From an uncultured Oscillospiraceae bacterium (lineage in GTDB: Bacteria > Bacillota > Clostridia > Oscillospirales > Oscillospiraceae), in assembly GCA_905234855.1 (NCBI GenBank), contig CAJOIU010000009.1, forward strand, positions 1 to 64,000: a stretch of 64,000 nucleotides of DNA. The letters are read 5' to 3'. The notes below the pieces were generated by a model. That model was given only the letters and a program-made list of their open reading frames with translations. It did not search any database and was not told the DNA's origin. Position 1 is the first letter of the stretch. Each line of letters begins with the position of its first letter. Positions 1-64,000 of the stretch are shown one piece after another. A program made the position numbers and the translations under genes.

Positions 1-1646
1 TTCTCGGAAATGCCCGTGATCTCGGGGATGCTCTGGGGGATGGCGCGAACGATGGTGGACATGCTGCTGTAGGTCTCGCCGTCCTCCTTGACGATGGCTG
101 TCAGACGGTAATAGTGCAGCCAGCCGTCCGTTACGCTCTTGTTGCGGTAGCTTGTCAGCTCCGTGTAGTCATATTGGGAGAAGTTGAAGGAGGAGCCGTA
201 GCGCCGCTGCAGGCGGTAACGCGTGGCCTCCGGGACCTCGTCCCAATCCAGAACCAGAAGGCCGTCGTCGTTCGTCACGGAGAAGTTCTGGGGCATGGCG
301 ACATAAACATAGTATTCGACCGGAGAGGCGGCGCCGGCGGAAGCGCCCTCGTTCGGGACGATGTAGTAGGAATAGCCCTGCCCGGAAACGACGTCCGTAT
401 CCTCATAGGTGGGGCCGGCGGCGTTTTCGGCGATGCATTCATACGCCCCGGAGGAGCCGACGGCACGATAGACGCTGTAGCTGCCGCAATCCTCGCAGAG
501 GTTCCAGCGGACGCAGAGGGCGCCGTCCAGATTGCTGAGCTGGGCGATCTGACCGGCATACAGGCTGCATCCGTTTTCCGCGGCGACGGCGTAGTATTTT
601 TCCACGCAGGCGTCCCACGCGGCTCGGTCGGCCTCGGACAGCTCGGTCGGCGCAAGACCCAGTTCCTCGGTAATATACCGCCCCAGCGTGTCGCTGAACT
701 TCCGCACGCCATAGACGTTCAGACGCCCGGTCTCATAGCCGTAATCGTATTCCTCGAAGTTGTCATACTCGTCCGAGTGGAAGTCGATGAAGGGAACGCC
801 CAGCTCCGCGGCAAAATCCCTTACGAGCTTTGTGTGCGTATCGTCGTAGCCCCAGCGGGCATAGTTCGGACTTTTCGCGATAATGAACTGGATGCCGTTT
901 TCCTCGCACAGCGCCTTGATCTTCGGGGTGTATTCCCGCGCCGTTTCGTTGATGCAGTCGCCGTTGAAGACCTTATCGAAGAAGTTGCCGTCGTTGGTGG
1001 TGTAGTTGTACTGCGGGAAGCCGCCTTTATAGAAGTTATACAGGTGGTTATGGAAAAAGAACGTGAGATCCCGCCGGGTGAAATCGTTGCGGCTGTGATA
1101 GCGCAGCAGCGGGAACATGTAGCCCGCAAAGGTGAGCAGCGTATCCGGCGCCGTGCTGTCGTATTGCTTCATGAATTCCGATTCGCGGACGGACATCTGC
1201 CATGCCAGCTCGATCTTATTGAGGGACGGCGGCAGATAATCGACGGCGTAGCGGTTGAAATACTCGCGGTGGGAGTTGTTCTCGCCGGTCAGGAAAAGGG
1301 ATTCCAGCACGACGACCTTGATATCCTGCCGCTTCAGCGCCTCGCGCAGGAAATAATAGGAAGTGTATACCTCCTGATCCGGGCAGGCGAAGGCATACCC
1401 GGTGATACCGTATTTTTCGTAGATCCGCACGGGGCTGACGGAGCTGTACATATTGCACGAGCCGAGATACAGCACGTCCAGCGTGTTTTTCGGTTCCTGA
1501 TAGAAGCCGTGCGCCTGATAGCTCTGACTTTCGTCGCTGGGGCGTTTTGGCAGATACACCAGCGTTGCCGCTGTGAACAGGAGCGTAAAGATCAGCAGAA
1601 AAGCGGCGCCGCGAAGGACGATCTTCCATGCATTCGTTTTCTTCAT
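1..1646 (-). CDS. SGNH-like acyl-transfer partner with C-terminal FN3-like domains (partial, stop lies outside window)
   Basis: An open frame of 548 codons runs from an ATG at 1646 to the window edge without a stop. The ATG follows a GAGGGGG ribosome site 12 nt after the MBOAT stop. The N-terminus has a short basic stretch and one hydrophobic segment (residues about 9-28), so it is membrane-anchored. The next part resembles the DHHW/SGNH-type proteins that partner MBOAT acyltransferases: LYLGSCNMYSS early on, and later an aspartate-histidine stretch, FIDFHSDEYD. From about residue 340 there are two FN3-like segments (YSVYRAVGSSGAYE; YRLQRRYGSS) of the kind also seen in the surface protein at 5761-8886. 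It probably completes acetyl transfer to an exported polymer; the substrate cannot be read from sequence. Confidence 0.72.
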   Translation of the reverse strand, partial: MKKTNAWKIVLRGAAFLLIFTLLFTAATLVYLPKRPSDESQSYQAHGFYQEPKNTLDVLYLGSCNMYSSVSPVRIYEKYGITGYAFACPDQEVYTSYYFLREALKRQDIKVVVLESLFLTGENNSHREYFNRYAVDYLPPSLNKIELAWQMSVRESEFMKQYDSTAPDTLLTFAGYMFPLLRYHSRNDFTRRDLTFFFHNHLYNFYKGGFPQYNYTTNDGNFFDKVFNGDCINETAREYTPKIKALCEENGIQFIIAKSPNYARWGYDDTHTKLVRDFAAELGVPFIDFHSDEYDNFEEYDYGYETGRLNVYGVRKFSDTLGRYITEELGLAPTELSEADRAAWDACVEKYYAVAAENGCSLYAGQIAQLSNLDGALCVRWNLCEDCGSYSVYRAVGSSGAYECIAENAAGPTYEDTDVVSGQGYSYYIVPNEGASAGAASPVEYYVYVAMPQNFSVTNDDGLLVLDWDEVPEATRYRLQRRYGSSFNFSQYDYTELTSYRNKSVTDGWLHYYRLTAIVKEDGETYSSMSTIVRAIPQSIPEITGISE

Positions 1647-1658
1647 GACAGCACCCCC

Positions 1659-3176
1659 TCAGAAGCCCGCGTAGATGAACGCGCCGGCGCTGTAGCCATA
1701 GCCGTATACGCCGAAGAGAATGACGGCAAAGATGAGCGCAAGGCTCACGAGCCAGCGAAGCCAGCGGCGTCCCTCGGCCAGCTCCTTTGCGATGCTGCGC
1801 CGGTCGGTCATCACATCCACGATGACGACCGTCACGATCCCGGCCAGCAGCACGGGGAGATTATAAACCACGTCCAGCCCATACAGTGACGTGCCGGCGC
1901 CGCCGGCGAGTTGCTCGCGGACATATCCGATGAAAGAGAGCAGATGGAACTGGGTGAAGATCCGCCCGATCGCGGTGAAGGATGTGGAGAGGTTCCTTGC
2001 CCTAAAGAAGATCCAAGAAAATGCGATGAGAATAAACGTGATAAAGCCGTGGAGGAAGCTGCCGAGCCGCTGCTTCCCGGCGGAGGGCGAGGCGGCCTCC
2101 TTTGCTTCCGAAGCCGACCTTCCGGCGCGGAGGCGGGCGGAGAAGCTCTTCAGCGCGGATTCGACGATGATGTATATGCCGTTCAGAAGACCCCAGATCA
2201 CATAGCCCCAGTCGGCGCCGTGCCACAGGCCGCTCAGCCCGAAGGTCACGAGGACGTTGAAATTCTTCCGGGACTTGGAGCAGCGGCTGCCGCCGAGGGG
2301 GATATAGAGATAGTCAGTCAGCCAACGGTTGAGGGACATATGCCAGCGCCGCCAGAACTCTGCCACGGAGCGGGACAGATACGGCTGCCGGAAGTTCTGC
2401 CGGAACTCAAAGCCCAGCACCTTGGCAGCGCCGATGGCGGTATAGGAGTAGCCTGCGAAATCGCAGTAGATCTGCAAGGCAAACAGCACTGTGGCCAAGG
2501 CAATGGCCGCGCCGCTGTAGTCGTTCAGGCTGCCGTAGATCCGATCCACGACGATGGAGGCGGTGTCCGCCACCACCATTTTCATGAAGAGGCCGTAGAG
2601 GACATAGATCATGCCCTCGCGGTAGCGCTTGAGGTCGAAGACGTGCGCCTCCTCGAACTGGGGGAGGATATCGCCCGCACGCTCGATGGGACCCTGCACG
2701 ATTTTTGGGAAAAAGGAGATATAGAGCGCGAATTTGAAAAGACTTGGCTGGCTGCTGAGCTTGCCGCGGTAGACGTCCGCCAGATAGGACACGGCGGTGA
2801 ATACGATGAAGCTGATGCCCAGCGGAACGAGCCAGTCGATCCGCACCGGGTCGGCGGCGCCGGTCAGCCCCGCTATGGTGAGAGAGAAGAAGTTGAAGTA
2901 TTTATAAAATGCCAATACGAGCAGGTTCAGAGTGACGCCGAGGATCATCCAGCGCTTGGAGGCCTTGTCCCCGCGGCGGCGATCAACCTCCCGCCCGATG
3001 AAATAGGTGACCAGCGTCAAAACGAGCAGAAACAGCGTCAGACCAAGGTTATACGCGGCATAGAAAACATAGCTCGCAATCAGCAGCAGGGGATTGCGCA
3101 GTTTCTGCGGCAGGAGATAATACAATATAACGACTGCTGCAAAAAGTAACAGAAAATCTAAGGAGTTAAACGACAT
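1659..3176 (-). CDS. MBOAT family membrane O-acyltransferase (AlgI/DltB-like)
   Basis: 505 residues, strongly hydrophobic throughout, the usual size for AlgI/DltB-type proteins. The family signature is clear: an RPYLSRSVAEFWRRWHMSLN block, then LYIPLGGSR, then the proposed catalytic histidine in GLSGLWHGADWGY. Family members move acyl groups, usually acetyl, across the membrane onto exported polysaccharide or teichoic acid. The partner at 1-1646 begins 12 nt downstream, so the two form an operon. A TATAAT sits only 15 nt before the ATG and no clear ribosome site is visible, so the 5' leader may be very short. Acceptor unknown. Confidence 0.9.
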   Translation of the reverse strand: MSFNSLDFLLLFAAVVILYYLLPQKLRNPLLLIASYVFYAAYNLGLTLFLLVLTLVTYFIGREVDRRRGDKASKRWMILGVTLNLLVLAFYKYFNFFSLTIAGLTGAADPVRIDWLVPLGISFIVFTAVSYLADVYRGKLSSQPSLFKFALYISFFPKIVQGPIERAGDILPQFEEAHVFDLKRYREGMIYVLYGLFMKMVVADTASIVVDRIYGSLNDYSGAAIALATVLFALQIYCDFAGYSYTAIGAAKVLGFEFRQNFRQPYLSRSVAEFWRRWHMSLNRWLTDYLYIPLGGSRCSKSRKNFNVLVTFGLSGLWHGADWGYVIWGLLNGIYIIVESALKSFSARLRAGRSASEAKEAASPSAGKQRLGSFLHGFITFILIAFSWIFFRARNLSTSFTAIGRIFTQFHLLSFIGYVREQLAGGAGTSLYGLDVVYNLPVLLAGIVTVVIVDVMTDRRSIAKELAEGRRWLRWLVSLALIFAVILFGVYGYGYSAGAFIYAGF

Positions 3177-3341
3177 CGAACCATACCCGTAATTATATTT
3201 TCGTCAGCGTCGGTTTTCCGCTGTCACATGTGAATATTACATGCTTTTCGATATGATGTCAAGCGCTTCAGCCCAGTGAATCCATGGGAATCCGCCCAAG
3301 ATCCGTGCGGTTCGGAAGCGAAAGGCAAAACATTACGATTT

Positions 3342-3363
3342 GTTCATAAACTGTTCATAAGCC
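3342..3363 (+). promoter_or_regulatory. Pho-box-like direct repeat before the polyphosphate polymerase gene
   Basis: Two 11-bp direct repeats, GTTCATAAACT and GTTCATAAGCC (9 of 11 identical), lie head to tail one helical turn apart, 66 nt before the ATG at 3429. The arrangement and sequence resemble PhoB/PhoP operators (CTGTCATA-type or GTTCA-type repeats with 11-bp period). Control of a polyphosphate polymerase gene by phosphate would make sense. The assignment is inference from pattern. Confidence 0.5.
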
Positions 3364-3428
3364 GCTTTAAGTAAGCTTTAGGTTCGGGCGGTATGCTTGC
3401 ATCAGAAATCACGAAGGAGGGCATACCG

Positions 3429-4145
3429 ATGAGCAACGGAACCTTTCAGAGACATGAGGTCAAATTCCTGCTCGACAGCCATCAGCGCTCGGCGCTGGAG
3501 CGGGCGATGCGCGGCCATATGGAGGCCGACGCCTATGGCGAGAGCACCATCTGCAGTCTATACTACGACACCCCGGACAGCCGCCTCATCCGCCGCTCGC
3601 TGGAAAAGCCCGATTATAAAGAAAAGCTCCGCCTGCGCAGCTACGGCGCGGCAAAGCCCGACGGCAAGATCTTCGTGGAGCTCAAAAAGAAATACGGCGG
3701 CGTCGTGTATAAGCGCCGCATCTCCATGACGGAGCGGGAGGCAACGCGATTCCTTGCCGGGAACGGCGCGCCGCCGGAGGACTCCCAGATCGGGCGGGAG
3801 ATCGAGTATTTCCTCGACTTCTATCAGACGCTGGAGCCGTCCATGTACCTCTGCTATGACCGCATCGCCTATTTCTGCCCGGCGGACGAGAATCTGCGCA
3901 TCACCTTCGACCGCAACATCCGCTGGCGCACAGACGGCCTTACGCTGACGGCACCGCCCCGGGGGGAGCAGCTCATCCGTCCCGATCAGTCGCTGCTGGA
4001 GATCAAGACCGGCACGGCCATGCCGCTGTGGCTCGTGAACGCGCTGAACGAAAACGGCATCCGCCGCACGTCCTTCTCGAAATACGGCCGCGCTTACACC
4101 ATCGAACAAACCAGAAAACATATAGGGGGTATCAACTGTGCTTAA
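3429..4145 (+). CDS. VTC-domain polyphosphate polymerase family protein
   Basis: 238 residues from the ATG at 3429, chosen because AAGGAGGG sits just before it; an upstream in-frame ATG at 3393 has no such site. The protein matches the bacterial VTC domain: RHEVKFLLD at the start, a YYDTPD strand, the basic strands KEKLRLRSYG and VELKKKYGGVVYKRRIS lining the tunnel, and LEIKTGTAMPLWL near the end. In yeast Vtc4 this fold makes polyphosphate from nucleotide triphosphate. Here it is cytosolic and lacks an SPX domain. It overlaps the DUF4956 gene by 8 nt, a pairing seen in many bacteria, so the membrane protein is a likely partner. Confidence 0.85.
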   Translation: MSNGTFQRHEVKFLLDSHQRSALERAMRGHMEADAYGESTICSLYYDTPDSRLIRRSLEKPDYKEKLRLRSYGAAKPDGKIFVELKKKYGGVVYKRRISMTEREATRFLAGNGAPPEDSQIGREIEYFLDFYQTLEPSMYLCYDRIAYFCPADENLRITFDRNIRWRTDGLTLTAPPRGEQLIRPDQSLLEIKTGTAMPLWLVNALNENGIRRTSFSKYGRAYTIEQTRKHIGGINCA

Positions 4146-4827
4146 TTCTATCCTTACTACCGACGCCTACGGCGCCGCCTCGCTTTCCATCGGAAGCTTT
4201 CTCATCTGCATCTTCTCCGCGCTCGTCCTTGGCCTCATCCTCACCCTTGTGTACCGCACCTACGCCCGGCCGACGAAGAGCTTTGCCGTGACGCTTGCCA
4301 CCGTCCCCGCCATCGTGAGCGTCATCATCATGATGGTGAGCGGCAGTCTCGGCGCTGGCGTCGCCGTGGCGGGCACGTTTTCCCTCGTCCGCTTCCGCTC
4401 CGCCGCCGGGACCGCTAGGGAGATCGGCGCGATCTTTACCGCCATGGCCATCGGCCTTGCCTGCGGCATGGGCTATCCCCAGTTCGCAGCGCTCTTCACG
4501 CTGATCCTCTGCGTCGCCTATCTCATCTATGCCAAGACCGGCTTCGGCGAGAGCAAGGACGGCGACCTGCGAAAGACTCTCCGCATCACCGTGCCGGAGG
4601 ACCTCGAATACGGCAATATGTTCGATGATCTGATGGAGCAGTATACCACCTCCTCCAAGCTCGTCAAGGTCAAGACCACGAACCTCGGCAGCATGAACCG
4701 CCTTACCTACGATGTGACCCTGCGCGAGGCGGGCTCGGACAAGGCGTTCATCGACGCGCTGCGCTGCCGCAACGGGAATCTGGAGATCGCCATGGCGGCT
4801 TCAGGGGCAGATGCCTCCGACCTGTGA
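4138..4827 (+). CDS. DUF4956 membrane protein
   Basis: 229 residues starting with GTG at 4138, overlapping the VTC gene by 8 nt; translation is probably coupled. Three or four hydrophobic segments lie between residues 15 and 125, including a conserved-looking GTFSLVRFRSAAGTAREIGAIFTAMAIGLA stretch at about 79-110. A soluble C-terminal domain of roughly 90 residues follows. Family function is unknown. Its fixed association with VTC-type polymerases suggests a membrane platform or channel for polyphosphate handling (inference). A rho-independent terminator follows at 4837. Confidence 0.85.
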   Translation: MLNSILTTDAYGAASLSIGSFLICIFSALVLGLILTLVYRTYARPTKSFAVTLATVPAIVSVIIMMVSGSLGAGVAVAGTFSLVRFRSAAGTAREIGAIFTAMAIGLACGMGYPQFAALFTLILCVAYLIYAKTGFGESKDGDLRKTLRITVPEDLEYGNMFDDLMEQYTTSSKLVKVKTTNLGSMNRLTYDVTLREAGSDKAFIDALRCRNGNLEIAMAASGADASDL

Positions 4828-4836
4828 GAAAAAACA

Positions 4837-4876
4837 GCGGGGATGGCCTGAAGGCTTGGGTCATCCCCGCATTTTT
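4837..4876 (+). terminator. Rho-independent terminator after DUF4956 gene
   Basis: GCGGGGATG (4837-4845) pairs with CATCCCCGC (4862-4870), followed by ATTTTTAT. It ends the VTC-DUF4956 operon and separates it from the next gene. Confidence 0.85.
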
Positions 4877-4892
4877 ATGGTATAATATCAAT

Positions 4893-5696
4893 ATGAGCGC
4901 TATGAAAAAATGGTTGTGTGTCCTGCTGGCGGCTGCGCTGGTGTGCATCGGCGCGGCCTGCGGCAGGGAGGACGCCTCGGTCACGTTCTTCAAGGCCGGG
5001 AAAGCGGACGCCGCGGTCGTGCAATGCGGCGGGTATACGGTGCTGGTAGATACCGGCCTCGCAAAAAACGGCGGCGAGCTGACCGAAGCGCTGGAGGCGC
5101 TGGGCGCTGCGCGCATCGATGTGCTGATCCTGTCCCACTTCGATAAGGATCATGTGGGCGGCGCGGCGGCGGTGCTGGAGGACTTCGAGGTCGGCGCGGT
5201 GTATCAGTCGAATTATCCGAAGGACAGCGACGAGTACGCGGCCTACACCGCCGCGCTGGCCGCGGCGGGGATCGAGCCCGTCACGGTGTCGGATACGGTA
5301 TCCCTGCGGCTCGGTGGGCTTCAGATCGAGATTGACGGCCCGGCGGAGGAGGAATATGCCGACGATCCCAGCAACAACTCCTCGCTGATCGTCACCGTGA
5401 CCCACGGGCAAACGACGCTGCTTTTTGCAGGCGACGCAGAGACGGTGCGGATGGCGGAGTATTTGGAGGACTTTGCGCGTCCTGCGGGGACGGTGATCCT
5501 GAAGGTCCCCTATCACGGCCATTGGCAGAAGGGACTGACGGAGTTTCTGACTGCGGTCATGCCGGATACGGCGGTGATCCCGTGCAGCAAGAGCGAGCCG
5601 GACGAGGAGGAGCTTGCAAAAACGCTTTCCGCGCTGGAGGCTCTCGGCGCGGAGGTATACCGAACCTACGAGGGGGACGTGACTCTCGCCTTTTGA
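4893..5696 (+). CDS. ComEC/Rec2-like metallo-beta-lactamase-fold lipoprotein
   Basis: 267 residues from ATG 4893, or 264 from ATG 4902. The upstream in-frame start at 4824 is rejected because the terminator at 4837-4876 lies inside it. The N-terminus is a lipoprotein signal, with the lipobox ending GAAC at Cys20 counted from the second ATG. The mature part is a metallo-beta-lactamase fold like the C-terminal domain of ComEC: LILSHFDKDHVGG metal site at about residue 80, NNSSLIVTV, LLFAGDAE, and LKVPYHGH. Such free-standing domains are usually extracellular hydrolases or nucleases; the substrate here is unknown. TATAAT at 4881-4886 is 6 nt before the first ATG and there is no ribosome site, so the message may be leaderless. 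Confidence 0.8.
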   Translation: MSAMKKWLCVLLAAALVCIGAACGREDASVTFFKAGKADAAVVQCGGYTVLVDTGLAKNGGELTEALEALGAARIDVLILSHFDKDHVGGAAAVLEDFEVGAVYQSNYPKDSDEYAAYTAALAAAGIEPVTVSDTVSLRLGGLQIEIDGPAEEEYADDPSNNSSLIVTVTHGQTTLLFAGDAETVRMAEYLEDFARPAGTVILKVPYHGHWQKGLTEFLTAVMPDTAVIPCSKSEPDEEELAKTLSALEALGAEVYRTYEGDVTLAF

Positions 5697-5709
5697 TCAA
5701 CTGAAAAGC

Positions 5710-5742
5710 CGCCCCGTTTGCAATTGCTGCAAACGGGGCGCT
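5710..5742. terminator. Bidirectional terminator hairpin between convergent genes
   Basis: GCCCCGTTTGCA (5711-5722) pairs perfectly with TGCAAACGGGGC (5728-5739). It lies between the convergent genes ending at 5696 and 5761. On the minus strand it is followed by GGCTTTTCA, a modest T-run. Confidence 0.75.
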
Positions 5743-5760
5743 GTGCTGTTTTGGGGGGTG

Positions 5761-8700
5761 TTATTTTGCCGTGATGTACTTATAAGTGCTGTAGGCCGAG
5801 CGGGCGGCGGAGGCTTTGATCGTGGCGCCGGTGTTGGCGACGATCTTGTAATAATACCTCGTGCCGGCGATTGCGCCGGTATGCGTATAGCTCGTGCCGG
5901 TCACGGTCTTCAGCGCATTATACGTCCCGGTCGAGCTGGTGGCATAATAGACCGTATAGCTGTTCGCGCCGGTCACCTTGTCCCACTTGATCACGGGCTT
6001 GCCCTTGCTGCTGCGGGTCACCGAGGAGATCGTCGGCCGCGCCGGATTGCAGGTGGTGGACTTTGCGGTGCTGTAAGCGGAATCCGCCGCCGCGGAGGTG
6101 CCGTTTGCCACGACCTTATAATAATAGGTCTTGCCCGGAACGATATTCGGGCTGGTATCTGTATAGCTGAGGCCGGTCACGCCCTTCTTGATGCGCGTAT
6201 ATTCCTTGGTGGTGCTGTTGTAGCGATAGACGGAATAGCTCGCAGCGCCCGTGACCTCACTCCACGCGACCTTGATCTTGCCGCTGGAGGCCACGTTCGA
6301 GAGCGTCACCACGGGCTGAGCGCAGTCGCAGGTCATGGATTTCACGGCGCTGAGCTCCGAATCCAAGTAACCGCTGCCGCCGTTTGCCTTGACCTTGTAA
6401 TAATAGGTGTTGTTTGCGACGGCGCCCGTATTCGTGTAAGTGGTCTTCGTAGTCGTATACAAGACTGTGTATTCTCCCGTCTTGCTGGCGGCGCGATAGA
6501 TCGTATAGCCCGAAGCGCCCTTCACGGCATCCCATGTGAGCTGCGGCTTGCCGCTGGACGCCACCGCCTTGATGCTCACTATCGGCGCGGGCAGGGGAGC
6601 GGGAGCGGAGGATTCGTAATAGATAGCAGCGGAATCGGTGATCGCCGCGTTGTCGTCACCGATGGTGATCGCGTTCCATTCCGATTTTGTTCCGGCATAG
6701 TAGACAGAGCGCAGGCTGGAGCAGGATTTGAAGGCGGAGGCCGCTATCATCGTAAGGCTCTTCGGGATGACGATATAGGAAAGCGCGGGGTCGGAGAAGA
6801 AAGCCATCATGCCGATGGTCTTGACGCCCTCCGGCAGCTCGATATGGGTCAGAGAATTGCATGCGCGGAAGGAGTTCACACCGATACTGACCACGCCTGT
6901 GGGGATGTTCACCGCCGTGAGGTTCGTTTCGTAAAACGCGCTGTTTTTGATTTCGGTCACGCCGACAGGGATCGTGTATTTCTTCCCTTCATGGCCAATG
7001 GGGTACCGAACGATTGCCGTCAGTGTCTTATTGAACAGTACGCCGTCCACGGAGGCGAAAGCCTCGTTCTCCTCGTCCACATCGATGCTTGCCAGCTTGG
7101 TGCAGCCGCCGAAGACCTCGCCGCCGATGAGGGTGACGTTCTTGGGGATGGTGAGCTCGGGCAGGGCGCTGTCGCCGCTGAACGCATAGCTCAGGATCGA
7201 TGTCAGGCTGTCCGGCAGGGTCACGCTCACAAGGGCGCGGCAATCCCGAATGGCGCCATCGCCCAAGACCTGCACGCCCTCGTGGAAAATGACCTCCCGC
7301 AGCGCATTGCAGTTTGCAAACGCCCATGTGCCGATCTCCTGCACGCTGCCGGCGATATCCGCCGTCAGAGCCGAATTGAGGCGCTCAAAGGCATGACCGC
7401 ATATCGCCGTGATACCGTCCTCGACCACGATGGAGGTGATGGCGTCTGAATGCGTGCTCCAAGGATAGCTTTCGATCTCGCCTGTGCCGTAAACGGTCAA
7501 CTCTCCGTCGTCTGTGAGTGTCCAATGGGCGTCCTCGCCGCAGTCGCCGGAATCGATAATGGTCTTAGGCTCGGTGATGAGCGTCGTGGCGGCGTCGCAG
7601 GAGACACGGTATTGCACGTCTCCGTCGGTATAGTTGAACTCCACGGTGGTGCTGCCCGCACCGGCGGTCATCTCGCCGCTTTCAACGGTCATGACGAGGG
7701 ACGGGCAGACGCTGATATCCAGCGCCGTGAGCAGGTTGTCATAGCACTCGAGCCAGCACAGCGCCGTGTTGTTCGTTAGATCCAGCGCCGAAAGCGCGTT
7801 GTTTTCGCAGTACAGATAGGCCAGCAGGGTGTTGGTGCCGAGCTCCAGCGCCTCGATCTCGTTATAATAGCAGCTCAGATGGGTGAGCTTTGTGTTGTTT
7901 CTCACGTCCAGCGCCGTTAGCTCGTTGGACTCGCAATAGAGCCGCTCCAGCTCCGGGCAGCCGGTCACGTCCAGCATCGTGAGCTGGTTCGCGCCGCAAT
8001 ACAGCTCCGTCAGCTCGACGTTGCCGGTCAGATCCAAGGTCGTCAGCTCGTTGTCGTCGGCGTAGAGGGTTTTGAGCGAGGTGAATACCCCGATGCCCTC
8101 CAGAGAGCTGATGCTCGACCCGGCGCAGTTGATGGTTTCGACAAGGGCGATCTCGTCATCGGACAGATAGCCGTTGCCGCTCGCGTCATATCCGCTCACA
8201 AGCGCGCGGAAATTCGCGTCCGGGAAGGTCGTTTCGTCAACGGGCACACCGTCGGTGTCGAGGCTCTGGCTCAGCGTAAAGATGATATCGCCGGTATCGT
8301 CATAGTAAAACTGAACGCCGAAATAATATGTGTCGATCTTTGTCAAGTCAAAGTACTCGACTTTTCCGTTGTATGTGGATTTGTTTTCGACATTTCTCCA
8401 ATCAGCATCATACAAGGAGACCAGCTTATAACACTCGTTCACGTCATCGGCAGTAAAGTAGTAACGTCCTGCCGCTTCCGGTATGATGCTGAAATAGATT
8501 ACTTTGCCGGGATCGCTGATTTCTGCCGTCACCGCCTCGCCCAGCGTCAGCGGGCTGACATCACGATCCTCACCGTCCACCAGAACAATCGCCGCCTCGT
8601 CCGCGGCCTCCACGGGCTCCGCTTCGGCCTCGATTGGCTCCTCCTCGGCGGGCTCTTCGGCTTCCGCGGGTTCTTCGGCTTCGGCCGCCTCATCCGCGGC

Positions 8701-8886
8701 CTCCACGGGCTCCGCTTCGGCCTCGATTGGCTCCTCCTCGGCAGGTTCTTCTGCCTCGGCGATCTCAACCGTTTCTGCGATCTCGATCTCCTCTGCGTTC
8801 GGTTCGTCCTCAGCCAGCGCCGTCATGGGAAACAGCGAGACGCACAGCGCCAGAACCATGAGGAGCGCAAAGATGCGTTTTTTCAT
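5761..8886 (-). CDS. Secreted BspA-type leucine-rich repeat protein with three FN3 domains
   Basis: 1041 residues. A signal peptide (residues 1-25, ending TALAED) is followed by a Glu/Ala/Pro-rich stalk (about 26-100) containing a 31-residue duplication. Next comes a beta-sandwich-like region and short leucine-rich repeats near 235-400 (LTxLxxxxNELTALDL pattern). BspA/LRR_5-type repeats follow at about 480-760 (IGTWAFANCNALREV, IGGEVFGGCTKLASI). Three FN3 domains near 765-1041 share the AYSVYRYNSTTKEYT-like strand pattern. There is no LPxTG anchor or SLH domain. The start has GAGGAGG. It is probably an adhesin or matrix protein; the binding partner is unknown. Confidence 0.88.
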   Translation of the reverse strand: MKKRIFALLMVLALCVSLFPMTALAEDEPNAEEIEIAETVEIAEAEEPAEEEPIEAEAEPVEAADEAAEAEEPAEAEEPAEEEPIEAEAEPVEAADEAAIVLVDGEDRDVSPLTLGEAVTAEISDPGKVIYFSIIPEAAGRYYFTADDVNECYKLVSLYDADWRNVENKSTYNGKVEYFDLTKIDTYYFGVQFYYDDTGDIIFTLSQSLDTDGVPVDETTFPDANFRALVSGYDASGNGYLSDDEIALVETINCAGSSISSLEGIGVFTSLKTLYADDNELTTLDLTGNVELTELYCGANQLTMLDVTGCPELERLYCESNELTALDVRNNTKLTHLSCYYNEIEALELGTNTLLAYLYCENNALSALDLTNNTALCWLECYDNLLTALDISVCPSLVMTVESGEMTAGAGSTTVEFNYTDGDVQYRVSCDAATTLITEPKTIIDSGDCGEDAHWTLTDDGELTVYGTGEIESYPWSTHSDAITSIVVEDGITAICGHAFERLNSALTADIAGSVQEIGTWAFANCNALREVIFHEGVQVLGDGAIRDCRALVSVTLPDSLTSILSYAFSGDSALPELTIPKNVTLIGGEVFGGCTKLASIDVDEENEAFASVDGVLFNKTLTAIVRYPIGHEGKKYTIPVGVTEIKNSAFYETNLTAVNIPTGVVSIGVNSFRACNSLTHIELPEGVKTIGMMAFFSDPALSYIVIPKSLTMIAASAFKSCSSLRSVYYAGTKSEWNAITIGDDNAAITDSAAIYYESSAPAPLPAPIVSIKAVASSGKPQLTWDAVKGASGYTIYRAASKTGEYTVLYTTTKTTYTNTGAVANNTYYYKVKANGGSGYLDSELSAVKSMTCDCAQPVVTLSNVASSGKIKVAWSEVTGAASYSVYRYNSTTKEYTRIKKGVTGLSYTDTSPNIVPGKTYYYKVVANGTSAAADSAYSTAKSTTCNPARPTISSVTRSSKGKPVIKWDKVTGANSYTVYYATSSTGTYNALKTVTGTSYTHTGAIAGTRYYYKIVANTGATIKASAARSAYSTYKYITAK
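8594..8753. repeat. 93-bp direct duplication inside the stalk of the BspA-type protein
   Basis: Segments starting at 8594 and 8687 are nearly identical over about 65 bp, with period 93 bp (31 codons). The repeats encode EPAEEEPIEAEAEPVEAADE twice. They are long enough to slip or recombine and change stalk length. Confidence 0.85.
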
Positions 8887-8979
8887 GTGCGGGTTCCTCC
8901 TCTATCTTCTCTGATAGACCTCCGCGGCTTCGCGGAAAAGATTGGATGGGATTGATGCAATACAAATCGGACTACATTC

Positions 8980-9008
8980 ATTATAACAGCACTGTGTTAA
9001 AAGAACAA
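8980..9008 (-). promoter_or_regulatory. Housekeeping-type promoter for the BspA-type gene
   Basis: Read on the minus strand: TTGTTC (9008-9003), a 17-bp spacer, then TATAAT (8985-8980) preceded by TG one base upstream (extended -10). It lies about 95 nt before the ATG at 8886. The rest of the gap to 9039 holds nothing else I can recognise. Confidence 0.6.
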
Positions 9009-9039
9009 CAAAAACATCGTCCGGCGGCTGCGGGATGCG

Positions 9040-9573
9040 CTATGCCAGCGGCGTTCCCCATCCGCCGCCGAAGGCAAGCTCCTCCATGGCTTTTCGGGGA
9101 CGCGTGTCCGGCGATTCGGCGGGATAGCCCAGCGGGGTGAGGGCGACGACGCGCTGCTCCTCCGGGATGCCCAGAAGCTCCTTGATGGGGGCTTCGGTGA
9201 AAGCGCCGACCCAGCAGGTACCGAGCCCCAGCGAAGTGGCGGCGAGGACGGCGTTTTCCATAGCGATGCCGATATCCGTCATGTAATACGGCTTATCGTC
9301 CCGCACGCCGCTGCGGGCGGGGTCGGCGGTGAATACGAGAAAATGCGGCGCGGTATCGAATACCTCGCGTCCGGGATTCCAGCGCAGCCGCTCGCCCAGA
9401 GCCTGCATCTGTCCGCGGTCGGACACGACGATCACGCTCCAGCATTGCTTGTCCTTCCATGAGGGGGCAAGGCGCACGGCCTCCAGCACCTGCAGGAGAG
9501 CCTCCCGGGGAACGGGCTCGCTTCGATAGGCGCGGATGCTGCGCCGCTTTTGGATGGCTTCCATTACTTCCAT
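9040..9573 (-). CDS. Nitroreductase family NAD(P)H/FMN oxidoreductase
   Basis: 177 residues with AAAGGAG before the ATG. The FMN-binding family features are clear: KRRSIRAYRSEPV at residues 9-21, LAPSWKDKQCW at 36-46, a GIAMENAVLAATSLGLGTCW helix near 100-121, and the ending LTPLGYPAESP. The length fits the smaller clostridial nitroreductases. These flavoenzymes reduce nitro compounds, quinones or flavins in the cytosol; the physiological substrate cannot be told. It lies 24 nt downstream of the LD-carboxypeptidase gene on the same strand and may share its transcript. Confidence 0.88.
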   Translation of the reverse strand: MEVMEAIQKRRSIRAYRSEPVPREALLQVLEAVRLAPSWKDKQCWSVIVVSDRGQMQALGERLRWNPGREVFDTAPHFLVFTADPARSGVRDDKPYYMTDIGIAMENAVLAATSLGLGTCWVGAFTEAPIKELLGIPEEQRVVALTPLGYPAESPDTRPRKAMEELAFGGGWGTPLA

Positions 9574-9596
9574 GGTGTTTCTCCTTTCGCGATTCG

Positions 9597-10634
9597 TCAG
9601 ACAGTCGCGGGCTCCAGCAGCGTAAGGCTTCTGCGCCCGCAGTCGATCTCATACGGCAATCCCAGCGGGAAAAGTCCGATGGGGTAGGCGTGACCCACGT
9701 TCACGTTATAGAGGATCGGCAGCTCCGGCCGCCCGGCCTCGAAGCCCACCACCCGGCGGTAGACGTCTTTATAGCTTTCCAGCCGCTCGCGGAACGCGGG
9801 CTTTCCGACGACGATGCCGCGGATAACGTCGAGGACGCCCTGCGCCATGAGATTGCGCAAAAGCCATGCGAGAACGTCCTCGGGCATGTTTTCCTCGCTT
9901 GTTTCGAGCAGCAGCAGCTTGCCGCGCCAATCGTCGAGGGAAGGCCACAGCGGCGTACCGATCAGATAAACGAACGTATCGATACACCCGCCCAGCAGCT
10001 CGCCGGTGACGCGGCCGGTGCCCTGCAGTATCTCATACCTGCCGTTCGGAAAGCGGGGCGTGGGGATGTTTTGCTTCTCCTCCGACCACCGTATCCTGTC
10101 CGCTTCATAGCAGCAGAAGCCGCTGCAGGGGATCTCCAGCGTCGGCGTGGGATGAAACAGCATGTTTTCCACGAGGGGGCGCGTATACTCGTTGATGCCG
10201 CCGTATTCCGCGATATCGCACATCACCGAAAGACCGTAATACGATACGATGCCCGCCTTGTACAGCATGAGATGGTTCACCGTTGTATCGGAAAAGCCGG
10301 TGAAGATCTTCGGGTTTTGGCGCAGCACGTCGAAATCTATGTACGGCAGCAGACGGATCGCGTCGTCGCCGCCGATGGCGCAGAAAACGGCGCGGATCTC
10401 GGGATCGCGGAAGGCATCCATCATATCCTGCGCCCGCGCCTCGGGATGGCGATAAAGATAATCGACGCCCCGCAGAGCGTTCGGCATGGCCTTGACGCGC
10501 AGGCCGAACTCGGCTTCCAGCCGATACTTGGCGATGTCGTATTTATGGAGGAAGGCCGGTTCGCCCAGCATTCCATGGGACAGCGAAACGACGGCCGCGG
10601 CGTCGCCGGGCTTCAGTCTCTGGGGCTTCAGCAT
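9597..10634 (-). CDS. S66 family LD-carboxypeptidase / MccF-like serine peptidase
   Basis: 345 residues from the ATG at 10634, which follows GGAGGG; the longer frame to 10670 has no site. It has the S66 Ser-Glu-His arrangement: nucleophile serine in IFTGFSDTT, the LLLLETSEE glutamate strand, and the histidine in NVNVGHAYPIG. Family members trim L,D bonds in muropeptides (LdcA) or cleave microcin C-like peptide nucleotides (MccF). There is no signal peptide, so it acts in the cytosol, in murein recycling or peptide detoxification. The gene sits directly downstream of the sigG C-terminal half. Confidence 0.87.
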   Translation of the reverse strand: MLKPQRLKPGDAAAVVSLSHGMLGEPAFLHKYDIAKYRLEAEFGLRVKAMPNALRGVDYLYRHPEARAQDMMDAFRDPEIRAVFCAIGGDDAIRLLPYIDFDVLRQNPKIFTGFSDTTVNHLMLYKAGIVSYYGLSVMCDIAEYGGINEYTRPLVENMLFHPTPTLEIPCSGFCCYEADRIRWSEEKQNIPTPRFPNGRYEILQGTGRVTGELLGGCIDTFVYLIGTPLWPSLDDWRGKLLLLETSEENMPEDVLAWLLRNLMAQGVLDVIRGIVVGKPAFRERLESYKDVYRRVVGFEAGRPELPILYNVNVGHAYPIGLFPLGLPYEIDCGRRSLTLLEPATV

Positions 10635-10699
10635 AATGATCCCTCCGTGCTCTGGCTTTGCGGTTATCATACTACAAAACCGATACGGAGGGAAGTTTT

Positions 10700-11194
10700 T
10701 TACGCCGGGAACAGCGCTTTTTTGATTTGGCCGACGGCGTTTTTCTCGAGGCGCGATACCTGCGCCTGCGAGATGCCGATGGCGGCGGCGACCTCCATCT
10801 GGGTGCGCCCGTCGAAGAACCGCATGGCGAGGATGCGTTTTTCCCGCTCGCCGAGCTTATCCACCGCCTCCGAGAGGGCGATGCGCTCCAGCCACGCGGC
10901 ATCGGTGTTTTTGTTGTCGCAAATCTTGTCCATGACGGAAACGCTCTCGCCCGCTTCGCCGTATACCGGGTCGAACAGGCTCACGGGGTCGGAGATCGCG
11001 TCCATGGCCATGACGACCTCGGATACCGGCAGCTCTAGAGCCTTTGCGACCTCGTCCACGGATGGCTCCCGCTGTTGAGAGCTGATGAGCGCTTCCCGCG
11101 CCTGCATGACCTTATAGGCGAGATCCCTCAGCGAGCGGGATACGCGCACGGCGCTGTTATCCCGCAGATACCGCCGTATCTCCCCGGAAATCAT
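10700..11194 (-). CDS. sigG: sigG, C-terminal part (codons 96-259), separated from its start by a 13.9-kb element
   Basis: This 164-codon frame begins inside a conserved sigma-factor block (MISGEIRRYLRDN, then RVSRSLRDLAYK). It runs through region 3 (PVSLFDPVYGE) to the region 4 helix-turn-helix (TQMEVAAAIGISQAQVSRLEK) characteristic of forespore SigG. Nothing upstream resembles a ribosome site, and the frame stays open into the element, so this part is probably not translated in the integrated state. Joined to codons 1-95 at 25388-25104 it gives 259 codons, against about 260 for Bacillus SigG. Both halves are free of stops and frameshifts. Recombination at the shared CC inside the Pro95 codon keeps the frame exactly. 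Confidence 0.93.
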   Translation of the reverse strand: MISGEIRRYLRDNSAVRVSRSLRDLAYKVMQAREALISSQQREPSVDEVAKALELPVSEVVMAMDAISDPVSLFDPVYGEAGESVSVMDKICDNKNTDAAWLERIALSEAVDKLGEREKRILAMRFFDGRTQMEVAAAIGISQAQVSRLEKNAVGQIKKALFPA

Positions 11195-11219
11195 CGGAAC
11201 GGATATCGGATGGAGAAAC
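11191..11219. other. Left att junction of the sigG element (sigG C-half side)
   Basis: Plus-strand GG at 11196-11197 is the putative crossover dinucleotide. The inward arm 11198-11219 contains GGATATCGGATGGAGAAAC. Its inverted partner at the other end (25083-25104) is identical at 20 of 22 positions. Sequence to the left of GG is sigG coding DNA. Combining the two inner arms gives a 46-bp attP centred on the dinucleotide, the layout expected for a large serine recombinase. Confidence 0.88.
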
Positions 11220-11250
11220 GCGGCGTTTATGCCCGATACAACCGTATGTA

Positions 11251-12822
11251 TCAGGCGTTTTCTTGGCTGATAAGATAGCTTTGCAGCTTCAGATGGACGT
11301 CGATCACGCCGTTTTTATAAAGAACGACCCGGTCGATCAGCGCTTGGCAGACGGTCTGCCTTTCCAGCTCGCTCATATGCGGCCAAGTGGATCGCAGGGT
11401 GCGGAGGATGCCCCGAGCCTTGCGGAGCTTCTTCTCGATGCCGGACTTTTCCTCCTCCTCGCGGATCTGCGCCTCGATATGCGCCATCCGCTTTTTTACG
11501 TCGAGGATTTTTTCGCGCAATACGTCGTCCGGCTCGTCCTCGTCCTCAAAATCGTACAGGCGGCTCAACCGGCGCCGTTCCTTGGCAAGCTCCCCTTGGA
11601 GCACGCCGATGGGATCGACGGAACCGACCGCCTTGCTGTTTTCCTCCTGCCCCAGATAGGCGAGGCGAAAAAGCTCCTCGATGACAGCCTGCTCCACATC
11701 GTCCGCCCAATAGCGCTCGTTATCGCAGTTTTCGTCCCTGATGAGATTTTTCTTATTGGTCTGCTGGGAATAGCAGACGAATTTTCTGCCCGGGCTGCCC
11801 CATTTCTGATAGCGCATCTTGGCGCCGCATTCGCCGCAGTACACAAGGCCGGACAGCAGGTAATGGGAGCTCGTTCGGTGAACGCTGCGCCGCTCCAGCT
11901 CCTCCTGCGCCGCCTCCCAAGTCTCCGAAGGGATGATCGCCTCGTGGTTGCCGGGGTACTCCTGCCCGTTATATACGATGCACCCGGTCAGCGATTTTCG
12001 CTTCAGGATCTGCGTGATCGCCCGGTCGCCGCTGAAGCCGAACCGCTCGGCGATCTTCTGCGGAGGCGTCTTTTCTTCGATGTACAGGCGGAAGATTTCC
12101 CGGACGATCGCAGCTTCCTCGGGGACGATGATGAGGGAGGAGCTGTCCTTATCATAGCGGTAGCCATAGGGCGTTTTTCCGCCGCCCATCCATTTGCCGG
12201 AGGCGACCCGCGCCATGCGGCCGCGTTTGAGCTTTTCCACGATCTGATCGCGGTCAAATTCGGCCAGCGTGGCAAACAGCATCAGCATGAATTTTCCTTG
12301 GGGATTGTCCTTGTCGATCCGGCAGAAATTCTCCGCCACGGATACAAAATTGATATCCTCCCGGTTTCGGTTCACGGTGCTGTTTTTGCTGTCCTTGGCG
12401 CAGACGATATAGTCCTGCAGAAATTGGAGTGTGCCCAGCAGGGTGCGGCCAAGCCGGTCGATCCGGGCGACGATCAGAGAATCGACCCGGATGCGCGTCC
12501 TGCCCGCGTTATAATCGCTGATATGGGAAATGATGTCCTGCAGGGCGGGGCGATCCATGCGGGTGCCCGTGTAGCCGTCGTCGATGAACAGGACAAGATT
12601 GGGATATCCGTTCGCCCTGCAGTAGCGGACGATGTCCGCCTCTTGGATGTCGAGGCCGAAGCCGAGATCGGCCTGACGATCCGTCGAGACGCGCAGATAG
12701 CCGATATTCATAAGGAAGCTCCCGTCCGCGTCCTGCGGCACAGCGTCGTCGATGGCGATCCTCATGTGGGAGCGAAGCTCGAGGATGTCTCGCAGATGAT
12801 ACGTCTTTTCCGTTCTCTGCAT
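11251..12822 (-). CDS. Large serine recombinase of the sigG element
   Basis: 523 residues from the ATG at 12822, which follows GGGAGGTGG; the longer frame to 12954 crosses the promoter and is rejected. The resolvase domain has catalytic Ser46 in GYLRVSTDRQ, then the conserved arginines in RIDRLGRTLLG and EFDRDQIVEKLKRGR. A recombinase domain (KTPYGYRYD onward), a zinc ribbon (GLVYCGECGAKMRY, then a CY...C pair) and a C-terminal coiled coil follow. About 38 residues precede the catalytic core, which is unusual. Enzymes of this type integrate alone and need a directionality factor to excise, except in skin-like systems. Its gene end is 54 bp from the left att site. Confidence 0.95.
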   Translation of the reverse strand: MQRTEKTYHLRDILELRSHMRIAIDDAVPQDADGSFLMNIGYLRVSTDRQADLGFGLDIQEADIVRYCRANGYPNLVLFIDDGYTGTRMDRPALQDIISHISDYNAGRTRIRVDSLIVARIDRLGRTLLGTLQFLQDYIVCAKDSKNSTVNRNREDINFVSVAENFCRIDKDNPQGKFMLMLFATLAEFDRDQIVEKLKRGRMARVASGKWMGGGKTPYGYRYDKDSSSLIIVPEEAAIVREIFRLYIEEKTPPQKIAERFGFSGDRAITQILKRKSLTGCIVYNGQEYPGNHEAIIPSETWEAAQEELERRSVHRTSSHYLLSGLVYCGECGAKMRYQKWGSPGRKFVCYSQQTNKKNLIRDENCDNERYWADDVEQAVIEELFRLAYLGQEENSKAVGSVDPIGVLQGELAKERRRLSRLYDFEDEDEPDDVLREKILDVKKRMAHIEAQIREEEEKSGIEKKLRKARGILRTLRSTWPHMSELERQTVCQALIDRVVLYKNGVIDVHLKLQSYLISQENA

Positions 12823-12841
12823 ATGCCCACCTCCCGACAGA

Positions 12842-12870
12842 AGTATAACACATCGTTTCGTATTACGCAA
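12842..12870 (-). promoter_or_regulatory. Housekeeping-type promoter of the recombinase gene
   Basis: Read on the minus strand: TTGCGT (12870-12865), 17-bp spacer, TATACT (12847-12842), 19 nt before the ATG at 12822. It looks like an ordinary sigma-A promoter rather than a sporulation one, which would give recombinase during growth. Confidence 0.6.
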
Positions 12871-12972
12871 GAATTGGTAACTTTTACATGTATGAATAAA
12901 GAAATAACAACAGTGGGATGCGCGTTGACCGCGCCTCACTGCGATTTTTTTCATGCCGGATGCGGATGCGTG

Positions 12973-12981
12973 TGTTATAAT
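12973..12981 (+). promoter_or_regulatory. Extended -10 promoter element before the Pr6Pr-like gene
   Basis: TGTTATAAT (12973-12981) is an extended -10 with no good -35, 62 nt before the ATG at 13044. The rest of the gap 12871-13043 shows nothing else recognisable. Confidence 0.4.
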
Positions 12982-13043
12982 AATGCCCGGAACGGCTCCG
13001 ATGGAGTTCCGGGAAGAATCTGAAATGAGTAAAGGAAGGCGTT

Positions 13044-13709
13044 ATGAAGCAGGAGAGAGGGAAGCTGTTATTTGCCGGGCTGATCGTGCTGCTGACGGTC
13101 ATAGGCTGTTGTGTGATGCTATCGAACACGAACGAGGGGCTCCTGACCGTGTTTGGGCTTGCGAATCTGAAATTCTTTACGGTCGATTCCAATATTCTGA
13201 TCGGTCTTGTATATCTGGCGTATCTGATCCTCGCTGCTGCGGGGAGCATGGAGCGGTCTGACCGCCTTCGGCTTTGGATGGAGCGGATGATCTACATAGC
13301 CACGACGGCGGTCAGTCTGACCTTCGTCGTCGTGGTGTGCTTTTTTGCGCCGAGCCTTGGCCTCGCGCCGCTGCTGCAGGACGCAAACCTGTATTTCCAT
13401 CTCATCATCCCGGTGCTGGCCATTGCGGGCTTTGCCGTGTTCCGCCGGGATCGGCTCATCCCTATGTGGGAGACGGCTCTGCCGCTGATCCCGTCCGTGC
13501 TTTATGGCCTGTATTACACGGCCATCCTTCTGGCGGAGGGAGTGCGTTTCCCGGATACCGACTGGTATGGCTTTGCCAGCGGCGGGGTGATCGGATCCGT
13601 GATCATTGCGGCAATGATTTTCCTCATGACATGGGGGCTGGCGCTGCTGCTGCGGCTGGTCTCGGGCGGGATCGTCCGGCAGGCCGGGAAGCGGAACAGC
13701 AAAGTATGA
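13044..13709 (+). CDS. Pr6Pr-family-like integral membrane protein
   Basis: 221 residues with six predicted hydrophobic segments. It has short polar loops and a basic C-terminus. Features shared with Pr6Pr-type membrane proteins are NLKFFTVDSNILIGLVYLA in helix 2 and a YFHLIIPVLAIAGF helix followed by PSVLYGLYY. The function of the family is unknown. It starts 221 nt from the recombinase start and is transcribed away from it; fbp follows on the same strand 87 nt later. It is part of the cargo of the sigG element. Confidence 0.65.
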   Translation: MKQERGKLLFAGLIVLLTVIGCCVMLSNTNEGLLTVFGLANLKFFTVDSNILIGLVYLAYLILAAAGSMERSDRLRLWMERMIYIATTAVSLTFVVVVCFFAPSLGLAPLLQDANLYFHLIIPVLAIAGFAVFRRDRLIPMWETALPLIPSVLYGLYYTAILLAEGVRFPDTDWYGFASGGVIGSVIIAAMIFLMTWGLALLLRLVSGGIVRQAGKRNSKV

Positions 13710-13796
13710 ATGAGCATCATAGGCGGTTTCCAAAGCGGCGTTGATGACATGTCAGACGCCCTTCGGAAATTGACATCCCATGGAGGGGGGAATAAA

Positions 13797-15824
13797 ATGA
13801 GCGGAAAGAATGTTCGGGAGGGCTTTGTCATGAACAGCCATAAGACCTACACCGCGGAGGAGCTTCGCTATCTGCGCATGCTCGCCCGACAGTATCCGAC
13901 GGTACAGGCCGCAGGGACGGAAATCATCAACCTCCGCGCCATTCTGAACCTGCCGAAGGGATGCGAGCATTTCATCTCGGACGTACATGGGGAGCATGAG
14001 GCTTTTCTGCATATCCTCAATTCCTGCTCCGGCGTTGTGCGGGAGAAGCTCGACGAGATGTTTTCCAACAGCATCCCCCACGCCGCACTTGATGAGCTGG
14101 CAACGCTCATCTATTACCCGCAGGAGAAATTCGAGCAAATCAAAGCCGGGATCGACGATCTGGATGAATGGTATCGGATCACGCTGCACCGGCTCGTGGA
14201 GGTGTGCCGGGTCATGTCTGCGCAGTATTCCCGCTCCCGGGTAAGAAAAGCCCTGCCGCCGGATCTTGCGTATATTCTGGAGGAGCTGCTGCATACGGAC
14301 AGCGCAGACCCGGACAAGCGCGATTATTATGAGAACATCATCGCGGCCATCATCGAGACGGAGCAGGCTCCTGATCTGGTCACCGCCCTCTGCGAGACCA
14401 TCAAGCGCATGGCGGTGGATCATCTGCACATCGTCGGCGACATTTTCGACCGCGGTCCCCGGGCGGACATCATCATGGACTCGCTCATGGACTATCACAG
14501 CGTGGACATCCAGTGGGGCAATCACGATATCCTCTGGATGGGCGCCGCCTCCGGCAGCCGCACGCTGGTGGCGACGGTGCTGGCAAACTCTATCCACTAC
14601 AACAATCTGGAGGTCGTGGAAACGGGCTACGGCATCTCGCTCCGCCCGCTGTCCGTTTTTGCAAACGAGACCTACCAGAACTGTGACGTATCCCGCTTCC
14701 GCGTCAAGCTCACGGAGGGAGAGGATGCGGTCTCCGAAAAGGACAAGCTGCTCTCCGCGCGGATGCACAAGGCCATCACGGTCATCCTGTTCAAGCTGGA
14801 GGGGCAGAAGATCCTGCGCCACCCGGAATACGGCATGGATGACCGGCTGCTGCTCGATAAGATCGACTATGAGAACCGATGCATCACCATCGGGGACGTC
14901 ACATGGCCCTTGGAGGATACCGATCTGCCGACCGTCGATCCGGCAGATCCCTATACCCTTTCCGCGGAGGAAGAGCGCGTTATCGCGCAGCTCACGGAAT
15001 CCTTCCGCCGGAGCGAGAAGCTGCAGCGGCATGTGCGCTTTCTTTACTCCAAGGGCAGCCTTTATAAGATCTACAACGGCAATCTCCTGTTCCACGGCTG
15101 CATCCCCCTGACCGAGAGCGGCGAGTTCATGCCCTTCGACTGGCTGGGCTATCACTGGGAGGGACGGTCGTTTCTTGATTTTGCCGATCGCAGCGCCCGG
15201 CAGGCATATTACTACCGCCCCGGTTCAAAGGAACGCATGCTCGGGATGGACTTTCTGTGGTTTCTGTGGGCCGGACGCAACAGCCCCATTTTCGGAAGGG
15301 ATCGCATGACCACCTTCGAGCGTCGTCTTATCGCGGACGAGGCCGCGTGGGCGGAGCCGAAAAACGCATATTACCGGCTGTACAACGACCCCGCGGTGTG
15401 CAGCGCCATTCTGAAGGAGTTCGGGCTGGAGGGCGAGCATTGCCACATCATCAACGGACATGTGCCCGTGAAGGCCGGAAAGGGCGAGAGCCCCATAAAA
15501 GGAGGCGGGAAGCTCATCGTCATCGACGGCGGCTTCTGCAAAGCGTATCAGCCCACCTCCGGAATCGCGGGATATACGCTGATCTGCGACTCCTACGCCT
15601 ATCGCATCGTGGCTCACCAGCCCTTCGCCGGGCGGGAGCATGCTCTGAGAGAGAACTTTGACATTACCTCCACATCCGAGGTTTTTGAACGTCTGGAACG
15701 GCGGCAGAAGGTTTCGGACACGGATAACGGCCGCCAGCTTCAGATGCAGATCGAGGATCTCATGAAGCTTCTGGCCGCCTACAAGGCCGGCGCGGTCATG
15801 GAGGATCACACAAAGCATCGATAA
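13797..15824 (+). CDS. fbp: Fructose-1,6-bisphosphatase, class III
   Basis: 675 residues from the ATG at 13797, preceded by GGAGGGGGG; Bacillus Fbp is about the same length. The metallophosphoesterase core is visible: FISDVHGEHEAF at about residue 60, GDIFDRGPRAD near 214, WGNHDILWMGA near 240, and the late substrate block HVPVKAGKGESPIKGGGK. It hydrolyses fructose-1,6-bisphosphate to fructose-6-phosphate, the committed gluconeogenic step, in the cytosol and with manganese. Oddly, this metabolic enzyme lies inside the excisable sigG element, so excision would remove it from the chromosome unless a second copy exists. Confidence 0.95.
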   Translation: MSGKNVREGFVMNSHKTYTAEELRYLRMLARQYPTVQAAGTEIINLRAILNLPKGCEHFISDVHGEHEAFLHILNSCSGVVREKLDEMFSNSIPHAALDELATLIYYPQEKFEQIKAGIDDLDEWYRITLHRLVEVCRVMSAQYSRSRVRKALPPDLAYILEELLHTDSADPDKRDYYENIIAAIIETEQAPDLVTALCETIKRMAVDHLHIVGDIFDRGPRADIIMDSLMDYHSVDIQWGNHDILWMGAASGSRTLVATVLANSIHYNNLEVVETGYGISLRPLSVFANETYQNCDVSRFRVKLTEGEDAVSEKDKLLSARMHKAITVILFKLEGQKILRHPEYGMDDRLLLDKIDYENRCITIGDVTWPLEDTDLPTVDPADPYTLSAEEERVIAQLTESFRRSEKLQRHVRFLYSKGSLYKIYNGNLLFHGCIPLTESGEFMPFDWLGYHWEGRSFLDFADRSARQAYYYRPGSKERMLGMDFLWFLWAGRNSPIFGRDRMTTFERRLIADEAAWAEPKNAYYRLYNDPAVCSAILKEFGLEGEHCHIINGHVPVKAGKGESPIKGGGKLIVIDGGFCKAYQPTSGIAGYTLICDSYAYRIVAHQPFAGREHALRENFDITSTSEVFERLERRQKVSDTDNGRQLQMQIEDLMKLLAAYKAGAVMEDHTKHR

Positions 15825-15832
15825 TACGACTG

Positions 15833-15857
15833 CCGCCGTGCGGCGTGTTGTTTCCAA
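15833..15857 (+). terminator. Weak terminator-like hairpin after fbp
   Basis: GCCGC-CGT-GCGGC followed by GTGTTGTTT, a few bases past the fbp stop. The stem is short. From here to 15986 I see no gene. Confidence 0.4.
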
Positions 15858-15986
15858 AAACGGAAACGATGAAGATCGCCCTGCCGGAACGGCGGTCATC
15901 ATGTGCACCCAAGACAGCGGGAAATTCACATGGAAGGCGGGGCTTACCCGCGTGGAGTGCGTTTTGATCGGCGGGGTATGCGCATG

Positions 15987-16543
15987 CTAGTGGTGCTGCT
16001 GGATAACTGGATCGGAAACCAGTTTGTGTTCATGCTTTTGTGCGGTGTCGGTCTCGTAATCTCCCGCGTGGCTCTTTTCCCACTGCATCTTATAGTTCAC
16101 GGTGGCCTCGCCCCGGTTCATAAGGCCGGTGGCCAGATTCAAAGAGATCAGCGGCGAGGAGTCGCTGTCCTCGTTTCCAACGCAGATGTAGAAGTGCTGT
16201 GCATCGAAGCCTGCGTCGTTTCCGAGGTGACGAAGACCCCGTCCTCCTGCAGCTCGTCGAGATATGTCTGTATTTCCGCGTCGCTGTCGAAATTCGCGGT
16301 CAGATACTCATTCAGCGACGTGTTTATGAGGGTATATAAATAGGGCGTGTAGGTGTCGTTTTCTCCGAGCGTGAGCTGCTCGCCGGTCTTCGGATCGGTC
16401 AGACCGAGGCTGTTGAGGTAATTGGGATACAGCGCAGCCAGAGCCGATGACAGAGCGGGAACCACCGCTCCCTTGGGCGTGCCCTTGCCGCCGTAGGCCT
16501 CGGGAACGCCGGAGAAATACCATTCGAATGACGCATCCGGCGT
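15987..16543 (-). pseudogene. C-terminal fragment of a tannase/feruloyl-esterase-like alpha/beta hydrolase, frameshifted
   Basis: Two overlapping minus-strand frames together read as the C-terminal part of a tannase-like esterase. From 16543, FEWYFSGVPEAYGGKGTPKG leads into ALYPNYLNSLGLTDPKTGEQ. Around 16200-16220 the frame shifts. The continuation reads DAQHFYICVGNEDSDSSPLI and then MQWEKSHAGDYETDTAQKHE, ending with a stop at 15987. HFYICVGNEDSD and the SHAGDY histidine match the end of such esterases (...IRTGxxDxDTS...GHxGDYD). There is no start or N-terminal half. A related N-terminal half with its own stop lies at 17404-18336. Confidence 0.7.
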
Positions 16544-16696
16544 TTATGTCTTATGCTGGGGGTCGGGCTCTTTGGCAGAGGTATCATAGATATCATTGAC
16601 GATCCGATCTACGGCGGGACATGTGATGATGATCTTATTATACTCGGACGGGTCAATCGGCTTGCCGTCTAGGAACAGTCGCACTTTGAGTTTCAT
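16544..16696 (-). CDS. Small 50-residue protein of unknown function in the sigG element
   Basis: An ATG at 16696 follows AAGGACGGG and opens a 50-codon frame beginning MKLKVRLFLDGKPID and ending EPDPQHKT. The sequence is charged, with a VDRIVNDIYD helix, and shows no cysteines or membrane segment. I do not recognise the family. Size and location in an excisable element make it a possible accessory DNA-binding or directionality protein, but nothing in the sequence proves that. Its 3' end abuts the esterase pseudogene. Confidence 0.5.
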   Translation of the reverse strand: MKLKVRLFLDGKPIDPSEYNKIIITCPAVDRIVNDIYDTSAKEPDPQHKT

Positions 16697-17002
16697 GGGC
16701 TCACCCGTCCTTTCCTTCAGATTTTTGCCGTAATCAGAACCGGCAATACAAGGCAGGCGTGAATAAATGCAGAAGATGAGCGCATGAAGCATGGGGCCGC
16801 AGAATCATAGATTTATAATGAACAAACGTATGGGAGCGTTGCAGAATAGATATTCTGTGACGCGCTCTTTTTGTCCGCCAAGACAGACAAAAATGAAAAA
16901 TGCGCCCGAAATGTGGGAAACTTCCGCGTTTCGGGCGAACTTTTATAGACGCCAATCTGTTGGGCAGTGTCAAATGTGGAGAATATTTTGTTTTTCTTGG
17001 GA

Positions 17003-17310
17003 CTATGCTGTGTTCAACTCGGAAATATGCGTTTGCAGCCGTCCGGCTTCACGCTTTTTCCAGTACTTTTTGAGGTTGAAGCCCAAAGCAAAAAGAAACA
17101 GCTCCGTCCGCACGTTTCTCTTGCCCCGTGTGAGGAAACGCCGGAATCCAAAGTCATTCTTCAAATTCCCCCAGCTTCTCCAACAGCAATATATACTGGT
17201 AGAACAGCTCCTCTATCTCTGGCGTACACCGCTGCTTGAACCGCGCTATGGTGGATGAAGCTGTAGACAGGATAGAACCCGTAGTCCGAAAGCTAAGTAT
17301 GCGAGCCCAG
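17003..17310 (-). pseudogene. IS1182-type transposase remnant with internal deletion
   Basis: Minus-strand reading gives the N-terminal piece STIARFKQRCTPEIEELFYQ followed by YILLLEKLGEFEE and a stop at 17154. In another frame the C-terminal piece NDFGFRRFLTRGKRNVRTEL leads into FLFALGFNLKKYWKKRE, with a stop at 17003. These are the two ends of an IS1182-family DDE transposase (IARFR...LFY near the start; FGFRRFLTRG...LxxxxFNL near the end). The catalytic middle is lost. The surrounding 16793-17402 has no intact gene. The AT-rich stretch near 16800-16960, with a CAGAATA/TATTCTG dyad at about 16848-16858, is probably the rest of the insertion. Confidence 0.72.
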
Positions 17311-17403
17311 CGAGCAGGCCATGGAGCTTGATTTTAACGCAAACAAAGGCACCAGCCAACCCTTTTTCGGGAAAAGCTGGTGCCTTTGTTTCATTTCGCT
17401 ATG

Positions 17404-18336
17404 TTATTTTGCGTATTTCGCCATCATGGCGTCGATGACGCCGTTCTGCGTGGTATTCAGCGGGGTGTTGGAGCCGTGTCCTGCGTTCCATGTCCATGCG
17501 AAGCTGGCATCCACGCCGTTCATGGAAAGAGCCAGCGCGTCGGAATAGCTCTGGAACTCCGCGTCCAGATCGGCGCGGGTGACGCCCATGCTCCATTCGT
17601 ATCCCTCGCCCGCGGAGTCGAGACCCGTGATGGGACACCAGCACATGGCCGCGGCTACGGCGTCGCTCGCGTCCGCCGCGCCGATGGCATCGAGATACGG
17701 CGTATACAGCTCGCTGTCGCCCGTCGCGCCCAGAACCGCGGTCTGGCTGCCGCCGCCGCTCATGCCGAAGGGTACTATGCGGTCGCCGCAGCCGGGGAGC
17801 ACATCAAGATTGGCTCGGATATAGCGGATGGCAGCCTTCAGATCCACCACGCCCGCGGGCGCGCCCACATCCTTGCCGCGGCAGCCCGCGGAGACGTAGA
17901 CAAAGCCCGCAGCGGTGTATTTTGCCGAGCCGCTGACATATCCCGTGGGCGCGGACTGCGCCGAATGCCCCGGCGTGTTCACCGGGAACACGATGGGAGC
18001 GGTGGCGGACGTGAAGCCCGCGGCCGTTCCGGCCTCGTTCACCGCGCAGGTGTACATCCCGTTGCCGTTGGGCGTGCCGGTCATGTATGCGCCGGGGACA
18101 TAGATGCCGAGGTTCTCGTAGCCGGCGTCGGCGGGCTCCGCACAATACGAAACGCCGACCTGCCAATATACGTCGTTTGCCTCATTATACTGCCAGCGGG
18201 TCATGTCCACCGCGCCGTATTCCGTCAGTTCGGGCTGCGCGGATCTGCCGGAGGCCTCGCCGCTGGCCCATGCCGCGCCGGACAGCAGCGAAAAAATGAG
18301 GCACAAGGCCGCTGTAAATGATATGATTCTTTTCAT
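17404..18336 (-). CDS. Secreted alpha/beta-hydrolase, short tannase/feruloyl-esterase-like
   Basis: 310 residues from the ATG at 18336 after TAAGGAGG. There is a signal peptide (residues 1-24, ending AAWASG) and then GEASGRSAQ. The nucleophile elbow is FGMSGGGSQTAV, and an oxyanion-type stretch VYVSAGCRGKD lies before it. The C-terminal NAGHGSNTP could supply the histidine. Longer relatives have a lid domain of some 200 residues between the elbow and the histidine; here TRADLDAEFQ runs almost directly into VDASFAWTWNAGHG, so the gene looks internally shortened. It may be a compact active esterase or a decaying one. It shares the DASF(A/E)W motif with the pseudogene at 15987-16543. Confidence 0.72.
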   Translation of the reverse strand: MKRIISFTAALCLIFSLLSGAAWASGEASGRSAQPELTEYGAVDMTRWQYNEANDVYWQVGVSYCAEPADAGYENLGIYVPGAYMTGTPNGNGMYTCAVNEAGTAAGFTSATAPIVFPVNTPGHSAQSAPTGYVSGSAKYTAAGFVYVSAGCRGKDVGAPAGVVDLKAAIRYIRANLDVLPGCGDRIVPFGMSGGGSQTAVLGATGDSELYTPYLDAIGAADASDAVAAAMCWCPITGLDSAGEGYEWSMGVTRADLDAEFQSYSDALALSMNGVDASFAWTWNAGHGSNTPLNTTQNGVIDAMMAKYAK

Positions 18337-18370
18337 GCCGTTCCTCCTTAGGTTCCAGTCTCTCATGCCT

Positions 18371-18399
18371 ACTATATAAAAAGAGCGATGTCCGGGCAA
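18371..18399 (-). promoter_or_regulatory. Housekeeping-type promoter of the esterase gene
   Basis: Minus strand: TTGCCC (18399-18394), 17-bp spacer, TATAGT (18376-18371), 35 nt before the ATG at 18336. Confidence 0.55.
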
Positions 18400-18612
18400 G
18401 AGCGTGGGAACAAACAACACAAATTCGGAATAAACAACGCACGATAAAAAAATATGTGAAAATATAGACATTGTATCATATGTCTGATAGAATATAATTG
18501 GTAGATTATAATTTGACTGAAGGAGTTATGGGAGAGGAAGATCAAAACACAGAAGAAGCATATCGACAACCAGAAGCCCATCGAATACAAGTACTTTGGG
18601 AGGCGGCGGAAT

Positions 18613-19275
18613 ATGGATATGAACAAGGAAACAAAACAGCTTGAACGGCAGGGCGAGTCCGTATCGGAAAACATCTGGCTATGCCCGGACGGGGTGTATC
18701 GCTGGGTGTATGAGTACGACATGCTGCGAAATCCCGGGATCATGGTCACCGTGTGGAAGGTGCTGGGCATCTCCTTCGGAGCGGTGTTCCTGTTTAATCT
18801 CATCGTCAGCCTGTTCGGGGGCGATCTGAAGACCATGGACGATCTTTGGGGTATAGGAAAGCTGTTCCTGATCCTTGCGGGGATCTTCCTTGTGCTCAGC
18901 GTTGTTTCCTATATCATTCTGGCGGCGCTGTACGGCTGGAAGTATCAGGTGCTGTTTGAGATGACGGACGAATACGTGAAGCACATCCAGATGCCCAAGC
19001 AGTTCAAAAAGGCCGAGGCCATCGGCTGGCTCACGGCCTTCGTGGGGGCGCTGGCTCACAAGCCCTATATGGTCGCGCTGGGCTCCAACGTCGCCGCGCG
19101 GAATACCAGCACATCCGAATTCAAAAACGTGGAGATCGTAAAGGTGCGCCGCAAGCGACACACCATCCATGTGAACCAGCTTCTGGACAAGAATCAGGTC
19201 TATGCCGAGGACGCGGATTTCGATTTCGTGGAGAAATACATCCTCGACCGCTGCGTGAAAGCAAAGGTTAAATAA
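18613..19275 (+). CDS. Two-TM membrane protein of unknown function
   Basis: 220 residues from the ATG at 18613, preceded by GGGAGGCGG. A polar N-terminus (residues 1-45) precedes two hydrophobic helices (about 46-68 and 82-108). A basic/mixed cytosolic part of about 110 residues follows, with KVRRKRHTIHVNQLLDKNQV near the end. The layout resembles YcxB/PH-like bacterial membrane proteins, but the identity is unproven. The frame stays open for about 30 codons upstream without an ATG. The zinc-ribbon protein gene follows after 14 nt, so the two are probably co-transcribed. Confidence 0.7.
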   Translation: MDMNKETKQLERQGESVSENIWLCPDGVYRWVYEYDMLRNPGIMVTVWKVLGISFGAVFLFNLIVSLFGGDLKTMDDLWGIGKLFLILAGIFLVLSVVSYIILAALYGWKYQVLFEMTDEYVKHIQMPKQFKKAEAIGWLTAFVGALAHKPYMVALGSNVAARNTSTSEFKNVEIVKVRRKRHTIHVNQLLDKNQVYAEDADFDFVEKYILDRCVKAKVK

Positions 19276-19289
19276 GGGAGGGGGCTATC

Positions 19290-21530
19290 ATGGCAAGATT
19301 CTGCCGATACTGCGGAAATCCCGTCCGGGAGGGCGCAAACTTCTGCAAAACCTGCGGCGCGCGGATCGGCGCACAGAGCGCCCCAAACGGAGCGGGTACA
19401 TTCACGGGGAGATCTGCGCGTTCCGCCGCTTATCCGTCCCAGCCGAGGACGACCTCGTCCCGCGTGGGCGTGCCCGCAGCGCAGGCGAAGAAGAAAAAAA
19501 GCCCTGCGGCGGGGATCGCCGCCGTGCTGGTGATCGCGCTGCTCGTGACCGGCTTCGGCTGGCCCGGCTGGCTCCGCACGCTCATCCGCGGCGGCGGGGA
19601 CGAAGCGGCGATCCAAGACGTCGGGGACGAAGCGGCAGTCCAGAGCGATAGGGACGAAGCGGCAGTCCAAGGCGGCGGGGAAGAAGCGGTGATCCACACC
19701 GTAGAGGTCACGCTGCCCGCATCCACAGGCGCGCGTGCCGCCGTGGAGGAGGAAGCCGCCGTGGCGGTGGAGGCGTATCTCGTGGCACGGGCGTATTACG
19801 ACAAGCTTGAGAACTACGACCTCGAAAACTTCGACCCGGACGATTACAATGACCTGCTGGATCGGGCGGTGACCGCCTTTGAGATCGCGGACGAGCTGAG
19901 TGCCGCGCTGGAGGAGGACGCCGAATACCTTTCCGAGTTGGAAGACGAGGGCGTGACCGAAGCGGGAGCGGCCGTCTACCGGGAACTGACGGCGAGGCCC
20001 CGCACGATCAACCCGTTTACTGTGACCGCTTACGCGGCGGATGAGTCTCCCTCGATGAAGTGGGCGCAGGATATCACGAAAATCTACGACAAGGCTCCGG
20101 TGGGTAAGGGCATACGAACCTTGGCCGCAGAGCTGGGTACCGACGCAAAACATGCCTACGCCTTGCTGACCCAAGCGCAGAATATCATTGCGGGAGATGC
20201 GATGGCGGAGGCCGAATACTGGAACGCCGCTTATCAGACGGCGGTGGAGACCAAGGCGGCGGCATCCGCTGCAGGGTTTGCGGTGGCGGTAGCCGCCAGC
20301 GGCGGCGCCGCGGCAGGCATAGCGTCGGCTCTCGAGGTGGGAGGCGTGGTATGCAGCGGCGTACAGGCGGTGCTCGATGTCGGCACCGCCGTAACGATCG
20401 CAACGACGAACGGCGAGGGCAACGAATACACGACCGCGTTTGAAAACACCTCGTCCCAATTTGCTCCGATCAGCGCCTTTTTCGCGCTCGGCAACGCCGG
20501 CGTGAACGCCTATAACATCTATAAAGGCGTCGATGTGGGCGACAACAAAGCGCAGGCCATCATCTATCTGGCAAACTCCGTAACGGATTATTTCACATCG
20601 GACGGCAGTATCCTCGGAGGTACGCTTACATACAACAAGGACGGGCTGAGCTTCACACTGATGGACACGCTTTTCGGAACGGACCCCAAACAGCAGGAGG
20701 CGGCGAAAAAGATGCTGCGCGATCTCGGATTGGACGAAAAGATCATCAAGGAGGCAATGGATATCGCCGCGGGCAAAGCACCGTCCACCCCCGCGCCGGA
20801 GATCGCGCCGGAGCCGGAGGAGGAAGAGGGATACGACGGCGGTCTGGGTGACATGGCCGATCAATACATCGAGCAGTATGATATCTTCACCGACCCCAAC
20901 GAGCGCTTTGACAAATATGGCTTCATAGAGTATATGCGCAATCGGGTCACCTCCTCCGGGCAGGATTACGGGGATTTTGAGCGCCCGAAGGTCATCGAGC
21001 CGGGACTGCATGTGGATCCCGACGACGACTCGTTCGACGAGCCGGCTGAGCCCGAGCTCACGACCGAACCCACGCCGGAGCCTACGCCGAAGCCGACGGC
21101 AACTCCCAAGCCGACGTCTACGCCAAAACCGACGCCCACGCCGAAACTCAACGGCGGTTTCGAGGAGGGGATCACCGGGTCATACAGCATCTACTGTCTG
21201 GACAGTTATACATGGAACAGCAGCGGCAATACCGACGCCTATGATTACGAATATACGGCACAGGTGCTTCTGCATGACAGCGGTACGATGGAGATCAGCT
21301 TCGCGAATGAGCACATCGTCGGGACATATGACCCGCAGACCCGTACCTTTGTCGGCATCGGCGACACCGTCACGGACGACCCGCTGGCGACCTCGTTTTT
21401 CTCCCTGTATGAGACGACGCTCGTTTTCGAGACGGATGCCGGCATTCCCATAGCGACCGGCGGCTTCGATTACTGGAACAGCTTTACCACGGGCAGGGTC
21501 GATATCATCATGGAAAAGCTGGACGGCTGA
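19290..21530 (+). CDS. Zinc-ribbon membrane-anchored protein with repeat and Thr-Pro linker
   Basis: 746 residues; AGGGAGGG precedes the ATG. A double CxxC zinc ribbon (FCRYCGNPVREGANFCKTCG) lies at residues 4-23. A single membrane helix follows near 70-92, then three degenerate 11-residue repeats (DEAAVQ type, about 103-135). The large outer part is mainly helical with a small-residue hydrophobic stretch at about 325-360. A linker of EPTPEPTPKPTATPKPT repeats (about 593-625) leads to a C-terminal beta domain of about 120 residues. The zinc ribbon faces the cytosol and the rest is probably outside. Function unknown. Genes of this plan are common in Clostridia as surface or stress sensors. Confidence 0.75.
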   Translation: MARFCRYCGNPVREGANFCKTCGARIGAQSAPNGAGTFTGRSARSAAYPSQPRTTSSRVGVPAAQAKKKKSPAAGIAAVLVIALLVTGFGWPGWLRTLIRGGGDEAAIQDVGDEAAVQSDRDEAAVQGGGEEAVIHTVEVTLPASTGARAAVEEEAAVAVEAYLVARAYYDKLENYDLENFDPDDYNDLLDRAVTAFEIADELSAALEEDAEYLSELEDEGVTEAGAAVYRELTARPRTINPFTVTAYAADESPSMKWAQDITKIYDKAPVGKGIRTLAAELGTDAKHAYALLTQAQNIIAGDAMAEAEYWNAAYQTAVETKAAASAAGFAVAVAASGGAAAGIASALEVGGVVCSGVQAVLDVGTAVTIATTNGEGNEYTTAFENTSSQFAPISAFFALGNAGVNAYNIYKGVDVGDNKAQAIIYLANSVTDYFTSDGSILGGTLTYNKDGLSFTLMDTLFGTDPKQQEAAKKMLRDLGLDEKIIKEAMDIAAGKAPSTPAPEIAPEPEEEEGYDGGLGDMADQYIEQYDIFTDPNERFDKYGFIEYMRNRVTSSGQDYGDFERPKVIEPGLHVDPDDDSFDEPAEPELTTEPTPEPTPKPTATPKPTSTPKPTPTPKLNGGFEEGITGSYSIYCLDSYTWNSSGNTDAYDYEYTAQVLLHDSGTMEISFANEHIVGTYDPQTRTFVGIGDTVTDDPLATSFFSLYETTLVFETDAGIPIATGGFDYWNSFTTGRVDIIMEKLDG
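19595..19700 (+). repeat. Degenerate tandem repeat (GACGAAGCGGC units) in the zinc-ribbon gene
   Basis: Three to four diverged copies about 27-33 bp apart, each with GGGGA(C/A)GAAGCGG followed by (A/C)(T/G)(A/T)CC. They encode GDEAAIQ, GDEAAVQ, RDEAAVQ and GEEAVIH just outside the membrane helix. Confidence 0.7.
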
Positions 21531-21759
21531 CGCGCAGGGATTCCGGGAGGGAGCAAGCGGCAGCGTCTTATTGCAAAAGATTCCGCGGGCTTGAGCCTTC
21601 TGCATTGAAGGCTCAGTCCGCGGTTTTTATTCCGCCATATCCTTCCCGGGAGCAAAGCTCGGCGTTTCCACGCCGTGCCGACGGATTTTTGTAGTGGAAA
21701 TGGGAGACCCTATTTGGTAAAATACCGGCGGGAAACAATGTAACAGTGAGGTCAAAGCA

Positions 21760-24471
21760 TTGGAATACTATTTGGAAAACCCGGAAAAGGTGCTGCGTGA
21801 GCTCAACACCTCGGAGCAGGGACTGAGTGACGGGGAGGCTGCGGCAAGGCTGCAGCAAAACGGGAAAAACCTTCTGGAGGAAGAAGAAAAGCGCTCTGTT
21901 TGGCGGAAATTTCTGGATTCCGTAACGGACCCGATGATCTTGATGCTGCTGGGAGCTGCGCTGGTGCAGGTCGTCGTAACGATTCTGGAGACCCGCGGGG
22001 ATTTTTCCCTCGGCTCCTTCACGGACGTCTTTGTGATCCTTGCGGTCGTGATCCTCAACGCGATCATGAGCCTCGTTCAGGAAAACAAGGCGGAGGCGGC
22101 CATGGCCGCCCTTATGCAGATGACGGCCGAAACCTCCAGAGTGGTTCGGGACGGCGCGGTGATCTCCGTGAAAAGCGAGGAGCTGGTGGTGGGCGATATC
22201 GTCCGCTTTGAGGCCGGGGATACCGTACCCGCCGATTGCCGCGTTCTGGAATCTCACAGCCTGAAGGCGGAGGAAGCCGCTCTCACGGGCGAGCCTTTGG
22301 CGGCGGAAAAGCTGGTGGATGTTCTGATGTGCGCCGAAGGTCAGGATGATATCCCCCTCGGCGACAGGGCGAATATGCTCTACAGCGGCTCCACCGTAGT
22401 TTACGGGCGCGGAACGGGCGTCGTGACTGCCACGGGCATGGATACGGAAATGGGCAAGATCGCCGGCGCCCTTCAGCTGGCTGAAAAGGAGCAGACGCCG
22501 CTGCAGAAGCGCATGGCGGAGCTTTCGGCCTTTCTGACGAAGCTGGTCATCGGCATCTGCGTGGTCGTCTTTGCCGTGGGCTGTATCCAGTCTGTCGTTC
22601 TGACAGATACGGCCTTTTCATGGGAGCTTTTCGGCGCCAGCGCCGTTAACAGCCTTGTGGCGGCCATCGCGCTGGCCGTGGCAGCCATCCCGGAGGGGCT
22701 GCCCGCCGTCGTGACGATCGTGCTGTCCATCGGCGTGACCGATATGGCGAGGCATCAGGCGCTGATCCGCAAGCTGACCGCCGTCGAGACCCTTGGCTGC
22801 ACGCAGATCATCTGCACGGACAAAACAGGCACGCTGACCCAAAACAAAATGACGGTCGTTCGCGAGTATACGGACGATCCGAAGCTGATGGCGACCGCCA
22901 TGGCGCTGTGCTCCGACGCCGAGCTCCTGCCCGGCGAGACTTCCTCCGCCGGAGAACCCACGGAGACCGCGCTCGTCGATTACGCGCTGAAGCTCGGCCT
23001 TCCGAAATACGAGCTGACATCCGCCCAGCCGCGTGTGGCCGAAGCGCCCTTTGATTCCGACCGAAAGATGATGTCCACGATCCATAGGACAGACAGCGGC
23101 TTCATTCAATATACCAAGGGCGCGTGCGACATGGTTTTGGAGCATTGCATCGGCTATCTGAAGGATGGCCGGATCGTCCCCATGACGGAGGCTGTTCTCG
23201 AAGAGATCCGGCAGGTCAACAAATCCTATGCGGATGAGGCTCTGCGGGTGCTGGCGGCGGCTTATCGGAGCTATGATGTCCTGCCGGAGGATACCGACCC
23301 GGACAGTCTGGAGCAGTCTTTGATCCTGATCGGTCTCTACGGCATGATCGACCCCTGCAGGCCGGAGGCGTATGAGGCGATCGAAAAATGCCGCATGGCG
23401 GGGATCCGCCCCATCATGATCACGGGGGATCACAAGGATACCGCCGTGGCCATCGGAAAGGATCTCGGCATCCTCCAAAGCGCCGAGGAGGCGGCGCTGG
23501 GCGCGGAACTGGACAAATACACGGACGAGGAGCTTACGGAGGTCGTGAGCCGGTATTCCGTCTATGCCCGGGTGCAGCCGGAGCATAAGACCCGTATCGT
23601 CAATGCGTGGCAGGCGAGAGGCATGGTCACCGCCATGACCGGCGACGGCGTGAACGACGCGCCCTCCATCAAAAAAGCGGACATCGGCATCGGCATGGGC
23701 ATCACCGGCACCCCGGTCACGAAGAGCGCCGCCGATATGGTTCTGGCGGACGACAATTTCGCTACCATCATCCGGGCGATCGAGGCAGGACGCAAGATCT
23801 ATGACAATATCTGCAAGGTGCTGCAGTTCCAGCTTTCCACCAATCTGGCGGAGGTGCTGATCGTTTTCTTCGCCTCCATCCTGAATTTTACCATCCTGAC
23901 GCCCGTCCATCTGCTGTGGATCAATATGGTGACCGATACGCTGCCCGGGCTGGCGCTGGGCATGGAAACGGCAGAGGGGGAGCTCATGAAGCGAAAGCCC
24001 CGGGCGAAGGAGGAAAGCATCTTTGCAAACGGCGCGGGCGTCAGTATGCTCTGGCAGGGCGTTTATCTTGCCGCCATCGAGATCGCCGCCTATTATATCG
24101 GCTACCTTCTGGAGAACGGCTCCTTCTCCGGCCTCGCGCAGGGCAGGTGGTGTGAAAACGCCGTCGTTATGGTCTTTCTCACGGTGAGCTTTTCGGAAGC
24201 CCTCTGCGCGCTGAATATGCGCTCGCGCACAGGCTCGATCTTCCGGCGTGAGATGCTTCTGAATATCAACTGGTGGATGGTCGGCGCGATGGCCATAACC
24301 GTCGCTCTGACGCTGGCAGCCGCATTTCTGCCGGGCTTCCGGGAGCTGTTCGGCATCCACGGTACGCTGACGGCCAAGGAGCTGCTGATCTCCGTGGGGC
24401 TGGCGCTTTCCACGCTTCCTGTATTTGAAGCGGGTAAGGCCATCCAGCGGGTGGGGCGGAGGAAAGCGTAA
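21760..24471 (+). CDS. Calcium-type P-type ATPase (PMCA/SERCA-like)
   Basis: 903 residues starting with TTG at 21760 after GTGAGG; no ATG gives the conserved N-terminal cation-ATPase domain. The phosphorylated aspartate is Asp354 in CTDKTGTLTQNKM. The actuator TGE is in ALTGEPLAAE, the ion-site helix M4 has PEGLPAVV, and the hinge is MTGDGVNDAP. About ten membrane helices are predicted. PEGLP and the N-terminal domain point to the P2A/P2B calcium-exporting class, though manganese or other cations are possible. It is cargo of the sigG element, with a TTG start that may keep expression low. Confidence 0.9.
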   Translation: MEYYLENPEKVLRELNTSEQGLSDGEAAARLQQNGKNLLEEEEKRSVWRKFLDSVTDPMILMLLGAALVQVVVTILETRGDFSLGSFTDVFVILAVVILNAIMSLVQENKAEAAMAALMQMTAETSRVVRDGAVISVKSEELVVGDIVRFEAGDTVPADCRVLESHSLKAEEAALTGEPLAAEKLVDVLMCAEGQDDIPLGDRANMLYSGSTVVYGRGTGVVTATGMDTEMGKIAGALQLAEKEQTPLQKRMAELSAFLTKLVIGICVVVFAVGCIQSVVLTDTAFSWELFGASAVNSLVAAIALAVAAIPEGLPAVVTIVLSIGVTDMARHQALIRKLTAVETLGCTQIICTDKTGTLTQNKMTVVREYTDDPKLMATAMALCSDAELLPGETSSAGEPTETALVDYALKLGLPKYELTSAQPRVAEAPFDSDRKMMSTIHRTDSGFIQYTKGACDMVLEHCIGYLKDGRIVPMTEAVLEEIRQVNKSYADEALRVLAAAYRSYDVLPEDTDPDSLEQSLILIGLYGMIDPCRPEAYEAIEKCRMAGIRPIMITGDHKDTAVAIGKDLGILQSAEEAALGAELDKYTDEELTEVVSRYSVYARVQPEHKTRIVNAWQARGMVTAMTGDGVNDAPSIKKADIGIGMGITGTPVTKSAADMVLADDNFATIIRAIEAGRKIYDNICKVLQFQLSTNLAEVLIVFFASILNFTILTPVHLLWINMVTDTLPGLALGMETAEGELMKRKPRAKEESIFANGAGVSMLWQGVYLAAIEIAAYYIGYLLENGSFSGLAQGRWCENAVVMVFLTVSFSEALCALNMRSRTGSIFRREMLLNINWWMVGAMAITVALTLAAAFLPGFRELFGIHGTLTAKELLISVGLALSTLPVFEAGKAIQRVGRRKA

Positions 24472-24483
24472 CAGTCTTTCAAG

Positions 24484-24520
24484 GGGGTGGCCGCGGCAGG
24501 TCATCCCCGATTTTGTTGTT
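24484..24520 (+). terminator. Probable terminator after the P-type ATPase gene
   Basis: A GGGGTGGCC / GGTCATCCCC imperfect stem is followed by GATTTTGTTGTTTTT. It overlaps the stop codon of the convergent gene at 24501. Confidence 0.5.
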
Positions 24521-25061
24521 TTTCGAAATGCGTGTGGATGCTGACCGTAAAAGCCGTCGGCTCTCTCGGCGGATCCCTGCGGCTGTAAACCGGCAGTGCC
24601 AGCTTCTCCAGCAGACTGCGCCAGCGGCTGGTATGGTTATAAACGGCGACGGTATACCAGCAGCGGACGCCGGGGCTTCTTTCGGCGTCAAATTCCTCGG
24701 CGCTCCGGGGGCGGATGCGGAGGTATTCCGCCTTGAACGCCTCGGTCGCTTCGGCGCGGCGTTCCTCCTCCGGGGGCTTATGTACGGGATAGTTCTCCTG
24801 CAGCCACTCCCGCAGCGGAAGCCCGAAGCGCCGCCGGATCACCGGGTGGGGAGGAAGACCGCGTTTTTTGAAATCTGTGGCCGTGGGTACCCTGCCGTTG
24901 TCGAGGATGAACTGCTCGACGGCGTCGCGGATCGCGGCCTCCGACCAGTGGTTCAGCGGTAATTCCTCCGAAAGGGTATGCAGGACTTCGATCGCCTCCC
25001 CGTTCTGCTCGGATTCGGATAGTGCTTGTATAGCAAGGGACAGAGCCTGTTTGCGCGTCAT
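24501..25061 (-). CDS. Right-end gene of the sigG element; candidate directionality/excision factor
   Basis: 186 residues from the ATG at 25061, which has its own AAGGGAGG site. The frame is also continuous with sigG codons 1-95 through a short linker, so a fusion product is possible. The N-terminal 50 residues are helical (MTRKQALSLAIQALSESEQN). A winged or HNH-associated-repeat-like unit follows: AIRDAVEQFILDNGRVPTAT, then PPHPVIRRRFGLPLREWLQE at about residues 63-105. The C-terminus is basic with WYTVAVYNHTSRWRSLLEKL. These features suggest DNA binding. It starts 44 bp inside the element and can only be transcribed from the sigG promoter, which fits a recombination directionality factor made at sporulation. 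Function is inference. Confidence 0.6.
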   Translation of the reverse strand: MTRKQALSLAIQALSESEQNGEAIEVLHTLSEELPLNHWSEAAIRDAVEQFILDNGRVPTATDFKKRGLPPHPVIRRRFGLPLREWLQENYPVHKPPEEERRAEATEAFKAEYLRIRPRSAEEFDAERSPGVRCWYTVAVYNHTSRWRSLLEKLALPVYSRRDPPREPTAFTVSIHTHFEKQQNRG

Positions 25062-25082
25062 GGAAAAACCTCCCTTTGCCCG

Positions 25083-25112
25083 GTTTCTCCGTCCGATATC
25101 CATTGGCACGCC
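25083..25112. other. Right att junction of the sigG element (sigG N-half side)
   Basis: The inner arm 25083-25104 contains GTTTCTCCGTCCGATATCC, the reverse complement of the left arm with 2 mismatches in 22. Plus-strand GG at 25105-25106 is the shared dinucleotide, and sigG coding DNA follows. Joining the outer flanks of both junctions gives attB in the sequence coding TYGVPMISGEI. Confidence 0.88.
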
Positions 25113-25388
25113 GTAGGTGGAAAACTTGACCTGCTGATCCACGTCAAAATGATCGATGGCTTTGATGAGACCGATGCAGCCGACCTGAAAGAGATCGTCC
25201 ACATTCTCCCCCCGCCCGGAGAAGCGCTGGATCACAGATAAAACGAGCCGGAGATTTCCGGCGATCAGCTCCTCCCGGGCGGCCATATCCCCGGCCTTGG
25301 CACGGATGAGCAGGGCGCGTGTCTCCTCGTTTTTGAGCACCTTCAGCTTCGCTGTGTTCACACCGCAGATCTCCACTTTGCTTTGCAT
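25104..25388 (-). CDS. sigG: sigG, N-terminal part (codons 1-95), interrupted
   Basis: The ATG at 25388 follows GAGGAGG by 7 nt; an upstream ATG at 25394 is too close to the site. The part begins MQSKVEICGVNTAKLKVLKN, close to Bacillus SigG (KVEICGV...VLKNEE). It then contains regions 2.1-2.2 (NLRLVLSVIQRF, DDLFQVGCIGLIKAIDHF) and stops at KFSTYGVP. The missing continuation MISGEIRRYLRDN is found at 11194. In the integrated state the frame instead runs into the element gene and ends at 24501. The truncated product would keep the core-polymerase-binding region but lack regions 2.4, 3 and 4. Confidence 0.94.
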
Positions 25389-25413
25389 GGACATGCCTCC
25401 TCTTCGGTAGACA

Positions 25414-25443
25414 TAGTTTTGCCAGTTCGGTGGCGTTTGATGC
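25414..25443 (-). promoter_or_regulatory. Sigma-F-like promoter of sigG
   Basis: Minus strand: GCATC (25443-25439), 15-bp spacer, GGCAAAACTA (25423-25414). The -10 fits the forespore sigma-F consensus GGnRAnAMTW at every position, and the -35 fits GYWTA at 4 of 5. Bacillus sigG is sigma-F driven. The site is 26 nt before the ATG and would also transcribe the element gene at 24501-25061. Confidence 0.6.
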
Positions 25444-25520
25444 ATGGCGGCGCCGCGCCGGAGGGGGCTTGCATTTTGCCCCGGGATATATTATCCTGTC
25501 AACAAAGGGAGATGATTTTC

Positions 25521-25766
25521 GTGGAAACAAGGATCGCCGTTATCAGCATCATCGTGGAAAAGCCGGACGCCGTGGGTGCTCTCAACAGCCTCCTGCATAC
25601 CTACAGCGCCTATATCATCGGTCGCATGGGGCTGCCGTACCGGGAACGCGGGCTGAGCATCATCTGCGTCGCCATTGACGCCCCGGCAGATAAGATCAAC
25701 GCCCTGACGGGCGCCCTCGGCCGCATCGAGGGCATCAACGCCAAGGCGGCCTATTCGAGCATTTGA
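25521..25766 (+). CDS. TM1266-type iron-only hydrogenase system regulator
   Basis: 81 residues if translation starts at GTG 25521, about ten bases after AGGGAG; an ATG at 25512 is too close to that site. It is a small ACT-like fold protein: ETRIAVISIIVEKPDAVGAL, then the central IIGRMGLPYRERGLSIICVA and the ending ALTGALGRIEGINAKAAYS. This is the TM1266/NikR-C-like family that lies beside [FeFe]-hydrogenase genes. It has no DNA-binding domain, so it probably binds a ligand or partner. The hydrogenase operon begins 287 nt downstream, after a strong hairpin. Confidence 0.85.
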   Translation: METRIAVISIIVEKPDAVGALNSLLHTYSAYIIGRMGLPYRERGLSIICVAIDAPADKINALTGALGRIEGINAKAAYSSI

Positions 25767-25775
25767 CAGAATAAA

Positions 25776-25816
25776 GCCGGCGGGCTGACAGAAACGGTAT
25801 CTGTCAGCCCGTCGGC
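25776..25816 (+). terminator. Strong terminator-like hairpin after the TM1266 gene
   Basis: GCCGGCGGGCTGACAGA (25776-25792) pairs with TCTGTCAGCCCGTCGGC (25800-25816) with one mismatch; TATGTTTAT follows. It separates the regulator from the hydrogenase operon. Confidence 0.7.
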
Positions 25817-25916
25817 TATGTTTATGAAGCATTGTTAATAAAAAAGCGAATAAATCCATCCAAAATATTATTATAGTCATAAACCTGTTTGTCCGCAATT
25901 CGCGAAATATACAAAA

Positions 25917-25987
25917 TTTGCGCGCAAAATTCTCATGGGATTTGCCGTTAAAAATTAATCTTTCCTTGCGAATAAGGGCGGCTTATT
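25917..25987. promoter_or_regulatory. Palindromic leader of the hydrogenase operon (possible operators)
   Basis: The 237-nt gap before hydC is AT-rich. It holds a perfect 12-bp palindrome TTTGCGCGCAAA (25917-25928) and a second inverted repeat AATAAG-GGCGG-CTTATT (25971-25987). TTGCGA at 25966 and TATTAT/TATAGG further on could belong to a promoter, but spacing is poor and I do not assign one. The binding protein is unknown. Confidence 0.35.
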
Positions 25988-26053
25988 ATATTGTATAGGT
26001 AAGATGAGAACCCTGCTCATGCTTTGACTAGAACAATCGGTAAGGAGGTAGTC

Positions 26054-26581
26054 ATGATGGAAGCGAATACCCAAATGACGGAGACTGTCGGCACGGAGGA
26101 GATCCTTCTGCAGCGTATCCGTCAGGTCGCGGCCAACTATAAGGGGAAAGAAGGAAGCTTGATCCAAGTTCTGCATATGGTGCAGGGCGTATACGGATAT
26201 CTGCCGCTGGAGGTTCAGGAGATCGTTTCGATCGAGCTGGGCGTGCCGCTGGCGGAGGTATCCGGCGTGGCGAGCTTCTATTCCTTTTTCTCGACCCAGC
26301 CCCGCGGCCGTCACACCATCCGCATCTGTCTCGGTACCGCGTGCTATGTGCGCGGCGGCGTGACCATTGTCGATACGCTGGAGAAGAACCTCGGCGTCGG
26401 CATCGGTCAGACGACGAAGGACGCTATGTTCACCTTTGAGGTCGCCCGCTGCATCGGCTCCTGTGGCCTCGCCCCCGCGATCTCCATCGACGCGGTCGTA
26501 TACCCCCATGTGAAGCCGGACGAAATCCCCGGCATTCTCCAGAGCTGGTATAAAAAAGATGAAGAGGAGGGCGCTTTCTGA
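26054..26581 (+). CDS. hydC: NADH-linked [FeFe]-hydrogenase subunit, NuoE-like (HydC/HndA type)
   Basis: 175 residues from the ATG at 26054, after TAAGGAGG. Thioredoxin-like [2Fe-2S] domain: the first cysteine pair is in CLGTACYVRGG and the second in CIGSCGLAP, as in NuoE. An N-terminal helical part (VLHMVQGVYGYLPLEVQEIV) precedes it. The subunit relays electrons between the NADH/FMN subunit and the iron-sulfur chain of the hydrogenase. The stop overlaps the start of the next gene (TGATG), so translation is coupled. Confidence 0.92.
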   Translation: MMEANTQMTETVGTEEILLQRIRQVAANYKGKEGSLIQVLHMVQGVYGYLPLEVQEIVSIELGVPLAEVSGVASFYSFFSTQPRGRHTIRICLGTACYVRGGVTIVDTLEKNLGVGIGQTTKDAMFTFEVARCIGSCGLAPAISIDAVVYPHVKPDEIPGILQSWYKKDEEEGAF

Positions 26582-28449
26582 TGTCTGCGATCTATTCTCT
26601 CAAAATCAAAACGCCGGCCGATCTGGAGGAGTTGCGGGAGAATTTCCTCAAGCGCACCACCGGCTACCGGCACACCATCTATATCTGCGGCGGCGCGGGC
26701 TGCATCTCTTCCCATTCCGAGGATGTGGTACAGGCGCTCAAAAAGGCCATGGCGCTGCGCGGCCTCTCGCAGGAGATCCGCATGGTTTCCACCGGCTGCG
26801 TCGGCCTGTGCGCGCAGGGACCCTGCATGATCGTCGATCCCGACGGCGTGTTCTATGGCGAGTTGACCCCGGAAAAGGTCCGCATGATCGTTGACCGCCA
26901 CCTCATCGGCGGCAGGATCGTGAAGGAGTGCTGTTATTTCGATAAGGATAAGCAGGAATACATCCCCTATACCAAAGACCTGCCCTTCTTCTCCAAGCAG
27001 GTGAAGATTGCCCTGCGGAACGTAGGCCGCATCGATTTCAGCTCCATCGAGGACTATATCGGGCATGACGGCTATTTTGCCCTTTCGAAGGTCCTCTCCG
27101 ACTGGGGTCGGGACAAGACCATCGAGGAGATCACGGCCTCCGGCCTTCGCGGCCGTGGCGGCGCGGGCTTTCCCACGGGCGTGAAGTGGAAATCCGGCCA
27201 CGATCAGCCCGGCGACCAGAAATACATCATCTGCAACGCGGACGAGGGCGACCCCGGCGCGTTCATGGATCGCAGCATCCTCGAGGGCGATCCCCACAGC
27301 GTCATCGAGGCGCTCATCATCGGCGGCTTCTGCATCGGCGCGAACAAGGGCTTCATCTATGTCCGCGCGGAGTATCCGCTGGCCATCGAGCGTCTGAGCG
27401 AAGCTCTTGAACAGGCGCGCGGCGTCGGCCTGCTGGGGGAGAACATCCTCGGCAGCGGCTTCAGCTTCGATCTTGAGATCCGCATCGGCGCGGGTGCTTT
27501 CGTCTGCGGCGAGGAGACGGCGCTCATAAACTCCATCGAGGGCAAGCGCGGCGAGCCGCGGCAGAAGCCGCCCTTCCCGTTCCAGCGCGGCCTCTGGGGC
27601 TGCCCCACCATCATCAACAACGTGGAGACGCTCGCGAATATCCCGGCGGTCGTCAATAAGGGCGCGGAATGGTTCTCCAGCTTTGGTGTCGGCCGGTCGA
27701 AGGGCACGAAGGTGTTCGCGCTGGCGGGCGATATCGTGAACTCCGGCATCATCGAGATCCCCATGGGCATCTCCATGCGCGAGATCATCTATGACATCGG
27801 CGGCGGCATGAAGGACGGCAAGCCCTTCAAGTCCGTCCAGTCCGGCGGCCCCTCCGGCGGCTGCCTCACAGCGGAGCATCTCGATGTTTCGGTGGACTAT
27901 GAGTCTCTGGCCGCGGCGGGCGCGATCATCGGCTCCGGCGGTCTCATCGCCATGGACGAGAATACCTGCATGGTCGATACCGCGCGGTATTTCATGGAGT
28001 TCATCCAAGACGAGAGCTGCGGCCACTGCGTCCCCTGCCGCATCGGCACGAAGCGTATGCTGGAGCTTCTGCAGCGCATGACGAACGGCGAGGCCGCCGA
28101 GGATGATATCGAAAACCTTGAAACCCTTGCCAAGACCGTCAGCGAGACGGCCATGTGCGCCCTCGGCCAGACCGCGCCGAACCCCGTTCTCACCACGATC
28201 AAGTATTTCCGCGACGAGTATATCGCCCATGTGCGGGACAAGAAATGCCCGGCGCATGTCTGCGCTGCGCTCAAGGAATACTCCATCGATCCCGAGAAGT
28301 GCAAGGGCTGCGGCATGTGCGCCCGTGGCTGCCCGGTGAACGCCATCTCCGGCGAGAAGGCGCAGCCGCATGTCATCGACAAGAGCGTCTGCATCAAGTG
28401 CGGCTCCTGCAAGGCGGTCTGCCGGTTCGACGCCGTATTTCTGATCTGA
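26581..28449 (+). CDS. hydB: NADH-linked [FeFe]-hydrogenase subunit, NuoF-like (HydB/HndC type)
   Basis: 622 residues. N-terminal thioredoxin-like [2Fe-2S] domain (about 30-120; CGGAGC, STGCVGLCAQGPC). NuoF domain with the FMN/NADH glycine-rich segment GLRGRGGAGFPTGVKW near 185-200 and EGDPGAFMDRSILEGDP. [4Fe-4S] site SCGHCVPCR near residue 480, and two C-terminal ferredoxin clusters (CKGCGMCARGCPVN; CIKCGSCKAVC) from about 572. It oxidises or produces NADH and passes electrons to HydA. In trimeric HydABC enzymes the reaction also uses ferredoxin (electron bifurcation); whether that applies here cannot be read directly. Confidence 0.94.
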   Translation: MSAIYSLKIKTPADLEELRENFLKRTTGYRHTIYICGGAGCISSHSEDVVQALKKAMALRGLSQEIRMVSTGCVGLCAQGPCMIVDPDGVFYGELTPEKVRMIVDRHLIGGRIVKECCYFDKDKQEYIPYTKDLPFFSKQVKIALRNVGRIDFSSIEDYIGHDGYFALSKVLSDWGRDKTIEEITASGLRGRGGAGFPTGVKWKSGHDQPGDQKYIICNADEGDPGAFMDRSILEGDPHSVIEALIIGGFCIGANKGFIYVRAEYPLAIERLSEALEQARGVGLLGENILGSGFSFDLEIRIGAGAFVCGEETALINSIEGKRGEPRQKPPFPFQRGLWGCPTIINNVETLANIPAVVNKGAEWFSSFGVGRSKGTKVFALAGDIVNSGIIEIPMGISMREIIYDIGGGMKDGKPFKSVQSGGPSGGCLTAEHLDVSVDYESLAAAGAIIGSGGLIAMDENTCMVDTARYFMEFIQDESCGHCVPCRIGTKRMLELLQRMTNGEAAEDDIENLETLAKTVSETAMCALGQTAPNPVLTTIKYFRDEYIAHVRDKKCPAHVCAALKEYSIDPEKCKGCGMCARGCPVNAISGEKAQPHVIDKSVCIKCGSCKAVCRFDAVFLI

Positions 28450-28468
28450 GGCATAGGAGGTAGAGAAA

Positions 28469-30301
28469 ATGATCGAACTTACGATAAACGGAAAGCATGT
28501 CTCCGCCCCCGAAGGCTCCACCATCATGGAGGCGGCGAAGCTCGCGGGCATCGATATCCCGCATTTGTGCCATTGCCCGGGCATCCATACGAACGGCTCC
28601 TGCCGCATCTGCGTCGTGGAGATCGAGGGCATGAAAAAGCTCATGGCCTCCTGCATCGTGAAGGCGCAGGACGGCATGGTGGTGCATACCAGCACGGAGC
28701 GCGTCCGGCTGGCGCGCAAGATCGTCTATGATCTGCTCATCTCGAACCACCCGAAGGACTGCATGTCCTGCTCCCGCAACCAGACCTGCGAGCTGCAGGC
28801 CCTGGGCGGTACGCTGGGCATCCTCGAAACGCATATCCACGGCGAAGCCAGCCCGCGGCGCGTGGATATCTCCCCGTCCATCACGCGCGACACCCGCAAA
28901 TGCATTCTCTGCCGCCGCTGCGTGACCGCCTGCCATGAGGTACAGGGCGTGGGCGCGATCTTCGCGCAGAACCGCGGCTTCAACACCGTGATCGCTCCTG
29001 CCCTCGGCAAGCCCCTCAACACCGTGGACTGCGCCATGTGCGGTCAATGCACGGTCGTCTGCCCCACCGGCGCCCTCACGGAGACGGACGGCATGGAGCC
29101 CGTCTGGGCAGCTCTCACCGATCCCAAGAAGCGCGTGATCGTGCAGGTTGCGCCTGCCGTCCGCGCCGCGCTGGGTGAGGAATTCGGCATGACCCCGGGC
29201 GAGACCGTCACCGGCAAGATGGCGACGGCACTCCACGATCTCGGCTTCGACGACGTGTTCGATACGAACTTCGGCGCCGACCTCACCATTCTGGAGGAGG
29301 GGACGGAGCTGCTCCAGCGGCTCACCGCTGCCCTCACCGGCGGCGAGGCCGTGCTTCCGATGATCACCTCCTGCTCCCCCGGCTGGATCAAGCATTGCGA
29401 GCATACGTTCCCGACGGAGCTCGATCACCTGTCGACCTGCAAAAGCCCCCATACCATGCTGGGCGCGGTCATCAAGAGTTTTTATGCCGATAAGATCGGC
29501 GTCGATCCGAAGGATATCTTCGTCGTTTCGGTCATGCCCTGCACTGCGAAGAAATACGAGATCCAGCGCCCGGAGATGCAGAACGGCGGCAACTTCAACG
29601 TGGACGCCGTCCTAACCACCCGCGAGCTGGCGCGTATGATCCGCACCATGGGTATCGACTTCCGCAATCTGGAGGAGGGCAGCTTCGATGCGCCCCTCGG
29701 CCTGTCCACCGGCGCGGCGGATATCTTCGGCGTCACTGGCGGCGTTATGGAGGCCGCGCTCCGCACGGTGTATGAGCTGGTCACCGGGCGCGAGATGCCG
29801 GGACGGAACCTGCATCTGGAGCCTATCATGGGTCTCGAGAAGATCAAGGAAGCCGAAGTCACCTTCGAAAACGTAAAGCCCGAGTATTCCTTCCTCGAGG
29901 GCGTCACCGCGAAGATCGCCGTCACGAGCGGCCTCAAGAACGCGGACGTGCTGCTGGAGCAGGTGAAAAACGGCACCAGCCCCTATCACTTCATCGAGGT
30001 CATGGGCTGCCCCGGCGGCTGCATCAACGGCGGCGGTCAGCCCCGGATCAAGAACAACGTCCCCAACTACAAGGAGCTTCGCATCGAGGCGCTGTACAAC
30101 GAGGACGAGGGCAAGCCCCTGCGTAAGTCCCACGAGAACCCCGATCTGCTGGAGCTGTACCGGGTGTTCCTCGGCGAGCCGTGCGGCGAGCTTTCCCATG
30201 AGCTGCTGCATACGCACTACACCGCCCGCGGCCACTTTAACGAGTGGCTCGACCCGAACTTCCAGCGGATGCTGGCGGAGACGGAAAAGGCCGTGCATTG
30301 A
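28469..30301 (+). CDS. hydA: [FeFe]-hydrogenase catalytic subunit (HydA/HndD type)
   Basis: 610 residues with an AGGAGG site. Plant-type [2Fe-2S] domain (1-80; CHCPG...GSCRIC), His-Cys3 cluster (CMSCSRNQTCELQ near 100), two [4Fe-4S] clusters (CILCRRC, CAMCGQCTVVCPTGA). H-cluster motifs are TSCSPGWIKHCE (about 300), MPCTAKKYE (about 355) and GCPGGCINGGGQP (about 511). The small-subunit tail GELSHELLHTHY ends the protein. It makes or uses H2 at the active site. It is the third gene of hydCBA and forms a cytosolic complex with them. The maturases HydEFG are not in this window. Confidence 0.96.
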   Translation: MIELTINGKHVSAPEGSTIMEAAKLAGIDIPHLCHCPGIHTNGSCRICVVEIEGMKKLMASCIVKAQDGMVVHTSTERVRLARKIVYDLLISNHPKDCMSCSRNQTCELQALGGTLGILETHIHGEASPRRVDISPSITRDTRKCILCRRCVTACHEVQGVGAIFAQNRGFNTVIAPALGKPLNTVDCAMCGQCTVVCPTGALTETDGMEPVWAALTDPKKRVIVQVAPAVRAALGEEFGMTPGETVTGKMATALHDLGFDDVFDTNFGADLTILEEGTELLQRLTAALTGGEAVLPMITSCSPGWIKHCEHTFPTELDHLSTCKSPHTMLGAVIKSFYADKIGVDPKDIFVVSVMPCTAKKYEIQRPEMQNGGNFNVDAVLTTRELARMIRTMGIDFRNLEEGSFDAPLGLSTGAADIFGVTGGVMEAALRTVYELVTGREMPGRNLHLEPIMGLEKIKEAEVTFENVKPEYSFLEGVTAKIAVTSGLKNADVLLEQVKNGTSPYHFIEVMGCPGGCINGGGQPRIKNNVPNYKELRIEALYNEDEGKPLRKSHENPDLLELYRVFLGEPCGELSHELLHTHYTARGHFNEWLDPNFQRMLAETEKAVH

Positions 30302-30320
30302 TCCGCAAAACCCCATAAAG

Positions 30321-30354
30321 AAGCTCCCTCGCCATGACGGCGGGGGAGCTTTTG
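30321..30354 (+). terminator. Terminator after the hydrogenase operon
   Basis: AAGCTCCCTCGCC pairs with GGCGGGGGAGCTT (one mismatch), followed by TTTGCG. It also lies between the convergent hydA and DAHP synthase genes. Confidence 0.75.
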
Positions 30355-30364
30355 CGTCTGGTGA

Positions 30365-31396
30365 TCACACCATGTCCGCAAGGTCATAGATGAGGCGCTC
30401 GGTCTTATCCCAGCCGAGGCATGGATCGGTGATGGACTGACCGTATACGCCGCCGCCCACGGGCTGGCAGCCGTCCTCCAGATAGCTCTCGATCATGAGA
30501 CCCTTCACGATGCGCTTTACGTCGGGATGGAGCTGGCGGTTATGCAGGATCTCCTTGGAGATGCGGATCTGCTCATAATACTGCTTATTGGAGTTCGAGT
30601 GGTTCGTGTCCACGATGATCGCGGGGTTCTGCAGCTCCGGCTGCTTGGCATACAGCTCGCTCACGAGCAGCAGATCTTCGAAATGATAGTTCGGATGGGT
30701 ATGCCCCTGCTTGTTGACATAGCCACGCAGGATGGCGTGGGCATAGGGATTTCCCTGCGAATGCACCTCCCAGTTGCGGTAGATGAAGGTGTGCCGTCCC
30801 TGTGCGGCGGTGATGGCGTTCATCATAACGGAAAAATCGCCGGAGGTGGGGTTTTTCATGCCCACGGGCACATCGATGCCGCTGGACGTGAGGCGGTGCT
30901 GCTGATTCTCCACCGAGCGCGCGCCGACGGCGACATAGGCCAGCAGATCGTCGAGGTATTTATAGTTTTCGGTATACAGCATCTCGTCCGCGCAGGTGAA
31001 GCCGGTGTCCTGCACGATGCGCATATGCATCTCGCGGATGGCGATGAGCCCCTTGAACATGTCCGGCTTATGCTCCGGGTCGGGCTGGTGGAGCATTCCC
31101 TTATAGCCCTTGCCGGTGGTGCGGGGCTTGTTCGTGTAGCAGCGGGGAACGATAAATATCTTGTCCGCGACCTTTTCCTGTACCGCGCGCAAGCGCGTCA
31201 TATAATCGAGGACGCTGTCGAGCCGGTCGGCCGAGCAGGGGCCGATGATGAGCAGCAGCCGATCATCCTGCCCGGAGAGGATGCTTTTGAGCTGCAGGTC
31301 GCGCTCCGCAAAAACGTGCTCCATCTCCGCGGTGACGGGATACATCTCCTTGACCTCCAGAGGGATGGCAAGCTTGCGGACAAATTCGAGATTCAT
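30365..31396 (-). CDS. aroF: DAHP synthase, class I AroF/G/H type
   Basis: 343 residues; AAAGGAG before the ATG. Condenses phosphoenolpyruvate and erythrose-4-phosphate, the first step to chorismate. Signatures are IIGPCSADRLDSV, PRCYTNKPRTTGKGYKG (PEP/phosphate binding), KNPTSGDF, and the metal-ligand stretch DTNHSNSNKQYYEQ. This is the AroFGH class (about 350 residues), usually feedback-regulated by aromatic amino acids; the specific inhibitor is not obvious. Monocistronic with its own promoter. The 5' leader is too short for a T-box. Confidence 0.94.
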   Translation of the reverse strand: MNLEFVRKLAIPLEVKEMYPVTAEMEHVFAERDLQLKSILSGQDDRLLLIIGPCSADRLDSVLDYMTRLRAVQEKVADKIFIVPRCYTNKPRTTGKGYKGMLHQPDPEHKPDMFKGLIAIREMHMRIVQDTGFTCADEMLYTENYKYLDDLLAYVAVGARSVENQQHRLTSSGIDVPVGMKNPTSGDFSVMMNAITAAQGRHTFIYRNWEVHSQGNPYAHAILRGYVNKQGHTHPNYHFEDLLLVSELYAKQPELQNPAIIVDTNHSNSNKQYYEQIRISKEILHNRQLHPDVKRIVKGLMIESYLEDGCQPVGGGVYGQSITDPCLGWDKTERLIYDLADMV

Positions 31397-31435
31397 GGGG
31401 TGAGATCTCCTTTGGTTTATTACTGTAATGTATTA

Positions 31436-31464
31436 ATTTAATTACGAAAACCCCGTCATGTCAA
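31436..31464 (-). promoter_or_regulatory. Promoter of the DAHP synthase gene
   Basis: Minus strand: perfect TTGACA (31464-31459), 17-bp spacer, TTAAAT (31441-31436), 39 nt before the ATG. Confidence 0.7.
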
Positions 31465-31483
31465 CCGTTTTTTCGCATGGAAA

Positions 31484-31519
31484 CGTAAAAAATCGGCTCC
31501 GCTGCTGCGGAGCCGATTT
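31484..31519 (-). terminator. Terminator of the cstA operon
   Basis: AAATCGGCTCCGC and GCGGAGCCGATTT form a perfect 13-bp stem with a 4-nt loop. On the minus strand a T6 run follows, 22 nt past the cstA stop. Confidence 0.88.
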
Positions 31520-31541
31520 GATATTTCGCTGCTTTGGGGAA

Positions 31542-33215
31542 TTACGCCTTCTTCGCGGCCTTCTTGGCAAAGATGGTCTGGAAGCCCTCGATCACGAGGA
31601 TGACAGCCAGAACGACCATCGCGATAGCGAAGATGAGCTGGAACCAGTCGCCCCAAGCGGCAAGGCCGCCGGTGAGCTTGTTCTTGATGGTGATGACAAG
31701 GCTGGTGAGGGTGGCGCACAGCATGAACACCATGGGGATGTAGAACATCTTGTTGTTCTTGCCCGCGTTGCCGAGCCAAGCGCAGACAGCCATCAGAGCG
31801 AGACCCGCGAGGAGCTGGTTGGCAGCGCCGAACAGACCCCAGATCTGGGAGAGCTTCAGTCCGCCGAGGACGCAGCCGATGATGACCATGATGAGGGTGC
31901 CGGTCAGGGGATGGCAGAGGAACTTGCGGAAGCCCTTCGCGTCCTTCCAAGTGGCCTCGCCGTCCTTCAGGAACAGCTCGGAGAACATGAAGCGGGACAG
32001 ACGGGTCGCGGTGTCGAGAGAGGTCAGCGCGAACACGGAAACGGCCAGCGTCAGCAGAGCATAGATCACGCCGTTGCCATAGAACATGGCGGCGATACCG
32101 TCGGCGAACGCAGCGGCCGGGGAGCCGTACTCACCGCCGGTGTACTTATCGAACACCATGCCGACGGCGATCAGGGAGATGATGCCGAGGGCGGACTCGA
32201 TGAGCATAGCGCCGTAGCCGATGGGCTTCGCGTCACGCTCGTTGGAGAGCTGCTTGGAGGTGGTGCCGGAGGCGACAAGGCTGTGGAAGCCGGAGCAGGC
32301 GCCGCAGGCAACGGTGATGAACAGCGCGGGGAACAGGCCGCCGAGGCTGGTCTTCCAGCCGGCAAAGGCGGGAACGGTCATGTGAGCGGAGCCGGTGATG
32401 GAGGCGACGATGATGCCCACCAGCGCAACGGCCATCATGCCGTACAGCAGGAAGCTGGACAGATAGTCACGGGGCTGGAGCAGGATCCACACCGGCACGA
32501 GGGATGCGACAGCGATGTACACGCCGATGAAGATGATCCAGAAGGTGCGGCTCGCAGCGAGACCGACCCTGAGGCCAAGGAACAGGAACGCAAGGATGCA
32601 GATGATGCCGATGATCGTCGCGGGAACGGTCTTGAGGCCGGCCTTGTTGGTCAGCAGGCCATAGACGATGGCAAGGACGATGAACAGCATGGAGACCATC
32701 GCGGTGGTCTCGTTCGGGGTGACGGTGCCGGTGGTGATGCCGACATTGTCGGACATGAAGGTGCCGGCCACGACGTTCACGAAGGACGCCACGACGAGGA
32801 CGAGAACCAGCAGGGCGAAGATGAGGAACAGCTTATGAGCGCGCTTGCCCATAGAGTCCTTGATAACGTCGCCGATGGACTTGCCGCCGTGACGGACAGA
32901 AGCGAACAGGGAGCCGAAGTCGTGCAGACCGCCGAAGAAGATGCCGCCCACAACGCACCACAGGAAGACGGGGATCCAGCCGAAAACGGAAGCCTGAACG
33001 GGTCCGTTGATGGGGCCTGCGCCTGCGATGGAAGAGAAGTGGTGACCCATCAGCACGACGGGCTTCGCGGCGACGTAGTCAACGCCGTCGTCCAGCTCGA
33101 CTGCGGGGGTCTTGCGTTCGGGGTCAACGCCCCACTGCTTTGCCAGCCAAGAGCCATAGAAGACATAGCCCAAGACCAGCAGGACGATTGCTGCCAGGAT
33201 GATCAGTAGTGCCAT
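31542..33215 (-). CDS. cstA: CstA family carbon-starvation / pyruvate-peptide transporter
   Basis: 557 residues with about 15 hydrophobic segments. The family landmarks are GHHFSSIAGAGPINGPVQA near residue 57 and MGKRAHKLFLIFALLVLVLV. A cysteine-containing ACGACSGFHSLVASGTTSKQ follows near 300-320. The length matches the shorter Gram-positive CstA (about 560; the E. coli protein is about 700). These are inner-membrane uptake systems for pyruvate or peptides under carbon limitation. The small gene at 33226-33729 ends 10 nt before the start, so the two are co-transcribed. Confidence 0.92.
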   Translation of the reverse strand: MALLIILAAIVLLVLGYVFYGSWLAKQWGVDPERKTPAVELDDGVDYVAAKPVVLMGHHFSSIAGAGPINGPVQASVFGWIPVFLWCVVGGIFFGGLHDFGSLFASVRHGGKSIGDVIKDSMGKRAHKLFLIFALLVLVLVVASFVNVVAGTFMSDNVGITTGTVTPNETTAMVSMLFIVLAIVYGLLTNKAGLKTVPATIIGIICILAFLFLGLRVGLAASRTFWIIFIGVYIAVASLVPVWILLQPRDYLSSFLLYGMMAVALVGIIVASITGSAHMTVPAFAGWKTSLGGLFPALFITVACGACSGFHSLVASGTTSKQLSNERDAKPIGYGAMLIESALGIISLIAVGMVFDKYTGGEYGSPAAAFADGIAAMFYGNGVIYALLTLAVSVFALTSLDTATRLSRFMFSELFLKDGEATWKDAKGFRKFLCHPLTGTLIMVIIGCVLGGLKLSQIWGLFGAANQLLAGLALMAVCAWLGNAGKNNKMFYIPMVFMLCATLTSLVITIKNKLTGGLAAWGDWFQLIFAIAMVVLAVILVIEGFQTIFAKKAAKKA

Positions 33216-33225
33216 GACAAATCTC

Positions 33226-33729
33226 CTACTCTAAAAAATTTATATTGCCAAAGAGCTTCCTGAGGCTTTGACCCATGCGGTTGCAGGTCATGCGTCCGGA
33301 GGAGGTCTCAATAACAATCGCGCGATAGTTGCTGTAGCCGTGCAGGAGCATTTTATAGCTCTTGGAGCGGCGAAGTTTTTTTATGTAGTCCACCGCGTCG
33401 GGATCGACGGTCTCGGCGACCAGCACCAGCCCTATGTCGGTATTGCGGTGGATGGAACTGGGCTTTACACGGGAAAGCCCCTCCGCCCACGCCGCCTCGT
33501 CGAGGCGCTTCGCGTCCGCCGGCGTCAGCCGGTCGATGGCGGCGAAGAAAATGTGCTCGTGGGATTCCACCTCGGTATACTTGGCGGTTTTGAAAAGGAA
33601 ATACTGCTCGTCGTGGATGTGGAAGGTGGCCTCCGCATCGAAGGGAGAAGCAGCATCCTCGCCGCGCCGGATATCGTAGTAGCGGGTAAAGAGCGGCAGG
33701 ATGTTTTCGAGCGCTTCGGATGCGGTCAT
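33226..33729 (-). CDS. Unknown protein co-transcribed with cstA
   Basis: 167 residues from the ATG at 33729, which has GGAGACG eight nt before it; the longer frame to 33765 has no site. It is soluble, without cysteine pairs or membrane helices. Notable stretches are HIHDEQYFLFKTAKYTEVES, FFAAIDRLTPADAKRLDEAA and a basic middle IKKLRRSKSYKMLLHGYSN. I do not recognise the family. Its close spacing to cstA suggests a role tied to the transporter or its regulation. Confidence 0.7.
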   Translation of the reverse strand: MTASEALENILPLFTRYYDIRRGEDAASPFDAEATFHIHDEQYFLFKTAKYTEVESHEHIFFAAIDRLTPADAKRLDEAAWAEGLSRVKPSSIHRNTDIGLVLVAETVDPDAVDYIKKLRRSKSYKMLLHGYSNYRAIVIETSSGRMTCNRMGQSLRKLFGNINFLE

Positions 33730-33784
33730 ATGTCGTCTCCTATTTGGATATGGAAATGTGAACAAAACATGAATTTGCTACATT

Positions 33785-33813
33785 ATTTTAATGCTGTTTT
33801 TCTGAAAACACAA
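33785..33813 (-). promoter_or_regulatory. Probable promoter of the unknown-cstA operon
   Basis: Minus strand: TTGTGT (33813-33808), 17-bp spacer, TAAAAT (33790-33785), about 55 nt before the ATG at 33729. Confidence 0.45.
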
Positions 33814-33853
33814 GTCTTTTATGCCATTTTTTTCGGAAAAACAGCGAAAAAAC

Positions 33854-34216
33854 TCAACTTTCTGCCGGTTTTCCGAATTCTGCCTCGGGAATCCGCTCCT
33901 CCAGCTCTGCCATGAGGATCTTTGCGGCCTTCGTTCCGGGGAGCTGAACCTGACAAAGCTCGCCGGTCTCGCCGCATACGACGAGATTTTCCACCTCAAA
34001 ATCGCCCCGCCCGCAGCACATCTTGGCGGGGATGAGCTGCACGCGGCGGAAGCAGCGGCGGACATCCTTATAGGGAATGTAGTAGGTTTTAAAACCGACG
34101 CGGACGAAAAGACGCAGCTCACCCATGCGCACCTTGCCGATCTCGCGGGCGGCCTTGTATTCGGAGGCAAGCGCCGCTTCGTCCTCTGCTGAGGAGGTAA
34201 AGGGGTAGAACTTCAT
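33854..34216 (-). CDS. Unknown 120-residue protein
   Basis: An ATG at 34216 follows AAGGAGC. It is a small soluble protein with a beta-rich look (GELRLFVRVGFKTYYIPYKD, then VRRCFRRVQLIPAKMCCGRG) and an acidic helical C-terminus (AAKILMAELEERIPEAEF). It may be PH-like; no family is recognised. It is transcribed in the same direction as its neighbours but separated by about 140 nt from argD upstream and from the cstA operon by a promoter, so it is probably monocistronic. Confidence 0.65.
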   Translation of the reverse strand: MKFYPFTSSAEDEAALASEYKAAREIGKVRMGELRLFVRVGFKTYYIPYKDVRRCFRRVQLIPAKMCCGRGDFEVENLVVCGETGELCQVQLPGTKAAKILMAELEERIPEAEFGKPAES

Positions 34217-34309
34217 GCAAAGCTCCTTTCCGCCGGGCTGTGACCGGCAGATGTTCCGACAGCGTTACTATACCACAGTTTATTACAAATTGTCTATATT
34301 TAGCATGAA

Positions 34310-34348
34310 AAACAGCGCTCCCCCCTTCTCATGCGGAGAAGGGGGGAG
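34310..34348 (-). terminator. Terminator of the arg operon
   Basis: CTCCCCCCTTCTC (34318-34330) pairs perfectly with GAGAAGGGGGGAG (34336-34348). On the minus strand it is followed by CGCTGTTTTTCA. It lies 12 nt after the argD stop. Confidence 0.85.
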
Positions 34349-34359
34349 GATCGAGCCGA

Positions 34360-35523
34360 TCATACCGCGCAGGCGGCGCGGATCACGGAAAGCGCTCTGT
34401 CAAGCAGCTCCTCCGGGATGTTGAGCGCAGGGAGCAGGCGGAGCTTTTGTTTTGCGGTGAGGACGAGAACGCCCGCCTCCCGGCAGGTCGCCACGATCTC
34501 TCCGGCGGGCTTTTCCGTTTCGATGCCGATCATGAGCCCCATGCCCGTGACGCTTTTCACGCCCGGCGCGCCTTCAAGGGCGGAAAAGATGCGCTCCGAG
34601 CGGGCACGAACGCCTGCGAGCGTCTCCTCCGTCAGCCGGGAGAGAATGCTGATCGCGCCGGCGCAGGCGACGGGGTTTCCGCCGAAGGTGGAGCCGTGAT
34701 CGCCGGAGCCGAGGACATTTTCCGCCTTCTCGCCCAGCAGGCAGACACCAAGGGGCAGCCCGCCGCCGAGACCCTTGGCAGTGGTGACGATATCCGGATC
34801 GAGGCCGAGGTTCATGTAGCCGTAGAGGGCGCCGGAGCGGCCATTTCCGATCTGCACCTCGTCCGCGATGAGAAGAAGGTCATGTTCTGCTGCGACGCGC
34901 TTCATGGTTTTTACGAAATCCTCCGGCAGGGGCAGCACGCCGCCCTCGCCCTGCACGGCCTCAAACATGATGGCCGCGACATTGTTCTCCTCGACAAGCT
35001 TATCAAGGCTCTCGGGATCGGCGGGATCGGCGTACAGGAAGCCCGGGGTGAGGGGGGTGAATTTCTGGTGGAACACATCCTGCCCCGTGGCGGCGAGCGT
35101 CGTGATCGTGCGGCCGTGGAAGCTGTTTTTCAGCGTGATGATGTTATAGTATTCCGCGCCCTTTTTGTCCTGCGCGTATTTCCGGGCGGCTTTGATGGCG
35201 CATTCATTCGCCTCCGCGCCGGAATTGCCGAAAAAGACCTTTTTCATGCCCGTCCGCTCGCAGAGCATCTGGGCAAGCTGCGCACAGGGCGCGGTGTAAT
35301 AGAGGTTCGAGGTGTGCTGGAATTGGTCGAGCTGCTCCGTCACGGCGGCGATCCATGCCTCATCCGCCAGACCGAAGGTGTTCACGGCAATGCCGGTGCC
35401 CATGTCGATGTATTCCTTGCCCGCGTCGTCCGTCATGAGGCTGCCCTTGCCCGAAACGATCTCGATGGGGAAGCGGGCGTAGGTGGGGGCGATATATTGC
35501 CGATCCAGTTCTTTTGTCGTCAT
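34360..35523 (-). CDS. argD: Acetylornithine aminotransferase
   Basis: 387 residues. Class III PLP aminotransferase: GNSGAEANECAIKAARK near 100, SFHGRTITTLAATGQ near 132, the aspartate in LLIADEVQIGNGRSG, and the PLP lysine in VTTAKGLGGGLPLG near 245. It converts N-acetylglutamate semialdehyde to N-acetylornithine using glutamate. It is the last gene of argC-J-B-D and overlaps the end of argB by 4 nt. Confidence 0.94.
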   Translation of the reverse strand: MTTKELDRQYIAPTYARFPIEIVSGKGSLMTDDAGKEYIDMGTGIAVNTFGLADEAWIAAVTEQLDQFQHTSNLYYTAPCAQLAQMLCERTGMKKVFFGNSGAEANECAIKAARKYAQDKKGAEYYNIITLKNSFHGRTITTLAATGQDVFHQKFTPLTPGFLYADPADPESLDKLVEENNVAAIMFEAVQGEGGVLPLPEDFVKTMKRVAAEHDLLLIADEVQIGNGRSGALYGYMNLGLDPDIVTTAKGLGGGLPLGVCLLGEKAENVLGSGDHGSTFGGNPVACAGAISILSRLTEETLAGVRARSERIFSALEGAPGVKSVTGMGLMIGIETEKPAGEIVATCREAGVLVLTAKQKLRLLPALNIPEELLDRALSVIRAACAV

Positions 35524-36389
35524 TTTGCTTCCTTCCTTTCCATGACCATGGTGCCTGCGCCTTCATTCGTGAGGATCTCCTGAAGGATGGAATGGCTCAC
35601 CCGCCCGTCCATTACGATCACCCGGCCGACGCCCCGCAGCACCGCGTCGATGCAGCATTCCACCTTGGGGATCATGCCGCCGGAGATGACGCCCTCGTTG
35701 AACAGCGCCACCGCGTCGTCGATGTCGATGCAGGGGATGAGGGAGGAGGGATCGTCCTTGTCCCGCAGGATGCCGTCGATATCGGTCATCATGAAAAGAC
35801 GCTCGGCGCCCATCGCTCCCGCGATCCAAGAGGCGGCGGTGTCGGCGTTTATGTTATAAACATTTCCGTCCTCATCGCAGCCGAGGGTGGACACGACGGG
35901 GACATACCCCGCGTTCAGCGAGTCGTGGATCACCTGCACGTCCACCCCGACGATGCGGCCGACGTAGCCGAGCTCGGGATCCCGCATGACGCAGCGGATC
36001 ATGCCGGAATCCATGCCGGAAAGGCCAATGGCGTTCACGCCCTTCTGCTGCAGCAGGTTCACGAGGTTTTTGTTCACCTTGCCCGCCAGCACCATCTGCA
36101 CGACCTCGATGGTCTCCTCGTCGGTCACCCGCAGACCGTTTACAAATTCGGATTTCTTGCCGAGGCGCTTCAGCATCGAGCTGATCTCCGGCCCGCCGCC
36201 GTGGATGAGGACGACCTTCACGCCGATCATGTGCAGCAGGGTGATATCCTCCATGACCTGATGCTTCAGTTCCTCGCTCACCATGGCGTTGCCGCCGTAT
36301 TTGACGGCGATGACCTTGCCCCGGTATTTCTGGATATACGGCAGCGCCTGCGTGAGTATCTCCGCCCGCTGGATATCTGTGAGCTCCAT
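35520..36389 (-). CDS. argB: N-acetylglutamate kinase
   Basis: 289 residues. Amino-acid kinase fold: VIAVKYGGNAMVS at residues 22-34, VLIHGGGPEISSML at 61-74, GLSGMDSGMI, and the nucleotide-site aspartate in FMMTDIDGILRDK. It phosphorylates N-acetylglutamate with ATP, the second dedicated arginine step. It starts 18 nt after the argJ stop. The N-terminal helix (residues 1-20) seen in arginine-sensitive hexameric kinases is present, so feedback by arginine is possible. Confidence 0.95.
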   Translation of the reverse strand: MELTDIQRAEILTQALPYIQKYRGKVIAVKYGGNAMVSEELKHQVMEDITLLHMIGVKVVLIHGGGPEISSMLKRLGKKSEFVNGLRVTDEETIEVVQMVLAGKVNKNLVNLLQQKGVNAIGLSGMDSGMIRCVMRDPELGYVGRIVGVDVQVIHDSLNAGYVPVVSTLGCDEDGNVYNINADTAASWIAGAMGAERLFMMTDIDGILRDKDDPSSLIPCIDIDDAVALFNEGVISGGMIPKVECCIDAVLRGVGRVIVMDGRVSHSILQEILTNEGAGTMVMERKEAK

Positions 36390-36407
36390 TTCTTTCTCCT
36401 CCCGGGA

Positions 36408-37619
36408 TCAAGTGCGGTAGTCGCCGTTGATCTTCACATAGTCATAGGTTAGATCGCAGCCCCATGCGGTGGCCGTGCCATCGCCTTCGTGGAAGGTGAC
36501 GACGATATCGATCTCGTTTTCGGACAATACCCTTTTTGCAAGCTCCTCGGAAAAATCCACCCCCGCGCCGTTTTCGCATACGGCGATCTCCCCGGCGGCG
36601 GATACAAAGCGCACGTCCGTTTTCGTCACGTCCACGTCCGCGCCGCTGTAGCCGATGGCGCAGAGCACCCGGCCCCAGTTGGCGTCTGCGCCGAACATGG
36701 CGGCCTTCGTGAGGGAGGAGCATATGACGGCCTTGGCGGCGGTCTTGGCGGCGGCCTCATCCTTCGCGCCGACGACGCGGCATTCGAGAAGCTTCGTCGC
36801 TCCCTCGCCGTCCGCCGCGATGGCGCGGCAGAGCCATACCGTGAGGGTGTTCAAAGCCTGCATGAAGGTGTCGAAGGCCTCGCCCTCGGCGGTGATGGGT
36901 TCGTTTCCGGCCATGCCGTTCGCGAGGATGCACACCATGTCGTTCGTGGAGGTGTCGCCATCCACCGAGACCATGTTGAAGGTTCTTTTTACGTCCGAAG
37001 ACAGCGCCTTTTTGAGAAGCTCCGGGGCGATGGCGCAGTCCGTGGTGAGGAATACGAGCATGGTCGCCAGATCGGGATGGATCATGCCGGAGCCCTTGGC
37101 GATGCCTCCCATGCGGCACTCCACGCCGCCGATCTCGAAGGAAACGGCGATGGATTTCAGCTTGGTGTCCGTGGTCATGATGGCCTCGGCGGCCTCCTCG
37201 CAGGTGTCGCCGAGGGAGGCGGCCAGACCGGGCAGCCCCGCGGCGATGGGAGCGATATCCAGCCGCTGACCGATCACGCCGGTGGAGGCCACGATCACAT
37301 CCTCCGCCGGGAGGGACAGCGCCGCGCCGGTAAGGGCGGCCATCCGCTCCGCCACCTCGATGCCGTCGGCATTGCAGGTGTTGGCGTTGCCGCTGTTGCA
37401 TATGATCGCCTGCGCGTACCCGTCGGCGATATGGTTTTTCGTCACCGTGAGGGGAGCGCCCTTCACGAGATTGCTGGTATATACAGCGGCGGCTGCCGCC
37501 CGCTTTTCGCTCACGATGAGGGCGAGATCGCGCTTTGCGCGGCTCTTGCGGATGCCGCAGTGCACGCCGCTTGCGGTAAAGCCCTTCGCGGCGCACACGC
37601 CGCCTTCGATGATCTTCAT
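36408..37619 (-). CDS. argJ: Bifunctional ornithine acetyltransferase / N-acetylglutamate synthase
   Basis: 403 residues from ATG 37619 after TAAGGAGG; the longer frame to 37643 is rejected. Self-cleaving ArgJ family: the threonine nucleophile is in GMIHPDLATMLVFLTTD near 180 (cleavage at Ala-Thr), with CNSGNANTCNADGIE near 83 and MVSVDGDTSTNDM near 218. It transfers acetyl from N-acetylornithine to glutamate, making the cycle economical. With argC, argB and argD it completes the acetyl part of arginine synthesis. Whether it also uses acetyl-CoA cannot be told. Confidence 0.95.
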   Translation of the reverse strand: MKIIEGGVCAAKGFTASGVHCGIRKSRAKRDLALIVSEKRAAAAAVYTSNLVKGAPLTVTKNHIADGYAQAIICNSGNANTCNADGIEVAERMAALTGAALSLPAEDVIVASTGVIGQRLDIAPIAAGLPGLAASLGDTCEEAAEAIMTTDTKLKSIAVSFEIGGVECRMGGIAKGSGMIHPDLATMLVFLTTDCAIAPELLKKALSSDVKRTFNMVSVDGDTSTNDMVCILANGMAGNEPITAEGEAFDTFMQALNTLTVWLCRAIAADGEGATKLLECRVVGAKDEAAAKTAAKAVICSSLTKAAMFGADANWGRVLCAIGYSGADVDVTKTDVRFVSAAGEIAVCENGAGVDFSEELAKRVLSENEIDIVVTFHEGDGTATAWGCDLTYDYVKINGDYRT

Positions 37620-37632
37620 GTCGTTTTCCTCC

Positions 37633-38562
37633 TTACAGCGCAAGGCCCGCGGTCTCGTCTTTGCCCAGCACCAGATTCAGGCACTCCACCGCCGCGCCGG
37701 AAGCGCCCTTGCCGAGATTGTCATACCGGGCGACGAGCAAGATGCGTTCGTCGTTTCCCGAAACGGTGATCTGCATACTGTCCCTGCCCGAGAGCGCCGC
37801 CGCGGAATAAAAGCCCTCCTCGTCGGCGTTGGGGGCATACCGCACGATGGGACCGGTATACTTCGTTCCGTAGACCGCCCGGATATCGTCAGCCGTGCCG
37901 CGCAGATCCTCCGCGAACACGGGGACGGTGACCTCCATGCCGGAATAGAAATCCGCCACGATGGGGCAGAACACCGGCTTGGCGGAAAGATCCGTGACGT
38001 GCACCATCTCCTTGAGATGCTTATGGTTCTGCGTGACGCCGTACTGGCGCGGGCCGTCCAGCAGCGGGCTGCGCTCCTGCGCTTCATACTGGGCGATCAT
38101 CTTTTTGCCGCCGCCGCTGTAGCCCGTCAGCGAGTGGCACACAAGGCGCGTATCCGGCGCGATCAGCCCCGCCTCCACGAGGGGATACACCAGCGCGATG
38201 AAGCCGCTGGCATGGCAGCCCGGCACGGCGATGCGCTTGGCATGGGCCACCGCCTCACGCTGCGCCGCGCTCAGCTCGGGAAAGCCGTAGACGAACCGCG
38301 GATCGGTTCGGTGGGCGGTGGAGGTATCGAGCACCGTCACATCAGGGTTCTCGATCATCTCTACCGCCTCCCGCGCCGCGTCGTCCGGCAGGCAGAGGAA
38401 GGCGATGTCGCAGCCGCCGTTGAGCATCTCCCGCTTGGCGGCGGGATCCTTGCGGAGCGGCTCCTCCAGCGTCACGAGCTGTATATCCGTCCGCGCGGAC
38501 AGCCTTTCATGGATGCGCAGGCCGGTGGTGCCGGCGCTGCCGTCGATAAATACACGTTTCAT
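37633..38562 (-). CDS. argC: N-acetyl-gamma-glutamyl-phosphate reductase (short, type 2)
   Basis: 309 residues, the short ArgC class (about 310, versus 345 for the long one). NADP-binding start VFIDGSAGTTGLRIHERL, DTSTAHRTDPRFVYGFPEL, and the catalytic cysteine in VPGCHASGFIALVYP near 133. It reduces N-acetylglutamyl phosphate to the semialdehyde. First gene of the operon; argJ begins 13 nt downstream. ArgR-like boxes precede it. Confidence 0.94.
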   Translation of the reverse strand: MKRVFIDGSAGTTGLRIHERLSARTDIQLVTLEEPLRKDPAAKREMLNGGCDIAFLCLPDDAAREAVEMIENPDVTVLDTSTAHRTDPRFVYGFPELSAAQREAVAHAKRIAVPGCHASGFIALVYPLVEAGLIAPDTRLVCHSLTGYSGGGKKMIAQYEAQERSPLLDGPRQYGVTQNHKHLKEMVHVTDLSAKPVFCPIVADFYSGMEVTVPVFAEDLRGTADDIRAVYGTKYTGPIVRYAPNADEEGFYSAAALSGRDSMQITVSGNDERILLVARYDNLGKGASGAAVECLNLVLGKDETAGLAL

Positions 38563-38625
38563 GGGTTCGCCTCGTTTTTGAAATACCCGTCCATTGTAGG
38601 ACGGTGTGCTTGTATTTTCAAGAGG

Positions 38626-38690
38626 TTATTCACATAAAAAATGAATAAAGATGAAAATAATTGAAAATAATCGGTGAATATGCAAAATAG
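38626..38690 (-). promoter_or_regulatory. ArgR/AhrC-like operator region before argC
   Basis: The AT-rich 183-nt gap holds repeated ARG-box-like elements: TTATTCA (38626-38632) and TGAATAA (38642-38648) as inverted arms, ATGAATAAAGATGAAAA (38641-38657), and GGTGAATATGCAAAATA (38673-38689). They resemble the TGAAT-W4-ATTCA consensus. A small CCGTCC/GGACGG hairpin lies nearer the gene at 38587-38603. Confidence 0.5.
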
Positions 38691-38745
38691 TTAAATAAAA
38701 AACCACTGAAACGGCGTGACGCAGATCCAATGGTATGAACATTTT

Positions 38746-40176
38746 CTATGGTATGCTCATGAAAAAACGGATGGCATATTCGGCTGCGCCGTCATCCTGC
38801 GGGAAAAGGAAGCGGCCGCTTTCCGCATCGCCGGCATAACCGCAGGCCTCAATATCGGTCACGATGCGGACGCCATAGGCGGAGAGATCAAGCGAGGCAT
38901 AGGGATGCGCCCGCAGCTCCTGCGCCGCCTCTCGCGCCTGACGCATCGTGAGCCCCGCGTCATGCCGTGCCCCGGCCAGCGCCAGCGTTAGCCATGCGCG
39001 CGTATCGGCATACGACGGCGGTATCTCGCCGCCTGCCGCCGTTTGGGAGAAGGAAACGCCGGTAACATATCCATCCTGCTCGGTGAAGCTCAAGGGCGGC
39101 ATCGACAATCCGAAAAGATTGTCCATGGAGACGACGAAAACGCTCCTGTCGGCAGTCTCCGTCCATTGCCCGGATTTGTCCAGACGGTATGCGGCGTCGG
39201 GGGCGTAATATTCCGCTATGTGATTGTAGTTATCGCAGAACTCCGCCACGGTCAGATCACCGCGGTGCGGCGGAAGCTCTGCCAGCAGAACACACAACAT
39301 GATGGCGGCTGCAAGCATGGCATACGCAGCGGTATAGGCTGCGATGCGCCACGGTTTTTCATCCCACAGGACGAGGACGGAATCCCCCTCCCATGGAAGC
39401 GTATCGCCCGTCTCGCAGGTGCGGAAGCATTTCCACAGCGGCCATAGGCGGATCAGCGGGACGCCGAAACCCATGCCGCGGAAAAGCAGGGAGGAGGTGC
39501 GCTCGTACGCGGCTTCGTAGGTGAGCCGCTGCCCGTCGGGATCGGTCATGCCGAGGCCGAGCAGCCATTTGCCCGGCGTCGTTCCGAGGCGGGAGAGGAA
39601 AAGCGGCTCGATAAAGAGCATCAGCACTATCCCGCCGAACCATTGAAGAAGTGTGACGCCGACATCTGCGCCGCGCAGATTCACATGGAACACCAGCACC
39701 AGCACGGCGCTTATGAGGGAGCGATAAACCGCGAGGTCGAGCATCCTTGCGAAAAACCGGCGACACGGTGCGCCGACCTTTGGGAGGCTGTCGTCAGCGG
39801 GAACGGCGGCGCCGTCCACCAACACATCCAGCCAGCGCTGCGCGTCCAGCGTCTCGTAGGTTGCGCCGTTGGACAGAAGCTCCCGGCACACCTCCTGCGA
39901 ACGCGCCAGCGCTGTCTGCTCCGCTGCCAGTACATAAAGCTGCCGATCGAGGGCTTCGGGAAGCGTCTGGTTGCCGTTTTGCAGTCTGCGGATATCTTCA
40001 AGAGGAACGCGCAGCGCCCGCATCAGGCGGATACGGAGCAGCGCGGCGAGGTCGTTTTCCGTGTAGTCGCGATAGCCGTTATCCTTCCGCACCGGGGCGA
40101 GAAGCCCCTCCGCCTCATAAAAACGGATGTTGGCGCGCGTCAGTCCGGAGCGTGCTTCGATTTCTTTGATGGTCAT
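38746..40176 (-). CDS. MerR-type regulator fused to an RDD membrane domain
   Basis: 476 residues. Residues 1-70 are a MerR helix-turn-helix (IKEIEARSGLTRANIRFYEA, GYRDYTENDLAALLRIRLMR). A coiled segment to about 130 follows, then an RDD domain (FFARMLDLAVYR near 140; GTTPGKWLLGLGMTDPDGQR near 200). Further hydrophobic helices lie near 285-305, and a soluble C-terminal part of about 160 residues is probably outside the membrane. Such a protein could bind DNA while held in the membrane and respond to an external signal. The target is unknown; it lies next to trkH on the same strand. Confidence 0.85.
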   Translation of the reverse strand: MTIKEIEARSGLTRANIRFYEAEGLLAPVRKDNGYRDYTENDLAALLRIRLMRALRVPLEDIRRLQNGNQTLPEALDRQLYVLAAEQTALARSQEVCRELLSNGATYETLDAQRWLDVLVDGAAVPADDSLPKVGAPCRRFFARMLDLAVYRSLISAVLVLVFHVNLRGADVGVTLLQWFGGIVLMLFIEPLFLSRLGTTPGKWLLGLGMTDPDGQRLTYEAAYERTSSLLFRGMGFGVPLIRLWPLWKCFRTCETGDTLPWEGDSVLVLWDEKPWRIAAYTAAYAMLAAAIMLCVLLAELPPHRGDLTVAEFCDNYNHIAEYYAPDAAYRLDKSGQWTETADRSVFVVSMDNLFGLSMPPLSFTEQDGYVTGVSFSQTAAGGEIPPSYADTRAWLTLALAGARHDAGLTMRQAREAAQELRAHPYASLDLSAYGVRIVTDIEACGYAGDAESGRFLFPQDDGAAEYAIRFFMSIP

Positions 40177-40240
40177 GGGACATCCCTCCTTCTACCTCGA
40201 TCGTAAGGTATCAAGCGGGTTGACAGTCAAGCTTTTTTGC

Positions 40241-41689
40241 TTATTTTTTCATGCCGACCCAGACACCGGGGGCAAGGAGCATGACGACAGGGAAGATCTC
40301 CAGTCGGCCGAGGAGCATGCACAGGCACAGCAGCAGCTTGCCGCCGCCGCTCCATACGGCGTAATTGCCCGTGGGGCCCACGAGATTGAGGCCGGGGCCG
40401 ATGTTCGAAAGGCAGGAGATGACGCTCGTAAGGGTCGTATCGAGGTCGAGCCCCTCCAGCGAGAGCAGCAGGATGGAGGCCATGGCGATCAGCGCGTAGA
40501 GGGAATAATAGGCGAGGGTGTTGCGGATCACCGCGCCGTCGAGCCGCTCGCCGTCGAGCGTATGGCGGATCGTGGAGCGGGGGAAGAGCTGGTGCCGGAT
40601 CTCGCCGAAGCTCGATTTGATGGCAATGACGAGGCGGGCGACCTTGGTGCCGCCGCCGGTGCTGCCCGCGCAGGCGCCCATGATCATGAGCAGCACGATG
40701 AGGGTGCGGGCATAGGACGGCCAGAGGTTGAAGTCCGCCGTGCCGTAGCCCGTGGAGGTGATGATGGCGCAGACTTGGAAGAAGGAATACCGCAGGCCGG
40801 GCAGAAAGCCGCCGACCTGCCCCGCGATGCTCAGGGCGATGGTGACGGTGGCGAATATCACGATAAGCACATACCAGCCCAGTTCCTCGCTGCGGAAGCC
40901 CTTCAGCGAGCGCTTGAGGATCGCGATATAATACAGGTTGAAGTTGACGCCCGCCAAGAACATGAACACGGCGACGACCATCTCCACATACACGCTGTTG
41001 AAGCCCGCGACGCTGGCGTTGCGGATGCCGAAGCCGCCGGTGGCGGTGGTGCCGAAAGCGGTGAGCAGGGAATCGTATACAGAGAGCCCGCCGCACAGGA
41101 GCAGCACAAATTCTGCGATGGTCATGCCGATATAGATGATATAGAGGATGCGGGCGGTCTCGCGCATCCGCGGCACCAGCTTGCCCTTTACGGGGCCGGG
41201 GACCTCGGCGTGTAGAAGATGCATGGAATGCTCGTCGTCCATGGGCAGCACGGCCATCATGAAAACGAGGACGCCCATGCCGCCGATGAAATGGGAAAAG
41301 CTGCGCCAGAAGAGGATGCCCCGGGGCAGGCTTTCCACATCCGCGAGGACGGAGGCGCCTGTGGTGGTGAAGCCGGAGGTGATCTCGAACAGAGCGTCGA
41401 TATAGTTCGGGATCGCGCCGGACAGCACGAAGGGCAGCGCCCCGAAGAGCGAAATGACGATCCAGCTCAGCGCCACGGAAACGAAGCCCTCCCGGGCGTG
41501 GAGACCGCCCTCGGTGCGGCGGCCGCAGAGCAGCAGGATGCCCGCCGCAGCCAAGACGGTGAGGATCGTCCACAGAAAAGGCAGGACGCTTTCGCCGTAG
41601 ATGGCGGCGGTAATAAGGGGCGCGGCCAGCAGTCCCGCCTCGATGAGCAGGATGCGGCCGAGGATGTTCATAAGAAGGCGGTAATTCAC
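40241..41689 (-). CDS. trkH: TrkH-type potassium uptake channel subunit
   Basis: 482 residues starting with GTG at 41689, five nt after the trkA stop and behind AAGGGA; upstream codons would overlap trkA heavily. Four selectivity-filter loops are visible: SGFTTTGASVL, GTTATGGFG, ITSTGYGTADF and AGSTGGGTKVARL. It moves potassium (or sodium) through the membrane, gated by the TrkA ring encoded just upstream. Ends MKKISKKA-like with a basic tail. Expression is probably coupled to trkA. Confidence 0.93.
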   Translation of the reverse strand: MNYRLLMNILGRILLIEAGLLAAPLITAAIYGESVLPFLWTILTVLAAAGILLLCGRRTEGGLHAREGFVSVALSWIVISLFGALPFVLSGAIPNYIDALFEITSGFTTTGASVLADVESLPRGILFWRSFSHFIGGMGVLVFMMAVLPMDDEHSMHLLHAEVPGPVKGKLVPRMRETARILYIIYIGMTIAEFVLLLCGGLSVYDSLLTAFGTTATGGFGIRNASVAGFNSVYVEMVVAVFMFLAGVNFNLYYIAILKRSLKGFRSEELGWYVLIVIFATVTIALSIAGQVGGFLPGLRYSFFQVCAIITSTGYGTADFNLWPSYARTLIVLLMIMGACAGSTGGGTKVARLVIAIKSSFGEIRHQLFPRSTIRHTLDGERLDGAVIRNTLAYYSLYALIAMASILLLSLEGLDLDTTLTSVISCLSNIGPGLNLVGPTGNYAVWSGGGKLLLCLCMLLGRLEIFPVVMLLAPGVWVGMKK

Positions 41690-41694
41690 GGTCG

Positions 41695-43053
41695 TTATCC
41701 CTTCAGAATATCTTCGAGGCTCGCCATGCCGGGCTTGGTGGTGACGGCCAGTACGCTGTCGTCCGGCCGCAGCTCGTCGCCGCCGCCGGGGATGATGCAT
41801 TTGCCGTCCCGGATGACGGCTGCCAGCAGCACATCCTTGCGGATGGGAAGCTCCCGCAGGGTTTTGCCGATGCATTCCGAGCCGCGGGCAGCGCGAAATT
41901 CCAAGACCTCCAGACGCCCGTCCATGATACGGCGCAGGGTCTCCACGCCGCTGCCTTCGCCGGAGTTTTCCATGCCCCGGACATATTGCAGCACCTGCTG
42001 AGCGGTGATTACCCGGGGCAGCACGGGATCATCGAGGGCAAAGGCGGAGGCAAGCTCCGCGTAATGCCCCTCGTTTACCTTGGTGATGACCTTGTCCACG
42101 CCCGCCCGGACGGCGTAGCTGGATATGACGACGTTGATCTCATCCGTGCCGGTGACGGCCACGAAGGCGTCCATAGCGCGCATGCCTTCCTCTTCGAGGA
42201 CATCCGGCCGGGAGCCGTCGCAGCATACGATCTCTGCCTTGGGGATGATATCCTTGATCTGATCGCATTTATCCGCGTTTTTTTCGAGGAGCTTCACATG
42301 GATGCCCATGCCGAGGAGCTGCCGCGCCAGATATACGCCGATGCGGCTCCCGCCGACAACGAGGACGTATTTTGCGCCCTTTTTGAAAATAGAGAGGGCG
42401 CGGAACAGGGCATGGATGTGCCGGGGCGCGCCGACAATGCTTACCACGTCCCCCGCCTGCAGAACAAAGCTGCCGCCGGGGATATGCACGGCCTCGTCCC
42501 GACGCACGCCGCAGATCAGCGTGCCGGTGCCGAAGTGGCTGTGATAATCCTTCAGAGCGGTGCCGCACAGGGGGTTCTGGGCGGTGAGACGCAGCTCCAC
42601 CAGCTCCGCCTGTCCCTTGGCGAAGGATTCCACCTTCGCTGCCGAGGGGAAGCGCAGAACACGGCTGATCTCGGCGGCGGCGGCCATTTCGGGGTTGATG
42701 GTGAGAGACAGACCCAGCTCCTTCCGCAGAAGGACGACCTCACGGTAATGCTCCTCCTGCCGGACGCGGGCGATGGTATGCTTCACGCCGAGTTTTTTGG
42801 CCACCATGCAGCAGAGGATGTTGGATTCGTCGGAATTGGTGGCGGCGATGAGAAGATCGGCGTCCTCCGCGCCCGCCAGCCGCAGCAGGTCGATATCCAC
42901 GCTGCCGCAGATCGTGATAACGTCCAGCGAGGAGTTGATGAGCGCGATGCGCTCCGAGCTGCGGTCGATGACTGTGATGCTGTGACCCTCCCGGGTCAGA
43001 TACTGCGCCAGCGTAAAGCCGATCTTTCCGGCGCCTGCAAGAATGATATTCAT
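41695..43053 (-). CDS. trkA: TrkA cytosolic NAD-binding regulator of potassium uptake
   Basis: 452 residues in two RCK_N-RCK_C units. The first Rossmann motif is ILAGAGKIGFTLAQYLTREG at 3-22, with acidic strand end VIDRSSERI. The second is VLVVGGSRIGVYLARQLLGM near 230. The C-terminal RCK_C halves lie near 140-215 and 370-450. It gates TrkH by binding NAD(H) or nucleotides. First gene of the trkAH pair. A TTGACG-N17-TAAATT promoter-like sequence lies in the 130-nt gap upstream. Confidence 0.93.
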   Translation of the reverse strand: MNIILAGAGKIGFTLAQYLTREGHSITVIDRSSERIALINSSLDVITICGSVDIDLLRLAGAEDADLLIAATNSDESNILCCMVAKKLGVKHTIARVRQEEHYREVVLLRKELGLSLTINPEMAAAAEISRVLRFPSAAKVESFAKGQAELVELRLTAQNPLCGTALKDYHSHFGTGTLICGVRRDEAVHIPGGSFVLQAGDVVSIVGAPRHIHALFRALSIFKKGAKYVLVVGGSRIGVYLARQLLGMGIHVKLLEKNADKCDQIKDIIPKAEIVCCDGSRPDVLEEEGMRAMDAFVAVTGTDEINVVISSYAVRAGVDKVITKVNEGHYAELASAFALDDPVLPRVITAQQVLQYVRGMENSGEGSGVETLRRIMDGRLEVLEFRAARGSECIGKTLRELPIRKDVLLAAVIRDGKCIIPGGGDELRPDDSVLAVTTKPGMASLEDILKG

Positions 43054-43280
43054 AGCTCTACCTTATAACGATGCTCCGCGGAGCGGTTTTTTGAATCATA
43101 CCATTAATTTATCACTTGTGCTATCCCCCGTCAAGCGATCTGCCCGCGGCGGCGGTTATTCCGTGTCTTCTACATAATAGCATGGCGGGATATGCATGAT
43201 GCTTTTCCTCGCGTTTCGCCCTTGTGATCGGCGGCGGGAAATGCTATACTTTGAGCAGGATATGTGAAAGGAGCGGGGTC

Positions 43281-44237
43281 ATGGATACGGTGCTGTGGAT
43301 CGTTATCCCTTGCTATAATGAGGAGGCTGTGCTGCCCATCACGGCACCCCAGTTTCTGGCGGAGGTGCACGACCTGATCGGGAAGGGCAAGATCTCCGAC
43401 CAGAGCCGCGTCCTTTTTGTGAACGACGGCAGCCGGGACGGGACATGGGAGATCATAAAAACCCTCGCAGCGCAGGATGCGCATTATCTCGGCATCTGCC
43501 AGAGCCGCAACCGCGGCCATCAGAACGCCGTGCTGGCGGGGCTCATGGAGGCGAAGGAGCACGCGGATATCACGATCTCCATTGACTGCGACGGGCAGGA
43601 CGATATCACCGCCATGGAGGCCATGGTGGACGCCTATCACGACGGGTGCGAGATCGTTTACGGTGTGCGCTCCAAGCGGGAAACGGATACGTTTTTCAAG
43701 CGCGCCACGGCGCAGGGGTTTTATAAGCTCATGAACCGCATGGGGGCGGAGGTGGTCTATAACCACGCGGATTACCGCCTCGTTTCGGCGCGGGTGCTGC
43801 GGGAGTTTGCCAATTTCAAGGAGGTCAATCTCTTTCTGCGGGGCATGTTCCCGCTGGTGGGCTTCAAAAGCACCAGCGTCTATTACGAGCGGCGGGAGCG
43901 CCTCGCGGGAGAGAGCCATTACCCGCTGGGAAAGATGCTTGCCCTCGCGCTGGACGGCATCACGAGCCTCAGCACAAAACCCATCCGGGTCATCATGGCG
44001 CTGGGCTGCTTCGTGGCGCTTTTGAGCTTTATCGGCGTCATCTGGGCGGTCGTGGCCGCCGCGCTGGGCAAAACCGTCGCCGGCTGGACGAGTATGACCT
44101 GCATCATCTGCTTCGTGGGCGGGGTACAGCTCATCTGCCTAGGGGTGCTGGGAGAGTATATCAGCAAAATCTATCTCGAAACGAAAGCCCGCCCGCGATA
44201 TATCATCAGCGAGCGGACGTATCAGGACGAACCGTAA
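43281..44237 (+). CDS. Family 2 glycosyltransferase, GtrB/dolichol-phosphate-sugar-synthase-like
   Basis: 318 residues from the ATG at 43281 after AAAGGAG. GT-A motifs: VIPCYNEEAVLP, FVNDGSRDGTW, QSRNRGHQNAVLAG, and the metal aspartates in DCDGQDD near 105. Two C-terminal membrane helices (about 232-258 and 270-295) place it among GtrB-type enzymes that load a sugar onto undecaprenyl phosphate. Isolated gene: a terminator follows at 44246. Confidence 0.9.
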   Translation: MDTVLWIVIPCYNEEAVLPITAPQFLAEVHDLIGKGKISDQSRVLFVNDGSRDGTWEIIKTLAAQDAHYLGICQSRNRGHQNAVLAGLMEAKEHADITISIDCDGQDDITAMEAMVDAYHDGCEIVYGVRSKRETDTFFKRATAQGFYKLMNRMGAEVVYNHADYRLVSARVLREFANFKEVNLFLRGMFPLVGFKSTSVYYERRERLAGESHYPLGKMLALALDGITSLSTKPIRVIMALGCFVALLSFIGVIWAVVAAALGKTVAGWTSMTCIICFVGGVQLICLGVLGEYISKIYLETKARPRYIISERTYQDEP

Positions 44238-44245
44238 CAGATATG

Positions 44246-44277
44246 CTTCAGCGCCGGGAGCGATCCCGGCGCTGAAG
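44246..44277. terminator. Bidirectional terminator between convergent genes
   Basis: CTTCAGCGCCGGGA and TCCCGGCGCTGAAG form a perfect 14-bp stem with loop GCGA. GTTTATTTGTTC follows on the plus strand. Confidence 0.82.
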
Positions 44278-44279
44278 GT

Positions 44280-45569
44280 TTATTTGTTCTTTTCCGCGAG
44301 GTATCTTTCCCGACGGTGGAGGATCTCCTCGGACTTCGGCTGGATATCGCCCGATTTCGTGAGAGCGTATTTCGTCAGCACCGGGCCGATCAGCTCATAG
44401 ACGAGGACGCCGAAGAGGATGATATTGCGGATGAGAGCGCCCTCCGCGCCCCAAGAGGCCACGATAGTGCTCATGCCGAGGGCGACGCCCGCCTGCGGGA
44501 ACAGGGTGATGCCCAGCCAGTGGCGCACGTTTTTGTCATACCCGGAGATCAGCGTGCTGAAATAAGCGCCGCAGTATTTGCCGACACACCGAAAGAGGAT
44601 ATACAGGATACCGATGCCTACTACCGCGGCGCTTTGGAATACGCCCAGTTCTAACTCCGCGCCGCTGAGGATGAAAAACATGGCAAAGAGGGGACTCGTC
44701 CATTTATCGGCCTTGTCCATGAGATCGTCCGCCAGAGGGCAGCGGTTGCAGAAGACCGTACCTAGCGCCATGCATACGAGCAGGGACGAGAAGGCAATCC
44801 GCACCCGGCCGAGACTGAATTTCAGCATGGAGAGCGCCACCGTCAGCAGTACGAAGCCCACGATCAGCGCCATGCGGTTGCGGCCGGAATGAAAAAGCTT
44901 TTCGAGCTGGGTGAGGACCTCGCCCAGCAGCCCGCCCATGAGAAGGCTCAGAACGATCTCGAGAAGCGGATCGACCACGATGGAAACCATGTCTACGTTG
45001 CCGTCCGACATGGCGCGCGCCACGCCGAAGGACACCGCGAAGATCGCAAGTCCCACCGCGTCGTCCAGCGCGACGACGGGCAGCAGCAGATCGACCACCG
45101 GGCCTTTAGCCTTATACTGCCGCACGACCATGAGTGTGGCGGCGGGAGCGGTGGCGGCGGCGATGGCGCCCATGATGAGCGCCCCGGCGGGGGTGATGAC
45201 CCCGCGGAAGAAGGTGCGAGCGGCCAGCAGCAGCACGATATCCACCACGACGCTCGTGATGACCGCCTGCAGGATGCCGACGGTGAGGATGCCGCGGCCG
45301 GTCTTTTTGAGATCCTCCATGCGGAATTCATTACCGATGGTGAAGGCGATGAAGCCCAGCGCCGTCGTGGGGATAAAGCCGAGGCTCGCAACCTCCTCCG
45401 AGGAGGTGAAGCCTAGACCGGGGACGCCCAGCCGCCCGAGGACATACGGGCCGACGAGGACGCCGGCAATGAGGTATGCCGTCACATCCGGCAGCTTGAC
45501 CCGTCCGGCGAGGCGGGTCATGAGAAGTCCGGCGATCAGCGCGATCGCCGCGGCAAGAAACAGATTCAT
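44280..45569 (-). CDS. CPA2-type cation:proton antiporter
   Basis: 429 residues with about 12 hydrophobic helices. Opening LIAGLLMTRLAGRVKLPDVT and VLVGPYVLGRLGVPG fit KefB/NapA-type exchangers. The ion-site helix carries LLLPVVALDDAVGLAIFAVS (paired aspartates near 170), and AIAAATAPAATLMVVRQYKA lies before it. It has no C-terminal TrkA-N domain. It exchanges sodium or potassium for protons. Single gene; the downstream end meets the terminator at 44246. Confidence 0.88.
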   Translation of the reverse strand: MNLFLAAAIALIAGLLMTRLAGRVKLPDVTAYLIAGVLVGPYVLGRLGVPGLGFTSSEEVASLGFIPTTALGFIAFTIGNEFRMEDLKKTGRGILTVGILQAVITSVVVDIVLLLAARTFFRGVITPAGALIMGAIAAATAPAATLMVVRQYKAKGPVVDLLLPVVALDDAVGLAIFAVSFGVARAMSDGNVDMVSIVVDPLLEIVLSLLMGGLLGEVLTQLEKLFHSGRNRMALIVGFVLLTVALSMLKFSLGRVRIAFSSLLVCMALGTVFCNRCPLADDLMDKADKWTSPLFAMFFILSGAELELGVFQSAAVVGIGILYILFRCVGKYCGAYFSTLISGYDKNVRHWLGITLFPQAGVALGMSTIVASWGAEGALIRNIILFGVLVYELIGPVLTKYALTKSGDIQPKSEEILHRRERYLAEKNK

Positions 45570-45638
45570 GGAAAAGACCTCTTCTTTGTTTTGTGCGCCA
45601 ACGATTATAGCAGGCCGCCCGGAAAAATCAACCCCCGA

Positions 45639-46253
45639 TTACAGACAGTCCCGGCAGTACGCCCGCACGTCGAAGGGGTCGAGGCCGCTGTCTTTACGAA
45701 GATACAGCGGGTGGTGCGGATGCCCTTTTTTGGAGCGCTTCCCGGCGGTATACCATGTCGCGCCGTATTCCTCGCCGAGGTCGATCATATCGGACACGCA
45801 GTCCTTCAGATATCCGCGCATCTCGATGATGTTTCCCCATGCCGCCCATACGGCGGGCGCGCCCTCGCTGCGGGCGAGGATATAGGCGAAGGCGGCCATG
45901 TTCTCCCGATGGAGCGCGGCGTTCAACGTGTGATCCATATCCTGCGGGCGGGTGGCGCGCTGGGCATAGACATTGAACATGATGAAGCTGTCGAACCCGT
46001 TGCCATGGGCAATGCGCTCCACGGATTTGAGGGTGTTGTCGAGGTCGTTCGGCGCGGCGGTGGAGGGGTTCACGCCGATGCAGATGAGGGGACGGGCGCC
46101 CCGGGTGCCGAGGATGTATCGATATTCGGTGTAGAAATCGGGGACATACAGCCACTCGGCGGGATCATAATCGCCGGTATGGCCGGAGCGGGCAAGAGCC
46201 TCGTCGAAGCGCAGGAGCGAAAGCTCAGCGGTGGGCGCGGCGGGGATATGCAT
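45639..46253 (-). CDS. DUF1643 family protein
   Basis: 204 residues from the ATG at 46253 after AAGGAGG; the much longer frame upstream is a shadow of the U32 gene. Characteristic strand ARPLICIGVNPSTAAPNDLD near 70, DSFIMFNVYAQRATRP near 107, and the later AAWGNIIEMRGYLKD with KKGHPHHPLYLRKDS at the end. The family is cytosolic and its biochemical role is unknown; some members sit near phage or DNA-modification genes, not here. Divergent from the U32 gene, 96 nt apart. Confidence 0.85.
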   Translation of the reverse strand: MHIPAAPTAELSLLRFDEALARSGHTGDYDPAEWLYVPDFYTEYRYILGTRGARPLICIGVNPSTAAPNDLDNTLKSVERIAHGNGFDSFIMFNVYAQRATRPQDMDHTLNAALHRENMAAFAYILARSEGAPAVWAAWGNIIEMRGYLKDCVSDMIDLGEEYGATWYTAGKRSKKGHPHHPLYLRKDSGLDPFDVRAYCRDCL

Positions 46254-46349
46254 AGCGCGGCCTCCTTGTTTTTTTGTCTGCTTCTTATTATAATAAAGGT
46301 TCGAAAGAAAGAAAAGGAAAACTTTCCTGCGCAAAGGGAGGCGAAGGGT

Positions 46350-48383
46350 ATGACGAAGCCCGAAATACTGGCACCGGTGGGCGGACAGGAGCAGCTTCTG
46401 GCCGCGGTGCGCTGCGGCGCGGATGCGGTGTATCTGGGCGGACGGGACTTCAATGCCCGCCGGAACGCCGCGAACTTTGAGGATGTGGAGCTTTCCGCCG
46501 CTGCGCGGTATTGCCATGAGCGGGGCGTCATGCTGTATGTGACGGTCAATACCATGGTGACGGACGCGGAGCTTCCGGCGCTGGAGGCGGAGGCTGACGC
46601 CATTGCCCAAGCCGGGGCGGACGCCGTTATCTTGCAGGACATGGCCGCGGCGCGGCTGTTTGAGCGGCGGTATCCCTCGATCCATCGGGTGGCCTCCACG
46701 CAGACGGCGGTGCATAGCATCGACGGCGCGCGGTTCCTGCAGGACGCGGGCTTTCAGAGCTTCGTGCTGGCGCGGGAGCTGAGCTTGGACGAGATGGCGG
46801 CGATCTGCGCCGCCGTGGATATCCCCGCCGAGGCCTTTGTCCATGGAGCCCACTGCATGTGCGTTTCGGGCATGTGCTATCTATCCTCCATGCTGGGAGG
46901 ACGCAGCGGTAACCGGGGGCTGTGCGCCCAGCCCTGCCGCCTCGACTGGCGCAGCGGCGAGCGGCATTATGCCCTGTCCCTCAAGGATATGTCCCTGCTG
47001 CCCCATATCCCCGCCCTCGCGGAGGCGGGGGTGCGGACGCTGAAGATCGAAGGCCGCATGAAGCGGCCGGAATACGTTGCCGCGGCGGTGACGGCCTGCC
47101 GCGCCGCCCGGGACGGCGAGACCTACGACGATGAGACCCTCCGCGCCGTCTTCTCCCGCAGTGGCTTCACCGACGGATATCTGACGGGACGCCCTGACGC
47201 GGACATGTTCGGCTATCGCACGAAGGAGGATGTGACAGGCGCGGATGGCGTTATGCAGCGTCTGCGGGGGCTGTATCACAAGGAGCGGCAGATCGTCCCC
47301 GTGGCTATGGATTTTTCCGCGTCGCCGGAGGGGTCGCGCCTTACCGTATCGGACGGAACGCACGCCGTGACCGTTTCCGGCGCGAAGCCGGAGGCCGCCC
47401 GGAACCGACCGCTGGATGCGGAGGGCGCGGGGGTGAATCTGACGAAAACCGGCGGGACGCAATATTATGTCAACTTCTTCGATGCTGATATCGCCCCGGA
47501 TCTGATGCTGCCCGCGTCGGCGTTGAACGCCCTGCGGCGCGAGGCGCTGGAAAAGCTGAACGGGCTTCGGGGCATGGCGCCGCCCATGGAACCGGCGGGG
47601 AGCTGGGAACAAATCCCGTCCCACAAACGTCTTACAGACAGCGCCTCGCCGCTGTGGGGACGGTTTTATCGGGCGGAGCAGTTCACGGGGGAGGATGCTC
47701 TCGAACGGGTGATCCTGCCGGTAGGACAGATCACCCCGGCGCTGATTGCCCGGCTGGGGGAGAAGCTTGCGGCGGAGCTCCCGGCGGTGTGCTTCCCGAC
47801 GGAGGAGGCACGGCTTTATGAACGGCTGACGGCGCTCAAGGCGGCGGGGCTTGCCGCGCTGTGGACGGAGAATATCTATGGCGTCGCCATCGGGCGGCGG
47901 CTGGGGCTGCCTGTGCTGGGGGGCTTCGGTTTGAATATCGCCAATACGCAGGCGGCGGATTTCTATGCGCGGCAGGGACTGAAAAGCCTGACGGTATCCT
48001 TTGAACTGCCCATGAGCGCCATTCGGAGCATGGGCGGGGCGATCCCCCGGGGGATCGCGGCCTATGGCTATCTGCCGCTGATGCGCTTTCGCAACTGCCC
48101 GGTACGGGCGGGGATCGGCTGCGCCGCCTGCGGCGGGAAAGGCTCTCTGACGGATCGAAGGGACGTGGCGTTTCCTGTGGAATGCGGAGAACAACGCTAT
48201 AGCACGCTCCTTAACAGCGTGCCGCTGCATATCGCCGGGCGGGACGATCCGGCGGATTATCGCCTGCTGTGGTTTACCCGGGAGAACCGGGAGGAATGCG
48301 GGCGCGTGATCGGGGATTTTCTGAGGGATCGCAGGACGGACGCGCCCCATACGGGCGGACTGTATTATCGGAGGCTGCTGTGA
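46350..48383 (+). CDS. U32 family peptidase-like protein with DUF3656 (RlhA/TrhP-type)
   Basis: 677 residues from the ATG at 46350 after AAAGGGAGG; the frame is open upstream only by chance. U32 core: PEILAPVGGQEQLLAAVRCG at the start, the cysteine-rich CMCVSGMCYLSSMLGGRSGN followed by GLCAQPC near 170-190, and the signature LKIEGRMKRPEYVAAAV near 230. The second half is the DUF3656 extension and a duplicated barrel-like part. E. coli relatives (RlhA, TrhO/TrhP) hydroxylate rRNA or tRNA pyrimidines rather than cleave protein, so an RNA modification role is likely. Overlaps the next gene by 4 nt. Confidence 0.88.
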   Translation: MTKPEILAPVGGQEQLLAAVRCGADAVYLGGRDFNARRNAANFEDVELSAAARYCHERGVMLYVTVNTMVTDAELPALEAEADAIAQAGADAVILQDMAAARLFERRYPSIHRVASTQTAVHSIDGARFLQDAGFQSFVLARELSLDEMAAICAAVDIPAEAFVHGAHCMCVSGMCYLSSMLGGRSGNRGLCAQPCRLDWRSGERHYALSLKDMSLLPHIPALAEAGVRTLKIEGRMKRPEYVAAAVTACRAARDGETYDDETLRAVFSRSGFTDGYLTGRPDADMFGYRTKEDVTGADGVMQRLRGLYHKERQIVPVAMDFSASPEGSRLTVSDGTHAVTVSGAKPEAARNRPLDAEGAGVNLTKTGGTQYYVNFFDADIAPDLMLPASALNALRREALEKLNGLRGMAPPMEPAGSWEQIPSHKRLTDSASPLWGRFYRAEQFTGEDALERVILPVGQITPALIARLGEKLAAELPAVCFPTEEARLYERLTALKAAGLAALWTENIYGVAIGRRLGLPVLGGFGLNIANTQAADFYARQGLKSLTVSFELPMSAIRSMGGAIPRGIAAYGYLPLMRFRNCPVRAGIGCAACGGKGSLTDRRDVAFPVECGEQRYSTLLNSVPLHIAGRDDPADYRLLWFTRENREECGRVIGDFLRDRRTDAPHTGGLYYRRLL

Positions 48384-49768
48384 AGGTTTTGGTAAAAAAG
48401 GCGGGGCTGGCGGAGCTAATCCTCGCGGGAGCGGGATTGGCCGCGCTGACCGTGCTGTATATCGCGTGGTGGATGCGCCACCCGGACATGCCCGGGGCGG
48501 GACGCTGGGCGGCATTTGTGAGCGCGGCGCTGTTTGCGGCGCTGGGCGTGCGGTTCGTCTTCGTATGGCTGGGAGACTGGCGGTCACGCATGGCAGAGCC
48601 GCAGGAGCGGCGGATCACAGAGTCGGTGCGGGTCGGTGTGTTGGTGCGGATCTTCCTCGCGTGCTTCGCGGCGGAGATCGCGGCGCTGCTGCTGGTATTC
48701 GTGCTGCAGGTGATGAACGGCAGCCGGGAGAGCTTCTGGGCGGCTGCGGAGATATGGACAAAGCTGGATTCGAAGCACTATTTCGATATCGCCCGGGAGT
48801 GGTATCTCTCCGAGGGGGATACGGGGCGGCTGGTGCAGCTCGTGTTCCTGCCGGGATATCCGCTTGCGGTGCGGCTTTTCCTGCGGTTTACGGGCAATAT
48901 CCTGAAGGCCGGACTGCTTGTCTCGGCGCTGTCGTTTTCCGGGGCGGGGGTCATGCTGTATCTGCTGGCGCGGCTCGATACGGATCACGGCACGGCGCTG
49001 CGGACGGTGAAATACATCTGCCTCGTGCCGGGAGCGTTTTTCTTCGCCGCGCCCATGAGCGACGCGCTGTTCCTGCTTTTGAGCGTATCCTGCGTGTATG
49101 CGGCGCGGCGGGGGATGTGGCTTCCGGCTGGGCTGCTGGGCGGTCTGGCGGCCTTCACCCGGTCGCTGGGACTGGTGCTGCTCGCGCCCATGTGCTTTCT
49201 TCTCATCGCCGAGGCGATTACGCGGCGATCAGAGCCGCGTAGCCCGGTGGATAAGCGCCGCTTGGCGCGGGGGTTTGCGTGCCTGCTTCTCATCCCGGCG
49301 GGGTTTGGGGCGTATTGCCTCATCTGCCGTTCCGTCACGGGAGACGCCTTCAAATTCATGGAATACCAGCGGGAGCATTGGTCGCAGTCGCCGGGGCTGT
49401 TTTTCCATACCGCGGCGTATCAGACGGAAAACGCTTTCGAATGCTGGCGGGAACGGAATCTGGAGAAGCTGATCGGCCTGTGGCTGCCGAATCTCTTCTG
49501 CATCTTCGCGGCGCTTCTCGTGATGCTCCTTGCTGTCCGGCGGCTGCATCCGGCGTATACGGCGTATTTCATCGGCTATTACGTTATGGCGGTGGGGACG
49601 AGCTGGCTTTTGAGTGGCCCCCGATATCTCGCGGCGCTGTTTCCCCTGTCGATGGGGCTGTCCGCCCTCACGGAGGATCGCCGCACCGACGCCCTCGCCA
49701 CGGTGGGGCTGTCGGTGTTCTATGTGCTGTATGCCATCGCGTTCATCGCCCGCTGGCAGGTGTGGTAG
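48380..49768 (+). CDS. PIG-V-like membrane mannosyltransferase family protein
   Basis: 462 residues starting with GTG at 48380, whose last bases overlap the U32 stop (GTGA). About ten hydrophobic segments. The first external loop after helix 3 has the acidic WTKLDSKHYFDIAREWY motif typical of GT-C enzymes of the PIG-V class. A VFLPGYPLAVRLFLRFTGNI stretch follows, then FFFAAPMSDALFLLLSVSCV. Such enzymes use polyprenyl-phosphate sugars. The acceptor in bacteria is unknown. Coupled to the U32 gene by overlap, though the functional link is unclear. Confidence 0.8.
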   Translation: MKVLVKKAGLAELILAGAGLAALTVLYIAWWMRHPDMPGAGRWAAFVSAALFAALGVRFVFVWLGDWRSRMAEPQERRITESVRVGVLVRIFLACFAAEIAALLLVFVLQVMNGSRESFWAAAEIWTKLDSKHYFDIAREWYLSEGDTGRLVQLVFLPGYPLAVRLFLRFTGNILKAGLLVSALSFSGAGVMLYLLARLDTDHGTALRTVKYICLVPGAFFFAAPMSDALFLLLSVSCVYAARRGMWLPAGLLGGLAAFTRSLGLVLLAPMCFLLIAEAITRRSEPRSPVDKRRLARGFACLLLIPAGFGAYCLICRSVTGDAFKFMEYQREHWSQSPGLFFHTAAYQTENAFECWRERNLEKLIGLWLPNLFCIFAALLVMLLAVRRLHPAYTAYFIGYYVMAVGTSWLLSGPRYLAALFPLSMGLSALTEDRRTDALATVGLSVFYVLYAIAFIARWQVW

Positions 49769-49788
49769 TTTGAAATAATCACTCCTCC

Positions 49789-49816
49789 GAAACATTTTGC
49801 TTCTCTGATGCGTATT
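49789..49816 (+). promoter_or_regulatory. ECF-type promoter before the sigma factor gene (likely autoregulation)
   Basis: GAAAC (49789-49793), 17-bp spacer, CGTATT (49811-49816). The GAAAC/CGT pair is typical of ECF sigma promoters, 31 nt before the ATG of an ECF sigma gene. Transcription would start near 49823. Confidence 0.6.
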
Positions 49817-49846
49817 CCGTGTGAAGGGCCTTTCAAGGAGAACAAC

Positions 49847-50344
49847 ATGTTTACAAACGAGCATTTCACCGATGTCGCGCAAACCTATATGGATACCGTG
49901 TTCCGCGTGGCGTTCAGCTATATGAAAAGCCGTGCGGATGCCGATGATATCACCCAGAACGTCCTGCTGAAGCTCTACCGATACGAGGGGGATTTTCAAA
50001 GCGAGTCCCATCTGCGAAACTGGCTCATCCGGGTGACGGTCAATGAGTGCAAATCGGCTTTCCGCTCCCCATGGCGGCGGACGGAGGATATAGAGGATTA
50101 TGTTAACTCGCTCGCCATGCCCTCGCAGGATCACAGTGATCTGCTGGAGGCGGTGATGGCGCTGCCGAGGAAATACCGCGTCGTGATCTATCTCTTTTAT
50201 TACGAGGGGTATTCCACGCGGGAGCTTGCACAGCTTCTGTCGCTGCCGGAAGCGACGGTGAGGACGCATCTTGCGCGCGGCCGGGAAAGGCTTAGAAAAA
50301 TGCTGACGGAGGCGGAGACCTATGACGGACAAACAGCTTTTTAA
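49847..50344 (+). CDS. ECF RNA polymerase sigma factor
   Basis: 165 residues from the ATG at 49847 after AAGGAG; 13 extra upstream codons lack a site. Region 2: TYMDTVFRVAFSYMKSRADA and DDITQNVLLKLYR, residues 12-48. Region 4: LLEAVMALPRKYRVVIYLFY and the helix-turn-helix YSTRELAQLLSLPEATVRTH near 120-140. No other domain. Its stop overlaps the partner gene by 23 nt. Together they are a sigma/anti-sigma module that senses an envelope signal. Confidence 0.92.
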   Translation: MFTNEHFTDVAQTYMDTVFRVAFSYMKSRADADDITQNVLLKLYRYEGDFQSESHLRNWLIRVTVNECKSAFRSPWRRTEDIEDYVNSLAMPSQDHSDLLEAVMALPRKYRVVIYLFYYEGYSTRELAQLLSLPEATVRTHLARGRERLRKMLTEAETYDGQTAF

Positions 50345-51845
50345 GGAGACCTTTTCCTGCCTTCACGCCTCCGAGGACACAGTCACGGAGGTTTTGAAAA
50401 TGGCACGCATTCAAGATAATAAACAATATTCAATGAAGCGGCGTCCCGCCCGCACAGGCGCGCTGATCGCGCTGGCGGCGGCGCTGCTGATGGGAACCGC
50501 TTTTGCGGCAGTAAGCTATAAGCTCCATGCGGAGCGGATGGGTGATCTCGCCGTGGCGATCAGCGCTGCGGACGAAGGATCGGTGCCCGGCGCGGTAGCG
50601 TTTTCCGGAGAGGCGGCAGCAGATGTCGAGTATTACGATCTGGACATTGAGGCCGGTTGGCTGCCGGAAGGTATGGTGCTCATGACCGGTGAGACAACGG
50701 TATGGACATTTGAAGACAATTGGGGACAAGGAGGGTTTGTCCTAAATTCTCTGCCGCTGAACGCAGGCAATGCCACCTTCTGTGAGGTGGTGACCGATGC
50801 TGAGAGACAGGAAACGCTTGAGATAAACGGCCATGAGGCGATCTACGTCAAATCGTCCCAGCAGGGTTTCAACCAGTATATGTATATCGCCTATCCCGAA
50901 TATAACGCCGTGCTGAAGATGTACATCGGCGACGACACGAGTTTTGATGCGGCAAAGCGATTTGCGGAAAACTTGACTGTGACTGTCGGAAACCGGGAGA
51001 TGGATCCCGAGCAGCTTGAATACAACGGAAAACGCTATCTCGACGAGGCGAATTTCATTGCTACCGGCGTCTGGGTGAACACGGCGGACGAGATTACCCC
51101 GGAGGAAGTGGCTGCCATGGAAACAGCGTTGGCCGAGCGGGATCCGGCGAACCGGGCAGTCAAAAACAACATGACGGACGCTCATGCGCTGGGCGAGAGC
51201 TTTCAAGTGAGTTTCCTTGATTTCAGCGGTGGGCATAGAGACGGTCCTTTTGTGGATCTTACCGTGAAAGTGACAGACATCTCTGTGCGGGACGACTACA
51301 GCGCCCTAAGGGATACGGAATACCTTGACATGAACTGGGCGAGCTGTGTAGACGAAAACGGAAAGCTTCCCAAGGCGGATTATGAGTTCATTGTTCATGG
51401 AGACGGAGTCAACACCCCGGGTGTCACCGTTGTGGATAAGATTCCCGATCAGCAGCTATATATGGTTGCGGCGACGGTGGAGATCACGAACGATACCGAA
51501 GAGACTGTAAAGAATGCCGGTTATAACGGACGATTGCTCTCTATTGCCGAGACGGCTGAGGGCTGGGAGATAACTGCCCCTCAGCCTACGGATGCTTCTG
51601 TCGAATACGATGAAAGCTACTGCACAGGCGGCGGACGATTGAACGAAATGCGCTATTGGGATTTGCGCGCGGATGGTTCAAACGGCGGCAACGCGATCTG
51701 CGATCTTGACCCCGGGGAAAGCGTTACCGTTCAGATGGGCTTCATTGTGAGCGAGTGTCAGTTGGGTGACCTGTGGTTCTTTATAAATGATATGGACGTC
51801 GAAGGTGTTGACGATATCCGTGTGGGTTATGTACCTGTGCCTTGA
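50322..51845 (+). CDS. Membrane-anchored partner (putative anti-sigma) of the ECF factor
   Basis: 507 residues overlapping the sigma gene by 23 nt. The first 45 residues are cytosolic (ASEDTVTEVLKMARIQDNKQ), with the short helix typical of ECF partners lacking a zinc site. One membrane helix lies at about 46-64 (GALIALAAALLMGTAFAAV). The rest is outside: a DUF4367-like domain near 100-220 (WLPEGMVLMTGETT, INGHEAIYVKSS, KMYIGDDTSFDAAKRFAENL). A second, beta-rich domain near 240-507 looks like a ligand or matrix-binding part (VDLTVKVTDISVR, ELDPGESVTVQMGF-like end). It probably holds the sigma factor until an external signal arrives. Confidence 0.78.
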   Translation: MTDKQLFKETFSCLHASEDTVTEVLKMARIQDNKQYSMKRRPARTGALIALAAALLMGTAFAAVSYKLHAERMGDLAVAISAADEGSVPGAVAFSGEAAADVEYYDLDIEAGWLPEGMVLMTGETTVWTFEDNWGQGGFVLNSLPLNAGNATFCEVVTDAERQETLEINGHEAIYVKSSQQGFNQYMYIAYPEYNAVLKMYIGDDTSFDAAKRFAENLTVTVGNREMDPEQLEYNGKRYLDEANFIATGVWVNTADEITPEEVAAMETALAERDPANRAVKNNMTDAHALGESFQVSFLDFSGGHRDGPFVDLTVKVTDISVRDDYSALRDTEYLDMNWASCVDENGKLPKADYEFIVHGDGVNTPGVTVVDKIPDQQLYMVAATVEITNDTEETVKNAGYNGRLLSIAETAEGWEITAPQPTDASVEYDESYCTGGGRLNEMRYWDLRADGSNGGNAICDLDPGESVTVQMGFIVSECQLGDLWFFINDMDVEGVDDIRVGYVPVP

Positions 51846-51867
51846 CAAACGAAAGAAGCAGACGATC

Positions 51868-51907
51868 AAAAAGAGCATCGGCCTTGTGAAAACCGATGCT
51901 CTTTTTT
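51868..51907. terminator. Bidirectional terminator after the ECF module
   Basis: AAAAAGAGCATCGG and CCGATGCTCTTTTT form a 14-bp stem with flanking A/T runs, so it serves both convergent genes. Confidence 0.9.
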
Positions 51908-51918
51908 GCGTTTTGGGA

Positions 51919-53622
51919 TCACACCGACGGTGCGCCGGAGGGCTCGCCGGAGGCGGCGGGAGAGACGGTGACGGCCTCCCATGTGCCGCCCGCGGTCACA
52001 TCGACCGGCGCGCCGCCTGCGTACACCGCGCCGTTTATGACGCCGCCGGGCTCCACGGTGAGAACGTCCATGTCGCTCTCTCCGGTGACGTTCCAAACGG
52101 AGCCCGCGCCCACGGTGAGGGAGGTGACGCTCTCCGTGCCGGTGTTATAGGCCGCCTCGTCGAGCAGCCAATAGCACTTCGCGTCCGCTGCGCAGTCGGC
52201 CGACCATGCGGCGTCCCATTCGTCCTTGTCCCAAGTGCGGTACGCACCCGACCAGACGGTGTCCTCCAGCGTGACGGCGCAGCTCCGCTGGTAATCGTAG
52301 GCGCAGACGTCGCCTGCAATCTCGCAGTCCGTGAGGGTCAGAACGGTGCCCTTGCCGGTCATGTCGTGGGTATTCAGGGCGTAAACTCCCATGCTGTCGG
52401 AATTTACCGCGGTCATGAGCAGCACGCCGGAATAACTCTCCGCAGTGCAGCGGGTGAGGCGGATGTTCGCCACATGGGATTTCACGAGGAAATCCGCGCC
52501 GCTGACGAAGTCCACATATTCGCCGAGTGCGGGGCCGTAGTCTTCATACCAGTCCACGAGATCGGCCTGCGCGTGCAGCTCGGGGCTCGTGATGAAATCG
52601 GTGTCATACGCCTCGACGATGCCGATCTGATTGCGGGTCGCGCCCTTCGATTCCTCCGGCGCGTGGAGCTGGAAGCAGTTGCGCCCGCCAATCACCGCGC
52701 TGCGCCGGTCGGTCAGTTCGATATCGTCGGTCGTAAGCCCCGCCTCGGTCAGGCCTTGGAACATCGCCTCGTCGGCGTCGGAACCGGCATACAGCCGCAC
52801 TGCGCCGTTATTGGAGATGATCGCGCCGATCTCTGCGCCCCGCAGGGTGCAGCCGTAGAACCAGTTGGAGCAGCTCGTATCGGCGTAGGTGCCGTAGCCG
52901 CCGTGCAGCGCCGAGGCGTCGGAGTTGTAGGCATAGAATTTCACGGAGCCCATGTCCGTGCTCATGGCCGCCCAGCCCTCGGTGGTGACAGCGGATCCGT
53001 AATAATACGTCCGGCCGGTGCCGAGGGACATGCTGGCACGGGCATAGCCGGAGATGGTGAGCGCCTCATTGGAGGGCGGATCGAAAACATCGGCGGTGTA
53101 GCCCTTGGGGTCGCCCGCAAAGCCGGTCTGGGTGATCTCAGAATCGACGATGACCATCGTGCCGGTCTGGGAGCATTCCACGGGGTAGTTGTCATACATG
53201 ATGCCGCCCTTGCCCGCGGTGGTGAGACGGCTCGAGCGGATCACAAGCAGGCCGTCCGTCACATGGGCGAGGACGCCGCCCTTGGCGTTGGGGACTTCGC
53301 TGACGGATTTCGAGAGGTCGCAGCCGTCGATGATATACTTCCCGCCGTCTTGGACAGCAACCACGTTCATGTAGTAATCGTCGGTAGTGAGGACAGCGCC
53401 GAACATGCCGTCCTCCCGGATCTCGCCGGAGGCCAGCGCGTAATCGTAGCCCTCCGGGTCGATGACCGTGCCGCTTGACGTGACCTCCACCAGAGCCTCG
53501 ATGGGTGCTGACGCGCTCGCGTCCCCCGAAGCGCCGCCGGACGCCTCGCCGGAGGCGTAAGCCGCGCAGGACAACGCCAGCGCCAGCGCCATGACGCAGG
53601 ACAGGATCTTGGATGCTTTCAT
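51919..53622 (-). CDS. Secreted beta-helix-like protein
   Basis: 567 residues from ATG 53622 after AAGGAG. A signal peptide ends near residue 22 (AAYASG), then a low-complexity GEASGGASGDASASAP. The body has many short strands with polar turns (DGCDLSKSVSE, ALHGGYGTYADTSCSNWFYG, LTLTDCEIAGDVCAYDY, LTVEPGGVINGAVYAGG), which looks like a right-handed beta-helix of the pectin-lyase kind. No catalytic motif is evident. It ends SGEPSGAPSV and has no anchor motif. It shares the A(Y/W)ASGEASG junction with the esterase at 17404-18336. It may be an adhesin or polysaccharide-active protein. Confidence 0.7.
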   Translation of the reverse strand: MKASKILSCVMALALALSCAAYASGEASGGASGDASASAPIEALVEVTSSGTVIDPEGYDYALASGEIREDGMFGAVLTTDDYYMNVVAVQDGGKYIIDGCDLSKSVSEVPNAKGGVLAHVTDGLLVIRSSRLTTAGKGGIMYDNYPVECSQTGTMVIVDSEITQTGFAGDPKGYTADVFDPPSNEALTISGYARASMSLGTGRTYYYGSAVTTEGWAAMSTDMGSVKFYAYNSDASALHGGYGTYADTSCSNWFYGCTLRGAEIGAIISNNGAVRLYAGSDADEAMFQGLTEAGLTTDDIELTDRRSAVIGGRNCFQLHAPEESKGATRNQIGIVEAYDTDFITSPELHAQADLVDWYEDYGPALGEYVDFVSGADFLVKSHVANIRLTRCTAESYSGVLLMTAVNSDSMGVYALNTHDMTGKGTVLTLTDCEIAGDVCAYDYQRSCAVTLEDTVWSGAYRTWDKDEWDAAWSADCAADAKCYWLLDEAAYNTGTESVTSLTVGAGSVWNVTGESDMDVLTVEPGGVINGAVYAGGAPVDVTAGGTWEAVTVSPAASGEPSGAPSV

Positions 53623-53740
53623 AAACGTCACTCCTTCTCTTTTTTGATAGCTCGATTGTACACGGTTTCGCGGCGGGAATCAACCGCGATGCAGAGAAAG
53701 ACACCGGCCTTCTTATCGGAAGCCGGTGTCATGATGTTGA

Positions 53741-55906
53741 TTATTCGCCTTCGCCGCCCTCGTCCTCGGGCGGAGACGTGGGATCGTCCTCAGGAGGGGG
53801 CGTGGGATCGTCCTCTGGCGGAGGCGTGGGATCGTCCTCTGGCGGAGGCGTGGGATCGTCCTCAGGAGGGGGCGTCGGATCATCCTCGGGGGTGGGCGTG
53901 GGATCGTCCTCGGGGGTGGACGTGGGATCGTTTTCGGGCGTGGGTGTTGGCTGCTGTGTCGGCTCGGGCGTAGCGGTGACTGTGGGGGTCGCGGTGGGCT
54001 CGATCGGCCGCAGCGTCGGTGTAGGCGCCGCAGTGGGCTGGGTCGTGGGACGCGGCGTAGCGGTGACCCGCGCCGTTGCCGCCGGGGTGGCGGTAGACCG
54101 TGGGGTCGTCGTCACGCGAGCCGTGGCGGTGGGACGCGGCGTAGCCGTTGTCCGAGGCGTGGCGGAGGGTCGGGGCGTCGCCGATGCCTCCGGGGATACG
54201 CTGGGTTCCGGGGACTCGGTGGGCTCGGGAACATCCAGCACCTCCTCGTCGCTCTCTTCCGCAACGCCGGAATAGACCTGTCCGGGGAAGATATACAGCA
54301 TATAGGTGCGGTTCACCGGCTGCATATATAGGTTCGCGTTGGGCTGATGGATGCCGCTGTAGAAGCCGAGGCGGTACGCCCATTCCAGCTCCACATCGCA
54401 GATGAACTCCTCCTCGTCGATCACCAGCATGACCCAAGCATGGAGCTGATTAAGGGTTCCGACGCCGCCGCAGACGGGATAGGCCTGATAGCCCAGCCGC
54501 CGCGCCACATAGAGGAAGGCGGACGCCCAATAGAAGCAGGAGCCCATTTTTTCGGTATACATGACCCGGGCGCAATAGAGCGACCAGTCGGTGGAGCCGC
54601 GCACCCATGCGAGCGTTACGGGGCGATAGTAGAAGCCCCCGTCCCGTACGGCGAGATACCCTGCATAGAGCTTTTCGTCCTGCGTCATCTCGTCGTCGTC
54701 AAGGATATCCCGCAGCAGCTCCTCCACGCATTCGTCCACCACGGGATCGCCGGAGGTATAGCGGCCGTCCTCCCCGAAATAGAGGTAGCCGTCGTTTGCG
54801 TCGGTGAGGAAGGGGCCGTCGTCCTTTGTCACGTCGAACAGCGAGCCGTCGAACTCTATCAGCCCTTCCGAAAAGCGTCGGATGAACCAGCCGTTGTCCT
54901 CAATGTAATAAAGCTTGCCATCAATGGTCTGGAAGCCGGGCTCGTAGTGATCCAGCGCAAGAGAGCGGTTCACATGGCAGAGCTGCCCGTTCAGGAACTG
55001 CACGCCGGGAGCAACGTCCGCGTCATACCCGTTCATGCAGGCGAGAAGATCATTTGTATAGGCAGTGTCGATGATGTCGTAATACGCCCAGCTGCCGGGG
55101 ATCACGTCCACGAAGGGCATGTCATAGGCGCAGGCGAGGTCGATGGTATCGACATCATAGCGGGCGCCCCGGAAGCGGACGGCAATCACGGCGGCCTCCG
55201 CGCGGGACAGGGGCGCTTCAGGGCGGAACGTTCCGTCGGGGTAGCCCCGGAACCAGCCCACGTCCGCTGCGAAGCGGATGGCGGCCGAAGCCCAATGCTC
55301 CGGGGAAACGTCGGTAAAGCCGTTTCCTTCGTTTGGCTCAGGCTCTCCGGCGAGACGGTAGAGGATCTGGGCAAATTCCGCGCGGGACAGGGGCGCTTCG
55401 GGGCGGAACGTCCCGTCGGAATAACCGCGCATGATCCCGATGGCCGTGGCGGCTTGGATCGCCTTGTAATTACCGTCCTTGGCGGAGACGTCGGAAAAGG
55501 CCGCGCCGGAAAGCCCTTTTGCGGCGTCCTCGGCGGCCAACGCGCCTACGAGAGCCGCGGCTTCGCCCCGGGTCAGCGCCTCCTCCGGCCGGAAAAGTCG
55601 GCCGTCGGTGGCCAGTAGCTCCGTTTTATCCTCCCGCAGGGCGGGCGCCCATGCGAAAAACCGCAGCCGCTCCGTTACGGGTTCGCCTAAAGGATCGACG
55701 AAATTTCCGTCGGAATCCTGCCAGAGGAACACGCCGTCCGGCACACGCTCCAAAAAGCCGCCGTCTTCGACGCGCACATCCATAAGGAGCTTATCTCCGT
55801 CGAAGAAGGTGACCCGATAGGTCGTGATTTCCGGGGTCCCGCAGGCCGCCAGCACACAGCAGGCGATACAGATGAGCAGGAGCATGACCGGCAGGCAGCG
55901 CTTCAT
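53741..55906 (-). CDS. Lipoprotein with SLH and transglutaminase-like domains and Pro/Thr tail
   Basis: 721 residues from ATG 55906; the longer frame is a shadow. Lipobox cysteine at 22 (CVLAAC). A short beta domain (TTYRVTFFDGDKLLMDVRVE) precedes three SLH repeats between about 85 and 275 (AAFSDVSAKDGNYKAIQAAT, GYSDGTFRPEAPLSRAEFAQ, GYPDGTFRPEAPLSRAEAAV). The transglutaminase-like domain at about 395-520 has the cysteine in KMGSCFYWASAFL, the histidine in LHAWVMLVIDE and the aspartate in FICDVELEW. The last 170 residues are TPRPTATP and PPEDDPTP repeats. SLH repeats would attach it to the wall polymer, so with the lipid anchor it could bridge membrane and wall. Confidence 0.86.
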   Translation of the reverse strand: MKRCLPVMLLLICIACCVLAACGTPEITTYRVTFFDGDKLLMDVRVEDGGFLERVPDGVFLWQDSDGNFVDPLGEPVTERLRFFAWAPALREDKTELLATDGRLFRPEEALTRGEAAALVGALAAEDAAKGLSGAAFSDVSAKDGNYKAIQAATAIGIMRGYSDGTFRPEAPLSRAEFAQILYRLAGEPEPNEGNGFTDVSPEHWASAAIRFAADVGWFRGYPDGTFRPEAPLSRAEAAVIAVRFRGARYDVDTIDLACAYDMPFVDVIPGSWAYYDIIDTAYTNDLLACMNGYDADVAPGVQFLNGQLCHVNRSLALDHYEPGFQTIDGKLYYIEDNGWFIRRFSEGLIEFDGSLFDVTKDDGPFLTDANDGYLYFGEDGRYTSGDPVVDECVEELLRDILDDDEMTQDEKLYAGYLAVRDGGFYYRPVTLAWVRGSTDWSLYCARVMYTEKMGSCFYWASAFLYVARRLGYQAYPVCGGVGTLNQLHAWVMLVIDEEEFICDVELEWAYRLGFYSGIHQPNANLYMQPVNRTYMLYIFPGQVYSGVAEESDEEVLDVPEPTESPEPSVSPEASATPRPSATPRTTATPRPTATARVTTTPRSTATPAATARVTATPRPTTQPTAAPTPTLRPIEPTATPTVTATPEPTQQPTPTPENDPTSTPEDDPTPTPEDDPTPPPEDDPTPPPEDDPTPPPEDDPTPPPEDDPTSPPEDEGGEGE
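53778..53945. repeat. Seven tandem 24-bp repeats encoding PPEDDPTP
   Basis: Units begin GTGGGATCGTCCTC at 53778, 53802, 53826, 53850, 53874, 53898 and 53922. The first four are almost identical and the last three are diverged. They sit at the 3' end of the SLH lipoprotein gene and keep the reading frame. Confidence 0.95.
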
Positions 55907-56097
55907 GGATCTGGTCTCCCTCTGATGCAAGTTAGTGATACGTTTCCATAGCATAACACATAGTATACCACGCCTCCGGGGAAAATACCAGCATTTACGC
56001 CGCGATTCTAATAGAAATATAAAGAATCGGCCGCAAGTGCGGACAGTAAACCGCCCGGGAGGGGTGCTCCCGGGCGGCGGATCATTTGACGGAACCG

Positions 56098-57111
56098 TTA
56101 CGGCTTGGGTTCCTGCGTCTCCTCCTCCGGCGGAGCCTCCGCCCGGGGGCGGGAATACTGGAGCGAGGCGGATGGAACCGCGGCTTTCTTTTTCTCCCGG
56201 CGCTCCGGGTGCTTTTTGCGGTGCCGCTTCACCAGCAGAACGATCACCACCGCGATGGCGGCGATAAACAGCAGCCACAGCCAGCTATAGGCGAGCCAGA
56301 TGGCGATATCCTGCATCCCCTCCACGAAGCTCTGCCAGCCGTCGGCAAAGGCCTCGGAGAAGCGGCTGCCGAAGGTGAGGGCAGGCTCCGGCTCATAGAC
56401 GCGCACCTCTTGGAGATACACGGTCACGGTGGCATAATCCACAAGGGAATCGTAATGCCGCAGCTTACCGGAGAGGCGGTCGATGGACTCCTCGGTCTCG
56501 GAGATGGCTTCCTCGATGGTGATGATATCCTCCATGTCCTCCGCCTGCGTTAGCAGCTCCTGCAAGCGCGCGAGCTTGGTGCGCTGGGTATCGAGGCGGC
56601 CGGAGGTGTCGTAGTAGCTCTCGCTCACGTCCTCGGCGTATTCCTGCCGGCTCAGCACATGACAAAGCTCCCCGGCGCGGTTGAGGAACGTCCGATACTG
56701 CGCCACGGGGACGCGGACGGTGTAGTTCGCGTAGCGGCTGGAGCTGCGGTCGTTGATGCTGCTGGATTCGTAGTAGCCGCCGCATTCCTCGGTGAGGGAA
56801 GCGATGGCCTGAACAGCCTCGTCAAATTCGAGGGTCTCCATATCGAGTGTGGCGGTATGGATGATCTTGGCGGGGGTGGCGGGAGAGGACGCCACCTCGG
56901 AAGGGGCGGGCTCGGGCATTTCGTATTCGTCCCAGTAATAGTCGCCGTCGTAATAGGCTTCCTCGGCCAAGGCCTCCATCGGCGCCGTCATGGCGGTGGC
57001 TTGGTTCCGATAGCTGCCTCCGTCCGAGCTCTTAGAGGAAGAGCCGCAGCCGCACAGCAGGGCGGTCAGCAGGAATACGGCCAATGCAAGGGCAAGGATT
57101 CTCTTTTTCAT
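56098..57111 (-). CDS. DUF4349 lipoprotein
   Basis: 337 residues from ATG 57111, after GGAGGCAAC; the ORF can extend 7 codons further but lacks a better site. Lipobox LLCGC (Cys20 or Cys22). The domain spans about 80-265: IHTATLDMETLEFDEAVQAI, YTVRVPVAQYRTFLNRAGEL, a long coiled coil (TQRTKLARLQELLTQAEDME) and VDYATVTVYLQEV. A membrane helix near 280-300 and a basic tail follow. The family is membrane-associated with unknown function. Confidence 0.88.
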   Translation of the reverse strand: MKKRILALALAVFLLTALLCGCGSSSKSSDGGSYRNQATAMTAPMEALAEEAYYDGDYYWDEYEMPEPAPSEVASSPATPAKIIHTATLDMETLEFDEAVQAIASLTEECGGYYESSSINDRSSSRYANYTVRVPVAQYRTFLNRAGELCHVLSRQEYAEDVSESYYDTSGRLDTQRTKLARLQELLTQAEDMEDIITIEEAISETEESIDRLSGKLRHYDSLVDYATVTVYLQEVRVYEPEPALTFGSRFSEAFADGWQSFVEGMQDIAIWLAYSWLWLLFIAAIAVVIVLLVKRHRKKHPERREKKKAAVPSASLQYSRPRAEAPPEEETQEPKP

Positions 57112-57185
57112 GGCGGTTGCCTCCGTTTTCATTTTGTTCTCGCTCTGTTAGACGCGCATCGGCGGAAAAAGTTCCCTCGTATCGG

Positions 57186-57218
57186 AAAAAGGCAGGGATG
57201 GAGCATACCATCCCTGCC
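57186..57218 (-). terminator. Terminator of hpf
   Basis: GGCAGGGATGG and CCATCCCTGCC form an 11-bp stem. On the minus strand TTTTT follows. 15 nt past the hpf stop. Confidence 0.88.
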
Positions 57219-57232
57219 TGCCTATATGAAGA

Positions 57233-57775
57233 TCAGTCATCCGTATCGGACGCGGAGATCAGGCCGTAGCCGCCGTTTTTCCGTTTATAAACGATGGCGA
57301 ATACGCCGTCCTCCGCCTCGTTGCGGAAGGCGAAAAATTCATGTCCCAGCAGATCGAGCTGCAGAATGGCCTCCTCCGGCATCATGGGCTTGATGGAGAA
57401 GCGCTTCTCGCGGACGATCTTATATTCCTCCGGCTCCTCGTCCTCCTCCGGCGGAAGCTCGGCAGTGCGCTCGAAGGCGCCCTCGCGCAGCCGCTTTTCC
57501 AGACGGGTCTTGTTTTTCCGTACCTGACGCTCAATAGCGGCCACGGCGGAGTCAATGGAGGCAAACATGTCACTTGTGACCTCGCTGACGCGATAGATCA
57601 TGCCGTTGTTGCGGATGGTCACCTCGCAGGTGCAGCGGCCGCGGGCGGCGCTGAAGGTGACGGAAGCGTCGCTCTCCGTGCGGAAGAGACGATCGATCTT
57701 GCCGATCTTCTTCTCCGCATAGGCGCGCAGCTCGTCGTATACCTCGTATTTCTTGCCAGTAAAAGTAAAAGTCAT
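57233..57775 (-). CDS. hpf: Ribosome hibernation promoting factor, long form
   Basis: 180 residues with AAGGAGG. The N-terminal S30AE/RaiA domain (residues 1-100: KKYEVYDELRAYAEKKIGKI, SIDSAVAAIERQVRKNKTRL) binds the ribosome. The C-terminal domain (about 125-180: REKRFSIKPMMPEEAILQLD, ending VYKRKNGGYGLI) dimerises 70S into 100S particles. This is the single long HPF usual in Firmicutes, which preserves idle ribosomes in stationary phase. Confidence 0.94.
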   Translation of the reverse strand: MTFTFTGKKYEVYDELRAYAEKKIGKIDRLFRTESDASVTFSAARGRCTCEVTIRNNGMIYRVSEVTSDMFASIDSAVAAIERQVRKNKTRLEKRLREGAFERTAELPPEEDEEPEEYKIVREKRFSIKPMMPEEAILQLDLLGHEFFAFRNEAEDGVFAIVYKRKNGGYGLISASDTDD

Positions 57776-57978
57776 AGTCTCTTACCTCCTTCGTGAAAAT
57801 TATATCATATAACGTCCCATACGGCAAGCGCTATTTTCAGAAATATCCAGATCGTTCCCAAAAAGCTTCGGAGACAATTCATCGAACAGGCGGTTGACTT
57901 TGGGGAGGTTTTAGTATAAATTGTATATTATTGTATTATGGCGTTTTATACGATCCGATATTGAGATTGAGGTATGGC

Positions 57979-58686
57979 ATGGCGCTGATCACCTGTGACA
58001 ACCTATCGCTCGGTTACGACGGCGAGACCGTAGCCAGCGGCGTGAGCTTCCGCGTGGAGGACGGGGACTATCTCTGCATCGTCGGAGAAAACGGCTCCGG
58101 CAAGACCACGCTCATGAAAACGCTGCTGGGTCTGCTGACACCTGTGAGCGGGCAGCTCATCTTCGGCGACGGCCTGCGCCAGAACGAGATCGGCTATCTG
58201 CCGCAGCAGACGGTGGTGCAGCGGGATTTCCCCGCCTCGGTGGGGGAGGTCGTCCTTTCCGGGTGCCAAGGGCGGTGCGGTCTGCGGCCGTTTTATAACC
58301 GGGCGGAAAAGCGCCTCGCGGCGGAAAGCATGGAGCGCATGGGTATCGCCGGTCTTTCGGAGCGGTGCTATCGGGAGCTTTCCGGCGGGCAGCAGCAGCG
58401 GGTGCTGCTGGCAAGGGCGCTGTGCGCGGCGCGGCGGGTGCTGCTTTTGGACGAGCCGGTGACCGGCCTCGATCCCAAGGTCACGGCGGAGCTGTATGCC
58501 ATCATCAGCAAGCTCAACCGGGACGGCATCACCATCCTCATGATATCCCATGACGTGGAGGCGGCGGTGCGGTATGCCAGCCATGTGCTGCATATGGACA
58601 AGACGGTGTTCTTCGGCACGCGGGCGGAATATGTGAAAAGCGGCGCGGGCTTCGGCTATCCCGGCGGGGAAGGCGGTGCGCTGTGA
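57979..58686 (+). CDS. Metal ABC transporter ATP-binding protein (ZnuC/MntB type)
   Basis: 235 residues from ATG 57979. Walker A GENGSGKTTLMK near 40, Q-loop LPQQTVVQRDFPASVGEVVL, signature LSGGQQQRVLLARAL near 140, Walker B VLLLDEPVTGLD. The sequence groups with zinc/manganese importers. It overlaps the permease start by 4 nt. No metal-binding lipoprotein gene is present in this window, so the solute-binding subunit must be elsewhere. No clear Zur or MntR box is seen. Confidence 0.9.
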   Translation: MALITCDNLSLGYDGETVASGVSFRVEDGDYLCIVGENGSGKTTLMKTLLGLLTPVSGQLIFGDGLRQNEIGYLPQQTVVQRDFPASVGEVVLSGCQGRCGLRPFYNRAEKRLAAESMERMGIAGLSERCYRELSGGQQQRVLLARALCAARRVLLLDEPVTGLDPKVTAELYAIISKLNRDGITILMISHDVEAAVRYASHVLHMDKTVFFGTRAEYVKSGAGFGYPGGEGGAL

Positions 58687-59528
58687 GTATTTTCGAGACG
58701 CTGGCCTTGTATTATTCCTACCCCTTCGTGCGGTATGCCATGATTGTGGGCGTGCTGATCGCCCTTTGCTCGTCGCTTCTCGGCGTGACGCTCGTGCTGA
58801 AGCGGTTTTCCTTCATCGGGGACGGCCTTTCCCATGTGGCCTTCGGTGCGGTGGCAGTCGCGAGTGTGATGAATCTCTCGAACGATATGCTCATCGTCCT
58901 GCCGGTGACGGTGCTTTTTGCCGTGCTGCTCCTGCGGGGCGGGCAGAACGCCAAGATCAAGGGCGACGCCGCCATTGCCATGATCTCCGTGGGAGCGCTG
59001 GCCTTCGGCTATCTGCTCATGAATCTGTTTTCCACCTCCTCGAACCTGTCGGGGGATGTGTGCAGCACCCTCTTCGGCTCCACCTCCATCCTCACCCTGA
59101 CGAAAAAAGAGGTATGGCTGTGCGGTGTGCTGTCACTCATCGTCGTGGCGGTGTTTGTATTCTTCTATAACAAGATCTTCGCCGTTACCTTCGACGAGAG
59201 CTTTGCCCGGGCGGTGGGAACGAACGCCGGGGCATACAATCTCCTTGTGGCGGTCATCATCGCGGTCATCATCGTGCTGGCCATGAATCTCGTGGGCTCG
59301 CTGCTCATCTCCGCGCTCGTCATTTTCCCGGCGCTTTCTGCCATGCGGGTATTTCGGAGCTTCCGGGCGGTGACCGTCTGCTCGGCGGTGTTTTCCGTGC
59401 TGTGCGCCGTGGCGGGCATCCTTGTCTCGATCCTTGCCGGAACGCCGGTGGGCTCCACCATCGTGGCGGCGGACATGATCGCCTTCGCCGGCTTTTCGCT
59501 GGCGGGAAGGCTGCGCGGCGGCGCGTAA
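58683..59528 (+). CDS. Metal ABC transporter permease (ZnuB type)
   Basis: 281 residues, 8 or 9 hydrophobic helices, family ABC-3. Typical stretches: LLGVTLVLKRFSFIGDGLSH near 38, VCSTLFGSTSILT near 125, MNLVGSLLISALVIFPALSA near 210. It forms the membrane channel for zinc or manganese uptake with the ATPase just upstream. It starts inside the last codons of that gene. Confidence 0.9.
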   Translation: MSIFETLALYYSYPFVRYAMIVGVLIALCSSLLGVTLVLKRFSFIGDGLSHVAFGAVAVASVMNLSNDMLIVLPVTVLFAVLLLRGGQNAKIKGDAAIAMISVGALAFGYLLMNLFSTSSNLSGDVCSTLFGSTSILTLTKKEVWLCGVLSLIVVAVFVFFYNKIFAVTFDESFARAVGTNAGAYNLLVAVIIAVIIVLAMNLVGSLLISALVIFPALSAMRVFRSFRAVTVCSAVFSVLCAVAGILVSILAGTPVGSTIVAADMIAFAGFSLAGRLRGGA

Positions 59529-59610
59529 CGGTTTTGGTTTACAATCCCGGCGGCAGGCGGTATAATATTTTATTACCAAACAGCAAATCCTAAGAAACGG
59601 AGGGAAGGCC

Positions 59611-60435
59611 GTGAACGAAACCTATGATATCCTGATCCTCGGCGGCGGTCCGGGCGGCATTTCCGCCGCGCTGACGGCGCATGCCCGCGGCCGGAAGGCG
59701 CTCATAGTCTCCAATGAGGCGGGGACGAGCGCCCTATGGAAGGCGCATCGGATCGACAACTATCCCGGGCTTGTGGGCATGAGCGGCGCTCAGATGCTCA
59801 CCGCCATGACCGGCGATCTGAAAAAGCTGGAGATCCCTGTGGTCACGGGGCGCGTCACCGGCGTGATGGCCATGGGCAAGAGCTTTATGGTGAGCGTCGG
59901 GCAGGACGTATATATGGCAAGCGCTCTCATCCTTGCCACCGGCTCGGCGCAGCCGAAGGCCTATCCCGGCGAGGCGGAGCTTCTCGGCCGCGGCGTCAGC
60001 TACTGCGCCACCTGCGACGGGATGCTTTATCGAGGCAAGAACGTGGCCGTTATCGGTCTTTCCGCCGACGCGGCGGAGGAGGCGGATTTCCTGCGCGGCA
60101 TTGGCTGCAAGGTGGAGTTTTTCGATAAAAACCGCGCCAAGCGCTATGAGATCCGGGGCGAGACAAGCGTCACCGCCCTCGCGGCGGACGGGGCGGAATA
60201 TCCCGTGGACGGCGTGTTTATCCTGCGGGACACCGTAGCCGCAGGCGTCCTGCTGCCCGGCATGACCATGGAGGACAACCATATCGCCGTTGACCGCTCG
60301 ATGCGGACAAGCGTCCCCGGCGTATTCGCCGCCGGCGACTGCACCGGCCGACCCTATCAGATCGCCAAAGCCGTTGGCGAAGGCAATATTGCGGCGCTCA
60401 GCGCCGACGCATATATAAAGGAGAATCAATCATGA
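59611..60435 (+). CDS. Thioredoxin-reductase-like flavoprotein with non-standard NADPH site
   Basis: 274 residues starting with GTG at 59611 after GGAGGG. FAD site ILGGGPGGISAALTAHARGR, redox pair Cys132/Cys135 in SYCATCDGMLY, and FAD-closing VFAAGDCTGRPYQIAKAVGE. The second nucleotide motif, normally GxGxxA, reads VAVIGLSADAAEE, and the usual HRRxxxR is FFDKNRAKRYE. The NADPH site is therefore degenerate, as in the ferredoxin-dependent clostridial enzymes (FFTR type). Its stop overlaps trxA by 4 nt, so thioredoxin is the natural substrate. The electron donor is inference. Confidence 0.85.
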   Translation: MNETYDILILGGGPGGISAALTAHARGRKALIVSNEAGTSALWKAHRIDNYPGLVGMSGAQMLTAMTGDLKKLEIPVVTGRVTGVMAMGKSFMVSVGQDVYMASALILATGSAQPKAYPGEAELLGRGVSYCATCDGMLYRGKNVAVIGLSADAAEEADFLRGIGCKVEFFDKNRAKRYEIRGETSVTALAADGAEYPVDGVFILRDTVAAGVLLPGMTMEDNHIAVDRSMRTSVPGVFAAGDCTGRPYQIAKAVGEGNIAALSADAYIKENQS

Positions 60436-60734
60436 GCGTACTGGAACTGACGAAGGAAAATTTCAGCCAGACCATCGCCTCCGGCGACACGCTGGTGGAT
60501 TTCTGGGCGACTTGGTGCGGACCCTGCAAAATGCAGAGCCCCATCGTGGACGCTTTTGCCGAGAAGCAGAGCGCCGTCAAGGTCGGCAAGGTCAATGTTG
60601 ACGAAAATATGGACATCGCCAAGGATTACGGCATCATGTCCATCCCCACGCTGATCGCCTTCCGCGACGGCGAGATTTTGAATAAGAAGATCGGCCTTTC
60701 TCCGATCGAGGAAATCGAGGCCATGTTCCAATGA
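60432..60734 (+). CDS. trxA: Thioredoxin
   Basis: 100 residues. Active site WATWCGPCK with Cys29 and Cys32, and the conserved cis-proline in SIPTLIAF near 75. No signal peptide, so cytosolic. It follows the reductase-like gene by overlap, and the valS start overlaps its stop by 4 nt, so the three are one transcript. Confidence 0.95.
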
Positions 60735-63340
60735 GAGAGCTTCCCAAGCAATACGATCCCAAGCAGGTCGAGGGCAAGATCTATCAGATGTGGCTGGACG
60801 GGAACTATTTCCATGCCCGCCGCGATCCGGACAAAAAGCCCTTCACCATCGTGATCCCGCCCCCCAATGTGACGGGGCAGCTCCATCTCGGCCACGCCGT
60901 GGACGAGACGCTGCAGGACGTTCTGATCCGCTATAAGCGCATGAAGGGCTATTCCGCCCTGTGGCTGCCCGGCTACGACCACGCGGGCATCGCCACTCAG
61001 ATCAAGGTGGAGGAAAACCTCCGCAACGAGGAGGGGCTGACCCGCTTCGACCTCGGCCGCGAGAAATTCCTCGAGCGCGTCTGGGACTGGAAAAACAAAT
61101 ATGGCGACCGCATCGTGACCCAATTGAAGACCCTTGGCTCCTCCTGCGACTGGGAGCGCCAGCGCTTCACCATGGATGAGGGCTGCTCCAAGGCCGTACG
61201 CGAGGTGTTCTGCTCCCTGTATGAAAAGGGGCTCATCTACAAGGGCAAGCGCATCATCAACTGGTGCCCCCACTGCACCACCGCCCTTTCGGACGCGGAG
61301 GTGGAGTATGAGGAAAAGCCCGGCAAGCTCTGGCATATCCGCTATCCGCTCTCGGATGGCAGCGGCGATGTGATCGTTGCCACCACCCGTCCCGAAACCA
61401 TGCTGGGCGATACCGGCGTCGCCGTGAACCCCGCGGATGAGCGCTATACCGCTATCGTCGGCAAGACCTGCATCCTGCCGCTTATGGATCGGGAGATCCC
61501 TATCGTGGCGGACGAATATGTGGAGATGGAGTTCGGCACCGGCTGCGTGAAGATGACGCCCTGCCACGACCCCAACGACTTCGAGGTGGGTCTGCGGCAC
61601 GGTCTTGAACAGATCCTCGTCATCGACGGCGACGGCCGTATCATAAACGGCGGCAAGTACAACGGCATGGATCGCTACGAGGCGCGGCGCGCTATCGTGG
61701 CCGACCTCGAGGAGCAGGGGTATCTCGTAAAAATCGAGGATCACCTACATAACGTGGGTACCTGCTACCGCTGCCACAGCGACGTAGAGCCGCTCGCGAG
61801 CGACCAATGGTTCGTGAAGATGGAGCCGCTCGCGAAGGAGGCTATCCGTGTCGTGGAGGACGGCACCATCCAATTCGTGCCGGAACGGTTCTCAAAGACC
61901 TACCTCAACTGGATGAACAACGTGAAGGACTGGTGCATCAGCCGCCAGCTCTGGTGGGGTCATCAGATCCCCGCGTGGTACTGCGCCGACTGCGGCCATG
62001 TTACCGTCTCGCGCGAGGATGCCTGCGAGTGCGAGCATTGCCATTCGAAGAACATCGAGCGCGACCCGGATGTACTGGATACTTGGTTCAGCTCCGCGCT
62101 GTGGCCGTTTTCCACCCTTGGCTGGCCGGACAAGACCGAGGATCTGGCGTATTTCTATCCCACGGACGTTCTCGTGACGGGCTATGATATCATCTTCTTC
62201 TGGGTTGCGCGTATGATCTTCTCCGGCATGGAGCATATGAAGCGCGAGCCCTTCCACACCGTGCTGATCCACGGCCTCATCCGCGATCCGCACGGCAAGA
62301 AGATGTCGAAATCCGCCGGCAACGGTGTCGATCCCATCGAGATGATCGACCTCTACGGCGCGGACGCCCTGCGCTTCAACCTCATCACCGGCAACTCCCC
62401 CGGCAATGATATGCGCTTCTACACCGAGCGCTGCGAGGCCATGCGGAACTTTGCCAATAAGCTCTGGAACGCCGCCCGCTATGTGATGATGAACCTCACG
62501 GTGGAGCAAAACGGGCTGCCCGAGGAGCTGAAGCTCGAGGATAAATGGATCCTCTCGAAGCTCAATTCCCTCATCGCCGAGGTAAACGAGAACTTCGGCA
62601 AATACGAGCTGGGTCTTGCCGCCACGAAGATCTACGACTTCATCTGGGAGAGCTTCTGCGACTGGTATATCGAGATCACGAAGCCCCGCCTGCGGGAGGG
62701 CGATATAGGCGCGCAGCAGGTGCTGCTGTATGTGCTGACGGATATCCTCAAGCTGCTGCATCCCTTTATGCCGTTTATCACGGAGGAGATATACGACGCC
62801 CTGCCCCACGACGCGGAGGCGCTGATCGTGGCGGATTATCCCGAATACGACGAGGCGCTTGCCTTCCCCCGGGACGAGGCGGATTTTGAGTGCATCATGA
62901 CCGCAGTGAAGGCCGTCCGCAGCCGCCGCGCGGAGATGAACGTGCCGCCCTCCAAGCGCCCCCATCTCATCGTGGCGACGGATAAAACGGACGTGTTCGA
63001 ACGCAGCCGCGTGTATATGGCAAACCTCGCCTATGCGGGCGAAATCACCGTATCCGCCGCGCCGCCCACCGATACCGCTGGCATGGTGACGGTCGTCACG
63101 GAGGACGCAAAGCTCTTCATGCCCATGGCGGAGCTTGTCGATCTGGCGGCGGAGCGCGCCCGCATCGAGAAGGAGCTGGCGAAGGCGCGGAAAGATATTG
63201 AGTCGCAGGAGAAGAAGCTGGCGAACGAGAATTTCGTGTCCCGTGCGCCGGAGCGCGTCGTGGCTGTCGAGCGGGAAAAGCTCGCCAAGGCGCAGGCGCT
63301 TGCCGCGAATCTGGAGGAAAGCCTGAAAAATTTCGGATGA
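60731..63340 (+). CDS. valS: Valine-tRNA ligase
   Basis: 869 residues, normal length. Class I synthetase: HIGH-type motif [14 protein letters not shown] near 45, editing domain near 200-330 ([20 protein letters not shown]), KMSKS near 525 ([15 protein letters not shown]). A C-terminal coiled coil ([20 protein letters not shown]) from about 808. It charges tRNA-Val. It lies last in the operon with thioredoxin genes and has no T-box in front of it within the operon. Confidence 0.97.
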
Positions 63341-63363
63341 TCGGCGGATCACAGTAAATCAAT

Positions 63364-63401
63364 AGCAGAGACAGCATGACGAAAATCATGCTGTCTCTGC
63401 T
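63364..63401. terminator. Bidirectional terminator hairpin after valS
   Basis: AGCAGAGACAGCATGA and TCATGCTGTCTCTGCT form a perfect 16-bp stem with a 6-nt loop between convergent valS and the XRE gene. Confidence 0.8.
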
Positions 63402-63418
63402 TATTACATGGATTAAAG

Positions 63419-63718
63419 TTATTCGGCGTCCTTATTTCTTAGCCTGTCTGCCAAAGCTCGTAATAAGGCGACATCGGCATCATCAATGCCGGAAATATCT
63501 AATGATGAGGTTTCATCAATGCCTAAAAGATAATCGGCAGAAACATGAAAAACCCCCGTTAACTTGATGAGGACATCGGGAGAAGGGCTGCGTTCTCGCA
63601 GCTCATAAAACGAGATAACGGATTTGGTGACGCCAATCCGCTGACCTAGTTGCTGCTGAGTTAGACCCGCACGAATACGAAGATCTCTTAATTTAGAACC
63701 AAAATCCACTATATTCAC
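63419..63718 (-). CDS. XRE-family transcriptional regulator
   Basis: 99 residues. Helix-turn-helix at 9-60: LRDLRIRAGLTQQQLGQRIG, then VTKSVISFYELRERSPSPDV; a FHVSADYLLGID cap follows, then an acidic 30-residue tail. The group resembles small Cro/C1-type regulators of phage or stress genes. Divergent from the lipoprotein gene at 63865, separated by a 146-nt promoter region, and probably controls it or itself. Confidence 0.88.
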   Translation of the reverse strand: MNIVDFGSKLRDLRIRAGLTQQQLGQRIGVTKSVISFYELRERSPSPDVLIKLTGVFHVSADYLLGIDETSSLDISGIDDADVALLRALADRLRNKDAE

Positions 63719-63779
63719 ACTCCTAGAGTTAGTCTACAGAAGAATAGTCCTAAATAGGTGGAAACAAATCATAATTTAG

Positions 63780-63808
63780 TTGACTTCATTGTACCTTTGT
63801 CCTATAAT
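63780..63808 (+). promoter_or_regulatory. Strong housekeeping promoter for the lipoprotein gene
   Basis: TTGACT (63780-63785), 17-bp spacer, TATAAT (63803-63808). A TTAGTCTA/TAGTCCTAA imperfect dyad at about 63730-63752 lies just upstream and could be the XRE operator. Confidence 0.75.
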
Positions 63809-63864
63809 AGCTTCAATCGTAGTTTAATACTGCGTCGATATTAATGTAAGGAGAGAAAGCTTTG

Positions 63865-64000
63865 ATGAAGAACAAGGTATTCATTCTGTTGACAGCGCTG
63901 GCTGCTGCTTTTGTCATAACATCCTGCGGTTCTGCGAACTCGTGTGAGCGCTGCGGAGCTACGCCTACAAAAGCATTTGTAAATGCGATGACACAGGAAA
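63865..64000 (+). CDS. Lipoprotein with cysteine-rich start (partial, cut by window end)
   Basis: 45 codons are visible from the ATG at 63865 after AAGGAGAG. Signal MKNKVFILLTALAAAFVITS with a lipobox cysteine at 21, then SCERCGATPTKAF, a CxxC that may be part of a zinc ribbon. Too little is visible to name it. Confidence 0.6.
   Translation, partial: MKNKVFILLTALAAAFVITSCGSANSCERCGATPTKAFVNAMTQE

Follow-up and report, generated by a model that had tools for sequence, protein, structure and literature searches.

What is a gene for SigG, the forespore sigma factor, doing in two pieces, and could those pieces become one gene again? The question is raised by the window, which is the whole stretch of 64,000 nucleotides analysed here from an uncultured Oscillospiraceae bacterium of the gut. 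Such a split is surprising, because sigG works in the future spore and not in the dying cell. According to PMC6957869, the targets of nearly all known sporulation intervening elements are expressed in the mother cell; sigK, for example, is a mother-cell gene, and since the mother cell dies, the spore retains the element. All the established intervening elements that we found described lie in mother-cell genes, and they persist, on this account, because that cell dies. A split sigG breaks this rule, since rejoining must occur in a cell whose DNA is inherited; what is new here is a target in the forespore, the germ line. No report of an interrupted sigG was found among the papers listed by the literature searches, in line with the original prediction, which knew of no description of one.

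The two halves of sigG and the DNA between them

In the window, sigG is interrupted after codon 95 by 13,909 bp, and its 5' and 3' halves are in frame.

25104..25388, minus strand: sigG 5' segment, codons 1-95, last codon CCA (Pro95); Pfam sigma region 2
10700..11194, minus strand: sigG 3' segment, codons 96-259 and stop; Pfam sigma regions 3 and 4
25414..25443, minus strand: sigma-F-like promoter upstream of sigG, GCATC-15-GGCAAAACTA, 10/11 consensus positions, weak alone

Fusing the halves at the CC of codon 95 gives a single open frame of 259 residues, whose top NCBIfam matches are two SigG models, NF006071 (412.8 bits, cut-off 372) and TIGR02850 (414.1 bits, under its own cut-off of 457). 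Coordinates, Pfam and NCBIfam matches and the joined frame bear out the earlier claim of a sigG split by a 13.9-kb element with a 259-residue product: a sporulation gene is split in frame and both parts are intact, with pN/pS values of 0.175 (N) and 0.237 (C). The proposed check for a second intact sigG returned only the two halves at SigG level in the window's own genome, and because this assembly is 82.6% complete a second copy is possible in the missing part. Further upstream of sigG lies another sigma-F-like match, likewise at 10/11 positions.

11195..25103, no strand: intervening element, 13,909 bp
25081..25130, minus strand: attL, with sigG half-site, CC core (25106-25105) and element arm
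11172..11221, minus strand: attR, with element arm, CC core (11197-11196) and sigG half-site
11251..12822, minus strand: large serine recombinase, 523 aa, adjoining the sigG 3' half; Pfam Resolvase, Recombinase and zinc ribbon; PHROG 'integrase' 1e-91
13044..13709, plus strand: cargo membrane protein, sub-threshold matches only
13764..15824, plus strand: cargo class III fructose-1,6-bisphosphatase (PF06874, 942 bits)
16544..16696, minus strand: small protein, 50 aa, whose family is encoded ahead of the recombinase in kin elements; a candidate for the recombination directionality factor
17404..18342, minus strand: cargo esterase-like protein (PF20434, 4e-7)
18613..19275, plus strand: cargo protein with no match in Pfam, PHROG or NCBIfam
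19290..21530, plus strand: cargo large protein with N-terminal zinc ribbon (PF13240)
21760..24471, plus strand: cargo calcium-type P-type ATPase (Pfam, NCBIfam)
24501..25061, minus strand: MTRKQAL protein, 186 aa, just behind the sigG 5' segment in the same direction; sub-threshold HNH_repeat match; putative accessory factor

When the two element ends (24 nt) are joined, 20 of 24 positions agree as an inverted repeat whose centre is precisely the CC in the codon for Pro95, a score reached by 0 of 10,000 shuffles; palindromic joined ends are what the attP of a serine integrase should show. The attL and attR sites share a short core and have inverted-repeat arms, and a site-specific recombinase is encoded inside the element. 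This enzyme has the domains of large serine integrases and the conserved RVST motif, the serine of which (position 46, presumably the catalytic residue) is invariant across eight aligned rows; its best NCBIfam model is XisF (2.4e-32), far under the family cut-off. Since the halves are intact and the ends still form a good attP, precise removal is plausible, in support of the earlier claim that the halves are undamaged and the element probably still removable.

The 50-aa protein has no match in Pfam, PHROG or NCBIfam, and its structure model (mean pLDDT 79) predicts a hairpin and a helix. Kin of the MTRKQAL protein occupy the same element end in two other elements (G038 and L148) and lie next to a phage recombinase in a third locus (L221). 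Among the nine element proteins compared with PHROGs, integrase is the sole phage function and there are no phage structural or lysis genes. A sigma-A promoter before the recombinase, first picked by eye, agrees at just 8/12 positions and is not claimed.

Split sigG genes across relatives

The suggested search for an uninterrupted sigG in kin found the whole gene in 107 of the 149 relatives searched, and a sigG cut at the Pro95 codon in 20 of the 149. The recombinase is present in 12 of the 149; all 12 have a split sigG, it occurs in 0 of the 107 with whole sigG, and no carrier of both whole sigG and recombinase was found among the 149. In GTDB, 66 of 80 kin recombinases adjoin a sigG half, a figure that arises partly by construction because the query recombinases were themselves adjacent to sigG. 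The class sample is fairer: all ten strong carriers (the window included) lack a whole sigG, and none of five weaker carriers is split. In this sample the evidence for G472 and G559 is a partial match of lower quality (46-47% identity, one stop) with no N-half. Among 50 recombinase carriers, one (G161) has whole sigG only, another (G181) has whole sigG plus an N-half, perhaps from a mixed assembly, and two (G162, G182) have neither half. In G035, an overlap of contig ends would have hinted that excised and integrated forms were present together, but no exact overlap was found.

In the 32 genomes where both junctions were available, the best palindrome centre is the CC in 29 and lies at +0.5 in the three of type B. 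Own end pairs score a mean of 16.6/24 as palindromes versus 12.3 for 992 cross-pairs, with weakly palindromic ends (11-14/24) in type B, G166, G194 and G197. A position weight matrix scan gave scores of at least 15 in 12 of 80 genome loci, every one an attR that sigG flanks on one side. Constraint on the split halves equals that on intact sigG: pN/pS is 0.126 in split versus 0.148 in intact genes for the N segment, and 0.225 versus 0.211 for the C segment. Of 27 viral contigs scanned, six have an intact attP beside the recombinase, and since free phage contigs share this arrangement, phages are a likely source of the sigG-splitting elements.

Of 54 loci, 21 have a sigma-F-like promoter upstream of the sigG segment, versus 2.8% of shuffles, where the 54 include near-duplicates and comprise 51 that are really split and three that are uncut (L083, L211, L213). 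Upstream of the recombinase operon such a promoter is found in 12 of 56 clusters, with 1.8 expected, and another 12 of the 56 have a sigma-A-like promoter, so that forespore control is not general. This promoter evidence comes from members of the family other than the window. In the window's own genome sigE is apparently frameshifted and, at 82.6% completeness, no SigK match was found; this genome may therefore no longer sporulate, and its sporulation is doubtful. The original prediction of an intervening element in sigG is supported, with a serine recombinase as the enzyme that placed it there. Sporulation control of its removal is no more than possible in the window, where the recombinase has only the 8/12 match upstream, sigE is apparently frameshifted and SigK is unmatched. 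Beyond that prediction, a widespread family was seen that takes in phages as well as mini-inserts without genes, recombinases unlinked to the insert and one inverted form.

Explanations of the split

Our results suggest that the window holds a 13.9-kb integrative element, probably placed in sigG by its own recombinase and excisable from it, and that in the family as a whole sigG may be rejoined in the forespore. The large serine recombinase would have made its crossover at the CC in the codon for Pro95, and with the element in place no sigma-G would be made. Together with a directionality factor, the enzyme would recombine attL with attR to yield an element circle and a 259-codon sigG. Across the family we propose that this happens in the forespore, where sigma-F would transcribe the sigG 5' segment and, for several elements, also the operon of small protein and recombinase; sigma-G would then appear late. 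Because the forespore becomes the spore, persistence needs re-insertion or inversion: once the spore has germinated, the enzyme should be able to put the element back unaided, and in Hominifimenecus inversion could replace excision with nothing lost. In that isolate (G184), whose recombinase gene is unlinked, the sigG halves are inverted, 26 kb apart, and flank essential cell-division genes, so that inverted sites surround a segment that could flip, judging from sequence; in the window and in 14 other same-contig pairs the halves are in direct orientation.

Could the element instead be selfish, a phage or other mobile DNA for which sigG is merely the attB, so that carriers sporulate only after losing it and developmental control is absent? 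We consider this rather unlikely. In its favour, free phage contigs carry the attP. Phage structural or lysis genes are present in L219 and L221, the 170-kb insert of isolate C64_1 is prophage-like by eye, and the cargo, also by eye, is defence-like and metabolic. Types A, B and L119-L123 have moved horizontally, with a recombinase/sigG pS ratio of at most 0.68 in 38 of 85 rows. From this comparison we removed 20 of the 85 as artefacts of reading frame, their recombinase pN being about 0.74, and a further 15, which set type-A subgroups against each other, were near saturation and uninformative; L118 rows in a separate comparison were also frame artefacts. For the type-A kin of the window, movement between species (recombinase pS below sigG pS) fits plain parasitism. 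Against the selfish reading, the halves are constrained like whole genes, 11 pairs show vertical co-inheritance with the recombinase under purifying selection, and it is hard to see how 2.5-kb elements, a 436-bp gene-less insert in sigG with its recombinase elsewhere, or unlinked recombinases would spread. The short elements, vertical inheritance, sigma-F-like operon promoters, 436-bp insert and inverted form look domesticated.

Decay, with a dead sigG broken by insertion in lineages that abandoned sporulation, would suit the apparent sigE frameshift and missing SigK match of the window genome, but it is improbable, and we rejected a pseudogene, given that pN/pS is unchanged relative to intact copies, that SigE is complete in 15 split relatives, which also have a further SigK-like match, and that the cuts fall at a single codon instead of as scattered lesions. 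An ATG opens the 3' segment, which could therefore be translated alone, and the halves might be made as two proteins that assemble; this very improbable arrangement was set aside because the cut does not fall between domains but within region 2, whose Pfam model is matched over only 53/71 positions, and because as much as 170 kb separates the halves, which share no promoter. In favour of an assembly error, contig breaks close to the junctions are seen in many draft genomes, but such an error is hardly conceivable and was rejected, since the same-codon cut recurs in dozens of independent assemblies, the window lies on one contiguous contig and the ends are reciprocally palindromic.

For integration followed by excision, a wider reading is evenly balanced: Clostridia may repeatedly have made sigG-directed phage integration into a reversible forespore switch. 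On this reading sigG would stay in two pieces during growth, be made whole in the forespore through excision or inversion controlled by sigma-F, and be divided anew once the spore germinates; the recombinase would have become a host gene, unlinked in several lineages, and each life cycle would include one cut and one repair of a germ-line chromosome. If this is true, a bacterial germ line undergoes reversible programmed DNA rearrangement, through excision and re-insertion or through a 26-kb inversion; genome annotations in which sigG counts as missing or broken are misleading on whether many gut Clostridia can sporulate; and a phage family targets sporulation at the forespore step. Split sigG genes occur in cultured isolates, among them Hominifimenecus microfluidus CLA-AA-H215 with its inverted halves and the mouse isolates C64_1 and B35_35_AM_H, and the question is testable now.

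Comparison with known intervening elements

The skin elements in sigK (Bacillus subtilis SpoIVCA/Skr; Clostridioides difficile CD1231/CD1234) likewise split a sigma gene in frame and use a large serine recombinase, but sigK belongs to the mother cell and sigG to the forespore and germ line; the window's target, by NCBIfam, is SigG and not a mother-cell gene. In C. difficile, PMC5025042 describes a recombinase under a sigma-A promoter, with timing set by a small directionality factor. The gin element in gerE of Bacillus cereus ATCC10987 is described in PMC5595907 as non-phage, lacking phage genes and having a serine recombinase with a helper factor. It resembles the window element in lacking phage genes, targeting a sporulation gene and using a serine recombinase, whereas gerE is a mother-cell gene and gin has three recombinases to the window element's one.

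Prophage-like or phage elements in sporulation genes, as here, are yin in yabG, vfbin in spoVFB and SPbeta in spsM, although these target genes are different and expressed in the mother cell; to our knowledge none of the three occurs as an inversion or a gene-less insert. For yin of Clostridium botulinum, the putative directionality factor is a small protein (PMC10747680).

Listeria comK phages (active lysogeny) are reversibly excised and re-inserted while the cell lives on, but they are not developmental and differ in recombinase and target. XisF belongs to Anabaena, where the fdxN element is excised from a gene as the cell differentiates, heterocysts being terminal cells, and the window recombinase falls below the cut-off of the XisF family.

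The interrupted sigG and its attachment sites

In the window, sigG lies in two pieces on one strand, which form one frame across the join, as the original prediction stated; fusing them at the CC of codon 95 gives an open frame of 259 residues whose best matches are SigG models. The predicted skin-like element of about 13.9 kb corresponds to an insert of 13,909 bp. A gap of 57 bp separates the 3′ segment from a large serine recombinase of 523 aa, which matches a PHROG integrase (1e-91).

Features of the split sigG and its element in the window
25388-25104, minus strand: sigG codons 1-95 (5′ half), sigma region 2
behind the 5′ segment: 186-aa MTRKQAL protein
16544-16696, minus strand: 50-aa small protein
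13764-15824: cargo, class III fructose-1,6-bisphosphatase
further cargo: membrane protein; esterase-like protein; calcium-type P-type ATPase; two proteins without assigned function, one bearing a zinc ribbon
11194-10700, minus strand: sigG codons 96-259 and stop (3′ half), sigma regions 3 and 4

The nine element proteins match no phage structural or lysis family in the PHROG search, which argues that the element is not a prophage.

The attP of serine integrases consists of inverted-repeat arms around a central core. The arms of the window element (the 3′-side arm before CC, the 5′-side arm after it) are inverted repeats at 20/24 positions, a value reached by none of 10,000 shuffles; the symmetry is centred exactly on CC, and no shifted centre scores above 9. 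The joined ends have the anatomy of such an attP, and in the family consensus the sigG flanks on both sides of CC resemble the element arms, as expected of attB. Both junctions are available in 32 genomes, and each has CC as its core, which on the sigG side is just the proline codon. The best symmetry centre is CC in 29 of the 32, and arms match their own partners at a mean of 16.6/24 positions versus 12.3/24 in 992 cross-pairs; the match is weak (11-14/24) in type-B elements (the window's is type A) and in genomes G056, G166, G194 and G197.

Occurrence of the split and its recombinase

Uninterrupted sigG is present in 107 of the 149 relatives searched with the joined SigG. The gene is cut after codon 95 in 20 (17 detected through the 3′ half; G008, G012 and G032 through the 5′ half only), and 22 have no sigG or are undecided at contig edges. 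All 12 relatives with the recombinase (E ≤ 1e-60) are among the 20 split, none among the 107 uninterrupted. Both halves are free of damage, as had been claimed, and split and intact genes have the same pN/pS across the genus (N-half 0.126 and 0.148, C-half 0.225 and 0.211; comparing the window with other genomes gives 0.175 and 0.237). The divergence point is identical in all junctions read and the element ends vary between lineages, which argues for numerous independent insertions into a single site.

Eight sigG-adjacent recombinases, used as queries against GTDB, gave at least 472 relatives, of which 80 were kept as loci (L numbers). A sigG half that stops after codon 95 or begins with codon 96 is on the same stretch in 66 (the L142 alignment begins at codon 102), and none was seen in 14. 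The hosts, almost all uncultured, are Oscillospiraceae, Lachnospiraceae, Defluviitaleaceae and other Clostridia. L135, with a sigG half and recombinase, is filed under the archaeon Candidatus Methanovirga, most likely through contamination. Whole-genome searches of 50 of these found a half without a whole sigG in 46, only a whole sigG in one, both in one and neither in two.

In a class sample of 391 genomes, 15 have a recombinase match at or below 1e-100. The ten strongest (≤ 1e-169, the window's included) all have only partial SigG, G472 and G559 being counted on a weaker SigG match; of the five weaker (1e-104 to 1e-116), three carry sigG whole and the other two lack SigG. A half lies within about 1.5 kb of the recombinase in three of the ten; in most the recombinase lies away from sigG amid ordinary chromosomal genes, at positions common to sister species (L277/L278, L282/L283). 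A tree of 93 recombinases, built without 26 near-copies, has one branch (100/98) of 81 rows that holds 52/52 with an adjacent half, 16/16 unlinked and 13/20 viral; the five weak ones fall outside it.

Forms, inheritance and phages

Halves on the same contig are in direct orientation in 15 genomes and inverted in one.

Direct-pair inserts (kb)
window 13.9; G021 16.0; G056 6.4; G179 2.55; G192 2.51
G194 6.7; G197 6.0; G183 14.7; G160 14.7; G155 27.6
G154 17.4; G151 22.7; G166 17.1; G188 0.436; G163 169.6

The 436-bp insert of G188 has no room for a recombinase, which lies elsewhere (L158). In the inverted case, Hominifimenecus microfluidus CLA-AA-H215 (G184), the junctions are 26,265 bp apart and enclose an mraZ-to-ftsZ cluster with spoIIGA and sigE, the recombinase and small protein being among purine genes (genes named by eye); from this arrangement the segment could flip but hardly be excised. 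In G037 and G091, chromosomal genes (by eye) flank halves on separate contigs, and in G091 the recombinase lies beyond the 3′ half, outside the insert (L068, 11256-12632).

Locus pairs with similar recombinases were compared in pS (85 rows; 20 rows dropped, 15 uninformative). The recombinase/sigG ratio is at most 0.68 in 38 of the 85, comprising types A and B and L119-L123, which thus move between species; the window's type A is of this mobile class. In eleven pairs (12 rows) the ratio is 0.95 to 1.60 at sigG pS of 0.39 to 0.86, and the pN of the recombinase stays far below its pS, which indicates vertical inheritance with purifying selection on the recombinase.

An IMG/VR scan gave 52 loci, four with the recombinase next to a sigG half (L218, L224-L226). 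Scanning 27 viral contigs with a half-site matrix built from 32 joined ends shows six with a full attP adjoining the recombinase (scores 35 to 43 in L219, L220, L221 and L227, 21 to 22 in L223 and L246; maximum of 20 shuffles per sequence, 11.7). L219 and L221 also encode endolysin, and L221 a head protease; L219 has the small protein as well. This makes phages a likely source.

The 170-kb insert of mouse isolate C64_1 (G163, contig C5, 57402-227038; L270-L273) resembles a very large prophage, with polymerase, ribonucleotide reductase and tail-like genes (by eye). A microcompartment shell protein (BMC domain) is the sole cargo of one 2.5-kb element (L163, 9003-9716). Type-B and G038 elements (L056, L054, L098) carry apparent defence genes (by eye): SIR2-like and helicase proteins, a type I restriction system and long helicase-like genes. 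Some type-A elements may be mobilizable, since that of G038 has a Mob_Pre relaxase (L052, 12986-13969); the window's element showed no such gene. Class III fructose-1,6-bisphosphatase genes recur near sigG: within the window element, 5′ of the 5′ half in G038 (L053, 7760-9754; by eye), and downstream of the 5′ half in four Lachnospiraceae (L199, L201, L204, L206; by eye).

Promoters and possible fate in sporulation

Sigma-F-like promoters (at least 10/11 consensus positions) precede intact sigG in 13/27 loci (0.9% of shuffles) and the split segment in 21/54 (2.8%; 51 of these 54 are truly split). Before the small-protein/recombinase operon, sigma-F-like matches occur in 12/56 clusters (1.8 expected) and sigma-A-like matches (10/12) in 12/56 (1.4 expected), with both in three. 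The putatively vertical pairs agree on promoter type only in part: L145, L148, L155, L162, L167/L176 and L136 have sigma-F-like matches, L142, L147 and L136 sigma-A-like ones, and the rest neither.

The small protein belongs to a family of 40 to 100 aa with an R[YF].NG start, encoded upstream of the recombinase; in the window, the membrane-protein and fructose-1,6-bisphosphatase genes intervene. One pattern finds it in 28 loci and another in 15 type-A loci and the window, hence in at least 43 of the 80. No Pfam family matches it above the cut-off. Known directionality factors are described as small and dissimilar to one another in excerpts of PMC5025042 and PMC10747680, which makes it the best candidate for a directionality factor.

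Excerpts of PMC6957869, PMC10747680 and PMC5595907 place intervening elements in sigK, spsM, spoVFB, spoVR, gerE and yabG; according to PMC6957869, mother-cell genes hold almost all of them, which lets the spore keep the element. The insertion mechanism is already known, whereas the literature found describes no forespore target, no unlinked or gene-less form and no inversion. Among the matches listed, no openly accessible paper reports an interrupted sigG, in line with the expectation of an undescribed element. Excision in the forespore would leave the spore with whole sigG and a free circle. Yet elements of 2.5 kb have persisted in more than one species, which would be reconciled with forespore rejoining if the element re-inserted once the spore had germinated or if the DNA were inverted.

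The window's host has Spo0A, SigF-like and SigE-like genes. Its SigE matches to position 212/239, where the frame shifts before the last helix (L002, contig C7 of its genome, near the sigE 3′ end), through either real loss or an assembly fault, and this assembly (82.6% complete) gave no SigK match. Full SigE and a second, SigK-like match are present in 15 split relatives, which means that the family can be active in other hosts even though the window's strain may have lost that ability.
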